DNA from: Terebella lapidaria
Taxonomy: Eukaryota; Annelida; Polychaeta; Terebellida; Terebellidae
Length of the DNA: 64,000 bases
Assembly (NCBI GenBank): GCA_949152475.1
Contig: OX424566.1
Location: 30,542,423-30,606,422, forward strand
Direction: 5' to 3'
Part shown: in pieces, positions 1 through 64,000 of the stretch
Layout of the letters: each line of letters starts with the position of its first letter
Position numbering within the stretch: the stretch's first letter is position 1
Made by a program: the position numbers and the translations under genes
Notes under the pieces: generated by a model
What the model was told of the DNA's origin: nothing
The model's input: the letters and a program-made list of their open reading frames with translations, nothing else
Database searches by the model: none

Positions 1-1
1 G

Positions 2-598
2 GACCCCCTCGACGCCACGGCGGACGTACGCCGGAGGCTCGGTCCCACGACCGCCAGCGTCTACGAGACTTTCCGCGAGTCTGTAGGCCAGGCGGTCGGC
101 CATCGTCGCGATGGTATGGACCGGATCCCCGGTGACCCGGCGTTGGTGAACCTGCCGGTGCCCCGAGCCATTCGTGACTTGGGGTCCGCAGGTGTAGCCG
201 CGTTGGTCCGCGCTCGGGAGGAGCACCCTTGGGATCACCCCCAGCGTGGTCGACTCACCCGAGCGGCGGAGTACCTTGTGGCGGAGATGGACAGCTCTCT
301 GGATCTGTTCAGCCGGTGCCGCGCCGAGGCCTCCCGTGTCGCATGCGATCTCGCATACGACCAGGGCCTCATGGAAGGCACCCGGCGGAGCCTAGAGAGC
401 TACCGGACTTTGTCGGCCGTCATTGAGCGGCGCGCGTTCGACCAGGGTGCGGCCGCTTCTTCTTCTTCTTCGGAGGCGAGGAGGCCGGGTCCGGGTCGGA
501 TCCGGCCTCAGATTGCCCGCGGTCAGAGGCTTCTAGCGCTTGCTGGGCTCTCCACTGCTTCTGAGCAATCTCCCGGGCTCGACGGCGAGTACGCCTAG
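2..598 (+). CDS. Partial unrecognised GC-rich coding frame, cut by window edge
   Basis: This frame is open from the window edge to a TAG at 596-598, with an internal ATG at 116, so if real it is the C-terminal end of a longer gene. The roughly 198-residue translation looks protein-like over its first 140 residues, with Arg/Ala/Glu-rich helical stretches. It becomes Ser- and Pro-rich where it overlaps the opposite-strand frame at 420-1238. The sequence is GC-rich and uses the same TCCGGA/GTCCGC-rich style as the Ty3/Gypsy element further right, so it may belong to a mobile element rather than the host. No domain was recognised. One of the two overlapping frames may be a shadow of the other. 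Confidence 0.35.
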   Translation, partial: DPLDATADVRRRLGPTTASVYETFRESVGQAVGHRRDGMDRIPGDPALVNLPVPRAIRDLGSAGVAALVRAREEHPWDHPQRGRLTRAAEYLVAEMDSSLDLFSRCRAEASRVACDLAYDQGLMEGTRRSLESYRTLSAVIERRAFDQGAAASSSSSEARRPGPGRIRPQIARGQRLLALAGLSTASEQSPGLDGEYA

Positions 599-1238
599 AG
601 ACGGGCGATGTAAACCCGTCATCTCGGTTCTCGGTCTCCTTCGAGCCAGACTCCTGTTCCTGAGGCGGCGCTTGGGATGCGGCTTCCTCAGCCGCGTCGA
701 CCTGCTCCGCCCAAGTCCCAGGGGCCTTCTGGTCGTGCGGACCAGACTCCGCAGGTGCGGACACCGAGGAGTTCTCGGCGGAACCGGTGTCCGGACGGCT
801 ACGGCCATCCGGACGGGTTTCCGCACGAGTACTCTCATCCGGACCCAAAGACGCAAGCATCTCCGGGTGCGGATGCAACTCAATATCCACATCCACGAGT
901 CCCGCACCACCGCAGTCCATCATCTCTTCCATACGAGGAAAAGGCGACGGATTCAAGAGCTGCTCGGCGCCTGGCGTGGCCGAGTCACTCTCTGCGGGGC
1001 GGTCCTCCGCGACCTCGCTCTCGGACTCGGTTCCTGTGTAAGAACCAGAGCCGGAGCTGGATTCCGCAGAACCCACATAGGCTCCCCGGGGGATGTCCTC
1101 GCGGTCATCAACCTCGGGCCTAGACTGGGGTCTCGAGTACGAGTTACCGCGCTCAAGAGACCCCTCTTCCCTCCCTACATCACCTTCCCAACCATCACTG
1201 TCCTCAGACATATCAAGCGCTCTAAACGCCGTAAACAC
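420..1238 (-). CDS. Unrecognised acidic low-complexity protein frame (272 aa)
   Basis: A 272-codon minus-strand frame starts with ATG at 1238 and ends with TGA at 422-420. The translation is rich in Glu, Asp, Ser and Pro (for example a SSSGSGSY stretch and an ESESE run). It then turns basic near the C-terminus with a KKKKK run that could act as a nuclear localisation signal. It has no recognisable fold and is probably largely disordered. It converges on, and overlaps by about 180 bp, a plus-strand frame. Composition matches the nearby GC-rich mobile element, so an accessory frame of an element is possible, as is a chance open frame in GC-rich DNA. Confidence 0.3.
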   Translation of the reverse strand: MFTAFRALDMSEDSDGWEGDVGREEGSLERGNSYSRPQSRPEVDDREDIPRGAYVGSAESSSGSGSYTGTESESEVAEDRPAESDSATPGAEQLLNPSPFPRMEEMMDCGGAGLVDVDIELHPHPEMLASLGPDESTRAETRPDGRSRPDTGSAENSSVSAPAESGPHDQKAPGTWAEQVDAAEEAASQAPPQEQESGSKETENRDDGFTSPVSRRTRRRAREIAQKQWRAQQALEASDRGQSEAGSDPDPASSPPKKKKKRPHPGRTRAAQ

Positions 1239-1363
1239 TGGGAGTCAGATCCGCAGATCTGTCTCCACCAGTGCCGAGCGCTTGAATGACCAGAAGGTGT
1301 CGAGTTACATCGATTTAAGGCATCAAGTGTTGGCAGTTATACTGCACACGCATCGTATGACGC

Positions 1364-1912
1364 GTTCCCGTGGAAACGTCTATTCACTGCATCTACCCGA
1401 TCGACAGACAAAAGGACGTTTTACACTCCCGCATTCCCATACACGCATCTCCCCCCGGTGACTCCTATCGTGCCATGTATACGGGTGGCTTGTGTACACA
1501 AGCCATCCCGGGGGAACCCGCTAAAATACTACAGTAATTAACAGCAGTCATTAGCAATAGCTTTCGCACTGGCGATCAATGACGTGAAGTTAATCACCCT
1601 CGCAGGTTAAAGATTGTATACAATGTATCAAAAAGCCAAACTACTTGTGGGTGTTACGATTATGTCACCCTATCAGCAGCGATAAATAAAAATTTAACAC
1701 CGCTCAAGCAGCAATGAAAATAAATCCACCACCGCTTGCATGCTTTTCATAGATCACGGCATACAGCCTTCGATACAATGTACACAATCTCCTACACCCC
1801 TCTTGCGAAAGCAGAAATCTCCCGATTTCTTACCAAGGACAAGAGATATATCACTAAACTTTCTCATATATCGGATAAATGAGTAAGAATAGCATTTCCA
1901 CGGGAACACGCA
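1364..1912. mobile_element. Short inverted-repeat element (MITE-like)
   Basis: The word GTTCCCGTGGAAA near 1366 recurs as its reverse complement near 1898-1910. Similarity continues inward for about 40 bp with mismatches (CTATTC and a T-CCGAT word on both sides). The interior of about 550 bp is AT-rich and non-coding, unlike the GC-rich DNA on both sides, which suggests an insertion. A target duplication was not identified. A perfect 20-bp palindrome, TGGCTTGTGTACACAAGCCA, lies inside at 1486-1505. Confidence 0.5.
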
Positions 1913-1989
1913 CACACTTGTGGCTTATAATCCTCCCATAAATAATAAATGAGATGGAAAATAAACAAAATCACTCCCCATAGCCGCTG

Positions 1990-3113
1990 GCACGCTTACA
2001 GGGCGATCGGACATACCCATGACGTCCGGACAGACAATCGGGCGCCCTATGGGCGTTTGCAAAGCGCCCACTAGCAACCCCGACGTACTGCCCGGCCGCG
2101 GAGTGGTGCCCGGTCCAGCCCAGAGCCTCCTCAAACGACTACCGGAGCGCGGAGCCAATAGATTAGACGCGGAGCCGGCATGGTCCATAACCTCAATGGT
2201 TAGGGGGCGAACCCTTCATACCGGCGCCCAATCTAGAGGCGCCCAAAGATGGTGAAAGCAATAGCCGGCGGACGTCCGGAGCTGCCCGCGGACGGAGTCC
2301 AGGCCGGACGCCTACCATTGTACGGCGTATTGCCCTTATCCAATGAATATGAAATTGGAATTAAAAGCCACCACAAGTGTTGCGCATGTAATATACGACC
2401 CCCTTCTTAGAAGGAGGCCGGGGTTCCGGTCATTCCGGCCGGACCGCATATTGTAAGGTACGATCCGGACGAGAACGAGCGTCACCCGCTGCCGCGGCTG
2501 GTCCGCACACGCGGACTTAACAACCGCTCCATTATCATAATGGATAGTCGGTTTCCTGCCGTAAGAAACCTTAATTACTATAACCGTAATTATAGTAATG
2601 GCTCACGGGGGATAACTACACCGAAGTGCGTCATCTTAAAGCGCCGCGGACGCCGGACGAGTCACGCGGACGAACCGCGGACATCAGTCCTCATCTGCGG
2701 ACACTATCCCCGCGTCCAGAGCCAGTTCCCCAAATCCGTGGGAAGGCGCTTCTCCCGTAGCGGACGTAAATCCCAACCTCAGTCTGGCCATATAAGAGGT
2801 TGTCCCGGGACCAGGGGCGTCCGGCCGGATCAGTAAATTCGTCCGGCCAGCGTAACCGTTGTGCGGATTACGCCGAACAGCCGTCCACAATGTGCGGACA
2901 GGCCATCCGCACGTCCCTGGCGCTGGAAACTACAGGAGGGCAGATGCGGGGCGGCGGCGTTTCGACATGAAGGTCTCCGCAGACCTCAACTCCGAAGATA
3001 GCCACAAAGTAGCCACCCGCGGAGGTAAGTCGTGCGGACTCTCACGGAACGACCTAAAACCCGTCTGTAGTATGATAGACGGGTACCGCAGACGCATCCG
3101 CATGGGCGGAAGG
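1990..3113. other. GC-rich non-coding stretch beside the Ty3/Gypsy element
   Basis: This stretch shares the TCCGGA-rich style of the retroelement and lies just beyond the 3' end of its integrase region. It may contain remains of its 3' untranslated region or LTR, but I found no repeat of the sequence at 9636 onward. A TATAAGAG word at 2791 and a small inverted repeat around 2570-2600 (ATTACTATA and its complement) are visible. No convincing gene is seen. Confidence 0.3.
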
Positions 3114-4925
3114 TTATTCCCACCCATACCGGGCTGGCGCACGTGGTTTCCGGCGTGGCCGCCCGTCATCCGCAGGCACTGGAGGGAGTGGGGGTACCTG
3201 CGGATCGCCGTCATCTGGCTGATAGCCACCCAGTCCATCATCTGACGGGTCAGAGAGGTCCGGGAGGCCCACCATACGGCGCACACGCTCGTCCGGAGTC
3301 CGCGGATGCTGACCAGACGGATCCCACACGGGAGCATCATCCGGTTCCGCATCTTGAACGAGCGGATCCATGACAAACGGGCCCTCGTACTTCTTCAGAT
3401 TATCGATATGGACAACCAGAACCCTGTCCGGATCGGAATCCCTCCGGATCCGGCAGTCCACATCTGTCACCTGTTTCAGTACCGTAAACGGGCCTATCCA
3501 CGGCTTAGCAAATTTATTGCCTTGCTTAAGCGGCGGATAATAGTAGCGCACCTTGTCGCCTTCCGCAAAAGCTGGCCTACCCTTAGCATGGGCGTCATAG
3601 CCTCGCTTCTGCCGGATGGCAGACTTGTCCAGGCGCGCGCGCGCGAAATCATGGGCGTTCGCCAGGGCGTGGCGAATCCACTCCACGTACTCCGGACCGC
3701 ACTGGGGTACTGCGCCGGTCTCTGCCGCAGTTGGATACATAATATCCACGGGCAAATTTAGCTCCCGGCCGTACAACATCGCGTGCGGAGTAACTCCGGT
3801 CGAAGAGTGGACCGACGACCTGTACGCCATTAGGACATACGGGAGGTGGTCATCCCAATCATTCGCACGATCGTTCACAAAGGCCGCCAGCATGTTGAGG
3901 ACCGATCGATTAAAGCGTTCGACCTGGCCATCAGACTGGGGCCTGTAGGGGGTGGTCCGCACCTTGGTACTGCCTAGCATCTGTGCTAGGTTTCGGAACA
4001 GGTTGCTCTCAAATTGCGTGCCCTGATCCGAATGTACCTGTTTAGGTACCCCATGGTACACCACCCATCTATTCACCAATAACCGAGCTACCTCGTCCGC
4101 AGTCTGGCGGCGCAGTGGGTAGGCGTCGGAATACTTGGTAAAATAGTCAGAAATCACTAGGATGTACCGGAAACCGCGCGGGGTGACCCGGTGGGTATCC
4201 AGTATATCCAAAGCTATCCGATCAAACGGCGCGCCCGCCTTAACCGTGGTTAAGGGGTGGCGGCCAGGAGTCGGAACTCCTTTGCGAGCTTGACACCGAG
4301 GGCAGGCTGCGCACCACCGTTGCACGTCCAAGCTGCTACCAGGCCAATGAAAGCGCTGTTGTAGCCTATGGACGGTCCTCCGGATTCCCAAGTGACCGGT
4401 CACCCGGAGGTCATGCAACTGGTGGAGTACTTCTTTCCGCAGCTCCGCCGGAAGCACCAACTGCCATATTGGAGGCAGTGGGGTCGGTGGCTCATAGCGC
4501 CGGTACAAAAGGCCATCCCTCAAGGAGAGTCGTTCCCACTGAGATACTAGAGACAAGGTCTCCTCCCTGTAGGTCTTTCGCTCATCCTTCGAGGGCTTCT
4601 GGCCAGCCTCGAGGGCTGTAATTACCGGTGCCAGAGCTCTGTCAGCTCTCTGCGCCGCAGCTATCTGCGCCGGAGAGTAGCCACCCAAGTAATTAGGCTC
4701 CTCCTCCGTCGCGTCCGGCTGCGCCGCAGCGGCCATCACCACAGGGGGCAAGGACCGCTCATACTCAGACTCTCCAGAGGACGAGGGTACCCACGAGGAG
4801 TACACCGCCGGACTCGAGGAGGACTCGCTGGAGCTGAGCCGCACCTCCGCTTCGTATGCGGGACGCCCTCGCCGATAACGGTGGGTCCGCGCGCGGAGAT
4901 TCCTGCGCAACCCGGATTCTTGCAC
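3114..4925 (-). CDS. Integrase region of the Ty3/Gypsy element
   Basis: The region contains an H2C2 zinc-binding domain (H...H...CAACPRC), then the DDE catalytic core (LDILDTH, then SDQGTQFES, then the Glu in QVERFNRS). A C-terminal GPF/Y-type module (WIGPFTVLK) is followed by an acidic, Pro-rich tail. It would join the element DNA to the host chromosome. Confidence 0.88.
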   Translation of the reverse strand: MQESGLRRNLRARTHRYRRGRPAYEAEVRLSSSESSSSPAVYSSWVPSSSGESEYERSLPPVVMAAAAQPDATEEEPNYLGGYSPAQIAAAQRADRALAPVITALEAGQKPSKDERKTYREETLSLVSQWERLSLRDGLLYRRYEPPTPLPPIWQLVLPAELRKEVLHQLHDLRVTGHLGIRRTVHRLQQRFHWPGSSLDVQRWCAACPRCQARKGVPTPGRHPLTTVKAGAPFDRIALDILDTHRVTPRGFRYILVISDYFTKYSDAYPLRRQTADEVARLLVNRWVVYHGVPKQVHSDQGTQFESNLFRNLAQMLGSTKVRTTPYRPQSDGQVERFNRSVLNMLAAFVNDRANDWDDHLPYVLMAYRSSVHSSTGVTPHAMLYGRELNLPVDIMYPTAAETGAVPQCGPEYVEWIRHALANAHDFARARLDKSAIRQKRGYDAHAKGRPAFAEGDKVRYYYPPLKQGNKFAKPWIGPFTVLKQVTDVDCRIRRDSDPDRVLVVHIDNLKKYEGPFVMDPLVQDAEPDDAPVWDPSGQHPRTPDERVRRMVGLPDLSDPSDDGLGGYQPDDGDPQVPPLPPVPADDGRPRRKPRAPARYGWE

Positions 4926-7612
4926 TTATGACAACGGGACAGGCCGTCCGCGTTGCCGTGCAACTTACCAGCACGATGCTCTATCTGCATGTCATACTCT
5001 TGGAGTTTGACGAGCCACCGCGCCACCAAGCCATCGGCCTCACTATAGTTGAGGAGCCATCTCAGCGAACTATGATCAGTCCGCAAGCGGAAATGGCGTC
5101 CCAACAAATAGTGCCGGAAACGCTTGGTCATCGTAACTACCGCGAGCAACTCGCGATGAGTGGTACAGTAGTTCATTTGAGAGCGGCTCAAGGCCACACT
5201 CGCATAAGCCACTACCCGCTCTTGCCCGTCCACGATCTGCGAGAGGACACCGCCGAGTGCGAAGTTACTCGCGTCAGTGTCCAGGATGAACTCGCAGTCC
5301 GGACGAGGGTGCCGCAGCACCGGGGCCGCTACCAAGGCCTGCCGGAGTCCCGAGAAGGCGTCAGCCTGCTCGCCGGACCAAACAAAATCGGCGCCCTTTT
5401 CCGTGAGGATAGTAAGGGGACGCGCGATCTCCGCAAAGCCGCGAATAAACCTGCGGTGGTAGCTCGCGAAGCCCAAAAAGGACCTCACGTCCGCCACGTT
5501 GCAGGGCAGAGGCCATTTCTGCACGGCCGCCACCTTTGCGGGGTCTGGTCTCACTCCGGTGCCCGTTACCATGAAGCCCAAGTACAGGATTTCCTGCGCG
5601 AATAGTTCGCACTTACTTGGCTTCAATTTAAGCCCTGCTCCGCGGATGCGATGGAGCACCATCTGGAGGTTGGTGAGGGTTTCCTCGAACGACCGGCCAT
5701 ACACGACGACATCGTCGATGTAGACCATACATCGCTTCCAGAGGAACCCTTTAAGTACCATCTCCATGAGGCGCTCGAACGTCGCTGGTGCGTTACAGAG
5801 CCCGAACGGCATTACCTTGAATTGGTAGAGCCCGTTCTTGGTAACGAAGGCAGTCTTCGCCCGATCACTCTCCTCCATCTCCACCTGCCAATACCCGGAG
5901 GCCAGATCCAGAGCACAGAAATAGTGCGACCCGGCCAGGGCATCGAAGGTATCCTCAATGTGCGGGAGAGGATATGAGTCCTTCCACGTGGCATCGTTGA
6001 GTTTCCGATAGTCCACGCAGAACCTCCACGAGCCGTCTTTCTTCTTCACCATAACCACCGGACTGGCCCAAGGGCTGTCACTGGGTTCGATGATATCCAA
6101 GTCGAGCATCTTTTGCACCTCCTGGTCTATGACCTCTTGGTGCACTATTGCTGCCCGACGAGGACACTGCTTGAGAGGACGCTCGTCCACGAGGTCGATG
6201 CGGTGCTTGGCGATGTCAGTCTTGCCAACAGCACCATCAGGACCCATGAACACATCCGCATACTGCCGCAGCAGTTTGCGGAGCGCTTGGCGCTGCTCTT
6301 CATCCAACCGGTCCTTCGGAACCCGAGATTCCAAATGGTCCGGCAGGGTGAACGGGTCATCCCCGGTGGCCGCCGCCGCGCACGCAGCGCGGCAGACAGG
6401 ATCGTCGGGGAGGACACGACTCGAGGACGCGGGAATAGCAGTAGCTGCTATGCATCCGCGCTTCAGTACAATCGGAGCATCCGTAGGATTCACCACGAGG
6501 ATGGGCATCGCGCGGGGGTTGGACATGACCAGGGCCCCACCCAGCACGAGCCCAGTTCCTGCGGCGATACTGCTCACGGGTTGCACTATACACGGCCGAC
6601 CATCGAGGGGCATGCGGGGACGACGCGGCCTCGTCTCGATGATCATCTCACTCATCGGTGGCACTACTACAGTGCGCGATGTCCGCATCTGGAATGAATG
6701 CATCGGGCCCGAGCGGAAGAGGAAGTGTGTGTCCTCTCCCATCCGGAACTCGCCAGCACTAAAGTTAGCAATCACCCGGTGGACCCGTAGAAAATTCATC
6801 CCAATAATCCCGGCCGCTCCGATATCCGCCACGATCGCCTCTGTCAGATACACCTTGTCCCCAAGGGTAATAGGCAGATCGATGATGCCATGGATACGGA
6901 TGCGGTTGTCTCCCGCTCCGTAGAGCTTATACGGTCCGGGATCCCGCAACTCGAGGTTGCGGAGCGCGGGCTCCTTCCTAAATGTTCCGGCGGCCACGAG
7001 GGTCACCTCCGAGCCTGAGTCTACGAGAAACCGGACCGGCTCCCGTCCAAAGGACAGGGGCAGGTACCAGCAAGGGTCCCTCACCAGCGCGCAGGTAGGG
7101 CGATACCTTTCACACGCGCTGGGCTCATCTACGGAGTCCTCGCCATCCGCCTCAGCCGCGGAGGAGCTGGACTGATCTCCAAGGACTACTTCCGGAGAAG
7201 TCATATCTACTTGGGGTTCGTCCTGCTCATCAGCGGATGGGGCGGCATCGTTTGCCACCGAACAACTATCCCCGGACGTAGTGTTGGTCGCCACCACGTC
7301 CGGATCTAGTTTCCCTGTCGCGGGTTCCGGTTCTGTTGTCCCGGAGGACCAGACCGGAAGGAATTCCTCCGCTGCGGGCCAGGGAGGTTTCCCTGGTATC
7401 CGCTCGACCGCAGGCGTTCCAACAACTCCGGACACTTCAGTCAAAAGTGTCCCTGCTTTCCGCAGAAGTAGCAGGGACGGTTCTGGGCTGGTCCGGAGGT
7501 GAACGCGCAACATTCTGCGGGTCCCGGAGCTTCGATCCCGGCGCAGTGCGCAATCATCTGCGCGGCGCCGAGGTCGTATTCCTCCATGTCGCACTCGTCC
7601 GAAGGCGAGCAC
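4736..7612 (-). CDS. pol: Protease, reverse transcriptase and RNase H region (pol) of the Ty3/Gypsy element
   Basis: Motifs in order are the aspartic protease active site (FLVDSGSEVTLVA), the RT fingers word (FCVDYRKLNDAT), the palm word (LDLASGYWQV), MPFGLCNAPATF, the catalytic YIDD box, and an RNase H start (LDTDASNFALGGVLSQ) followed by a TDH motif. These are the diagnostic motifs of Ty3/Gypsy polymerase. The product would copy element RNA into DNA inside the Gag particle. Confidence 0.9.
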   Translation of the reverse strand: MLAFGRVRHGGIRPRRRADDCALRRDRSSGTRRMLRVHLRTSPEPSLLLLRKAGTLLTEVSGVVGTPAVERIPGKPPWPAAEEFLPVWSSGTTEPEPATGKLDPDVVATNTTSGDSCSVANDAAPSADEQDEPQVDMTSPEVVLGDQSSSSAAEADGEDSVDEPSACERYRPTCALVRDPCWYLPLSFGREPVRFLVDSGSEVTLVAAGTFRKEPALRNLELRDPGPYKLYGAGDNRIRIHGIIDLPITLGDKVYLTEAIVADIGAAGIIGMNFLRVHRVIANFSAGEFRMGEDTHFLFRSGPMHSFQMRTSRTVVVPPMSEMIIETRPRRPRMPLDGRPCIVQPVSSIAAGTGLVLGGALVMSNPRAMPILVVNPTDAPIVLKRGCIAATAIPASSSRVLPDDPVCRAACAAAATGDDPFTLPDHLESRVPKDRLDEEQRQALRKLLRQYADVFMGPDGAVGKTDIAKHRIDLVDERPLKQCPRRAAIVHQEVIDQEVQKMLDLDIIEPSDSPWASPVVMVKKKDGSWRFCVDYRKLNDATWKDSYPLPHIEDTFDALAGSHYFCALDLASGYWQVEMEESDRAKTAFVTKNGLYQFKVMPFGLCNAPATFERLMEMVLKGFLWKRCMVYIDDVVVYGRSFEETLTNLQMVLHRIRGAGLKLKPSKCELFAQEILYLGFMVTGTGVRPDPAKVAAVQKWPLPCNVADVRSFLGFASYHRRFIRGFAEIARPLTILTEKGADFVWSGEQADAFSGLRQALVAAPVLRHPRPDCEFILDTDASNFALGGVLSQIVDGQERVVAYASVALSRSQMNYCTTHRELLAVVTMTKRFRHYLLGRHFRLRTDHSSLRWLLNYSEADGLVARWLVKLQEYDMQIEHRAGKLHGNADGLSRCHKCKNPGCAGISARGPTVIGEGVPHTKRRCGSAPASPPRVRRCTPRGYPRPLESLSMSGPCPLW

Positions 7613-9627
7613 GGCGCGGCGACTGGTGCCGCATGTGCGGGCGCCCCTGTAGAGGGTGCCGGCGCACTAACCCACTGCTGGGTAGGTTCCCTGGCGGGTT
7701 CCCGGACGACCGGGTCCTGCCACGGGGTTACCTGCGCTGCCTTGACCGGAGGAGGAGTCGCCGCCTGCGCGGGTACAGCCGAGGCCGGAGCCGGGGCTGG
7801 AGGCAACTGTCTAGGGCGGACAGCCACCTCAAGCGCAAGCGCGGAGTCTATTGCCTCCTCCATCGATCGTTTTTCATGGGTGGCCAGCCCGTACGCTAGG
7901 TGGTAAGGCTGGCCATCGATGAACTGATCGATCAGCATCGTCTCAAACCGTCTGAAGTCCATGTCCGGAAAAGCTCTCCGGCCGAGTATGCGTAGGTTGA
8001 ACGCATAGTCTGTCATGGACTCAGTCGGCTGGCGGATACGCGCCTTGAACTCTCGTTCAGACTGCCGCCGATTGGTCGTCGGCGTGAACAGCAGGCGAAG
8101 TTGACGAGCAACCTCGCCGAACGTCACTGTTCCCACCGGCAGACACGGCATCACGCGGAGAGCTTTTCCTTCCAAGCTCCCCGCGAGGACGTGTCCAGCT
8201 TCATGCTGGGACCATCCTTCGTACACGGCGGTACGCCATACCTGGAGCAAGTAGTCCTCCAAGTCGGCGTTATCCCCGTTGAATCGTTTCCGCCACGAAG
8301 AGTGGTCGGGCCCGTCATCGCGTTTGCTACACGCCCGACGTGCGGTCCCGGCTCCGGGGTCGTCCGTGTACAGCGGCAAGTTCCGCGCGCTTCCTGCGCC
8401 TGCGGCGGAGTCTGCCGGAGCAAACATCGACGCCGCGGACAGAGGAGCAGGGAAGCTCACGTTTGCCGCCAGGGTCATTCCCGCTAAAAACCCACTCTGG
8501 CTAGGTGCGGGCGGGGCTCCCATCGAACCTACTGGGTAGGCTCCAGAAGGGGCGGCAAAGCTTGGGGCCGAAGCCGCCTGTTGCCACTGCCCGTCCGACA
8601 CACTGTACGTGCCAGGGTAAGTCGGCCACGCGGCTTGCGCTCCAACCGTCGGAACGGTCGACGCGGTCGCCAACGTGGTGCCTCCGAGCCGCGGGGCAGG
8701 CGCGGGTCCCATTGCGGGGGCCACTGGCGCCTGCGGACTCGGCAGGACTTGGGGAGGGGCTACTGGCCCAGACATCCCCGGACTTGGGATGGCCGACGGG
8801 TCAACGCTCGAAGGCGGCTGATTCCGCTTGAACAGTACAAGCGCCTCGGATATCAGCCACCTCTCCCTCTTCGTCAAAGGCCCCGAGTTGCCTTGTGACA
8901 GCGGAGAGGGGGAACGGTTCCGCCGGTCTGATCGTCCCTGATGGGGCGACCGGGCGCGGTCATAGCGCCCTAGGGGGGCCAGCTCGCCAAGTGCGTCGGT
9001 GAGCTGATCCACCACACTACCCGGTGTGGACCGACCAGAACCCATGCCGGAGGCTCGCGAAGGAGTCCACCCGGCCGGGTGTGGCATCTGGTACGACTGG
9101 TCCGCTTGTCCAGAAGGACCCGCATGCATTGGCGCTCGATTCCGGACGCCCGAAGGCGTCTTACGGAAGGGTGCCATTTGCCACGGATCTGTTCTGGGCA
9201 CGGGCGGGCGCGGCGTAGAGCCGTTGCCAGCTCCACCCACCGCGCCTAACACGTCAAGGTCCGGCCTTGACGGCAACTCCTGCTGCGGCCCCGCGGGGCT
9301 CGACTCTACGTCCGAAGACGGAGCCAGGGACGCCGGAGTCGTCTCCGCGGACGGGGTCTTGTCCACGGAGGTTTCCGCGCGTTCCTTCCGGCCACCGGAG
9401 TCATCCGGAGACGTCTCACGGTGGCTGTCGCGCGACCGGGTGTGGTCCGCGACATTTCCACCCTTATCCCTCCCCTTGGGTTCATCGGCCTTATTTTTGG
9501 CCTTATCTCTTTCTTTTGTCATTTTCCTAAGATGTCCTTGAGGAGCGGGCGATCCCCAGGGACTAAGGAGGCTACAACGCTGTGACGGTAGGCTGCGATG
9601 GAACACTGTCGGACTGATCCTGGTCAC
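7441..9627 (-). CDS. gag: Gag region of the Ty3/Gypsy element
   Basis: The N-terminal third is charged and then Pro/Ser/Gly-rich and looks disordered. A central helical part, with motifs like those of retrotransposon capsids, is followed by a Pro/Ala-rich stretch and a zinc-knuckle-like CxxCGKxGH word at the C-terminal end. A later Met near 9519 (MTKERDK) is an alternative start that leaves more leader for the 5' untranslated region. Its product would form the particle that packages the element RNA. Assignment rests on position directly upstream of the protease and RT region and on the zinc knuckle. Confidence 0.7.
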   Translation of the reverse strand: MTRISPTVFHRSLPSQRCSLLSPWGSPAPQGHLRKMTKERDKAKNKADEPKGRDKGGNVADHTRSRDSHRETSPDDSGGRKERAETSVDKTPSAETTPASLAPSSDVESSPAGPQQELPSRPDLDVLGAVGGAGNGSTPRPPVPRTDPWQMAPFRKTPSGVRNRAPMHAGPSGQADQSYQMPHPAGWTPSRASGMGSGRSTPGSVVDQLTDALGELAPLGRYDRARSPHQGRSDRRNRSPSPLSQGNSGPLTKRERWLISEALVLFKRNQPPSSVDPSAIPSPGMSGPVAPPQVLPSPQAPVAPAMGPAPAPRLGGTTLATASTVPTVGAQAAWPTYPGTYSVSDGQWQQAASAPSFAAPSGAYPVGSMGAPPAPSQSGFLAGMTLAANVSFPAPLSAASMFAPADSAAGAGSARNLPLYTDDPGAGTARRACSKRDDGPDHSSWRKRFNGDNADLEDYLLQVWRTAVYEGWSQHEAGHVLAGSLEGKALRVMPCLPVGTVTFGEVARQLRLLFTPTTNRRQSEREFKARIRQPTESMTDYAFNLRILGRRAFPDMDFRRFETMLIDQFIDGQPYHLAYGLATHEKRSMEEAIDSALALEVAVRPRQLPPAPAPASAVPAQAATPPPVKAAQVTPWQDPVVREPAREPTQQWVSAPAPSTGAPAHAAPVAAPCSPSDECDMEEYDLGAAQMIAHCAGIEAPGPAECCAFTSGPAQNRPCYFCGKQGHF

Positions 9628-9634
9628 GGCACCA
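9617..9634 (-). promoter_or_regulatory. Primer-binding-site-like sequence and inner LTR edge
   Basis: On the minus strand the word TGGTGCCGTGACCAGGAT begins right after a TT/CA-type LTR end (plus strand TGTAAAGTT from 9636). A TGG start is expected for a site complementary to a tRNA 3' CCA end. It sits just upstream of gag, in the right place for minus-strand primer binding. The matching tRNA was not identified. Confidence 0.5.
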
Positions 9635-10349
9635 ATGTAAAGTTATTGACTACCGTCCGCTCTTCGGGATCCTCGAGGATAGTCCTCTCTCATCCGAGTC
9701 CTTGCGGACGCGCATCCGCTATTCCGGATCCTTGCGGCAGGGCCGCTCACCGGAGGTCGCGGCGGACACGGTAACTACTTCAGCATTAACGGTAACCAGG
9801 TAACAGCCCACCCGACACTCCCAGGCCTACGGACACCGTTCAGAAACTAGTTCATCCCTACGGTTGAATGTCTGGGGTGCTATGGCACCGAGCGACCACG
9901 TGACAAGGGCTACATTTGCGCGGGTCATTAGGAGACATAAACATGTGTGCTGTCACGTACATTGATTATTATCCCACTTGGAACGGTATGAAATATTTTG
10001 TTAAAAAGAACCCTAATTGAAAGTCTGATAATTGTGTTTTCTAGCTTGCGAACCTCCCGTCGTTTCGCTATAACCCTACATGTGTTTTATGGTTATACGG
10101 TTCCGAGTGCGATTATTAAGGGATCAAGAATTGGGTGGTTTGGGGTTGTCTGCTTCAGGTTATTACCAGATATAGACTCACACATATGGTGCGAAACAAA
10201 GCCACCAATTGAGTTATGTTTGACTTTATTTGTAAAACCATAATACATAGTTGAACTGACAACTTTTATTTTTAGATCACAAGCAACGAGATATTGCCAT
10301 ATATTAGGTTACCGGACCTTTGGTCCGCTAACCTATTGGCATGGCGTTG

Positions 10350-10353
10350 CGTC

Positions 10354-10384
<31 letters not shown>

Positions 10385-10411
10385 CGGTGTCGGCGTCGGC
10401 GTCGGCGTCGT
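10350..10411. repeat. GTCGGC hexamer repeat
   Basis: About ten copies of GGCGTC/GTCGGC with one or two changes lie close to the left end of element E1. Other copies of the element have a shorter GGACGACGGACGACC version at the same place, so the number of units varies between copies. Confidence 0.85.
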
Positions 10412-12116
10412 CCACATTTTTATCTTTTTTGTTTACGGACCAATCTTTCTGAAATTTTGCACAAAAATGCACAAAAATAATTCAAGAAGGAGGTATTTTT
10501 TAGTTTTTTTATTTTCGCAAATTTTTCAAAATGGCGGCCGTTTTTGTCGAAAATCGGCCAATTTTGGACTTTGGCGGTCATTTTCTCAAAATCTGTTCAG
10601 TAACTTTTTTTCTTTTTGATACATAACACTCCTCATATGTACTCCTATGATGTCTATCAATTTCGTCGCGCTTGAATCGCTCAAAGTGGGCCATTTTGGC
10701 CCAAACTCGGCCCAAATGGGAGTTTCCCATGTTAAATTCTCCTATGCTTTATAATGGGACACATTAAGCCTAATATCTCACATAATATTGAGATTAGAGA
10801 CTAGGAATCAATTATGGACATATAGGAAATGATATATGCTGAATATTCTCGTGACCTTGAATTTGACCTCTGACCTTGGTTTCAAGGTCATTGCAACCGT
10901 TCTCGTCGAAAATGGCTAATTTTGGACTTTGATGGTCGTTTTCTCAAAATCTGTTCAGTAACTTTTTTTCTTATTGATGCATAACACTCCTCATATGTAC
11001 TTCTGTGACATGTATAAATTTCGTTGCGCTTGAATCACTCGAAGTGGGCCATTTTGTGCCCAAACTCGGCCCAGATGTGACTTTCCCATGTTAAATTTTC
11101 CTATGCTTTAAAATGGGACACATTAAGCCTAATATCTCACTTAATATTGAGATTAGAGACTAGGAATCAATTGTGGACATATAGGAAATGATATATGCTG
11201 ATTATTCTCGTGACCTTGAATTTGACCTTTGACCTCATTTTCAAGGTCACAGGACAAAATTGCTAATATCTCGCTTATTATCGACTTTACAGCTTAGAAA
11301 TCAATTGTGGACATATAGGAAATGATATATGCTGAATATTCTCGTGACCTTGAATTTGACCTTTGACCTCATTTTCAAGGTCACAGGACAAAATGGCTAA
11401 TATCTCGCTTATTATCGACTTTACAGCTTAGGAATCCATTGTGAACATATAGGAAATGATATATGCTGAATATTCTCGTGACCTTGAATTTGACCTTTGG
11501 CCTCATTTTCAAGGTCACAGGACAAAATAGCTAATATCTCGCTTATTATCGACTTTACAGCTTAGGAATCAATTGTGAACATATAGGAAATGATATATGC
11601 TGAATATTCTCGTGACCTTGAATTTGACCTTTGACCTCATTTCCAAGGTCACAGGACAAAATTGCTAATATCTCGCTTGTTATCGACTTTACGGCTTAGG
11701 AATCAATTGTGAACATATAGGAAATGATATATGCTGAATATTCTCGTGACCTTGAATTTGACCTTTGACCTCATTTTCATGGTCACAGGACAAAATGGCC
11801 AATATCTTGCTTATTAGCAACTTAGCAGCTTAGGAATCAATTGTGAACATATAGGAAATGATATATGCTGAATATTCTAGTGACCTTGAATTTGACCCTT
11901 GACCTAAATTTCAAGGTTAGTCATTTTATTTTCAAGGTCAGAATACAAAATGGCTTATATCTCGCTTATTATCAAATTTACAGCTTAGGGGTCCATAGTG
12001 AACATATAGGAAATGATGTATGCTGAATATTTTGGTGATCTAGAATTTGACCTTTGATCTCATTTTCAAGGTCAGAGAACAAAATGGCTAATATGTCGCT
12101 TATTGCCATCTTTACA

Positions 12117-12624
12117 TCTGCCCCTGATGACGCTAGTGTGTCTTTGGATAAACTATTTGGTCGGGCTTTGTTTCTATTGCAAAATGTTGTATTTTACGTT
12201 TCTTATTGGCGTCATCAAAATTTGATTGTATTGGTGGTAATAGATTGATACTTACATTTATACCACTGAGTCGGTGTCACTGCTGGCGGACGTTAAATCT
12301 GTCCCCGAGGATACCATCAACTCAGTAGCCTTCGGGCTTGTGATTGGGTACTTTTGTACTTGTCATGTATCTATTCCATGGGGTTAGATTCGGATTTCTG
12401 AATTATTTTCATAGGTTGTTGGGCAGTTGTATACTAATTCCATCTGGTGTACAGTAGAAACAACTACATTTAACACATTGTCTGCCCCTGAAGACGCCAG
12501 TGTGTCTTTGGATAAACTATTTGATCGGGCTTTGTTTGTTTCTATTGCAAAATGTAGTATTTTACGTTTCTTATTGGCATCATCAAAATCTGATTGTATT
12601 GGTGGTAATAGATTGATACTTACA
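12117..12624 (+). mobile_element. Nested 508-bp insertion with direct terminal repeats
   Basis: It interrupts a 134-bp unit of element E1 and is flanked by TTTACA on both sides (12111-12116 and 12625-12630), a likely 6-bp target duplication. It starts and ends with direct repeats of about 145 bp (12117-12260 and 12481-12624, beginning TCTGCCCCTGA). About 220 bp lie between them. No protein domain is visible. A small LTR-like (TRIM-type) or Penelope-like remnant is possible; the class is not settled. Confidence 0.6.
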
Positions 12625-12930
12625 TTTACAGCATAGGAATCAATTGCGAATATAGAGGAATGATATATACTGAATATTTTCATGACCTTGAACTTGAACT
12701 TTGACCTCTTTTCAAAGTCACATCACAGAATGGCTAATGTCTCACTTATTATCGACTTTACAGCTGAGGAATTTATTGTGGACATACTAGAAGTGATATA
12801 TTTGTTGAAAATTTCATGGCCTTGAATTTATCAGTGACTTTATTTTCAAGGTCACTGGACAAAAGGCTAATATCTAAAATGTATATTGTCCGGTAACCTT
12901 TCTTAGCCCTTGGGCTAATTTTTTTTATTG

Positions 12931-14929
12931 CCGTGGCTGCTGAGGAAATTTTTGTGTAAGTTGACCAAAATATTAAGTTACGTCGAGCAAACACCTCGAA
13001 TCGATTTTTCGAGTTCTCTTAAGGAAATTCACAACAGGTGGACCCACTCAGAGGGGCTAATAATTTGAGATTCACTTGATGATTTTCAAACTTGTAAAAC
13101 AATCATCAATATGACTTTGTGCATTCGGAAACAAAAAATGCGGGATCAAATATTCTCTTTAGTGTGGAATTATGGGTACTTTTAGCTCCTAAATACACCT
13201 GGAAATGAGTCTTTTCATCAGACATTTTCACTGAAATCATTTATAATGCAAACTAATACAAAACAAAATCTGAAATGTTGTTTATTTTTTTCAACACCAG
13301 TGGGCAAGCCTTTCATGCAACATATATTGAACGTGACATATAGACGCCGTATTGGGGTCTGAAGCACATAATAACTTATATTAGGGCCGGTAAGTCACGT
13401 GCAGTCACGGTATGATTCTGGTGACCAACAAACATACACCTTTTGTGTTATCTGAGTAATTTGAGTACTTGTTTCTTTACTCGTTTTTTTTATTATTATT
13501 TACGAGTGTTTTGTGAGAAATGTTATGATCAAAACAGTGCGAAACTCTGGTATTAAAATCACTGATGATTATTGTCGATACATGTGTTGCATTTTACCAA
13601 TACGACAACAAACAGTACGTACGATATCAGTGGTGTATTGCATCATATAAACATATGCCCATGGTCGTGTGACGTCGGTGATATTAAATGTGAGAAATAA
13701 ACGGTACTGAATTTTACTTTCAACCAACAGTTTATTGATCACTCCTTCGTTTCAAGTTTCCTTTTTTTTTCGTTTTGTTTTAAATTTCAGTAAAAGAAAT
13801 TGGGTTCATATGAACTGCAATCTTATAATACATATGCATGCATGTTGAAACGTCCCAGAAAATAAACCTTCGTCCCAGATTCTAGAATTACTAACCTGGT
13901 TAGGGTTGTAACCTAATGCAAAATTCGATATTTTGCCGATACATTCGAATTGTTACTCAATATATATTTAAATTATTAAGACAATAAAACTATTCAGGAA
14001 TGAATTGATTGATTTGGTCAAACAGTTCGTTGCCATTAGTTCGTTCTATTCTTGACGTTTCCTCAGTTCGATGTCATCGATTCTGTACTTCGACACATCC
14101 ATATTCTGTGTCATGCATTTTGTGGCTGATTCCTTGCAGCTGTCTTGACGCGATCCTTTCATTTTACACAAAAGACATGCTGTATGTCGTAAAGAGGATA
14201 GTGTTGGGTTGCTTTTCCCGTATCACCGTCGAAAGGTGGGATCCTTGCAAAATCCGTGATATATATGGCGCCAAATATTCGATAGGATTCAAAACCGGAT
14301 CAATTACAACCGGAAGCGACTCTTAACGTTCCAGGGTTGTCGTAAACACCCAATCATTCAGTTTTACGCTTTCGTGCAGTTTACGTGCATACCTTTTTCT
14401 GTACAAAACACAAACGTTGACATCCTGAATGGCAGGCAGTCGTAAGCAAATAATATTGCCCATTTGATATCTTTTGTTTGAATGGCCAGCTTGCGATTTT
14501 TCTCTCAATATTTCATAATTTATGTAGATCGCTCGTTGTCCATTACCACGAGAGAGCTCGACAAACGGGAATAGCCAATTTCAAGGAATATATTTTTCTC
14601 TAAGCATAGTTGGCGAAATTACATGTAACTTTTATTGACCTCTGGTTTCAATGTGAATGAATATTGTATTTTGATGATATTTCAATTTCAAACAATCAGT
14701 TCATGATGATGATGATTTACAAAGTTTGAAATTAACCAAGGAAGTTTTAACCTCATTTTGTAAGGTTCCGTGCATAATTCAAAACTTCATCATTTTAAAG
14801 AACTAGTACTTAGCATGCCGATGAAAGTGCTTTTCATTTAGTCTATTAACGTAGTACACTACAAACAGGAAGGTAATGGATTGTCAAAATTTAAAAGTTA
14901 TATCTTGAATATTATTTCTTCAAAATAAC
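12931..14929. other. AT-rich intergenic DNA, nothing recognised
   Basis: There are only short open frames without recognisable motifs, among them a 105-codon plus-strand frame at 14009-14326 with no coding signature. No repeat family or RNA gene was identified. Confidence 0.6.
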
Positions 14930-16599
14930 ATATTTTATAACGCAGCTGCGTCTAATGGTATTGCATGTGTCCGAGAAACATCAAAGCAGTAGAAAGTAGA
15001 GATTGACCAACTTGACATGTGAACTACTATGGACAGAATTTATTCGTTCGCCGGAAGTCTGGTTTTAGACAGGAAACCCCTAGCGATCTTGGAGCAAATT
15101 TAGCGCTCACAGAAAAGTGTTTTTTGTTGTAAAGTACCATTTCGCAATATGGTGTCACGATTTGTTTCTCAATCAGTTTTATTCGAGTATAATCAATCCA
15201 AAAACGACAACTAGATGACATTTATCGACGTCTTGTGGATGAGATTCAAACAACGATACTGGATCTGCGAGATTGGAGTTATCACATGACACCATGACAA
15301 CGGCTGCCCGGTACCGTAATTTCACGTAAACAGAATACTCTTTGAAAAAAACTTCGGCCTAGATTTTTTTTCAGTGTTTTGAATATTTGCGCAGACGAAC
15401 GCTATAGATCTAGTGTATGGCGACAAATACCGTAATAAATAAGCTATACCGTACTTGTGCGTATATAATTCTAGAACTTACACTTTGAATACACTTTGGC
15501 CCTTTCTGTTCCAAATGCAAATTAAGGTGTAATGCTGGATAGTGAGTGGTTCCAATTGTGTAATTTTGCTCTATGCATGTTCAATTACTGCTTGCACAGA
15601 AAAACAAAACTTATTTTCTTCGAAATATTAACTGGTATAATTACAGATTTCTGCTTGCTTAATGAATTCACTAGTTGAATATTCATACCATTCCATACAT
15701 TATGTATTATTTTTCCTCAACATGTCTGGGTATTTTCCACAGAGTATCAAGCATCAACATTTGTTAGCAAATTTAGTTCAATACACCAGAAATTTTTGGA
15801 TATCCACAAAGTACTGGAGCCTGAAAGATATAATCCACTCTATGTTGCGATTCTTTGTTCTTTTAACTTCTTTATCTACAATTCAAATATCATGCAAGTA
15901 TATTGAAGTTTCAATAAAATAATAAATGTGAATGGAAAAATGATAAATACATGTAACTTGAAAAATGTGAAATGTGATACTATATCGACAATACTAGTAT
16001 AATATTGTGTTCATGTTGTCATGAGCAGACTTGTCAGGCCTATAGCAAACACAATAGGAAACCAATAACCTCAACATCGACCAAATTTACTGACGTGTTT
16101 GTGTCTAGAAAACGAAATGTATTTACTGAGAGCGATCGTATCTATGTCGTAATCAGATTTCAGTGATAAGACCATTGCAAAGAGTTGAAAAGTTGGGAGT
16201 TTTGTTGCAAAATTCAATGTTAAATATAGGACTGAATGAATAAATCAGGACAAGTGATGTCAATAAGAATGAATGAGTGGTGTTTTAGGTCACTTTTGTG
16301 CACATTATAAGCTAAATCGGGCCGAGAAAACAAGTAGGGAAATCATGTCTGAAAGAAGTATTGAATTTATTCTTGTGTTTCCATTATTTTCGAATCAAAA
16401 GTTTTTATCCTTTATTGCATTTTCATACAGCCATTAGGCCTACCACCTTGTTCATGCAAAAAACATGGAATAATACAAGTCAATTTATATAACATTACAT
16501 AATGTGTATCATGTTTTTATTATTTCCCAATCAGTAAATTCCATTAGTATTGAAGGTGCCGTGTCAAAACTGATAGTCATATCATGAGGAATTTGGGAT

Positions 16600-16790
16600 T
16601 GCAATTTGGGCCTGACTGAACCTCCCAGTGACCCCAGAACTGTGTCCAATCAGCCGAGCCGTGAGTCGTGTTGTCCAATCAGCGTGACAAACTGGAGCGA
16701 ATCGTCCTGGTCGAGTTATCCCACCTAGGCTGAGCTGTCCATGCGAGTTGTCCCTGAGCCGAGTTGTCCAAGCCCCAGTCTGAAATACAC
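16600..16790. repeat. Degenerate GAGTTGTCC repeat
   Basis: The words GAGTCGTGTTGTCC, CGAGTTATCC, TGAGCTGTCC, CGAGTTGTCC and CGAGTTGTCC recur about every 20-30 bp. It is a small degenerate tandem repeat with no coding signal. Confidence 0.45.
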
Positions 16791-17269
16791 TTGACAAAAT
16801 ACAATTATTCTGGAATAGGAAAGAAAATAAAAACGCATTACTTCAAGAGTAATTCCATCCACACCGAGTTGTACAGTGAACATACTGAACAAAATATAAA
16901 CTTCCCATGTCAAACAGGCTAACTTTTTCGTATTGTTACTGTACATGAAACCATGTTCAATACTGATAAATAAAGAAAACTTTGGTCAGTGTTTCACTCA
17001 ATTTTACAACACTTTCAAATCGTGAAATACTAATTATAGTCATCGAGGAGGCTTTGTTTCCACAATATTTTACATATTGGTCATCAGGTGAATTTCCTGG
17101 GCAAATTTGATCTCGGTTATCCTTCTATAGTTATTGGTAGCAGTTGGTTATGAAAGAATGTTTTAAGGAATGTTTCGTCATGACACACCCCGGTTTTTTG
17201 TCTTTTGTGATATTGATATATCCTTATCATTGATTATCACAATTGACAGAAATTGCTCACAAAATCCGG

Positions 17270-17800
17270 GTAACATATTGTCGTATCAAATCTCATTGCC
17301 AGTAGTCATGGGCAACTGGTATTCTGTGGAAGTTTCCTTTACTTAGTCATTATATTCAGAAATAACGAAATGGTTATGATAAAAAGTTTTTTTCCAGAAA
17401 ATCAACTTCATTATTACACAGCTGTGATTATTGTTTTCCACTCATGAAATTCGGTCACCTCTTGTCGTCCATTGAATCTCACAACAGTAGTCTTGGGTAA
17501 TTTCTACTCCCCAGGTAGTTTCTCATATAGTAAGTTTTTAGACTCAGAAATAACAAGAAAAAAAATCATCATGACACAACTGTTATTTTTTAAACTGCAT
17601 TTACAATTTTGTGTTTACTAATAATAATAACTGATTATTTTGGTGGACTAATTTAGCCCTACCTATCAAACCTCATGTCAGAAGTCATTACAGCTGTAGT
17701 AATTTTATTTATATTTAACTTTCTATAGCATACAATATTAGTAATACCGGTGATGAAGATTTAGATTCAATAATAACAATTGGTTATGATGGTTATGTTT
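17270..17800. repeat. Degenerate ~190-bp tandem repeat, three copies
   Basis: Three blocks near 17283, 17470 and 17665 share the pattern ATCAAACCTCAT..CAGTAGTCAT...GGTAATTT, then TCAGAAATAACAA and a GGTTATGAT-like end. Similarity is modest, so the copies are old. Confidence 0.4.
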
Positions 17801-18145
17801 TTTTATAACAACTGGTTATGTTTTTTTATAGTTTTATTTTTTAGATTGAATAATAGGGCCTAGGGTCACGTAGGGCCTAATATTTTTTGTTACATATAGA
17901 TATAGGACCATGAAATCCATATCGGACAATAATTGCTCGTGAGATTCACAGTTTTCTTCAACCGACTGCCAGTGTTACTCGATATGAATTTGAGCACTAC
18001 TCTAGGCCTAGGGCTATCGGTATCACAATATATACATAGTGTTAAATATCAATTATCATATATATATCGGTCTATACTAGCATGGTACGATAAGCTTTCC
18101 ACTCGCTGCGTCTCTATGCTCTGCATAATAACATATTAGAGTAAA

Positions 18146-18356
18146 TGATCAGCATTCTAATACTGAAAAGAAAATAGGGGGTCACCGTGCTTGTTTCTTC
18201 GACATATTCGATCGAAAATCACAAACATTTACTGAAATGACTTAATTTATGGTATTTTTACAGATTGTTTTGCCCATATTCACATCTTGCATCATGTTTT
18301 CCAAGAGAACGGATACGGTGACCCCTATTTTCTTTTCAGTTTTAGGATGCTGATCA
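18146..18356. mobile_element. Hairpin MITE, ~210 bp
   Basis: TGATCAGCAT starts the left end. About 45 bp of it, including ACTGAAAAGAAAATAGGGG and TCACCGT, return as reverse complement at the right end with only a few differences. The interior is non-coding. It lies inside the large inverted structure. Confidence 0.7.
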
Positions 18357-18499
18357 GTTACTCAGTTAAATATGTCATTTTGAAGCTCTAGATTTTGTTA
18401 ATACAGTCATTTATTTTGAAAAACTCTTTGACCCCCTCCCCTCACTGTTTGGAGCGGACTACCTTAAGAATAGTTTTCAATGAATTCGAACGAATTTCA

Positions 18500-18660
18500 C
18501 AAATACAATCAATGGGTTTCGAGATATTTAATCAAATAGGCACTCCTTCCGCAAATTGCCGAAGATTTGGATCCTGATTTTAGTGTGGGTCATGTGATTG
18601 GTGACGTCAGTTGAGACAAAACTGAAAGTACATGTAGCCAGAGAGTGTAGAACAGATAGG
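18500..18660 (+). repeat. Dispersed repeat shared with 31455-31640
   Basis: The words AATCAAATAGGCACTCCTTCC and TTGCCGAAGATTT are found again in reverse orientation near 31550-31600. The neighbouring word GTGGGTCATG matches too. It is a two-copy dispersed repeat of unknown class. Confidence 0.55.
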
Positions 18661-19397
18661 TTTCACTCCACTGGCACCATTTTGTATTTTGAACTGGTGG
18701 CACTCCTGGCGGACGGATGCGCCTTATGAATGAAAGTGTTTACTATTAGTAAATCTCTTATCTCTGACATGAAATTCGATACGCCATATATGTAGGCTAA
18801 GCCGTATTTCATGAGCAGTTTCTGTCAACTGTGGTAATCAACGATACGAATATATATTAGTAACACAAAATGATAAATGATGATAAAGATAACAACTGGG
18901 GTGTGTTGATTGTGACGAAAGTTTCCTAAAAACAACTTACTTTCATAAGCAATTGCCATATTTATATCCACCCACTAACCATAGAGGAATAACCGAATTG
19001 CCCACGACATTCATCTGATGATTCAACACAACAGATCAAGTCAATAGATCTTTTCGAGCCAATAACATGCTTATGTGATGACAGTGATGCAGATTACATC
19101 GAACAGTGATTTAAGAAAAAAACTCACTCGATGACCCCGGTATTCAATTAGTATTTGGAGATGTGAAAGTGTGGGTCACACTGAACATACCACTGTGTGA
19201 CATTGAATCTGTAAAGTAGTGGTTTTAGCGTATTATCATTTCAATATATCACATAATTGATATCATGTATACAATGGAAAATTTTTATTGTCATGATTAT
19301 TTGTGACTATTACATTGCATGTATCAAACAGGATAATTCAATTTTTCATTTTTCATTCCCGAGTAGCAAATTCCCAAATAGCTTTGTTTTGTTTATC

Positions 19398-19680
19398 GAG
19401 TGTCAGTTGATCAATGGCAGAGCGCTCGCCTCACAAACGAGTGGTCGCGGGGTCGATTCCAGGTCCTGCTCCCTGGCGAATTTAGCACCTGATATGTTGT
19501 CATTTGGCCCTGAGAAGACAATAAACTTGGTGCTGGAAGAGGATTACAGTGGCGGCCCCGGGATTGTCAGCGGTGGTGATGGGGAAGCTGATAGATGTAC
19601 TCAGATATGCATCAGGCCGCTATAGAAATTCTGACGATGCAGTACACGCACCACACAGAACACGACCCTACTGGCAATAA
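19398..19680 (+). mobile_element. tRNA-derived SINE
   Basis: An A-box-like TGGCAGAGCGCTCG at 19415-19428 is followed by a B-box GGGTCGATTCC at 19450-19460, in tRNA-like order. A cloverleaf cannot be completed. A non-tRNA body continues to about 19680, with an AATAAA-like TGGCAATAAATG near the end. This fits a Pol III-transcribed SINE copied by LINE machinery rather than a tRNA gene. Confidence 0.65.
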
Positions 19681-19738
19681 ATGCGTACACTTTCGTGGGT
19701 TACTATATAGTAGATATATTCTGTGGTTGATTGAAGGT

Positions 19739-20306
19739 ATACTCAAGTTCAACACAAAACCTCATATGATTTTCGGCCATAACTTCGTTTAGGATGGTCG
19801 GATCAAATTGAAATTTTATATATTTCCATTTGGCACAAAACCATATTTTTTCACCAAATTTCAGACTTCTATCTCGAAAACTAAAAAAGTTGGCAATCTA
19901 CCCCAATGTTAAATGTTGGACATAAATCGGACCACAGAAAATCGAGCAATTATGGGGATTTCATGCTCTTCATTCCGCTAAGAAACGTTATATGAGGAAA
20001 ATTTTGGAGTTTGAAGAATCGTACAGGTGTTTTTTGATAAAATATCATTCTTACAAAGTACTGTGCAATGCTAACCTCGTACAACATGCCAAATTATGTT
20101 CAGACTTGCAAATTTCCTGTTTGATGTGAAATTTAACATTGGGGTAGATTGCCAACTTTTTCTGTTTTCAAGATAGAAGTCTGAAATTTGGTGAAAAAAT
20201 ATGGTTTTATGCCAAATGGAAACAAACAAAATTTCAAATTGATCCAACAATCCAAAACGAAGTTATGGCCAAAAATCATATGAGGTTTTGTGTTGAACTT
20301 GACTTT
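19739..20306. mobile_element. Foldback element, ~570 bp
   Basis: The left arm at about 19739-19917 is repeated as reverse complement at about 20130-20306. The arms share AAGTTCAACACAAAACCTCA, CACCAAATTTCAGACTTCTA and AAGTTGGCAATCTACCCC. The loop is about 210 bp. Related, less perfect palindromes occur at 52795-53115 and a single-arm fragment near 55012. Confidence 0.75.
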
Positions 20307-21316
20307 AGGAGATACACGATATAATTATGTCAGTATAATTTGGACAGAACATTGTTGGTATCGGTTTTACTTCCTATTGTGACAATAAAATTGAGTGAAA
20401 TACTGACCAAAGTCTTTTTTTTATTTAATCAGCATGGAGCACGAATTCATGTACAATAAGCCTATTCGACAGGGAGTTTATTTTGTTCAGCATGTTTTCT
20501 GTACAACTAGGCATGAATTATTGAATAGAATAACTCATAAAGTAGTGTGTTTTTAATGTTCTCCCCTATACTAGAATAACTGTGTGTATTCAAACACACC
20601 AGGCATTCAAACACCTTTTGCGTTTGAAATAGAAAGGACCAAAGGGTTTTCGGAAATTCTAGAATTATATATGCAAAAATACGTTGCGACTTGACATCTG
20701 TTGCCATACACTCGTGTAGAGTAGTAGGCATATATATGCACGTTCGCGTGGTACTACACAGAAATCTAACTTTTTTCTAGAGTATCCCGTTTACGTGGAA
20801 TTACGGTACCGGGCAGCCGTTGTCATGGTGTCACGTTGTGATGTCTCGCAAATCCGATCTCGTTGTTGAATCTCATCCACGACACGAAACGGATTGATAA
20901 ATGTCATCTAGTTGTCATTTCCATGTTATATACTCGATATAACCGCTTGAGGAACACTCGTGATACCATATCGCAAAATGGTGCTTCGCAAAAAAAAATT
21001 TCAGTGCGCGGCCAAACTCCTCCCAGGTCACCAGGTGGCTGCTACTTTCTGCTGCTTTGATGTTTCTCGATCGGACACATGCAATACCATTAGACGCAGG
21101 TCGGTGCGCCTCGCTGCGTTACTAATTTGGGATGCGTATGATAATGACAAGGACGGGTGGAAATAGATTGGCATGTCCATATTTTGTTTTATATAGGAAT
21201 GGTCCGATCAAGTTGAAATTTTATGGAATGAATCGATTTCCCCGTGGCGCCGATTTTGGTCCAAATCATATGAAAACGGTTTTCTTGACTCGATTTATTA
21301 TATTATATTATTGATT

Positions 21317-21317
21317 A

Positions 21318-21360
<43 letters not shown>
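21317..21360. repeat. (TTA)n microsatellite
   Basis: An uninterrupted ATT/TTA trinucleotide run of about 14 units. A second run of the same motif lies at 21786-21828. Confidence 0.95.
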
Positions 21361-21362
<2 letters not shown>

Positions 21363-21649
21363 CCTATGCGCGTTGTCCTATTGTACAGTATAGACAATCG
21401 ATCGTGCGATTAATTCCTGTATTGGAACATACAGGTCATGTGTTAATTGCACGGCGTATCCGTGGCAACGCGCTAAGGAACCGGCGGTTTTTTTTGACGT
21501 TTATATTCATGCGCTGGTAACCTGACTTTTTTGTAGGTCAAAGAATTGATAAAAACACTTCATGTTTTCGTGTAAATAATCACAAATTAACGTCAGAAAA
21601 TGTACTAGTTTGCTTTCCAATGGATGTACATGTCATTGTGCGGTATATT

Positions 21650-21788
21650 ATAATAAGTTAATCAACTGAATTCAGTGTTTGAGGCACTCGGTCGTGTCTG
21701 GGCCGCGGACGCACTCGCAAGCTCGTGCGAGCTACGGCCCAGACCCGACCTCGTGCCTCAAACACTGAATTCAGTCGATTACCTATAA

Positions 21789-21792
<4 letters not shown>
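21650..21792. repeat. Long hairpin, arms ~55 bp
   Basis: The words CTGAATTCAGTGTTTGAGGC and GTCTGGGCCG on the left return as reverse complement (CGGCCCAGAC, GCCTCAAACACTGAATTCAG) on the right around a 25-bp GC-rich loop. It lies between ATT runs. It is probably a small foldback or MITE. Confidence 0.75.
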
Positions 21793-21819
<27 letters not shown>

Positions 21820-22404
21820 TATTATTAATTGTTTAATTATGTTATTATATTATGCACTCGATTCTATATAATTACAATATTAAATATTTCGATTTTTTTT
21901 CGATTTGATTTTGGTATATTTTCCGATGGGCAATTCTGCACCATTTGATATACTTGTTTTGATAAACAAAAGTCCTAATTGTGGCCTGATATCGAAGATG
22001 GAAGGTTATCAACTGAAACTATAGTGACTAAATGCAAGGGGCGAGGGCTTGCAATCTCTGATTGTAGGTTAACATCCATGCACTGTGTCTTTCAGAGACT
22101 CAGAGTTGATAAGCTGGAGCTCCGTGCCATCAACCCCCCTGTCGGGTTACGGGGCTGGAGGTTGGGGATTAGGCACGCAACAGGTGTGAGCAAAGCGAGG
22201 ATGTTTTCTCAATATATGGCAGTATGTGGGTTCTGTGGATGAGGAGGGGTGGAGGGGGGGGGGGTGTCGGAGGTGATGTGTCTGAGCGCACGTTTGCACG
22301 GCGAGAAATGATCCCAGTGATGCGGAGGCGGGGATATGGGTTTATGAGAATCGGCAACAGTGACGATCTAGGGCGAGGGTGCCAACACCCCTCTGCAGGT
22401 TTTA

Positions 22405-22470
22405 GGTTACCGACCTACGGCCAGATTATCTTTTATAGAGGCGTTGCGACCCTCGGCGTTGTCCGTTAAT
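22405..22470 (+). repeat. Fragment of the GGTTACCGGAC element end
   Basis: AGGTTACCGACCTACGGCC followed by GCGTTGCGACC and GTTGTCCG resembles the start of E1 with several changes. Only the terminal ~65 bp are present. It is followed to 23530 by AT-rich DNA with a poly-C run. Confidence 0.45.
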
Positions 22471-22489
22471 TGCGATATCTAAGAATGTC

Positions 22490-23530
22490 CGATAGTTTTT
22501 ATCCTAGTTTGATAAGAGCATAACAAGAATAATGGGCATAGTATGAGTGTTTGAAATTGTTCCCATCCGAACATAATATTCGTTAAATCGTGTTTTTTTT
22601 TAAACAGTGACCATTCTTGTGCACGTGCCGAAAATGTGCCGTTTGGGGAGAGGCATGAATTTCGGGCAATTTTCTCAAAAGCATTTTTTTTATATATATA
22701 ACTTGTACGCTGTATTGTAAGTGCTGTATTGACAAATTCGTCAAAGAGTCAGAGGCTAAAACCTAGGATTTGGTCATTTTTACAGCAGATTTCTGCTTGA
22801 TCAGTTTGAGACGATCATGAATCTCATTTATGGCTTTCTTCAGTTGACCTTTAATTGAGATTCAGCAATATCAACATCAGATTTCTTGGGTCAGAAAACA
22901 TGCGGATAGACAGTAAAATCACCAACTTAGGTGCAGTAGATAACTCGCTAGGTCAATTTTAAGTCATTTTGCGTATAAATGGCGGCCATTTTTGAGATCA
23001 GCCCCTACCCCCCCCCCCCCCCCCCCCCGCCCAGGGATTGATGGGAACTTTTCTGTGGGTTCTCTGTATGGTCTCCAAAGTCACTGTGCAAGAATATCAG
23101 ATTTGACACACAAATGTCTACCTTATGGGCTTTTTTTAACCTAATTTTTGTAAAAACGGTCTAATATTTTTCTCTCAGCTAGCATAAAAGTTGTATAAAG
23201 CGACATAACTATGGTGTATCCACATCGGTTTGATTGAATTGAATTAGTCTCAAATCGAACTTGGACTCTGGGAGGGACTTCTTATGTGGACGTATCGTAG
23301 TTATGTTACATACTGGATTTTTCATGATTACGTATTTTTAAACTCGACTTTGGATGACTTTGGGATGTCAAGATTATCAACACACCGAATTATTTTTCCG
23401 GTAATCTGCAGGGTCCGTGGCCCTCTGCATTTTCCCCCGTTTTCCAGAAAAAAACCGTCAAAGGAGTTCATTTCGATGCAACGTTGCGTAAGTTGAGGGG
23501 GGAACTGAACAACGCAATACCGACGGAGAT
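22490..23530. other. Intergenic DNA upstream of gene A, with poly-C tract
   Basis: There is no gene. A 21-base poly-C run lies at about 23008-23028, and a G-rich run lies just before this interval at 22248-22263. The region leads into the gene A promoter. Confidence 0.6.
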
Positions 23531-23536
23531 CAATTG

Positions 23537-23651
23537 TATATAAATATGGCTACTTGAGTCGAACCATCAAACTCACAAGACACACATATTGAGAACGAAC
23601 CGACAACACAGAAAGAGAGAGAGTTCAACCGCACAACTCAGCAATTCGCAA
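23537..23651 (+). promoter_or_regulatory. Gene A promoter (TATA box) and probable 5'UTR exon
   Basis: TATATAAATAT at 23537-23547 is followed about 30 bp later by a CA-type initiator (ACCATCAAACTCAC). After that comes an A/C-rich leader without ATG that ends at 23651 in front of the strong donor GTAAGT. This is the layout of a TATA promoter with a short non-coding first exon. The acceptor would be about 1.65 kb downstream, either the ACAG near 25286 or the CAG near 25338, just before the gene A start codon. Linking it to gene A is inference from position and strand. Confidence 0.55.
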
Positions 23652-25351
23652 GTAAGTCTCCTGTGTTTCATTTTTTTTTTTTAAATTTCAGGAAAAAGAC
23701 ATACGCTACACTTTTTGTGATCACAAAATTACCTTTATGTGTTACTAACACTGAATTGACAACCTACTATTCAGCTATTATGACTACAAACCATTCCAGT
23801 TTATTAGTTAGAGGGTGCTGTGATGTGAATAGGCAGAGGAGTGCTGCGTGAACCGACCTGAAGGGAATCAGCTGTGAATAATATATTTGGTGAAACAAAA
23901 CTGTACCTTTTCGGATTTTGTCAATCTAAAACAATTGGTGATGGCCCAGGATGTTTTTTTGCAGAAATGAAATATAAAATTATCATAGTAAATCACAGAT
24001 TAATATATAATAACTAAATGCAGATAACGCAAAAATTCTATGATCGAGTTGTAGGATCATAAAGTGTATATATTCCGTTCAGTAATTGTACCAGGTTTCG
24101 ATTGTTAACCCACGTGTTACACATTACAATGTAATCTTAATCAATACTCATGAGACGCTTAAAATTACAATTTCCAATACCGGCATTCGAAATGCTGTAA
24201 ACTGACGCGATGCATTTATACGACAGCGATTCAGGTAGATTTGATCCTGTTTTTTGGGAAGAATTATATTTTCGGAAGTAAAATGCACTTTTATACGGTT
24301 CTGTACATATGTAGGTTCATACTAACTTTACTATCATACCGATAAATCCACATCTGGCAGAAACATATTTTTTTTAAATATTGTAATCACAGTAAATTTT
24401 TCTTCTCACAAGGACTTGCCAGAATTTACAAATGAATTAACACATTATTTCTAGCAAGAATTTGCCGGAATTCGCTATTGCGTGCACAATTTGGGCCAAA
24501 TTTTCAAATTCCATGTCGGCCAACTTAGTACGCGTTGTGGTCGCGCGCTAGTCGCATGCGATAGACGTACGACACTTGTCGGACGGATGTCGAGAAATGT
24601 TCTGCCTATATATCGTCGTTAATGAAATCTAAGTGAAAAAAATCGATTCCTCTTTTTCTGGCGTGGAATTAAAATCGATATTTCACTATGTTCAGACACA
24701 GTGAAAGGGGCCTTTTTCTATCTATTTTTCTTTGATTGGTTGCCTCGCCTACCTGGTTAATGTATATTTTGAAATAATTTTAAGATATAGCTGGAGTTCT
24801 CTCCACCTGTACACTGGCATGCGCCACCATGTCGCTGTTACCATATCATAGCGTTGTGTAGGATTACGGCCTTCATATGCGTGCCTCATCCTGAGATAAA
24901 ATTTGATTTCGAGCATGCGAGGTCATTTTGGATCAGGTTCCAGATCAGCCTAGCCTGCACCAAACATGAATCCATATAAAATCTATGTGCTTACAGACGA
25001 ACTTAGCTTTTCTATTCAACCATTTAGCACCCATCAATGAAATCGATGATAATTGCTTAGAATAGAAGGTGATAATGATTGATATGAAAAAAAAACATTT
25101 TTGAAAATGCCACGTGGATAGAATATCCGGAAATGGCCCATATCAAATTAGCCTAAATATGTGAATGAAGATTATTCATTGGAAACATACGTATGTATAA
25201 ATGAAATCACGTGAGGAATATCCAGCAGATTTAGAAGCCCAGACTTACCGTGCTATATGGCTCGTAAGCTAAATTATTTCTACACATAATTTACAGAGGC
25301 ATTTTGAGGCCTATATTTTATGTAAGTTCTTTGTCAGGTACATGTACAATC
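23652..25351 (+). other. Probable first intron of gene A
   Basis: AT-rich DNA with no gene. It starts with GTAAGT and carries ACAG and CAG acceptor candidates near 25286 and 25338. Copy B has the same pair of candidates at matching spacing before its ATG. Confidence 0.45.
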
Positions 25352-28149
25352 ATGTCGTGGACACGCACTTGTCTGGGGACACTTTGTGTCGTCATGGCAA
25401 CGATCGCCATGACGCGAGGAGCCATGGATCCGGAGACTGCCGAGGCCATTGAGCGGTTGGAGAAGTTGGTTGGTCAAATGTCTCGTCAGATGATGATGCA
25501 GCAGTTCGACGTTGAGGAGCGCATGCGGTCAGACAGCAACTCGGGCATCAAGCGCACGCGGATTGGCCAACGCGGCACGCGCCCGTACTTTTCGGCATCA
25601 CACGTCGGGACTAGTATCGGATCGATCCACGACCACGCGAACACAAAATTTACTGTGGGAATGGGCGAGGTCGTGGCTGTACTGAACGGCATAGAGTTCC
25701 GCACCCGACACAACGACTACCGCCTCGCCATGAAAAGTACAACATCCAATACGTACGGCGCTATGAAGGATATCCCCAGTCCAGGTAATTTGTGTTAACT
25801 CCATATATAGTAACGGTCATAAACGTAATGTCACAAATTAGACATATAGGCCTATGCGTCAAGGCCATAGAGTTTGTAACGGTAGGTTCTCCAACCCACA
25901 CATTTTTGTAGTTTTCTTAGAAATTAAACCACCAACACCTAGAAAACCGCCTCTTCACTCACAATAAAAATTATGAGACATTTGGCAGTTGCAATGAAGT
26001 TGAAACCCAACAGATGACAAAAATACCAGCGTCGAACTGCCTCGATGCCGTGGTGCTGATGGTCACAGTTAAAAGGCACAAACCAGGCTATTGATTTCAG
26101 ATGTTCCACCCGAGGTACTCTCCAAGCCCACGGTCGTGGAGCAGGCTGCCGAGATGCGGGAGTGGTTCAAGGCGTGGAGGGATCAGGACCACTCGGTCCG
26201 AGACTATAGACCGTACTTCAAACCTGTGCTCTGCTACCTTGAGGGAATGTGGACGCACTCGGACCCAGACACGATCGAAGAATTCTCTCCGAGTGATCGC
26301 CACTTCCTAGACGCGAGCAGCTGGTATGAACTGCAAGGAAAGGTGTGTTCCGTAATGAACAATATAGGCCTATAATTAATAGTAACATGATTCACTCAGC
26401 AAAACGGTAGCAGACAACACTGCAAGCCACATACCAACGGAAGCACTGACACCACTTATTTAAAATCTGACTGGATATGTTTGTAGAGAATCCTCCGAAG
26501 GCACCTTTCGTGAATATTTCTGATTACAGATCCGCTACACTTCTTACTCTGGAGATAAAGACGCTTTCGAAAACTTTGCCTATCTTCCCACGGCCGTGAT
26601 GGACGTCCTTAACGATACGATTCCAGTGCTAGTACAGTGGAATTACCGGATCGCCTGCCATCCCCTGAGTCGGGACTTGCCAACCAACCGACTCAAGGTC
26701 AAGGAAGACGTCAAGACTAGACTGGCTCATGGCCTCAGCTTCGAGAAGTTCGCAAATTCTCGAGCTGCCCGTTTCCAAGTAAATGTGGAGGACAAAGACG
26801 AATGGGTAGACAAGAGCGTGGGTTACGGACTCTTAGATGAGCTGATGAGAGAGGTGCCAGGCAATGACAATTACCTAGGTAACCTGACTGATACGAACTT
26901 CGGACAGACCATCTATCCTTTCCCTGCTTCCGAAACCGAGGAGCTGAATGTTGCCTACTATTTTCGAGCGTACAGGCATCAGGAAAATGGAGCAATGGGC
27001 GTCAAAACCAGATACAAAAGTTTCGCCGATGAAAACATGTTCGTAGCACACACATCCCAACCCAAAGTCGCCGGACTGGGAGTGGAGCACTGCGAGGACG
27101 ACGTGTGTGAAACGCACTTCAGTAGGGTGTCGTACGCGATCCCCCTGGAGATCATCTACATGACGCCACTTTCTGCGTGGAACCCACATAACCTCGTGTA
27201 CAAGGGCGAGAAGGGCTCAGCTGAGGGGAAGACGATTTATGAGGGTCCCGACGGTACCACGAGGGACGGCGCCGCACACCCGGACAAAGCATTCAACGGC
27301 ACAAACTCCAAAGTTTTCTACCAGACTCCACTAGAGTTCTTCGCGGATGAACATGGTGTCGACCCTGCGGACACAACTCAAGGGTCCAGGCATGTGCTGG
27401 ATAACCAAGGCAACGTGCACGAGGTGCGGGCGTCTGGCCATCGAATCTTTATACCAAATATCCCAGGCGTGGGCATGTTACGACAGCGCTACCCCATCAT
27501 GCCCGTCTCTGGCGAAGGCAGCGCTGTCTGGAAAAACCTAGAAGCTCTCCAAGATATGTTCATGACCCCAACTAAGTTCGCTCACATGTTTCCCGAGGAG
27601 ATGCCAGTGACATATCACGTGGAACCACCCGCAGTAACCACGACAACGACATCCGCCCCCAATGTGTCAACTACACCGCCGGCCAATCAAACAATCGCGG
27701 ACAAGGTCGGTTTACCTAATGAGGGCATGCTGCACTTCCAGCTGGGGCCATCGAGTGTTGAAACCGGCTCACACACTCACTCGTTTGAGCTGAGCGAGGA
27801 TGACGCTGACCTGTACAGGGCTATGGGATCAATCGAATTGACGACTGAAACCTCAGGCGACCATTCTCACTTTATCAGGGTAATATCGCTGATCTTATAA
27901 GAATGAATAGCATAATTACAATATGCCCGTAATCATCAAGTTAACATGAACGACAGAAAACAAATACGCGATCGATTTGCTAATGATCCACGCTTCCTTC
28001 CCCCCCCCCCCCCCCCCTCCATGGCGTGTCCACCACAGGTGGCGATTGTTGAACGAAACGGCGAATACCTGCAATTGGCCAAGAAGTGTGACGGTGCGCT
28101 TAACTGCGCAGACGGACATCCGCGGCACTTGGTGTACGTCAACCTGTAG
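25352..28149 (+). CDS. Secreted His-x-His family protein, copy A (711 aa, four coding exons)
   Basis: Coding exons are 25352-25784, 26101-26342, 26530-27879 and 28039-28149, with GT-AG introns of 316, 187 and 159 bp. The ATG at 25352 was chosen because the paralog B starts at the same residue and a signal peptide follows directly (residues 1 to ~23). Residues ~26-60 are heptad-like and may form a coiled coil. An HDH motif lies at 93-95 and RHNDY at 119-123. A Trp-rich stretch is at 165-195 and a Thr/Pro linker at ~594-613. HTH is at 640-642 and HSH at 670-672. After the signal peptide the cysteines shared with all copies are at 189, 268, 413, 418, 692 and 698. Several NxS/T sites fit secretion. 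The His-x-His groups suggest metal binding, which is inference. I do not recognise the family. It is intact. Confidence 0.9.
28000..28017. repeat. Poly-C tract in the last intron of gene A
   Basis: About 18 C bases lie just upstream of the CCACAG acceptor, acting in place of a mixed polypyrimidine tract. Copy B lacks it and has a shorter intron. Confidence 0.8.
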
Positions 28150-28220
28150 GCTGTCAGCAAGACACACATCACCAGCATAAAGGATACATATGATTGTATC
28201 ATCCTTCAATGTGCAAGGAG

Positions 28221-28226
28221 AATAAA
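28221..28226 (+). promoter_or_regulatory. Poly(A) signal of gene A
   Basis: AATAAA lies 72 bp after the stop codon. The 3'UTR up to this point is clearly related to that of copy B (shared ACACATCACCAGCATA and TGTATCATCCTTCAATGTG). Confidence 0.75.
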
Positions 28227-28554
28227 TCGAGAGAATTGTTTTTTTGTGTTTTTATTTTTCAACTCATTGTCATCTGAATATAATTATGTTCAATGGGATA
28301 GTTTGAAATTCTACAGGAAGATTCTTTGTGGAACAAGGGAGAATGGTTTTCCTTGTTTTAGGGTTGAATCAATTTGGTACGTTTTATTCACCCAATGATG
28401 AAGGATAGGCCTGATATTTCAAACAATATTTTCTCGAAAACTCTCTGATACATTTATATCTCAATAACCAAAAAAAAAAAAAATCTTGATGGCGTGAGCG
28501 CAATAGTTTGATTGAATCGTTGGAAATCGGCCATGTTAGCCCTGACGGGATTAC

Positions 28555-30525
28555 CATTCTAAAAATTAGCCCAAGGGCTAAGAAAAATTACCGAACATGA
28601 TATATTTTACATATTAGTATTTTGTCCCGTGACCTTGAAAAAAAGGTCATTGGTCAATTCAAGAACACGATAATATTCGGCATATGTCATTTCTAGTATG
28701 TCCACAATTGATTCCTAAGATATAAAGTCAATAATAAGCGAGATATTAGCCTTTATGTCCTGTGACCTTCAAAATGAGGTCAAAGGTCGAATTCAAGGTC
28801 ATAGCAATATTCAGCATATATCATTTCCTATATGTTCATAATTGATTCCTAAGCTGTAAAGTCGATAATAAGCTAGCTATTAGCCATTTTGTCCTGTGAC
28901 CTTGAAAATTAGGTCAAAGGTGAAGTTCAAGGTCATGACAATGTTCAGAATATATCATTTTCTATATGTTCACAATCGATTGCTAAGCTGTAAAGTTGAT
29001 AAAAAGCGAGATATTAGCCATTTTTTCATATGATCCTGAGAATGAGGTCGAAGGTCAAATTCAATGTCATGGCAATAATCTGCATATATCATTTCCTATA
29101 TGTACACAATTGATTCCTAAGCTGTAAAGTCAATAATAAGCGAGATATTAGCCATATTGTGCTCTGACCTTGAAACTCAGGTCAGAGGTCAAATTCAACG
29201 TCACGATAATATTCAGCATATATCATTTCCCATATGTCCACAATTGATCCCTAACCTGTGAAATCGAGGTCAAAGGTCAAAATCAACGTCATCAGAACAT
29301 GCGGCATATATCATTTCCTATATGTCCACAATTGATTCCTAAGCTATAAAGTCGATAGTAAGCGAGATATTGAGACATTTGGTGCTCTGACCTTGAAACC
29401 GAGGTCAGAGGTCAAATTCAAGGTCACGAGAATATTCAGCATATATCATTTCCTTTATGTCCACAATTGATCCCTAAGCTGTAAAATCGATAATAAGTGA
29501 GATATTAACCATTTTGTCCTGTGACCTTGAAACCGAGGTCAAAGGTCAAATTCAAGGTCACGAGAATATTCAGCATATATAATTTCCTTTATGTCCACAA
29601 TTGATCCCAAAGCTGTAAAATCGATAATAAGTGAGATATTAGCCATTTTGTCCTGTGACCTTGAAAATGAGGTCAAAGGTCAAATTCAAGGTCACGAGAA
29701 TATTCAGCATATATCATTTCTTATATGTCCACAATTGATTCCTAGTCTCTAATCTCAATAATAAATGAGATATTAGGCTCAATGTGTCCCATTATAAAGC
29801 ATAGGAGAATTTAACATGGGAAAGTCCCATTTGGGCTGAGTTTGGGCCCAAAATGGCCCACTTCGAGCGATTCAAGGGCAACGAAATGTATACATGTCAT
29901 AGGGGTATATATGAAGAGTATTATGCATAAATAAGAAAAAAAGTTACTGAACAGATTTTGAGAAAACGACCGTCAAAACTCCAAAAATGGCCATTTTTCG
30001 ACGAAAACGGCCGCTCTGACCTTGAAACCGAGGTCAGAGGTCAAATTCCATGTCACGAGAATATTCAGCATATATCATTAACTATTTGTCCACAATTGAT
30101 TCTTAGTCTCTAATATCAATTTTAAGTGAGATATCAGGCTTAATGTGTCCCATTATAAAGCATAGGAGAATTTAACATGGGGAAGTCTCATTTGGGCCGA
30201 GTTTGGGCCCAAAATGGCCCACTTCGAGCGATTCAAGAGCAACAAAATTTATACATGTCACAGGGGTACATAGGAGGAGTGTTATGCATCAATAAGAAGA
30301 AAGTTACTGATAAGATTTTGAGAAAACGACCGTCAAAGTCCAAAATTGGCCATTTTTCGACGAAACGGCCGCCATTTTGAAAAAATGCGAAAATAAAAAA
30401 ACTAAAAAACACCTCCCTCTCGAAATATTTTTAGGCATTTTTGTGCAAAATTTCAGAAAAATCCGACTGTAAACTTTAAAGATAAAATTGTTGACGGACG
30501 ACGGACGACCAAGGGTCCGGTAACC
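28555..30525 (-). mobile_element. GGTTACCGGAC element, copy E2
   Basis: This is an inverted copy of E1. It starts with AAAATTAGCCCAAGGGCTAA and ends with GGGTCCGGTAACCT at 30525. It has about ten degenerate units carrying AGGTCAAAGGTCA, TCAAGGTCA and CATATATCATTTCCTATATG words. The GGCCCAAAATGGCCCACTTC block occurs twice, near 29840 and 30200. It lies in the gap between the tail-to-tail genes A and B. Confidence 0.75.
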
Positions 30526-31446
30526 TAAAAATTAGCCCAAGGCCTAAGAAAGGTTACCGGACAATTACATTTCAGATATTAGCCTTTTGTCCGATGACCT
30601 TGAAAATAAGGTCATTGGTCAATTCGAGGTCATGAGAATATTCAGCATATATCATTTGGAGTTTGACCATGATTGATTCCTAAGCTGTAAAGTCGATAAT
30701 GAGCGAGATATTAGCCATTTTGTCCTTTGACCTTGAAAATGAGGTCAAAGGTCGAATTCAAGGTCATGGAAATATTCAGCATATATCATTTTCTATATGC
30801 TCACAATTGATCCCTAAGCTGTAATGACCATAATAAGCGAGATATTAGTCATTTTATCCTGTGACCTTGAAATTTATGTCAAAGGTCAAACTCAAGGTCA
30901 CGAAAATAATCTCTATATATCATTTCCTATATGTTCATAATTGATTCCTAAGCTGTAAAATCGACAATAAGCGTGATATTAGCCATTTTGTCCTGTGGCC
31001 TTGACAATTAGGTCAAAGGTCAAATTCAAGGTCACGATAATACTCAGAATATATCATTTCCTATATGTATACAATGGATTACTAAGCTGTAAAGTCGATA
31101 ATATACGAGATATTAGCGATTTTGTCCTGTGAGATCTTGAAAGTGAGATCAAAGGTCAAATTCAAGGTCATGAGATTATTCAACATATATCATTTCCTAT
31201 ATGTCCACAATTGATTTCTAATCTCAATTAAGTGAAATATTTGGAAAAATGTTCCCCATTATAAAGCATAGGAGAATTTAACATGGGAAAATCCCATTTG
31301 GGCCGACTTTGGGCCCAAAATGGCCCACTTCGAGCGATTCATGGGCAACGAAACTTATACATGTCACAGGGGTACATATGATGAGTGTTATGCATCAATA
31401 AGAAAAAAAGTTACTGAACAGATTTTGAGAAAACAACCGTCAAAGC
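30526..31446 (-). mobile_element. GGTTACCGGAC element, copy E3, truncated
   Basis: It begins directly after E2 with AAAAATTAGCCCAAGG and GGTTACCGGAC and runs in the same direction, so the two form a head-to-tail pair. It stops near 31446 inside the AAAACAACCGTCAAAG block, so its 5' end is missing. Units are the same ~134-bp type. Confidence 0.7.
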
Positions 31447-31454
31447 CATTTTTC

Positions 31455-31640
31455 TGCCTCAACCGACGTCACCCATGACCGAATGAACCGTCGCAAGCGT
31501 GGCTAATCCTGACACTAAGTAAAAAGTGACCCAAAGTAAAATCGTTATTAAAATCTTCGGCAACTTACGGAAGGAGTGCCTATTTGATTCAATATGTTAA
31601 AACCCATCAATTATATTTGAAGAACTCGTCCTAATTCACT
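31455..31640 (-). repeat. Dispersed repeat shared with 18500-18660
   Basis: It carries GGAAGGAGTGCCTATTTGAT and AAATCTTCGGCAA, reverse complements of words at 18520-18570. It abuts the broken end of E3. Confidence 0.55.
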
Positions 31641-32700
31641 GAAAACGAGTCATAATAGACTAAATAAAGATTACTTTCGTTAGTATGCTACCCCTAGGGA
31701 TATATACCTAGCACTCATACGAGAACAGAAACGTGAACTTAATGACGTCATTCATGGCGTTGCCTTACACGTCGTTTAATAACTGTTGACCCCGAGCAGA
31801 GTGTGTTCTACAATCTCTGCCCTTAGCAACTCATAACGTAAACGTGCAAAATTTTCAGTTCATCTCTCATTTGTACAAGAGTGCGATTTCCAAGGACACT
31901 GTATCAAAATCACAAGGTATACATTTTGAATAATTTTTAGATTTCATGATATAGGCCCACTTGTGGTCATAAAGAATGCATTACAGCCTAACTCATTATG
32001 TACAGTTAACAGTAGATCTACTGTAATTCGCTTTTAGTTTTTTATAGCCACGTACAAATGATATACTCGTATCCAGAGCCGTCTAGTTAACTAGACGGCT
32101 CTGCTTGTATCCATACGTGTATATTATAGGGGTGCACAGACATGAACTAGGGTTTCTGAACTACACAACTTGAGTTGTCGTCTTCAGATGTCCAAATTTG
32201 AAACCCGATTGTTGATGGTTCTGAAAATGAATGAACTGGAAGACTTGTTGTTGTACCGAGCAATGACCAAAGATCAAAGGCGGAAGAGCATATCCTTCAA
32301 TACTCTGACGCATGGCTAATGTCGTAGCCGCTTCAGGTCAATAGCATGGTTTGATAGGTATTATTGTTTTTTTATATATAATTGTCGGTAAAGACGAGGA
32401 AACACAATAAATTTAACAGTTTAAAGCCTTAGCTATAAACTGAGCATGTAGTCTAAATCGCCCGAAGACATGGGTGATTTGGTTCGAATTTCACCATCAG
32501 GCTCAAGTACCTCCCGTGATGCGTGCAGACAACAGGACGAGATGGACTGATTCGGAGGGAATGTGTCTTCTTTGTTTTGTATTTAAATTTTTTCTATGGC
32601 CCCCTCTGATCCTATTCTGTTTCTACCCAACCTACATTCTGACAACTGGCGAGAAGGTTTGAAGTGTTTTCCCAGGTGCCAACACATGAAGTTTGTTTTG
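31640..32700. other. Intergenic DNA with a 30-bp perfect palindrome
   Basis: No gene was found. At 32074-32103 a perfect 30-bp palindrome occurs; its centre is CTAGTTAACTAG. Other sequence is AT-rich and unremarkable. Confidence 0.7.
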
Positions 32701-32703
32701 TCC

Positions 32704-32709
32704 TTTATT
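32704..32709 (-). promoter_or_regulatory. Poly(A) signal of gene B
   Basis: AATAAA on the minus strand lies 72 bp after the gene B stop codon, at the same place as in copy A. Confidence 0.75.
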
Positions 32710-32780
32710 CTCCTTCCACATTGAAGGATGATACAGGTACATGTATTCTGTATGCTGGTGATGTGTTTCCTGCTGACAGC

Positions 32781-35519
32781 CTACAGGTTGACGTACACCA
32801 AGGGACGTGGATGTCCGTCTGCGCAGTTGTTCGCGCCGTCACACTTTCTAGCAAGCTGTAGATACGCGCCGTTTCGCTCAACAATTCCCACCTAAGCACA
32901 GATCGAGGGAAAGTATCATCAAGCAATTGATGGTGATTTTTTGGTTTTTCGTTCATACGATTTGACGCTTGACCAATAATGAATATGGTGGTTAAGGAGC
33001 ATTATTATTTTACCCTGACATAATGAGAATGGTCGCCTGAGGTCTCGGTCGTCAATTCGATTGATACCATAGCCCTGTACAGGTCAGCGTCATCCTCGCT
33101 CAGCTCAAACGAGTGAGTATGTGAGCCGGTTTCAACACTGGATGGCCCCAGCTGGAAGTGCAGCATGCCCTCGTTAGGTATACCGACCTTGTCTGCGATG
33201 GTTTGGTTGGCCGGCGGTGTAGTTGTCACGTTGGGGGCGGATGTCGTTGTCGTGGTTACTGCGGGTGGTTCCACGTGATATGTCACTGGCATCTCCTCGG
33301 GAAACATGTGAGCGAACTTAGTTGGGGTCATGAACATATCTTGGAGAGCTTCCAGATTCTTCCAGACACTGCTGCCCTCGCCAGAGACGGGCATGATTGG
33401 GTAGCGCTGTCTCAGCTTGCCCACGCCTGAGATGTCCGGCAGGAAGATTCGGTGGCCAGACGCTCGCACCTCGTGCACGTTGCCATGGTTATCTAGCACG
33501 TGAGTGGAACTTCGAGTTGTGTCCGCAGGGTCGACACCATGCTCGCCCGCAAAGAACTCCAGTGGAGTCTGATAGAAAACTTTGAAGTTTGTGCCGTTGA
33601 ATGCTTTGTCCGGGTGGTCGGAACCATCTCTTGTGGTGCCGTTGGGGCCCTCGTAGATCGTCTTCCCCTCAGCAGTGTACTTCTCTCCCTTGTACACGAG
33701 GTTGTATGGGTTCCAAGCTGAAAGTGGCGTCATGTAGATGATCTCCAGGGGTATTGCGTAGGACCACCTACCGGAATTCGTTTCGCACACGCTGTCCTCG
33801 CAGTACTCCACTCCCAGTCCAGCGACTTTGGGTTGGGATGTGTGTGCTACGAACATGTTTTCATCGGCGAAACTTTTGTATCTGGTTTTGACACCCATTG
33901 CTCCATTTTCCTGGTGCCTGTACGCTCGAAAATAGTAGGCAACATTCAGCTCCTCGGTTTCGGAAGCAGGGAAAGGATAGATGGTCTTTCCGAAGTTCGT
34001 ATCAGTCAGGTTACCTAGGTAATTGTCATTGCCTGGCACCTCTCTCATCAGCTCATCTAAGAGTCCGTAGCCCACGCTCTTGTCTACCCATTCGTCCTTG
34101 TCCTCCACATTTACTTGGAAACGAGCAGCTCGAGAATTTGCAAACGTCTCGAAGCTGAGGCCATGAGCCAGTCTAGTCTTGACGTCTTCCTTGACCTTGA
34201 GTCGGTTGGTTGGCAAGTCCCGACTCAGGGGATGGCAGGCGATCCGGTAATTCCACTGTACTAGCACTGGAATCGTATCGTTCAGGACGTCCATCACGGC
34301 CGTGGGAAGATAGGCAAGGTTCTCCAAAGCGTCTTTATTTCCAGAGTAAGAAGTGAAGCGGATCTGTAATCAGAAAGATGAAAGGGGCCTTCGGATGATT
34401 ATCTACAGGCATGTCATTTCAGATTATAAAATGGGTGATATCAGTGCTTCCTTGATATGCGGCTTGTTGTCTGCTATCGCGTTTTTTAGTTAACCATGTG
34501 GATATCAGTTAAAGGGTTGTATATTGGTCGTATACAGAACTCACCTTTTCTTGCAGTTCATACCAGCTGCTCGCGTCCAGGAAGTGGCGATCACTGAGAA
34601 AAGATTCTTCGATCGTGTCTGGGTCCGAGTGCGTCCACATTCCCTCCATGTAGCAGAGCACAGGTTTGAAGTACTGTCTGTAGTCTCGGACCGAGTAGTC
34701 CTGATCCCTCCAAGCTTTGAACCACTCCCGCATTTCGGCAGCCTGCTCCACGACCGTGGGCTTGGAACTCACCTCGGGCGGAACATCTGGAAACAATTGA
34801 GAGCCTGTCTCATGCTTAACTGTGTCTATCAGCGTCTTAACCGCCTAAACGACTAGGAGGTTATTCTCCGCCGCTCGTTTCGTCTTTGTTCGTGTTTGAG
34901 TTGATCAATTTACGAAAATACTTTTACTGCCAAATGTGTCATAATTAATTTCATCTAGAGCTATGAAAACTCCTGACAAGTCTGGATATTTGTGTGTTCG
35001 GTTAGAGTAGATTGGAAAGTCTACAAACGCTATGGCCTTGACACATATATATGTCTCATGAAATAATAATGGAAGGTTACAGACACTACCTGGACTGGGG
35101 ATATTTTCCATAGCGCCGTACGTATTGGATGTTGTACTTTTCATGGCGAGGCGGTAGTCGTTGTGTCGGGTGCGGAACTCTATGCCGTTCAGTACGACCA
35201 CGACCTCGCCCATGCCCACCGTCAGTTTCGCGTTCGCGTGGTCGTGGATCGATCCGATACTAGTCCCGATGTGTGATGCCGAAAAGTACGGGCGCGTGCC
35301 GCGTTGTCCAATCCGCGTGCGCTTGATGCCCGAGTTGCTGTCTGACCGCATGCGCTCCTCAACGTCGAACTGCTGCATCATCATCTGACGAGACATTTGA
35401 CCAACCAACTTCTCCAACCGCTCAATCGCCTCGGCAGTCTCCGGATCCATGGCTCCTCGCGTCATGGCCGTAGCCATGACGATACAAAGTGTCCCCAGAC
35501 AAGTGCGTGTCCACGACAT
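32781..35519 (-). CDS. Secreted His-x-His family protein, copy B (710 aa, four coding exons)
   Basis: Coding exons on the minus strand are 35519-35090, 34786-34545, 34363-33014 and 32891-32781. Their lengths are 430, 242, 1350 and 111 bp, identical to copy A except for one codon missing in the signal peptide. The product is roughly 93% identical to A over the large exon. Differences cluster around the two cysteines at A residues 413 and 418. It keeps the signal peptide, HDH, HTH and HSH motifs, the six cysteines and the Thr linker. All splice sites are GT-AG and the frame is open, so it looks functional. It converges on copy A with about 4.6 kb of repeats between them. No TATA box was seen just upstream. 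Confidence 0.9.
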
Positions 35520-35663
35520 GATTATGCCTGATTTTGTGGAATGTAGGTTTCCTTGAACAGAGCCTCCAGTTCTGTCAAAACAATATATGTTGAACTATAG
35601 ACTTCCTCGTGTGTGTATATGTTAAACATATACATAAATAAGATTTAGGTTTATCATCTTTTG

Positions 35664-35795
35664 AAGGGGAGTACGGAAGCCAGTGGGGATATGGGAATTG
35701 GGTATTGGGAATTGCGTAGTAGTAAACCATGGGCCGGAGCCCCAAACCGGAGCCCCAATTCCCATGTCCCCACCAGCTTTCCGTAGGGGAGACAT
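35664..35795. repeat. Small hairpin element upstream of gene B
   Basis: GTGGGGATATGGGAATTGGG on the left returns as CCCCAATTCCCATGTCCCCA on the right, together with flanking TACGGAA..C words. Arms are about 38 bp with a few mismatches. It lies 145 bp or more upstream of the gene B start codon and could affect its promoter; that is inference. Confidence 0.65.
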
Positions 35796-35799
35796 TGGA

Positions 35800-36590
35800 G
35801 AGTTCCAGATGCACGTTTATGTGGACGAGGTCTTTACGTGAAGATTAAATAAACGTTGTGACGTCATGATGTTGGGCTTCCCCAAGATAACTACTTCACT
35901 ATAAAGCTTATGGTAGGCCCCATGAAAAAAAGTTAAACACGACAATCTCGCGTAAGTTTCCCACGGACGCAGAGTTCCAGATACCTTGCGGTATTATTTA
36001 TTTTAAGGCCATTGCAGAAAACTTTTTTTTTTTTTTTTTGTGGTGGGCATCTTGTTTTTCTCATTCGGCTGAAATTCAACAATAGCCACCCACCACAGGA
36101 CCCGATGTATGTGTACAAGAAATTTCGTGATGATATCTTGGTATGTTTCAGAAAAAAAAGTGCATTACGTCGTTTTTCCCAAAAAAAAGTTTTTTTTTGG
36201 TTTTTTTTTCGTTTTTTTTTTTTTTGTGGCGGAAACGTAGTGTATCCATCAAACTCGAATGTGAATAAATGCCCAAATTGGCCTTAAAATTCCACATTGA
36301 GTGCATTTTCCAGTTTGTATCTGCAAATATGGTGTAGTTATGAGAAAATAGTTAGTGATATACCATGATGTGCGTGGAATTGTCAGTCCATCTTGCATTT
36401 TTACGCTTTGTTTACATATGCGTGTGATGGATTCAGTTCATTTGTTTATATAAAAAACTGACATAAAATGTGTGTTCAATCGAATGAAAAGACAACTCGG
36501 ACGGAGTGTATTCGACAAAATCAATGTGCACATGTTTTATCATCTTGTATTTACGGCAGCATATTTAGGACATGGGGGAAATATTTTTCT
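35800..36590. other. AT-rich intergenic DNA with poly-T runs
   Basis: No gene. Two T-rich runs each end in TTTTGTGG (near 36025-36043 and 36189-36228), and a TTTACATATGCGTG stretch is present. Possibly old poly-A tails of retrocopies on the minus strand, but no body was recognised. Confidence 0.4.
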
Positions 36591-36594
36591 ATTT

Positions 36595-36960
36595 CGTACG
36601 TACAGATCAATATCTCGTACGTACGAATTAATTTGTACATACATATTCATATTTGTACGTACCTACTAGTATTAAACACTCGCATGTACTGCTTGCTATA
36701 TCATCCAAATTTGAATTGCTCATGGCGGGACGGCTAAATCCATATTCACAATTTTTTTTCCCACACCCTTTGTCAATGTAAAGAAAGAGTGGTTTGTACG
36801 TACGAATCGCTTGTCCGTACGTACGAATTGGTATTTCGTACGTACAAATTAGTAATTCGTACGTACGAAATAGTAATTCGTACGTACGAAATAATTATCT
36901 GTACGTACGAAATAGTAGCTTGTACGTACAGATTATTTTGTCGTACGTACGAAATGAAAT
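36595..36960. repeat. CGTACGTACGAAAT minisatellite, two blocks
   Basis: The self-complementary core GTACGTAC recurs about every 20-22 bp, with spacers such as AAATAGTAATT. The blocks are 36595-36665 and 36795-36955, and the second has about eight copies. Each core is palindromic, so the array can pair with itself in many registers. Confidence 0.85.
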
Positions 36961-36964
36961 AACA

Positions 36965-38760
36965 CTTCGCCATGTCCTAAATACGCTGCCGTAGTTTGTC
37001 ACTGTATTGAGAGAAGTGGGTTTATTGTTTTCTTGGCGATAAAAACTGTGCCGTGTAGAAAACTGTAAAAGTGGAAATATTTTTGACCTGTAGTTCATTC
37101 GAAAATACATGCATACCCTTCACATAAATACTTCGCGTCAATTCATTGCATTTTAAATGCCTGAATAAGTTTTGAAAAATTATAATGATTCAGATAGGCT
37201 GGTGCATTTTAATGTGCACAAACATACATATGTTAACAATAAAAACCCGGTGCAACTACTTTGGACCGAATATATAAAGCTTAATTACTCTAAAACTCGG
37301 TCGAAGAAATCATCCATTTATCTGTATTCAGTGATGCATCAAATGTGTTCCTGTGATTTACAATAACGATTTTATAATATATATATAATTTCATAATTTG
37401 TATATCGATATATATTTCGCTATTTCCCTTCGTCAAGAATCCTATTCCATACTCTAAGATCCGCATACAGTTTTTTTTCCGATTATAATAACTGGGGTTG
37501 AATATGCTCCTCGAGAAATTGTCCGGACTGGCAACAAATGCTCCTGTTCCGCCCTGCTTAAATAAACACGTCGGGATTCATGGCACGACAGAAGCCACAT
37601 GAAATATAGGATGTAATATTCTGTGCATATATAATGAATGCTTGGTGGAACACATGTCAGTATGGAGTAATTAGTCATATGTTTGAGGGCTTTGAGGTGA
37701 CGAATTCGTCGAATTCGTCCGCAGGAGCACACGCCATTACCGCTGGGGTACAGCTGTCCATCGAGGATTGGGTTTTTGACGACTTTTCTTCCAGGTTTTT
37801 TACTACTGTTCATGGTTTTTACCACTGTCAAAGGCTCAATCAAAGTTAGAAACATTACATATTTATCATCATTACGGAAAGTTTATGTAAGCCAGATATC
37901 ACCATTTGCACAGCATACTAGCAGTAAGCATATTATGCTGTTTACAAATACACTGGGACGCATCAAATGCGAGAATATTGCACATAACGAATCAGTCGAC
38001 ACGTGTTGACACGTCACCCCCCCCCCCCCCCCCGCCCCCCCCGGCCCCTTTCTAACTGCATATAGGTATATCTTTGTGCCTTTGTTGTTTTTCTCTATTT
38101 CATTTATTACTTTTTCCCTTTCCACATCAGCCTTCACATATCTATAATTTGATACCTCTTGACCGCCAGACCTGAGAAATTGCCCCACGCCGCGCATTTT
38201 TTTAGGGGAATTGCAATATATATATTATCATAATAATATCTTTAAAAGAAAGACTCACAGTTGATTGAAATAAATTAAACAAGCATGAAAAAGTATCTAG
38301 TATGGAAGCAACATATTAGGGCATTGGTGTGTTCTGGTTACCATGGCAACAACCTCACAACAACCACTGATTCTGGAACTTTTCACAAATCTTGAAATAG
38401 TATACACAAAAGCATGCAATGTTTTCACAGAATGTCTTTGATTATGAATATATGATACATGCAACTCATTTTCTTTTGTTGATGTTAAATACCGTACCTA
38501 ACTGGCACAAATGACGATGAGTTCACTGGAGAATAATTTTGCTGAGCATGCTCACACACATACATCTGACAGACAACAGCACCATGGAAAACCCAAGAAT
38601 TTCTCTTTCGATTACATGCATTCCCATTGTTTCGATGTACTATCTTTGATCCTCGTAGCAAATTGTAACGAACACTGAAACAGTCTTATCAATATACGGA
38701 AGCTGCGTGGGGACTTTTGACTGAAAAATATAGGCCGTACAAGAAGAAACATGGGAAAGA
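36965..38760. other. Intergenic DNA, no recognised gene
   Basis: Only short open frames occur, including a 133-codon minus frame at 37855-37454 with no recognisable motif. A C-rich run lies at about 38016-38045. No repeat family was recognised. Confidence 0.5.
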
Positions 38761-38763
38761 ATT

Positions 38764-38829
38764 TGCGCCGGATATTTCCGGCACATAGGCGTCACACAAT
38801 TACGTTTTGCGCCGGAAATATCCGGCGCT
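38764..38829. repeat. Inverted repeat with near-palindromic arms
   Basis: TGCGCCGGATATTTCCGG at 38764 is the reverse complement of CCGGAAATATCCGGCGC ending at 38827. Each arm is itself nearly a palindrome (GCGCCGGA...TCCGGCGC), so cruciform or alternative pairings are possible. Confidence 0.75.
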
Positions 38830-39214
38830 GTAGGCGCTGAAGAGGTTAAACGATTCAGAACTAATGTGTGGGAATGGTCATTCTATACTTGTACGTTGTC
38901 ATGTAGTAATCTTGGGGCTGAATAAATGACACTAATTTGTATGAACATTTTTCCGACTTATTTCCACAAATATTAGAACATCATATCTGAATATCGACTC
39001 TGGGGCACTCCAATGAACACCCAAGCGCGTTTGTATTCTGAACATGCAGATGATAGCGATCCATCCAGTAGATGTGCACAGAGTCCTACATATAACTGTC
39101 TTTAAGGGAGCACAAAAATATGGCTCGTATATTTTCTAACACTGCATTATTCGGATATAATTTTACTCGGAATTAGATTGCACGACGATACTTTGGTAGT
39201 GAGCTGTTTGTAGA

Positions 39215-39862
39215 GATGGAGAGGATCACGACAGCGTGCTGCAGTAGACAGATTGGTTTGTCTCATGCCCCTTGTCTCATAGGCAGTATATCATCATCTT
39301 GGATGGCTTGTCCAGTCATACGACACCCCCTGAGCCTGACATCTATAGTGTCCAGGGTGGCATGGCTCTCACTAGTGAAGACTGAAGACCACATGACGCC
39401 AGTGCTGCAAGGTCAGGGGTTCATGCTGCCTGGCCCATGCCATTGTCGTTGTTGAAGTAGAGGTCGCCTGATCAATCTCCTAGCCTTGTAACTAGCGAAA
39501 ATCAACCTTTTACTCTGGACAGCCCGATCCAGACGGCGTGACCACTCGTTGGCCAGAGACTGCGCCGGACGTCGTCGGTTTTCACGCATCATGCGCATCG
39601 GTACGTGGCCTTCACGGTCCGTAGAGATGCATGGACGTTAGCCCGATGTACAAGGAGCTAAATCGACAGAATTCGCATACTGTTTGAGTACTTTACTCGC
39701 TGCTGACTGAGTGATCAGCACTAAGGTCGCAGTCTCTGTGTGCTGGCGGCCACCTTGTCGATATCGGATGATCAAATCTCTCATATCTCTGCCCAAATGA
39801 CGCACCATCTTTTGAACTGTACTAAAATGCAGTTTTATATGAATATAGTGGCCGAAACCCAC
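39215..39862 (-). pseudogene. Tc1/mariner-like transposase remnant
   Basis: On the minus strand, from 39862, a helix-turn-helix part (RDMRDLIIRYRQGG, then TQSAASKVLKQY) is followed after frame changes by a middle part (RRRPAQSLANEWSRRLDRA; ARRLIRRPLLQQR). A decayed catalytic part follows (VVFSxxSHATL, then RLRGCRMTGQAI). This order matches Tc1-like transposases, in which the VxFSDES word carries the second catalytic Asp. At least two frame changes or stops split it into three short frames, so it is an inactive fossil of a DNA transposon. Confidence 0.7.
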
Positions 39863-39869
39863 CTGAATA

Positions 39870-41199
39870 TGCCCTTCCCTTATTTAATCAACTCATTTGC
39901 CCTGACTCATCACCAACGTTACTCCAAATTTAGCCATAAACATACCAAAGTACATGGGATAATACGGATATTAATTTTATACATGTACATCTGAGTTGAG
40001 TATGTTTAGCAACAGAGTCTCAGCACAGACGCCGGTGAACGGTTGAATGGTCATTTCATTCTTAGTAAAATAAAGATATTGCTCTCAAATTTACATATCT
40101 GTGGCTGCTGGAGAGAGTACAAATTGCAAATTACTCTCGGACCCCCAGACCCCACTAAGTTTGCTCGCTCGCCAAAAACGCGCCACTAACAAACCCGAAC
40201 TGGGTTACTGACCGGTATCGATTTTTCTTATATGGTCAAAACGGAGCATCACGGTACTATATTATTTTTGAAAAATCACAGCTTCTGCTCAAAACGCACA
40301 GGTAAAGATGTAGGAGGGCTCTTTTTAGATTGTATTCTTGTAGGACAACCATTTCCCTTCCTACGTGTAAGTTTTCAAGATCAATTAAGCTTTCACTGGG
40401 CGGAAGCACAACTGAGTAAATTTTAGAAGTCATATACAAGGCTTTCACATACTAAATTTATTCGGAGATTGAATATATTATCAAGTATTTTCCAGCCAAA
40501 CATTAAAATAAAAGTGTACGTGGTTCTTAATGGGGTGAAGTGACCCTTACTCAAATCCTGGATCCGCCTCTGCCAGCTTCGTGCCTAGCCGGAAGACAAA
40601 ATTCTAGGCCGATATTGATTACTACACGAAGTTGGGTGTGTGACCATTAAAATATAAATGTCACATTCTTTTTTTCTTTATGGATAAAAAATGAAACAGG
40701 AAAAACTTACCAACTGATGAGTTGTACAGTTGGATTTTCTCACTGTATGCTTGCTCCCTCTTTCTGCCGTTTCGGTCTCAAGGTGTGTGTCCCGAGACTC
40801 TGATGGTCTCCACTTAATAAGTAGCCATATTTATATACGATTGAGTTCAGTGCGTTTTGCGTCGTCCGTTTTTTTTATTTTTCGCCCACGTAAGAGACCC
40901 TCTCCCTTCTCAACCCTCACATTTTTCATCCAAATAAAATGATAATGATGAAATAAAACTAAACACGGGTCCTGTAGGTTACTGGTGATAACATGGCCCA
41001 ATGAGTTAATTGAGTCTCCGTTTCGATATAAATTCGATGTCACAAAAGGAAGTTATTTGACTTCTTATATATCCCTTGAGCTTATACCCTGGCTGGCACC
41101 GTTTCTGTTGCTGTGACATTTTGCTTTGACATGACGAATTCACTTCGAGTCATTTTCGGGCCAACATGGCTAAATTCGAGGAACTCAATCAAGCCAGCA
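39870..41199. other. Intergenic DNA, no recognised gene
   Basis: Short frames only. The word TCAAATCCTGGATCCGCC near 40553 resembles TTCAAATTCCTGGATCCGCC near 54215 and may mark the end of an old shared repeat. Confidence 0.5.
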
Positions 41200-41202
41200 T
41201 AA

Positions 41203-42443
41203 GGGGCCGGTCATTATTTATCGGGTGGGGGGTTGGATGGATTTTTCGAGAAATGAGTTTTCAAAGTTTGACCCCCCCCACCGATATTGAGAAACAATGT
41301 ATGACCCCCCCACCAAGATCAAAAATAAAAGTGTGACCCCCCCAATCCCCAAGTACATATACATGACCATAATACGCAATTGATGACAATTATAAGGAGC
41401 CAGTATGATATCTAAATGCTGTTTTTACACTTCATTCACATTTCTATTAAAACATTTGTGACTTTTGTCGCAATTTTTTTATACTATACATAAGTGGATA
41501 TTATGAATTTGTGCCATTACAACTGATTTAGTTATTATTTGTGGGCATATTATATCGGTATGGTAATGACAGCCTCCGAGTGAACTCGGAAAAATTATAA
41601 CTCTTCCACATATCATTGATGAATCAGGCCATCCTGGACTGGTACTTTCTCGACCTTGAATCAAACCTGTGTTGGCTCCATGATGGGTTCATAATGTTCC
41701 GTGATGATCGGCGATTGTCTAGCAATGTCCTGGACACCAAGAAAGTCAGGTAAATCAGATTCACTATATCGTCATCCGGGACGATCCAGGACTATTTTGC
41801 AATCCTTGATGGAAAGGTCCATGCTGTGTTCATGGCGGTCCAGGACAGTCCTGAGCTCATCGAGGATTATCCTCAGTGGTCGGGGTTCCTGTGTTGGCAA
41901 CGTGTTAAATGGAAAATGGTCATTGGATGTTATGAGATGTTGGTCAGCATGATATGGGCCGGGTGATCCATTGTTAGTCTGTGACAGTGCCCTGCATGTT
42001 GATCATCCTGACTGGCACCGTATTCAGCTGCAGTGCTGCTGTGTTCTATCAAGGTCCATAGTTGATCCGTGGTGACAATGTTTCAGTCTGTGGGTGATGA
42101 GCGGTTGTCGATTCACGACATCTCCTCATTTTGGGTGTTCCTGGATGGTCCTTTCTAGGATCAAATTTTGGCAGAACTATAGTTTCACTGATAATGCGAC
42201 AAAAGGATGGTTTCCAAATGCTGTATACTCCAGTGAACCATCAGTCCAGGTTGATTGGATTGTTTTCACCCAATTCACTATTTCAATATAAAATTTTCCT
42301 CAAATTAACTGAAATTCGAACTCCGACCCCCCCAGTTCCATTGAAAATAAAAGTATGACCCCCCCAATAATGTTGAAAATGAAAGTGTGACCCCCCCCAG
42401 TTTTTACCCAACCCCCCCCACCTGATAAATAATGACCGGTCCC
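41203..42443. mobile_element. Inverted-repeat DNA transposon, 1241 bp, TAA target duplication
   Basis: The left end GGGGCCGGTCATTATTTATC and the right end (reverse complement GGGACCGGTCATTATTTATC) match over about 36 bp with few changes, continuing into GGTGGGGGG and TTGG. TAA flanks it on both sides (41200-41202 and 42444-42446). Next to each end are TGACCCCCCC repeats. A 3-bp TWA duplication is typical of PIF/Harbinger elements. No transposase is present, so it would depend on another copy. Confidence 0.8.
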
Positions 42444-42565
42444 TAAATAGCCCTGCGCGATGGAGATTTTGTCCATTTTTATACAATGAACACGGGACGT
42501 CCATGGATGCAATTAACGCATCGACATTATATCATGGTCATCGGACCATTGGTGCGGTAACCTAA

Positions 42566-42625
42566 CTTGCCACTAGTTACCTGGTGGGTAACTGGTGAGT
42601 TACCTGGTGGGTAACTGGTGGCAAG
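42566..42625. repeat. Short hairpin of GTTACCTGGTGGGTAACTGG units
   Basis: CTTGCCAC at the left pairs with GTGGCAAG at the right. Between them GTTACCTGGTGGGTAACTGG occurs twice. It follows a fragment of the GGTTACCGGAC element end (GGTGCGGTAACCTAA near 42551). Confidence 0.65.
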
Positions 42626-42629
42626 GAGG

Positions 42630-43195
42630 GTGTTTCAAGCCTGTGTTCGTCACAGTTGCCCAATCTCATAAACGACAGCCGTCGTGCACCGCTTCACCCC
42701 CGGTAAATTACTTCCTAATCGCTCACCCCGCCACATAACATGGGATCATTCTTCGCTAAACAAACCGCGCACTCAGTTATCCCGTGCACATCCATCGGAA
42801 ATATCTAAATATTATTATAATGGTGACAATAAATTGATACTTACATCCACGCCATCTACGTCACCCACTTACTGGACAAATTAAAAAGCTTTACAACATC
42901 AACATCTGTTGCATAAGCTATGTTACCTACATTTCATCCAATTAACCCCCCCCCCCCCCGGCTTTCTCACAAGGGGCTTGGGGCGACAGGGTATGTTTCC
43001 AAGGGAAGTAGAGGGGCCGGCCCAAGTATCATACGCTGCGCCTTAATACTACTCGTCCACTAAATGAATGCCATTTAATCCGTCTGTCACCTTTTTAATG
43101 CTTATTGAATATAGAGGAAGGCGCAGGATATGATACTTGGACCGAAGGACCTCGCGAGACACAAGCCGGAATGTATGTCAAACGAGACAATCAGA
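42630..43195. other. Intergenic DNA, no recognised gene
   Basis: It contains a word GTGACAATAAATTGATACTTACAT near 42823 similar to the end of the 12117-12624 terminal repeat, and a short poly-C run near 42949. Nothing else was recognised. Confidence 0.45.
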
Positions 43196-43199
43196 GATT

Positions 43200-44040
43200 G
43201 CAGACCCTCGCCCCTTCAGATTTAGTAACTCAATTTAAGCTGATGACCATTACATTACTGATGACTTGGGCGACAATACTCGGGGATTTTGGTCGTACGA
43301 TAGTCGGCACCTGACCAGAGAAATATACAAAAATCTTGGGAGGAATACTCGTTACTAAACGTAGAGTTCTGATGATTTTTTTCTGTTTTGACCATATTCT
43401 CGACCACGCCCTACATTTTTGATACTGACCTTGCAAACTTTACAAGCTCTCTCAGATTATGATGCATACTTTATGTTCGATAATCTTTTGAATAGTGGTT
43501 TTAGAATTACTACTGCTTGAAATGTTACGAATCGGTAATTTCAGCTGATGACCCTTACATTTTCGATCTTGGGCGATAATGGGGAATATTGATCGTACGA
43601 CCATTGGTTATTCAGCAAAGCATAAGGAATTGACCATAGAAAAATACAAAATTGTTAGGAAAAATAATCTTGAATATAAGTAAAATTATTGCAACTTCTC
43701 GAGTTTCGCCTTTTCTGTGACCTTTACCTTCTCGTTCGATATTGAGCTGTAAAATTTCACAGTATCGTTTCTATTATCACTGTACATCTGAAAGAAAACG
43801 GTTAAAAAGGATATCGAAAACTGGCCTCACATTATGGTCTTGAATTTCAGAATACTCAAGAGTCGAAAAATCATGATCCCCAAATTTTCGACCTTCGGCG
43901 ATAGTAGGGAGTTTTGGTCATAAGAATATCGATCGTACACCAAAGGATTGGGGATTGGCTATGGAGGAAAAAAATGGTCAGAAAAAAATATTGATTAAAA
44001 CCGGAGTTATAACCAATTATGTCATTTTGACAAAAAAAAA
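43200..44040. repeat. Degenerate ~310-bp tandem repeat, three copies
   Basis: Blocks near 43238, 43540 and 43868 share AGCTGATGACC-TTACAT, TTGGGCGA-AAT, GGGA-TTTTGGTCGTACGA, and GACCA-AGAAAAATACAAAA words in the same order. Divergence is high. Confidence 0.5.
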
Positions 44041-44079
44041 ATGAGGAGGACCGAACCACTGTCATACCGCTTCACGCCT

Positions 44080-46620
44080 ATTTGTGATTCTGACATAGTG
44101 TTTTACAGTTCTCAAAACAGCAGAAAACCGTGTTTTTCACTTGCATGTTTCTCTCTCTTATGGGTTTCTGGTAAGAGCTATTTTTGTTTCACTCGCCACC
44201 CTGTGAATGTGCTGTTAGAGTGTGTATTCCCACACGCACCTTTACTAGTTTACAAATTTACTAGTAGGTGCTGAAATTATTATTTCATTGTTTTTTGTTT
44301 TTATTATTGGTGACTTCATAAACCATGCACACGTGTCTTCATTCTTCATCTATTGAAGCATGATGAAGATACAAATATTTCGAATTAGTTATGTTGATAG
44401 CCGAAATAATCATATCAATTTAGACTCCAGTTATTTTAAATTGGACCCAAATGCGGTTTCCATAAAGCGGGGTGTGTGGCAATGTTCAAACGACACTTTT
44501 CTATTCTTAGCATCCACAGAAAAAATGAATTGTTGATAACGTTTCTGATATAAACATATTTCCGCTCATAATGAATATTGAGTATTCACGTGACTATCAA
44601 TTATATATCGTGGGTGTATATATCTGTCTCCTACTCTCATTATAATGTACATAAAGCTTATAACAACCGACATAAAAACATGTATTCCTGAACGGCACAT
44701 GGCGATTATTACTAAAGTATATAGCCATATAAGCTGTGGACCGCATCTTGTACTGATTATTGTCCATCAATATAATATAGAAACAACAATTCAGAGAAAT
44801 ACGAAGGTTTACGTTAGATTCTATTAACTAGATGATGATGCTTACGATACGTTTACCACACGCTCTCATATTTATCACAGTGTATCATGACGCACTAATT
44901 CTTAATCAAGATTTATTATACGCTGAATAATAAATAGTGCATTTATTTAAAATATGAAGATTGATTAAAGATTCTCAAGAACAGCTCGTGTGTCGTCATA
45001 ACGCAAAATATGTATGTATTTGCAAAATACCTTAGCACATTATGACCGGGAACAGTTTAACAGTATTGATTTTCATTTTAGGTTGCTTATTATTCAGCAA
45101 TCACTCCTTATCAGCCGATTACTGGTACATGTATGTTATCGGACATGTAGAGAGGGGAGTGTTTGTTCTACAAACATTCAATTAAACCAGAACCTTCTTA
45201 CATTATTACCTGTGCTAACTGTGATTTCTAAATAATACATGCATATCACCTTGATGCTCCGAATTTAAATGCGAAGTCATATGTGGCGAATTTATAGGTG
45301 GCCTCGAGTTTGACCTTTATGACATTAAAAGATCAAAACGGCAATGTTGATGAAAAAAAGTTGTGGCTTAACACTACTCTTTCTCAGCCCTTCGGCTACT
45401 TTTTTTTTTATTTGGTTTGTAGCTCTGCAACTGGGAGATGTTGTTTCCTACCGTATGTGCTGTTATTGTGTGCAATACGTATTATATCGATTCGCGAATG
45501 TGAATGAAATAATTTAGATTAAAGTACGAATGAATCATTTATCATCAAAATGAACGACGAAATCTTCTCTGATACGGCCGATGAGCTGTTGTTCTCTTCC
45601 ACTTCATCCTTGACAAATTCGTTAGTGGCCACCTGACTTTATGATACCATCTATGACCCGCCACAAACTGATTCGTTTAGATTTTCTTCTCTTATGAATT
45701 GGAGTGGGATTATCTCTGAAGATTTTTCTGTTTCATTCTAATATACGAGGTTTGTATAATAATAATATAAGTAACCACACACAGCATTTCATCGGTGACC
45801 GAATGTGACATTGGGTGAATGTGAGTGTTCAAAGTTAAGTTCACGACGAGTTGAAATGCACAAAATGACTCTTGGATACACACAAAAATGGCATTAGAGC
45901 CATTAGAGTTTATATTATGAATATATAGGAAGTTTTTGTTGATCTTGAACTTAACGTTAGGAGATGACATTGCCTATCAGCTTTCAAAGATTGAGTTAAC
46001 CACCAACTGAGAGTGTTTTTTTTCTCTCAATACAAAATTCTTGAAGATAAACTAAGATTTATATTATGCGCAACTAAGCATAATCTTGGGGATCGTTTGG
46101 CGACCTTGAACATGATCTGAAACGAACTTATATAGCAATGTCGTTTTTGTTCTTGCAATTAGACGATAATCGTTATAATGTTTTCATGTCACCAATTACC
46201 ACTGGCGGGTCCAGCGGGGGCGGGAGGGGGGAGGGGGTCGTAGGGCAGTGGGGACGTGCGCCATTGGTTGCATTTCCTTGACAAAATATTGTGTTTACTC
46301 ATAAATATTACAAGAATCAACATGAAATCTGTAGCGTGGAATGTAGGCCTCTATGGTCTTGTGGCAGTCTACATGTACTCTGGTGAATTTATATATGGCT
46401 CAGGAAAATCAAATTCCTGTCTCGGTCCAATCTATGTATGTTTATTAATGAATGTACATTTTGTGGGTCTAAGGGGTTTCCGGCTAGATAACAGCAAATC
46501 TTTTATTTTTGTATACAATGTATGCATGGGTAATAAATGATTTCATTCAATTTCATGCTGCATATAAATCCAAGGCGTTGCTTTCTAAAAAAAAAACGAA
46601 ATAAAAGACCTGTTGCATTT
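44080..46620. other. AT-rich intergenic DNA, no recognised gene
   Basis: No gene. A G-rich tract at about 46206-46252 has several GGGG runs. Near 45384 the word CTTTCTCAGCCCTTCGGCTA resembles the GGTTACCGGAC-element tail, so a decayed fragment may be present. Confidence 0.5.
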
Positions 46621-46631
46621 GCAGACGTACA

Positions 46632-46650
46632 TTTATTGACCCATTTTATT
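46632..46650 (-). promoter_or_regulatory. Poly(A) signals of gene C
   Basis: Two minus-strand AATAAA words lie at 46650-46645 and 46637-46632, about 60-80 bp after the gene C stop codon. Confidence 0.6.
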
Positions 46651-46710
46651 TACAATCACATCAACCCGCAGTTTGTTGTAAAGCTGTTTCCATGGCGACT
46701 ATCCGGGAGA

Positions 46711-49700
46711 TCAGGCGAGAAGCAGTATTTTTCTGTTGTGTCCGTCCCAGCATTCAGTTTTCCCGTCGCACTTTTTAGCTATGTTGACCTTCCCACTGGC
46801 CCACTCACCTATCTGCATCTGAAGCTCGTGAGAGTGGCCGTGCATCTCATTTGTGAGTATAGTCACCATCTCCCCACTAAGGTAGCGCTGTGTGTCCTCC
46901 CCGGTAAACTCAAACGTGTGCGTGTGGGGCGCGACAGTGGTGTTCGTGGACACCTGCGTCTCAAAACGCAAAGTGCCCGAGTAGTCAGCGGGGAGGTCTT
47001 CAATCTTCATCTCTGCCTTTTCTTCGAGTAGCTGTACATCGACTGCCTGGGTGGTCATTGGAACCTCCACCGGGTATGCAAATCTGTTATCTGTCGGGTA
47101 GAGGAGAGCCTCCTTAATGGCAGCTAATTCTTTCCACACAGGGCTTCCTTCCCCGTGGACTGGAGCAATGACGTATCGAGTACGCAGGCTGCCAACATCG
47201 GGAATGTTGGGTAGGATGATGCGAGTACCTGAGGCACGCACTGCTCTCACGTTACCTTCGGCATCCAAAACATGCAAGTGTTCTTGAGTTGTGTCAGCCG
47301 CGTCGACGTACGTCATATTTTCAAAGAAATCTAGGGGCGTGCGATAGTAGACTCTAGAATTGGTTCCATTGTAAGCCTTGTCGGGGCTCGCGGATCCATC
47401 GCGTCTGCCATTGGGGCCGTCATAAATGACATCGCCATCCCTACCCTTGCCTTTGTAGTCAATGTTGTAGGGGTTCCACTGAAGGAGGGGCGTCAAGTAG
47501 ACGATCTCAAGGGGAATAGCGTAGCACCATCGCTTGTGCCACGTCTTGCAAGTGCCGTCCTCCAAGCATGCTTCCGTGCTGAGTCCAGCGACCTTCTTGT
47601 TAGTAGTCTCGGCGAGGAACATGTTCTCGTCGCTGAACCCCCTTCGCCGCAGCCTGAGCCCCGATGCTCCAAACGACTCCACTCGGTAGACTCTGTGGTA
47701 CCGTGCTGTATTCAGCCTCTCCGTGCGCTCCGTCGGTAATGGGTAGACAGTCTCGAAGTTCAGATCATCCTCTATCACCTCCGGGTAGTTGCCCGCTGAG
47801 GGGATCTCCTCCATCAGCTCATCCAGGAAAAGGTAGTGGGAATCCTTGTCCGCCCACTTGTGGCTATTCTTGGAGTTCAGCTGCGAGGAAACATACGGAC
47901 CGGGAATTGTGCATGAGATAACTAAGTTTTTTTTTAACAGTCTAAAGTCCCAAAAGGTGACACTTTCAGCATCTGGTAACATGGAATCAACTGAAAGTCT
48001 CCTTCGATTTGACATTGTAAGCATGTAGCTCACGTAATTATACTGACCTGGAAGCGGGCAGCGCGAGACTGCTTATATTGCGAGAAGCTCATGCCATGGG
48101 CCACTCTGGTTTTCAAATCGTCCACTGCGCCGATGCGATTAAGTGGCAGATTCCTCTTGAGCGGATGGCAGAGGATTCGGTAATTCCACTGGACAGTCTC
48201 AGGGATTGTCCCATTTCGGAGGTTGAAGATGGACGTAGGGAGGAAAGCGAGGTTCTCGAACTGGTCCTTGGCCCCAGAGTAGCTACTGAATCTCAACTGC
48301 AATGTGTACAGTTGGGATAATGATTGGACCCGGATGTCTGCATAGGTTCCATGTGCACATTATTAGTGTGTTGTAAGATACAAGACCGAATGGACTAAAT
48401 GTATGCCAAGCGGAACTCAAAGATGCCAAGTGGAGCGTAAAGCACACTATTTCAATGTCACCACTTTCGGTTGCTCGGACGTTTCAGATTAGATTTCCTG
48501 CTGTTTACTTGTAAGCCAAAAATAAGATGTATTAGGAGCCTATAACTTAAAATACCATGTAAATACGAGGTGTGTATTTAGAAAAAAAAGTATAAACTTC
48601 CTTACTAATGAAGCTATATTAACATTAATTTGTCGTAATATATATGTTTACTGTCTTGACTTGTCCATCACAGACGGAATGGTTACCATGGCGACCAATG
48701 CAACCGGTAGGCTTGGCAATGCAACCAGTAGGCGAAGCATTTTTCACTCTGGCGACCGGTACCACCAGTAGGCGGGGGATATTGCACCAAGGCGATCAAT
48801 GCCAGCAGTAGGCGGGGCATATTTCACCATGGCGACCAATACCACCAGTGGGGGGGGGGTCATATTTCACAATGGCGACCAATACCACCATTAGGCGGGG
48901 GTATATCACCATGGCGACCAATGCCACCAGTAGGCGGGGGATATTGCACCAAGGCGACCAATGACAGCAGTAGGCGGGGCATATTTCACCATGGCGACCA
49001 ATACCACCAGTGGGGGGGGGGTCATATTTCACAATGGCGACCAATACCACCATTAGGCGGGGGATATATCAGCATGGCGACCAATGCCACCAGTAGGCGG
49101 GGCATATTTCACCATGGCGACCCATACCACCAGTAGGCGGGGCATATTTCACCATGGAGACCGATACAACCAGTAGGCCGGGCATATTTCACGTTCATGT
49201 AAAGTATCATTTTATGAATTACAGTTGATTTCCTAATTGATGCTAAACTTCAGACTAACAGCAATCTTTCATCGGATGATTTTTTAATGATTTCTGTGTT
49301 TTTAACATATTGACGTTAAGAAGCTCAACTACATGTGCTGAATATGTTTGTAGAATGTTGGGTGAAAACAATACGATTCAAACATAGAGGGTTTTCATCT
49401 GTACAGCCATCGAGTGACTGTAGAGTTGGCGATAGCCATCGTGTACTGGACCCGGGTCATCAAAATTATACTTGTTATTGATATTCAGGAATATGTTTAT
49501 ACAGATGCTTTAGTTATCACAATAATTATACGGTATGATAGCATATAATCACACCATCAGACTAACCTTATTCGTTAGTTCATGCCAAGTCTTGGCGTTC
49601 AGGGAATGTCGATCACTCTCGAATGATTCGTCGATGCTGTCCGCATCCGAGTGCGTCCACATCCCCTCGAGGTAGCAAAGGGTCGCCGTGAAGTACGGTC

Positions 49701-50226
49701 TGTAGTCTCGGACTGAGTAGTCCTGGTCTCTCCACGCCTTGAACCACTCCCGCATCTCAGCAGCCTGGTCGACCGGGTCGTCAAGTGCCAGCACTGCTGG
49801 GGGAACCTCAGGGAGAGGCACCTCCTCCGTAGCACCATACTCACTACTCGTCTTGCTCTTCATCAGCATCATGTAGTCGTTATGCCTCGTGCGGAACTCG
49901 ATCCCGTTCAAGAGGGCGGTGAATTCGCCGAGACCAATGGTGTAGCGGAAGTTGGAATGATCGTGTATGCCCATAACCTGCGCATCCACGTGGGTTGCTC
50001 CGTAGTAGGCCTTCGTACCCACTTGATGTGTGCGCATTCTCTTGATGCCGGAGCTACCATCGCCTCGGTTTTTTTCTTCGTACGTGAGCTGTTGCATCAT
50101 GACCTGGTGCGTCAGTGTGGTGATGACCTCTTGCATACGCTCTAGAGCCTCTTCCGTCTCCGCATCCATTGCTCGGGACGTGGCGATCGTGGCCAGTAGG
50201 CCACAGAAACACACACACCAGTACAT
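46711..50226 (-). CDS. Secreted His-x-His family protein, copy C (692 aa, three coding exons)
   Basis: Coding exons on the minus strand are 50226-49567, 48296-48048 and 47880-46711, with GT-AG introns of 1270 and 167 bp. The ATG at 50226 precedes a Cys-rich signal peptide. The HDH motif is at residues 88-90, followed by the conserved GEFTALLNGIEFRTRHNDY word. The six non-signal cysteines are kept, as are HTH and HSH near the C-terminus and the CDG...CxDG end. Unlike A and B, the first two exons are fused, as are the last two, and an extra intron follows RFQ. The intron after residue 220 is shared with A and B. The Thr linker is replaced by an acidic stretch. Similarity to A and B is clear but much lower than between those two. 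It looks intact. Confidence 0.88.
48690..49190. repeat. 40-bp minisatellite in the first intron of gene C
   Basis: Units of 40 bp contain GGCGACCAATACCACCAGTA and GGCGGGGCATATTTCACCAT. A group of four units (about 161 bp), marked by GTGGGGGGGGG and TTTCACAATGGCG, appears twice in a row near 48846 and 49007, so there is a higher-order repeat. Confidence 0.9.
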
Positions 50227-50285
50227 CTCCGTGTCGGTGTAGTGTGCTAGCTGGAGAGATAGAAATGGTAAAGCTGAGATCTGTG

Positions 50286-50293
50286 TTTAAATA
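50286..50293 (-). promoter_or_regulatory. TATA-like box of gene C
   Basis: TATTTAAA on the minus strand lies 60 bp upstream of the gene C start codon, placing a start site near 50260 in a pyrimidine-rich stretch (CTATCTCTCCAG). This would give a short leader with no 5'UTR intron. Confidence 0.45.
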
Positions 50294-50385
50294 GTTTTGT
50301 TTCCAGAGGCAAGTTTCACACCATGATGCAGAGAGACGGAGAAAACTAACATTACACATTGCACTTGAGCATCAGGATTGTTCCT

Positions 50386-50660
50386 TAGGTAACCGAACCT
50401 TTGGTCCGATAGCCTACATGATCAATACATTGAATTGAGATGGCGTTGCGTCCGACGACATCGTCGGTGTCGTCCGTCTACATTTTTATCTTTAAAGTTT
50501 ATAGTCAAATCTTTCTGAAATTTTGCACAAAAAGCCTAAATTCAACGCAGGAACTATTTCAAGAGGAACTCAATTTTTAGTTTTTTATTTCCGAATTTCT
50601 CTCAAAACGACGGCCGCTTTCGACGAGGAACGACAATTTTCTGGCTTTAAAGGCCATTTT
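50386..50660 (+). mobile_element. GGTTACCGGAC element fragment E4
   Basis: It begins AGGTAACCGAACCTTTGGTCCG and continues with GCGTTGCGTCCG, TCGTCGGTGTCGTCCG, ATCTTTCTGAAATTTTGCAC and ACGGCCGCTTTCGACGA words like the left part of E1. It lacks the tandem units. It lies about 160 bp upstream of the gene C start. Confidence 0.6.
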
Positions 50661-51137
50661 TCCAAAAAATTGCCAGTGTCTGATCAGTTTTGAGATTTGG
50701 GAGGAAAACTCTCACGCTCGCATGTAGAATGTTCGAAGCTGCCGCACTCGACCATGTTGAATAACCCCCTGTTCCTCGGGATTTCTCTATTTCATAAAAT
50801 ATGGTGTATGATAAAACATTTGAAACATACTGAGGATTAAGACCGAAAACATTGTGATACTGTTATTTCCGCTTCCGTACCGTTGAGACAAACAGACGGA
50901 TGAATTACTTACAAGTGAGCAGAACCACGCAATTGTACCGTATAGATTGATCAGGATACATACATATGGTAGTAATCAAATATGATTTGATTTTCGTGAT
51001 CAAGCGCATTGGACAGGTGAACTATGAGTTTGTTTTCAACTCATCGAATTTGATAGAAACTAGAAAGAATCTCGAACCAAGTAGGAACACTCCCGCAGAC
51101 GTGTACCATGATTTATTTTAGTATGATCCACTGTTTT

Positions 51138-51300
51138 TAGGTTACGGACCTATAGTCCGATGACCTATTGCCGTCGTCCGCCGTCGTCCACATTTTATCT
51201 TTAAAGTTTACAGTCGAATCCTGTGAAAATTTGTACAAAAATACCTGAAATTATTTTAAAATGGCGGCCATTTTTTTGACCACTTTTGAGATTCTTGTTT
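51138..51300 (+). mobile_element. GGTTACCGGAC element fragment E5
   Basis: AGGTTACGGACCTATAGTCCG, GTCGTCCGCCGTCGTCC and AAAATGGCGGCCATTTTT match the left end of E1. It is truncated before the tandem units. Confidence 0.6.
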
Positions 51301-51379
51301 CAAAATATTCCCCCATATATATATATTCTAATTTTTCTAACTCGTTTACACTGTTTTTCGCTGATGCGTGGTGCTAAAT

Positions 51380-52765
51380 CACCCTGCCAAATGGCATAGA
51401 GCGTTGTCCGGCCTAGTTCTTTTGTGTAGGGGTCACGCCATGTTGTTGTCAACGCCGTAATGCTAACTTTTTGGCAGCTGATGCCGTAATATGGGGGAAA
51501 AAATACTTACCATATTACCCTAGATCAGTGATTCGATGCAGTGTAAGAGATACCAATGGACAAATCTGTACTGTCCAATTATCCATAGGAGACTAATTTG
51601 TTCAGAAATAGGCCCTCGCCCACAGATGTTGTCCACAAATATGTAGTGTCCAAACATTGATCACAATGTTTTCAAAACTTATGGCAAATGTACAGCAACA
51701 CTGTGTGAACTGAAAGTTTCAAATACTTCAAACTTCAATTGTGAACAATATAAAGGTCCAACGTCATCCAAACAGGGCTCTAATAATTTATTGTTGAATC
51801 GCTTATGGCGTGTCAACGCTCTAAGGACATGGTGTACGCTCTAAAGTTGCCTGGTCAAAGTTAACAATCTGAATTTGCTTGCAGTAATGAGTAGTCTTTG
51901 GGTGGATTATCCAAAACGTGTCCATGGAAACTTCACATAAAACGCTTCAGAAAATGGTTACTTGTTCATCAAAACAACCACAAGACATTCTCAATGGCTG
52001 TTTATACTTCCTCGAGAAGGTCTATGTAACTTTGACCAGGAAGCGTTGGAGCGTAGACCATGTCCTTAAAGCGTTGACACGCCACAAGCATTACAATCAT
52101 TCATTATTAGAGCCCTATTTAGATGACGTTGTGCCCTTATATTGCTCACAATTGAAGTTTAGAGTATTTGAAACCTCTAGTTCATACAGTGTTGCTGTAG
52201 GTGGACCGTAAATATCGGATTCATTGCGATCAATCTTTGGACACTACATATTTGTGGGCCACATGCGTGGGCGAGGGCCTATTTCTAATCAAATCAGACT
52301 TCAATTGATAATTGGACATCACAGGATTGTACATTGGTATCTCGCACACTGCATCGGAAACTCGTTCTAAAGTAATATGGTCAGAATTTTTACAGAAAAA
52401 ATATTTTACTCACCATGTGTCGTAATCAGTTCAGAAAAAGTTAGCCTTACAGCGTTGACAATAACATGACTTGGGGTCCGTTTCACTAAGATAGCGAGCT
52501 CGTTATATAAAGTCCTCCTTGAAGTTCATAACAATGGAAATAAACACACAAAATAACTATGACAACATATTGTTACCGATGGATAAAACGAGCATTTTAA
52601 CGATGGAAATCTTATTGATTGATAAACCCTCGTTATTAACGAGGATTCTTTAATTTAACGAGAATTTTGCTGCTAACGAGCTCTTTATGATCTTAGTGAA
52701 ACGGGCCCCAGACCCCTAAACAGAAGAACTAGGTCGGTCAGCGCTCTATGCCATTTGGCAGGGTG
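51380..52765. mobile_element. Foldback element, ~1.4 kb, with nested MITE
   Basis: The left arm (51380 to ~51870) returns as reverse complement in the right arm (~52026-52765). Both outer ends are CACCCTGCCAAATGGCATAG. Inner matching words include TGGCGTGTCAACGCT, AGGACATGG and CCTGGTCAAAGTTA. The loop is about 150 bp. The right arm is longer because a second element (52473-52709) sits in it. No coding capacity is seen. Confidence 0.8.
52473..52709. mobile_element. MITE with GGGGYCCGTTTCACTAAGAT ends
   Basis: The left end GGGGTCCGTTTCACTAAGAT and the right end, reverse complement GGGGCCCGTTTCACTAAGAT, enclose about 237 bp. GAGCTCGTTA occurs just inside each. It lies within the right arm of the foldback element at a position where the left arm is uninterrupted, which shows it inserted later. 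Confidence 0.8.
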
Positions 52766-52794
52766 AAATGGTATCATTGTTTAACTTGGCAAAC

Positions 52795-53115
52795 TCCACC
52801 TGGGAGTAAAACGGCAATGCTCCACCGAATTTCAAACTTCTATCGCGAGAATTGAAAAAGTTGGTAATCTTTGCCCCTGTCCGAAATCAGCAAGTTTGTG
52901 TAGAATACATCCCCAATATGTCTTCTGGTCCAAAATTACAATAGAATTTCGAATATCGATGGAATTTCACAGAACCAAATCCTCGCATATGCTCAGAGTG
53001 TCGAGTTCCCGTTGTGGGCTGAAATTTAACATTGAGGTACTAGATTGCCAACTTTTTCCAATTTCTGCGGTAAAAGTCTGGAATTCTGTATGAAATTGCC
53101 GTTTGACTCCCAGGT
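52795..53115. repeat. Imperfect palindrome related to the 19739-20306 foldback
   Basis: CCTGGGAGTAAAACGGCAAT and AAAAAGTTGG on the left pair with ATTGCCGTTTGACTCCCAGG and CCAACTTTTT on the right. The AAGTTGGCAATCT-type word is shared with the element at 19739. Confidence 0.6.
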
Positions 53116-53499
53116 GAGGTGTGCCGAGTTGTAGAACGATAACGTTTATCATCGAAAAAATATAGTCAAAACCGGTGTAAACAAGTTAGAAAAAAAAGTA
53201 TACCTTTGTGACGTGTATTAGTTTTGATGCCCCTGAATCGCCTTTGGACTCCTTTTATTCATTCAACCCCGTGATGCGATACTACAGGGGTACGTCCACT
53301 ATGCTGACAGTGCAGTGATAAATGGTTTATACACTCTGAATGTGTGTCTGTCCCTCCAAGATGGACCCCCTCCCCCCTATCAGAAAAAATGCACATACGT
53401 GTACATCAGAGCTTCCATATGCGAATTTAGGCTTCCTGTCCGGAAAAAAGATGTTGAAATATGTTTGAGAACAGGTTGATCATAGTGAGTTTGTTCGGA

Positions 53500-54230
53500 A
53501 TGTATACTCAAAAGAGACCCGGAGGCTACCACAGAACATAGAAAGGGTTCTGGCTTCTGGGCCGCTTCAGCGGGCCCGACACCCCCGGCCCAAATGTGCA
53601 ACTTCCCTTTTACATTTTTAACAAACCTTTCAGAACATAGTCATCAATGAATTTTTAAGCGCAATTTATACCCAGGAAAGGCCTCTAAATTACTTCATGA
53701 ACATATAAACGGCTCTGGCTTCTGGGGTCCTCCAGCGGGCCCAGACCCAAATGTGCAGCTTCCCTTCAACATTCTTTACAAACTTTTCAGAACATGATCA
53801 TCCATGAATTTTTAAGTGCAATTTATTCCCAAGGAAAGCTACGAAATTAATCCAGAACATAAAAAGCTCTGGCTTTTGGGCCCTTCAGCGGGCCCCAGAC
53901 CCCAGGCCGAGACAGGTTCACTTCGTTGTTTTTCGGTACATTTATTATAAAAGTATGGGGATCAATGGGTATTCATCTGGAATTCATATCCAGAAGATGC
54001 CATCAACTTACCACAGAACATCAGAATCAGGGTTCAGGTTCGCGACAGGCTCGTTCCAATCTATATTTTTTACAAATATACCAGGGGCAAGAAGTGGGAT
54101 TTATACCCAGGAGATACCAGGAAGCTGACACATGATATTAAAAAGAATCTGGCTTCCGGGGCCCTTGAGCGGGCCCAGACCCCAAGCCGTATAATGTTGG
54201 ACCCCCGTTTTTCAAATTCCTGGATCCGCC
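53500..54230. repeat. Degenerate ~160-bp tandem repeat (CTTCAGCGGGCCC)
   Basis: CTCTGGCTTCTGGG..CTTCAGCGGGCCC recurs near 53549, 53714, 53872 and 54150. Between copies are shared words CAGAACAT, ATGAATTTTTAAG and GCAATTTAT. It ends near CCTGGATCCGCC at 54220, followed by a poly-C run to 54271. Confidence 0.65.
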
Positions 54231-54289
54231 CATGGCTTATCGTCATGATCACCCCCCCCCCCCCCCCCCCCAGCCCATATATCTATATT

Positions 54290-55430
54290 AACACTGAACT
54301 CAACTCCGTTATATTCCACACGTGAAAATAATGCCTTTACTTGTGAAATAGTTTGCAAAATTTATTATAGTGGCTAACAGGTTTACAAAAATTGTAAATA
54401 GGATCACCAACCGAACTATCATGCTTAAACACGTCGTAATGTTCTTTGATTCGAATCGCCCAGCATTTGGGAATATTTTTAATTTTGCACCGATGCATGT
54501 TTGTCTTTATGACTTCATCATATAAACACCAAATTGTCCAAAAAATTGACCAGTACGACGAAAATGGTCTCGTCACACTGGAAACATTTTGGGTTACATC
54601 GGGAAACGATTCATGGGACATCACTATCAGACTGTGGAGTTATTTTCATCTTACATCTACAAAAAGATGTCTGAATTGGCCTTTGGAGGCCAATCTACAT
54701 GGGATGGTTTCATGACATACAATTCCGAGTGGGATATGTGAAGCAGAACTTTGTAGTTCAGATAATTGATAGAGTATGGATACCCCGGTAGTTATTTCCA
54801 AACTTTTTCAGCTGTTCATTGCATCACACAAAGGGGTAAGCTACGCTAATAACATGTATTGTTTTTCAATTAAAATACTATGATATTAATATTACGATAT
54901 ATGATAGTAATATTGATAACAACGCATACATAGATAGCCTACGTGATTGACTTTGTATTCAATGGGAAAACGTTGAAAATGAAATCACTGAGATTCTCAA
55001 CCAGTACAAAAAAAGTTGGCAATCTACAAGTTCAGATCTAGGATTTCAGCCAAAACGGCATCTCAGGAATCTGACCAAACTGCGTGATTTTGTCATGTTT
55101 CCATCCACAAGGCACATGTACATTGTACATGGGAGTAATGTCATAATTTCGGACCATAAGACATATTGGGGTACTCTACATAACAATGCTGCTCTCACCT
55201 AGATAAAACAAGCAAATGTACAATTTAGTGTGCAGACCAAAATATGCTATGAAGAGGCTGAAATTATAGTTTTGGTACATGTAGAATACAAAGTTTATCA
55301 AGCTTTGGAATGTGATGAGAAATATTGTCGTGTGACTTCCAGATGAAGTATGATAAGCTACAACACGATATCATTAGTATCGCAATAATAATAATAATAA
55401 CAATAATTGTGGGGGTATGTACGACAGATT
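54290..55430. other. Intergenic DNA, no recognised gene
   Basis: Only short frames. AAAAAAGTTGGCAATCTAC at about 55011 is a single-arm fragment of the foldback family seen at 19739 and 52795. Confidence 0.5.
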
Positions 55431-55434
55431 ATCT

Positions 55435-55760
55435 TGAACTACCCCATGATCTCCAAGTAAGGGCCGCACATACCCCACCCATGAAGGTACATGAAGGTCG
55501 GGCATGCCCCACACGAAAGTCATATATACCCCTGGCAAGGCAGGATATACCCCATCGGAGGGTCAGACATACCCTTCTCAAGACAGACTTGAGATGCCCC
55601 ATTGAAGGCATGACATGCCCATTTCAGGGCCCGACATACCCCTTCGAAAGTTAGAGATACCCCATACAAGGAGATACATACCCCCTTTGAAAGCCTGACA
55701 TACCCATCGGAGGGTGCTACATACCCCTACTGAGGGTACTACTTACCCATCAAAAGGGAC
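55435..55760. repeat. Degenerate ~25-bp tandem repeat (GACATACCCC)
   Basis: The word (A/G)(G/C)ACATACCCC with a spacer such as TTCGAAAG or CATCGGAGGG recurs a dozen or so times. Units vary in length from about 22 to 30 bp. Confidence 0.6.
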
Positions 55761-55908
55761 TGATATACTTATTTGGGAAGATCAAAGCAAACCAACTGAG
55801 CTCGAATCGCAGGCTACGATTAACATACAAACCAACTCTAACCACATTACTAGTTGTATGTACTGGTTAGGCATACTGGAAAGAGACTAATTTGTGTCAT
55901 GTCCCTAA

Positions 55909-56367
55909 AATTGATGAGTGTCATAACTACGTCAATCGCCATGAATATATATACCGTCCTGCTGCTTCTACCAGGGGTGGTCCATATTACACACCGGTCC
56001 ATATTACACGTCTCTCGTCTGGACCACCATGTAGTGATAATGGACCACGTCTCGTGTAACTTGGTTTCTAACGAATTGAAGACATAATCACAACTAACCT
56101 TCGAAATACTATATTTAATGACATGTAATAAGGAATCACAACGTAGCCCTTGGGATAAACAATAGTTGACCAGATGATAATACTTACGATTAAAAAATAA
56201 CATCATTTTTAGCGATTTTCACTCAAATTTCATTAAATACACCATGCCTTCTGTGATGTTGTTCTCCTCGATGACAAAAAGACATAATTGATGAGTGTCA
56301 TAATTACGTCAATCACCATGGATATATATGCAGTCCTGCTGCTTCTACCTGGGGTGGTCCATATTAA
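55909..56367. repeat. Direct repeat pair, ~80 bp
   Basis: The stretch starting TTGATGAGTGTCATAA near 55909 and ending GGTGGTCCATATTA near 55987 is repeated at about 56289-56367 with a few changes. The second copy runs straight into the 20-bp array. Confidence 0.75.
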
Positions 56368-56369
56368 GC

Positions 56370-57113
56370 ATTTAAACCAGGAATTAAATATTCAAACCTG
56401 GAATTAAGTTTTAAAACCGGGAATTAAATATTCAAACCGGGAAATAAATATTTAAACCTGGAAATAAATGTTCAAACCGGGAAATAAATATTGAAACCCG
56501 GAATTAAATATTCAAACCGGGAAATTAATATTAAAACCCGGAATTAAACATTTATAACCGGGAAATAAATATTAAAACCGGGAATTAAATATTATAACCT
56601 GGAAATAAATGTTTCTGGGCTTTAATAATTAATTCCCAGTTTTAATACTTAATTCCGGGTTTTAACATTTAATTCCCGGTTTAAATACTTAATTCCGGGT
56701 TTTAACATTTAATTCCAGGTTTGAATATTTATTTCCCGGTTTGAGTAATTAATTCCGGGTTTTAATACCTAATTCCAGGTTTGAATATTTAATTCCAGGT
56801 TTTAATACTTAATTCCGGGTTTTAATACTTAATTCCGGGTTTTAATATTTAATTCCGGGTTTGAATATTTAATTCCGGGTTTGAACATTCATTTCTGGGT
56901 TTGAATATTTATTTCCCGGTTTTAATACTTAATTCCAGGTTTTAATATTTAATTCCAGGTTTTAATATTTAATTCCGGGTTTGGACATTTATTTCCAGGT
57001 TAAAATATTTATTTCCCGGTTTGAACATTTAATTCCAGGTTTAAATACTTAATTCCCGGTTTTAATATTTAATTCCGAGTTTTAAATATTTATTTCCCAG
57101 TTTCTCTGGTTTT
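56370..57113. repeat. 20-bp tandem array that reverses orientation near 56620
   Basis: To about 56615 the unit reads AAACCGGGAATTAAATATTC (variants CCTGG, CCCGG; AAATAA). After about 56620 it reads the reverse complement, GGTTTTAATATTTAATTCCGG. About 12 units lie in one direction and 24 in the other, so the transcript or single strand could fold into a very long imperfect hairpin. There is no coding signal. Confidence 0.9.
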
Positions 57114-57417
57114 TCCCAGGGAGTAAATTATTCTTCAGAAAAAAGGTTAAATCATAAATAAAAAAAAATGAATGTCCCTAATAAGCTTCCCTACAATACA
57201 CCTTCTTAGGCTGGCTTAGATACCCCGTCATCCCAACTTAGGCCTACTAGTCCACTATTTTTCATAATATCAGATGCACCCAAGAGTCTAGAATCATTAA
57301 ATCTGCTTGTCCAGGCATGTATTAACGTATGTCTATATCCATTTACGTGCTTGAAGTGCCGATCTTCCCACCTTTCAGGTCATACTTACCAATGCCAATC
57401 CTTATGCCGGCTTACAT

Positions 57418-57835
57418 ATTGGTCACCTCCTTACGCATCCTTATACGCATGGGTCACCTCCTGTCCTTAGGCCTCCTGAAGCATGGGTCACCTATCCACC
57501 TTAAGGCTCCTTAGGCATGGGTCACGTTCCCACCTTAGGCCTGCTTAGGCATGGGTCACGTCCCCACCTTAGGCCTCCTTAGGCATGGGTCACCTCCCCA
57601 CCTTAGGCCTCCTTAGGCATGGGTCACCTCCCCACCTTAGGCCTCCTTAAGCATTGGTCACCCCCACCTTAGGCCTCCTTAGGCATGTGTCACCTCCCCT
57701 CCTTAGGCCTCCTTAGGCATGGGTCACCTCCCCACCTTAGGCCTCCTTAGGCATGGGTCACCTCCACGCCTTAGGCCTCCTTATGCATGGGTCACCTCCC
57801 CACCTTAGGCCTCCTGGCATGGGTCAACTACCCTC
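57418..57835. repeat. 34-bp tandem array (CCTTAGGCCTCCTTAGGCAT)
   Basis: Units of 34 bp combine CCTTAGGCCTCCTTAGGCAT and GGGTCACCTCCCCA, with about twelve copies of high similarity. There are no unique spacers between units, so it is a minisatellite and not a CRISPR array. Confidence 0.9.
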
Positions 57836-57839
57836 CTTA

Positions 57840-58637
57840 GCAGCTATACACTTCCTTGGGCTGGCTTACATACCCCTGCCGAGGGGGCATGATATTAAAT
57901 GCAAGGGTCTAGGGTCATTAAATCTGCTTGTCTTGGCATGTGTTGTATATATTAATTTACGTGCACGAAATGTCGATCTTCCCACTTGTTCCATGTCATA
58001 CATGCCAATATCCCTCCTCAGGCGGGCTTACATACCCCTTCCGAGGCTGGCTTACATACCCCGCCTGCGGCTGGAATCCTGTACCCATTTTCCAAACATG
58101 CAGATTTTAAAGATGTTAATGCACCCAAGTGCCTATGATCATCATTACCGCTTCTCTAGGTATGGAACATATGTATATACTCACTCATGTGCATGAAAAG
58201 TGAATCGGTCAAGGGTAAATAGATGTCTTTGTTCTAAACAACATTTGCGTGTCAACGGAAGCTTTCGAGTGTGATTCAAATACTACCCCGGAACCGCATG
58301 TTCTCAAATTCGGAAATTTCAACTTTTTTCTTGCTGTAGATAATGAGAAATGCTGTTAATGAAAACTATTGACACCCAAATAATGCTTCTATGCTGAAAT
58401 ATATTTGAAACCCGCACATCACAAAGGTATTTCATCACAATGCATGACATGCCCCGTTTCGTAAGACTTTTTGAGAGTTATCTCAGAAACTCCAAAAATG
58501 AAAACAAGTTTGAACCAGTAGCCATCTAAAACTATGTAAGAACAATAATATATGTCATATTTGTTGACAAATTTTACAATCTGAGGAAGTTATAACAATT
58601 TTTAGGAGAGGTCGCCTTTTATGGGTACGATCCTTAT

Positions 58638-58704
<67 letters not shown>

Positions 58705-59900
58705 TCGCAATGATATAATATTTTTAAAACGTTGTAAACGAGATGGAAAAGTCAGAGAAAAGCTAGAAAAGTCTTAAAAATGACAAAAACAATCTTCCCA
58801 AATGTGATGAAATTTGACCAAATTTATTATGCCTTAGGCCAAAAAAAGTATTACGGTTCTGTAGGATTAACTTCAAACCCGCGTATTTCAATCGGATTTT
58901 TTTCGACATAAAAAATCATTGGACAACATTAAAACCATTGAATGCCTGAACTGGGATATACATCAATGGATATGTTCTTGTTTGTTTATTAAATGGAGAA
59001 TAATGAGTAATTTAATCCATTAAATTAAGGTGATTAATCACACAAACTTCCCCATCCCATCATATTTCCGCTGGCAACAAAAATAATTCTCTCCGCTGTA
59101 GGGTACTTGTCAATTGACGTATTGGATATCGCGTGACCAAAACAATGATATATATTTTTTGCCTTACCTGCTAAGTTGAAATTGATGCCCACAGTCGGTT
59201 CAAGATAAGAAGTTCTCTTCTAACTCGATGATTCAAGGCGCAGCCCGGATAATTTCCAAACACACTAGTAATGACTTATATAGATGTGGTGTCAGGCAGA
59301 AATCGATCATAAAAGCTCGCGCACGTGATCGTGTTTTTAGAAAAGAAACATCACATTAAATCTGTGGACATATCCGGGTGGAAGTTTATTTATTCCACGA
59401 AGGAGCTATTTGAGTACTAAGAACACTCGACTTCAGAAATTTAATCTGATTTAATTAATGCTCCCCGGGCATGAGATCACGCACAGAACACCTGAGCACA
59501 CAGTTCACAGGTACGAGAGTGAATCTTCAATTTATCGAAAGAACTATCTATGGAAATAAATGGGAAAAACAACAGGTGGTTGCGTAATCGGTTGTAATGT
59601 TTGGGTGTGAAACTAATCATCCGTCTGTCGGACACGTGAACACCGCAATATACCAACTGAATTCGAAATTTGACGTTGGAAGTAAAATTTCAGCATACAT
59701 GTATAGTTTCACGCAAAACATTTCCCTTGAAGTGATCAGTAGGAAAATAACATCAACAAAATGGAGCAGTATGCTATATATCACGTACATATCACGCATA
59801 ATTGTGATGACGGCCAAAATATTTAAAATGAGCTTTCTATGCCGATAACAGTATCATGTTTAAATGCTAGCACGTAAAATAAGGGATCCACCTTGGTTTG
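57840..59900. other. Intergenic DNA with (ATA)n microsatellite at 58636-58704
   Basis: An AAT/ATA run of about 22 units is the only clear feature. The rest is AT-rich with short frames only. Confidence 0.6.
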
Positions 59901-59929
59901 CCGGGTTGGATCATGACACAGACCGGGGC

Positions 59930-60700
59930 TACACCATGTATATTTCCAGAAATATGTGACTGTAAATATTTGTTTCGTTCACATCGTCCTGGTAGTCCCC
60001 GGTATACTAGTACTCCGGGCCATTGAGAAACATCCCCCCGGACGAACCCACACCAGGACTGTAATGTGACTGTCTGACCGCTGTTTTACCGTGGTATATC
60101 CGTAGTGCTACCGGCTTTGTCGTGGTGAAACCTTAGTAGAACCATGATGAACCCTGATCAACCGGGTCCCCACCGAGAAGATCCAAGAAAAATTAGCGTA
60201 GAGTTACCGGGAGCGTAGCCTCGGATTGGTGATCCGTAGTGAAACCGTCGTGTCACCGGGAGGAACAGGGCCGTGGCGTTAGCCCGTAGGGAAAACGTGG
60301 TGTATCCGTGGCCAGTGGGAAATATTTTGCAAGCCGTTAGCACAATGGTCTAGCCACGGTCGCACGGTTCTACGACAGATGCACTAAGGTTATCACGGTT
60401 TCACAACGCTTCTACCACACGTGGTTGCACCACGGATCACCCCGGTTCTTCTCAGTAGCGCTACGTACGGTGGCACGACGGAAGTCGAACCGTGGCACGA
60501 CCGGGGTGTAACTTTGGGTGTGACCACTTCTGTTTTACTTTTGACCTCCGGACGTCCCGGACCCACGCGGAATCACCCCGGAAGCGCCACGGTTCTGATG
60601 CCCTGAGATCCGGTAGGTCCGAGAAGTCCGCAGTGGAAAACTCGGGCTCAATGAGACTGTAGCTAGCATAACGATCGCAAGTCAATCCGACAACATCGGA
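59930..60700. other. CCGG- and CACGG-rich stretch, probably an old repeat
   Basis: Base composition differs sharply from its AT-rich flanks, with many CCGTAG, CACGGTT and CCGGAC words that recall the interior of the transposon at 61385-62663. No terminal repeats or coding frame could be defined. Confidence 0.35.
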
Positions 60701-61119
60701 CTCACACGCCGTTCGTGTGAAACAAACTTTCGTAGCAAATACGTGACGATTTATGTTGGTTTGAGCATGAAAAACTCGTCTGAAAAAAAGGTCGAAACAT
60801 TTCTTGACGAATGTTTTAGTAAGCGGAAATATTTTCTGACAAACATATTACAAAGATTCCCTAGCGATCTATTCTATACTAGTATTCATTCGAATCCACT
60901 TTATAGCCTTAATACAGAAAAAATATACGGTATTCATAAGATGTATCCGGTCATCATGGCAATCATACTATACATACGGACCATAAACGTGGTTGCTAGA
61001 GGCATTAAATTACGAGTGACATGTAAGTTAGCAATCTTCAATTATCTCTCACAACAGGCTCTCATACACATTTTCTCCACTTTCGTGGCACATGATCCAA
61101 TATTTGTGACATTTTGGCT

Positions 61120-61384
61120 ACAGCAACCATGATTGTTATTGACATATCTGAAGTACAACAACCATGGTTGTTATGGACATATCTGATAGACGTAGAATCA
61201 ATACCCAATATTAAGTATTTCGAGCGAACAAAACAGTGTCCATTATCCACGCTCATAGTTCGGGGACAGAAAGTCATATCAGACATACGAATTGAGAGAA
61301 AACAAAGATGACAGGGAAACTCATGAACCCCAAAAATGGCCATTAGTTATGGACATATCTGAATTACAGCAACCATGGTTGTTA
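61120..61384. repeat. GACATATCTGAAGTA / AACCATGGTTGTTAT repeat, left part
   Basis: Copies of GACATATCTGAAGTACA and CAACCATGGTTGTTA alternate about every 30-60 bp. The same array resumes at 62664-63045, so one array has been split by the transposon between them. Confidence 0.8.
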
Positions 61385-62663
61385 TACCCCCGTCACACCG
61401 GATTGGCGGTGCCACGGCGGCGCTTGTACGATGTAAATCGCCGTGGCACCGCCATGATCGCCGTGGTTCCTCGGCGATTCCGCGTTTGATCGCCGTAGCA
61501 CCGCAGAAAACTGTCAACACCGCGGACCTTCGCGGTGGCATGGCGGAAGTTTTGAACGTGTTCAAAACTTCCGCAGTGCCACCGTGAGTGGGCCAATCTG
61601 CAGTAGGATCGTCGTGGCACCGCCATAACCGCCGTGGAACCGTACAAGGACCTCATTAGCATCTCCATAACCGTCATGCATCCTCAGTAAGACCGCCGTG
61701 CAACCGCCAGAAAAGTAAACTGGCGACCCTACAGCGATTAAGTGGCGGTGATGGCGGTGCTACTGAGGTGCTACCACGGGAGCACTGCGGTTATGGGGGT
61801 GCCACGACGGACTCAATGAGGAATTCGAGAAAACTAGGCGATCTTACTGCGATGCCACTGCGTTCACACGGCGGTGGTGGCGGTGTTATTGAGGTGTCTG
61901 TACGGCAATGGCGTTTCCACTGCGGTTGCACGGATGTTGCACTGAGGGTCTTGCACGGTGCTACGGCGGTCAAATTTTTGCATATAAAAGCTTTGGTTTT
62001 CTGAATAAATTTCAAGTGTTCTGAAAGTTTTGAAACACTTCAGATCAATTCATTGATAAAAAATAATGGCAGATAACAGAAATCTGATCGTCATGCAAAA
62101 CTTGCTGCCAGATGAGCAAGCAATCCTCATAGGAAGACTCGTCTTCCGAGGGTGGAGGGGCGTTGGAGGGCGTTTCTTGGAAGCTCTTCCCCTTGTTGTG
62201 GTACGTTTCGGCATAACTACTGTAGTGTACACTGTAGTGTAGTGTACACGTCAGCAAAAAAGGTAATGAATTTCATCGAAAACCACCTCCCTTTTATATA
62301 GCCGCGTCGTTCCGCGATGCTGCCGCAGTGCCACCGTCGTAGCACCTCGGTAGCACCGCCATCCCCGTAGTAGCACCTCAGTGGCCCCTCAATGCTTCCC
62401 CCAACACCGTAGTACTGCCGCCAATGATCGCCATGGAACCGCCGAACAAACCGTAGTGGTATCTCAGTAGGATCGCCATGTCCGCAGTGACGCCGCCGTG
62501 CTTCCTCCCTGGATCCTCATTAGTACCGTGAAGAAAAACTCACGTTTGATGAGAGGGGAAAAATACGAAAACCCTGCTGGAGGTGTCACTACGGTGATGG
62601 CGGTTTTGACTGAAAACGGTTGTGGTACCGTAGTGGTACCGCCAGTCCAGTGTGACGGGGGTA
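61385..62663. mobile_element. Inverted-repeat DNA transposon, 1279 bp, TTA target duplication
   Basis: The left end TACCCCCGTCACACCGGATT and the right end, reverse complement TACCCCCGTCACACTGGACT, match over about 36 bp with few changes. TTA flanks both sides (61382-61384, 62664-62666). Neighbouring array units read GGTTGTTATTGACATATC, which is the uninterrupted target and confirms the insertion and duplication. The interior is GC-rich with ACCGCCGTGG words and lacks a transposase. The TTA duplication suits PIF/Harbinger, which is inference. Confidence 0.85.
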
Positions 62664-63045
62664 TTATTGACATATCTAAAGTATATTAGTAGTAATAATA
62701 ATAATAATTTATTAATTTAATATAGCGCAAAATGACAATACGTTTCTATGCGCTTTGACATATAAAACACGTAAAAATAAAGTAGTATACAATATATATA
62801 ATAAGAACAAATAATTGAAACAAGAATAGAACAATAAAGATTGTAAATATTAGTAGTTATGGACATATCTGAAGTTCAGCAACCATAGTTGTTATCGACA
62901 TATCTGAAGTATAGTTATGGACATATCTGAAGTACAGCAACCATGGTTGTTGTCGACATATCTAAAGTATAGTTATGGACATACCTGAAGTAGGCCTACA
63001 GCAACCATGGTTGTTATTGACATATCTGAAGAATAGTTACCTTGG
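62664..63045. repeat. GACATATCTGAAGTA repeat, right part, with AAT-rich insert
   Basis: It continues the array at 61120. Near 62690-62770 an AATAAT run, TATAGCGCAAAATGAC and CTATGCGCTTTGACAT form a small inverted GCGC-type unit, possibly the end of another dispersed repeat. Confidence 0.65.
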
Positions 63046-63049
63046 GAAC

Positions 63050-64000
63050 CAATTTTGATAAATGAACACTGATTACGTGTCATGTCAAACAAAATGCATG
63101 GTAAACACAAACTGCCATCATATACTGTATGGTTGAAAATACAATGTAGTACTCCATTATAGCAGACTCTTGTGACGTCACGAATAGGCTACTCATTGTG
63201 ATAGTCAAGTACATTGTAGGTTAAAACAATTAGCACAAAATTTAAACTAAAACAGTTTTATCTTGATTACCAATTTGAGATATTGATATGCTATGAAAAA
63301 TATAATAATGAGTGATGTTTATTCTATCACCCCTCAAATAGAAGAATCCAGACTTTAGTTCTTTAAGATTAGTATGGCATTAAATAATATTGCAAGTTGA
63401 AGCATAGTCTTTTCTCCCAAAAATTGCAATCGATTACTGAACAATATGTCACTGCAATTAAAAAGTGCGATCACACAAATCGAATCACCTGTGATATTGC
63501 AGTAAATGGGTGCATATCTGACGTTAGCTGTCCAGTTTGTATGTCTTACCATAGAAAGAATTTTATGGTCCTACTAAGGAACTGCATTTATGCTAAGGTC
63601 ACACTCGACGGGCTATCGACCGTTCTGTTGTCTTTAGGCTCGACCGCAGGCATCGCCCATGGATATCTGGAGTGGATACTAGAGGGACGTTCAGTAAATG
63701 ATCGGCCTGTTGATTTCCCCTCGGTAGAACTACAGGTGAAAATTGGGCGCAGCATCAGTAGCTATCCGATCTCTAATCAATGTGACCATAGCTTTAGTTA
63801 GAACCGGAGCTGCAACCATCAGGACTTTGCAAAAATATTGCCATGTACCGGTGTACGTCATTTTGTCCATTCGGATCATGCACTTATTCGACCAGTTAGG
63901 CCTAGCTACTCTCCAACCCACCTCTTTCACACCTAATTACATTGTCGCACTGAACACGTCTGTCACGACAAACATCTATTCCTCAGTTATCCAATATCGA
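63050..64000. other. Intergenic DNA to the window end
   Basis: A 134-codon plus-strand frame at 63397-63801 has no recognisable motif and no splice or promoter support. Nothing else was recognised. Confidence 0.45.

Follow-up and report, generated by a model that had tools for sequence, protein, structure and literature searches.

A phage tail-fibre domain homologue in a cluster of predicted secreted proteins of the annelid Terebella lapidaria

Introduction

Trimeric fibres that hold iron by six histidines in HxH pairs have been described for the R-type pyocins, in which the metal was assigned as Fe(II), and for gp37 of phage T4 (PMC6116203 and PMC11705849, both in part). The core of the three genes analyzed here, A, B and C of Terebella lapidaria, gave no sequence or fold match to these fibres or to any other solved structure searched. 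Several known tail proteins are related to it. The Tistrella mobilis pTM2 gene TMO_RS29830 (WP_014752772.1) shares the motifs HDH, RTRHNDY, PLE..TPL..WNPY, ADT and RASG, but differs from A, B and C in its Phage_tail_fib N-terminus, in the lack of cysteines in its annotated 710 aa, of an HTH/HSH module and of introns, and in its location within a contractile-tail gene cluster. Bacillus phage G gp431 has the same core, with HNH in place of HDH (119 bits to C; 26-28% identical to each of A, B and C). It has no later HxH pair (row L013 in our alignment), and its N-terminal half is of another kind, containing a segment that resembles ILEI but falls just under the Pfam cut-off. The core is also found in Pseudoalteromonas prophage tail proteins (L021-L023) and in the viral contigs L014-L017, but there an HYH..HxH..HQH domain is inserted in the middle of the core, while the animal HTH/HSH is C-terminal, and the complete ORFs are more than 1000 aa in length, their N-terminal part being long and unlike that of A, B and C.

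Gene transfers from bacteria or phages to animals are known and mostly involve enzymes, lysozymes and toxins. A transfer between Wolbachia and mosquitoes is also reported (PMC2647948). The distal module of a tail fibre turned into a secreted animal protein family would, if true, represent a different class of transferred part, and a core domain that has not been described would gain an evolutionary anchor. No animal family of this kind was found among the literature matches listed, which covered titles and the starts of abstracts, most subscription journals and all of bioRxiv lying outside this scope, and within the same scope no mention was found of 'RTRHND' or of phage G together with gp431.

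Structure and duplication of the three genes

The window, that is, the whole stretch of 64,000 nucleotides analyzed here, contains three genes whose models were assembled manually and then verified with a script. Their positions in the window, with those of the parts discussed below, are:

25352 to 28149, plus strand: gene A, 711 aa; exons 25352-25784, 26101-26342, 26530-27879 and 28039-28149; AATAAA at 28221
32781 to 35519, minus strand: gene B, 710 aa; exons 35519-35090, 34786-34545, 34363-33014 and 32891-32781; AATAAA at 32709
46711 to 50226, minus strand: gene C, 692 aa; exons 50226-49567, 48296-48048 and 47880-46711; AATAAA at 46650, 46637 and 46507
25628 to 25720, plus strand: stretch of gene A exon 1 from HDH (residues 93-95) to RTRHNDY (117-123)
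27523 to 27879, plus strand: end of gene A exon 3, past the phage-like core (which ends at about residue 556), with the Thr-rich linker, HTH (640-642) and HSH (670-672)
46714 to 47880, minus strand: last exon of gene C, a piece of 389 aa and the source of the first matches (Tistrella E=8e-21, phage G E=1e-8)
49567 to 50226, minus strand: gene C exon 1, 220 aa, with the signal-peptide-like start, HDH and RTRHNDY (Tistrella E=2e-7, phage G E=2e-4)

A preliminary description of this DNA had proposed three intact paralogs of about 700 residues, and the models bear this out, with open frames in all three genes (four exons in A and B, three in C), GT..AG borders in all eight introns and an AATAAA signal 3' of every stop codon. 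No further copy was present in the window, where tblastn with A, B and C returned these three loci only. A and B are tail-to-tail copies with 94.5% and 86.5% identity across two aligned blocks and with coinciding intron positions. C shows 52% protein identity to A and 51% to B and has one intron position in common with them (after A225, B224 and C220), while its remaining intron and the two remaining introns of A/B are at differing positions. The duplication that separated C from A/B is old, since synonymous sites between C and A or B were saturated (NG86). Between A and B, dN/dS was 0.040/0.219 = 0.18 (NG86) or 0.19 (YN00), which is consistent with purifying selection. A hydrophobic, signal-peptide-like N-terminus in each of the three proteins suggests that they are secreted. 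Tandem arrays surround the genes, ORFs for retrotransposon reverse transcriptase and integrase lie in the window, and no phage tail genes were recognised in it.

Homology to phage tail-fibre proteins

In tblastn searches against annotated plasmids and phages, the last exon and exon 1 of C both matched the Tistrella gene, annotated as 'phage tail protein', and phage G gp431, with the E values listed above. The Tistrella plasmid was the only plasmid matched. Phage G appeared twice in the phage set, and the other 14 phage rows for the last exon were DNA methylases at E 9-10, that is, chance matches. Residues 54-557 of C are colinear with 231-704 of the Tistrella protein, over about 500 residues at 31% identity. 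Relatives were gathered with the mixed alignments A3 and A8: the first scan gave 15 viral loci, the genome scan six loci (Tistrella, a Hydrogenophilales MAG, Pseudomonas and three Pseudoalteromonas) and a second pattern set 23 viral loci, on contigs partly overlapping the earlier ones. The animal-only alignments A1 and A2 gave 154 and 13 pattern matches in viral_contigs, none of which was confirmed. Each of A, B and C matched 33 of the 33 ORFs of the relatives, a number that includes near-duplicates and one truncated Tistrella copy, at E values from 1e-68 (A with the Pseudomonas protein L020, 34.6% identity) to 2e-17. The best relative by BLAST was L020 for A and B and the viral contig L012 for C, and among 200 shuffles of the C core the top score was 30.4 bits against 216 for the real one. 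The core of about 480-520 aa is colinear throughout, and its family motifs HxHxN, RTRHxDY, SxRH, EN, TPxxxWNP and DxADT are all present in A, B and C. We regard it as practically certain that about 500 residues of these proteins are homologous to the distal domain of tail fibres.

Profile searches, in which a family match meant a curated cut-off or an E value below 0.001 (Pfam, NCBIfam and PDB), placed A, B and C in no family of Pfam, where the only hits were to a Phage_fiber repeat (E 1.3 and 4.7), or of NCBIfam. The best values for the animal proteins were 0.017 and 0.29 in PHROGs, for families of unknown function, and 1.2 and 1.5 in the PDB sequence search. The preliminary view that no known domain can be recognised is thus correct for Pfam, NCBIfam and PDB searches by profile or sequence, but the core does have homologues, among the tail-fibre proteins of phages.

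The gene context of the relatives supports this identity where it was examined. The Tistrella gene is preceded by genes for baseplate V, PAAR, GPW/gp25, baseplate J and tail protein I, and followed by two hypotheticals and then by sheath, tube and tape measure, while the Pseudomonas copy, judged by PHROGs matches of its neighbours, comes after baseplate and tail-protein genes and ahead of sheath and tape measure. Both copies occupy the tail-fibre position of contractile-tail clusters. Three of the five neighbours tested for L021 were baseplate, tail-collar-fibre and tail-fibre genes, one matched unknown families only and one had no match. Furthermore, the Phage_tail_fib family (Pfam PF12571) was detected at the N-terminus of the Tistrella protein (8e-16), L010 (7e-11), L034 (5e-10) and L033 (2e-51); the search was negative in phage G gp431, L011, L012, L021 and L023, and A, B and C gave no match at the threshold of 23 bits. 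Between 58 and 838 residues precede RTRH in the 25 distinct relatives, the shortest values belonging to L014 and L041, ORFs that start at a contig end. Because the core follows such differing N-terminal parts, it corresponds to the part of the fibre beyond the attachment end. A, B and C, having a signal-peptide-like start, no tail-attachment domain detected and no tail cluster recognised around them, are carriers of a homologous domain and not tail fibres themselves.

Such strong similarity to phage and bacterial proteins could also arise from bacterial contamination or from a dead insertion in the animal assembly. We rejected this explanation and give it almost no credence, because all three genes have GT-AG introns and AATAAA signals, they are flanked by retrotransposon sequence and tandem arrays, A and B show the low dN/dS given above, and the A/C split is old.

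Conserved residues, histidine pairs and cysteines

Conservation was scored on an alignment of 28 sequences, A, B and C with 25 distinct phage or bacterial rows, obtained from the 33 ORFs by removing identical rows together with L003, L004 and L048; some ten of these 25 (L033, L035-L043) are nearly the same sequence. The motifs pointed out before were located in all three proteins: HDH near residue 93 (starting at A93, B92 and C88), HTH (A640, B639 and C622) with HSH 30 residues on (A670, B669 and C652), and the word GIEFRTRHNDY. The number of HxH motifs is by itself near chance, the proteins being histidine-rich: 3, 3 and 5 were observed in A, B and C against shuffled means of 1.07, 0.78 and 0.79, and shuffles reached the observed counts with P 0.08, 0.04 and 0.002, respectively. 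Their conservation, in contrast, is beyond chance. Both HDH histidines are retained in 25/25 distinct relatives, of which about ten are near-identical, with N as the middle residue in 23 (HNH) and D in two (HDH), and the histidines of RTRH and S-x-R-H are likewise retained in every one. Across the 28 sequences 47 positions are invariant, including H88, H90, N92, E101, R112, R114, H115, D117, E187, H207, E234, D387, E428, D496 and D499. The conservation of RTRHN, L-x-Y-x-E-x-x-W and E-M-R-E-x-F is partly selected because these served as search patterns; HDH is in none of them. The 47 positions that phage and animal proteins have in common indicate which residues are worth testing.

Six cysteines outside the signal sequence had been counted in each protein, which is exact for A and B, while C has the same six plus C422. 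The shared ones, at C184, C263, C408/C414 and C674/C680, are missing from the 25 relatives, except for a cysteine in one of them at the C263 column, and they may form disulfides gained for extracellular life. Along with the signal-peptide-like start, the introns, the A/B Thr-rich linker and the C-terminal HTH/HSH module, they are features that set the animal proteins apart from the relatives.

The C-terminal module and the single-site model

In the animal proteins HTH and HSH sit in a separate C-terminal module, which in A and B lies past the Thr-rich linker. A later HxH pair 25-45 residues apart is missing in 19/25 distinct relatives, while in six (L014-L017, L022 and L023) the core is interrupted midway by an insert that contains HYH, HxH and HQH. 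The hallmark sought for this insert domain was two HxH pairs about 30-34 residues apart, separated by a helix and a strand. The comparison of the animal module with this Pseudoalteromonas-type insert by hhalign was weak (E 0.0011, probability 20%) and placed the first two HxH pairs of each in register. Prediction of the insert is fairly good in the L023 model (block means 67-91), where it follows the order HxH-helix-strand-HxH-strand, and the same order appears in the low-confidence model of the animal exon (mean pLDDT 48). Homology between the module and the insert is possible. The animal C-terminal domain alone gave no significant match in the plasmid or the phage set (E values of 7 and 0.4 at best), and the Pseudoalteromonas insert gave no match to phages; a viral scan with the insert confirmed four loci, all on contigs already in the set.

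The preliminary description had taken the conservation of every HxH pair as a sign of one functional site. The part concerning HDH stands, since it is constrained in all 25 relatives, but a joint site of HDH, HTH and HSH was not upheld. A secreted metalloprotein native to the animal, whose single metal site combines these three pairs, would account for their retention between C and A/B. However, HDH does not depend on HTH/HSH, because 19 of the relatives have the core pair but lack any such module, and this independence makes a single joint metal site unlikely. In addition, the ancestry of the core is not animal-only. We rejected the three-pair site on this ground and consider the native metalloprotein as a whole very improbable. 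A phage-derived core with a separate C-terminal module is the reading followed below.

Structure models and metal binding

The core of L023 was modelled with a mean pLDDT of 66 and a pTM of 0.72, its HNH block having a mean pLDDT of 47 in this single-chain model. In a Foldseek search of a viral library, phage G gp431 was the only strong match (E 8e-42, TM 0.67 by query), followed by phage G gp420 (E 4e-4, TM 0.11), and the best match in the PDB had an E value of 0.47. Because neither this search nor the PDB sequence search found one, the core appears to be a fold without a detectable solved relative.

A receptor-binding tip that evolves fast would not be expected to show invariance at 47 positions, which could instead reflect an enzyme or a structural core. 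Depolymerases are often carried by phage fibres and spikes, and the core might be such an enzyme, with surface polysaccharide as one conceivable substrate, borne on the tail and reused in the animal as a secreted hydrolase whose active site is formed by invariant His, Asp, Glu and Arg. This is a serious rival, which concerns function and is compatible with a phage origin, and the polar character of many of the invariant positions favours it. Yet no solved structure was matched by sequence or fold, no enzyme family of Pfam or NCBIfam was found, and the search patterns themselves account for part of the invariance; we regard an enzyme as unlikely, though less so than the other alternatives considered here.

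The trimeric fibres of phages are known to bind metal through HxH (PMC6116203 and PMC11705849, both in part), which makes metal binding at HDH plausible, and, as in those iron-binding fibres, the pair stands at a conserved position. By this analogy a trimer may hold structural metal at HDH, and we rate the presence of a metal there as an even chance.

Origin and possible function

In both unrooted trees A, B and C grouped together with a support of 100/100. The stem of this clade measured 1.75 and 1.64 changes per site, and the trees carried long-branch warnings. The first tree contained 15 of 21 ORFs (L003, L004, L006, L007, L008 and L019 were left out as copies or truncated), and the second added 7 of 12 new ORFs. 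The viral contig L012 was nearest to the animal clade by tree path. The direction of transfer is not proven by these trees because they are unrooted and the animal stem is long. Transfer from phage to animal is favoured because the phage side is diverse and, where examined, set in tail proteins, and we consider this direction likely. The main body of A, B and C, shared with the distal fibre module of phages or phage-tail-like particles, probably descends from a phage gene.

The opposite direction, in which an animal gene family donated the domain to phage tails, is allowed by the lack of a root and has a precedent in print, since C1q and other animal domains have been proposed as acquired by extracellular contractile injection systems (PMC12923769, in part). 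We consider it improbable, as the phage and bacterial side spans Bacillus phage G, Tistrella, Hydrogenophilales, Pseudomonas and Pseudoalteromonas and places the core behind differing N-terminal parts, whereas the animal side consists here of three paralogues in one genome.

In the phage-to-animal scenario, the gene would have entered the animal lineage long ago from a phage or prophage, and where the tail-attachment N-terminus, not detected in A, B and C, would be expected, the signal-peptide-like start is found. Introns, the six cysteines and the C-terminal HTH/HSH module are additional, and the genes were duplicated. The product would be secreted and probably oligomeric like phage fibres, with structural metal possibly held by HDH within the core and by HTH/HSH in the C-terminal module, as in phage fibres. 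It might bind bacterial or glycan surfaces, in immune, gut or mucus defence or in the handling of symbionts. We put forward a secreted protein binding such surfaces as a tentative proposal, and the fuller one, that the host-recognition end of a fibre became a set of disulfide-stabilised, metal-bearing, bacteria-binding receptors secreted for animal immunity or symbiosis, as a somewhat more speculative one.

The family is thinly spread: relatives were found in one of 369 genomes from the class of genome G001 and in 4 of 99 from its genus, and in 2 of 298 from the family of genome G002, the centre genome being counted in each case.

Relatives of the shared core

The contractile-tail gene cluster of Tistrella mobilis pTM2, which carries one of the relatives of the shared core, is flanked by metabolic genes, and the 18.5 kb inspected at this locus contain no annotated head gene. 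This cluster may encode a tailocin-like particle rather than a full phage. In the gp431 protein of phage G, an ILEI-like segment lies N-terminal to the core and scores 25.4 bits, slightly below the Pfam cut-off of 27 for ILEI. The core of the Pseudoalteromonas-type tail proteins (L021, L022, L023 and the viral contigs L014-L017) is interrupted by a small domain rich in paired-histidine (HxH) motifs, whereas the remaining relatives are without this insert.

L001 3460-17353: contractile-tail gene cluster, Tistrella pTM2
L002 3562-6603: gp431, phage G

Repeats and base composition of the window

LTR-retrotransposon ORFs, presumably of the Ty3/Gypsy class, gave Pfam matches to reverse transcriptase, RNase H, integrase H2C2, rve and Integrase_p58_C; none was obtained for the ORF that comes next (7441-9627). 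Several tandem arrays were also found, and AGGTCA-like words are abundant in the ~134-bp unit.

3114-7612 (-): LTR-retrotransposon ORFs
11129-12104: ~134-bp unit array
28611-29776 and 30574-31221: ~134-bp unit arrays, between genes A and B
48717-49192: 40-bp minisatellite (11.8 copies), first intron of gene C
56370-57840: dense tandem arrays, units of 20, 34 and 40 bp

The 10-kb stretch holding the retrotransposon ORFs has a G+C content of 57-63%, compared to 35-51% elsewhere in the window.
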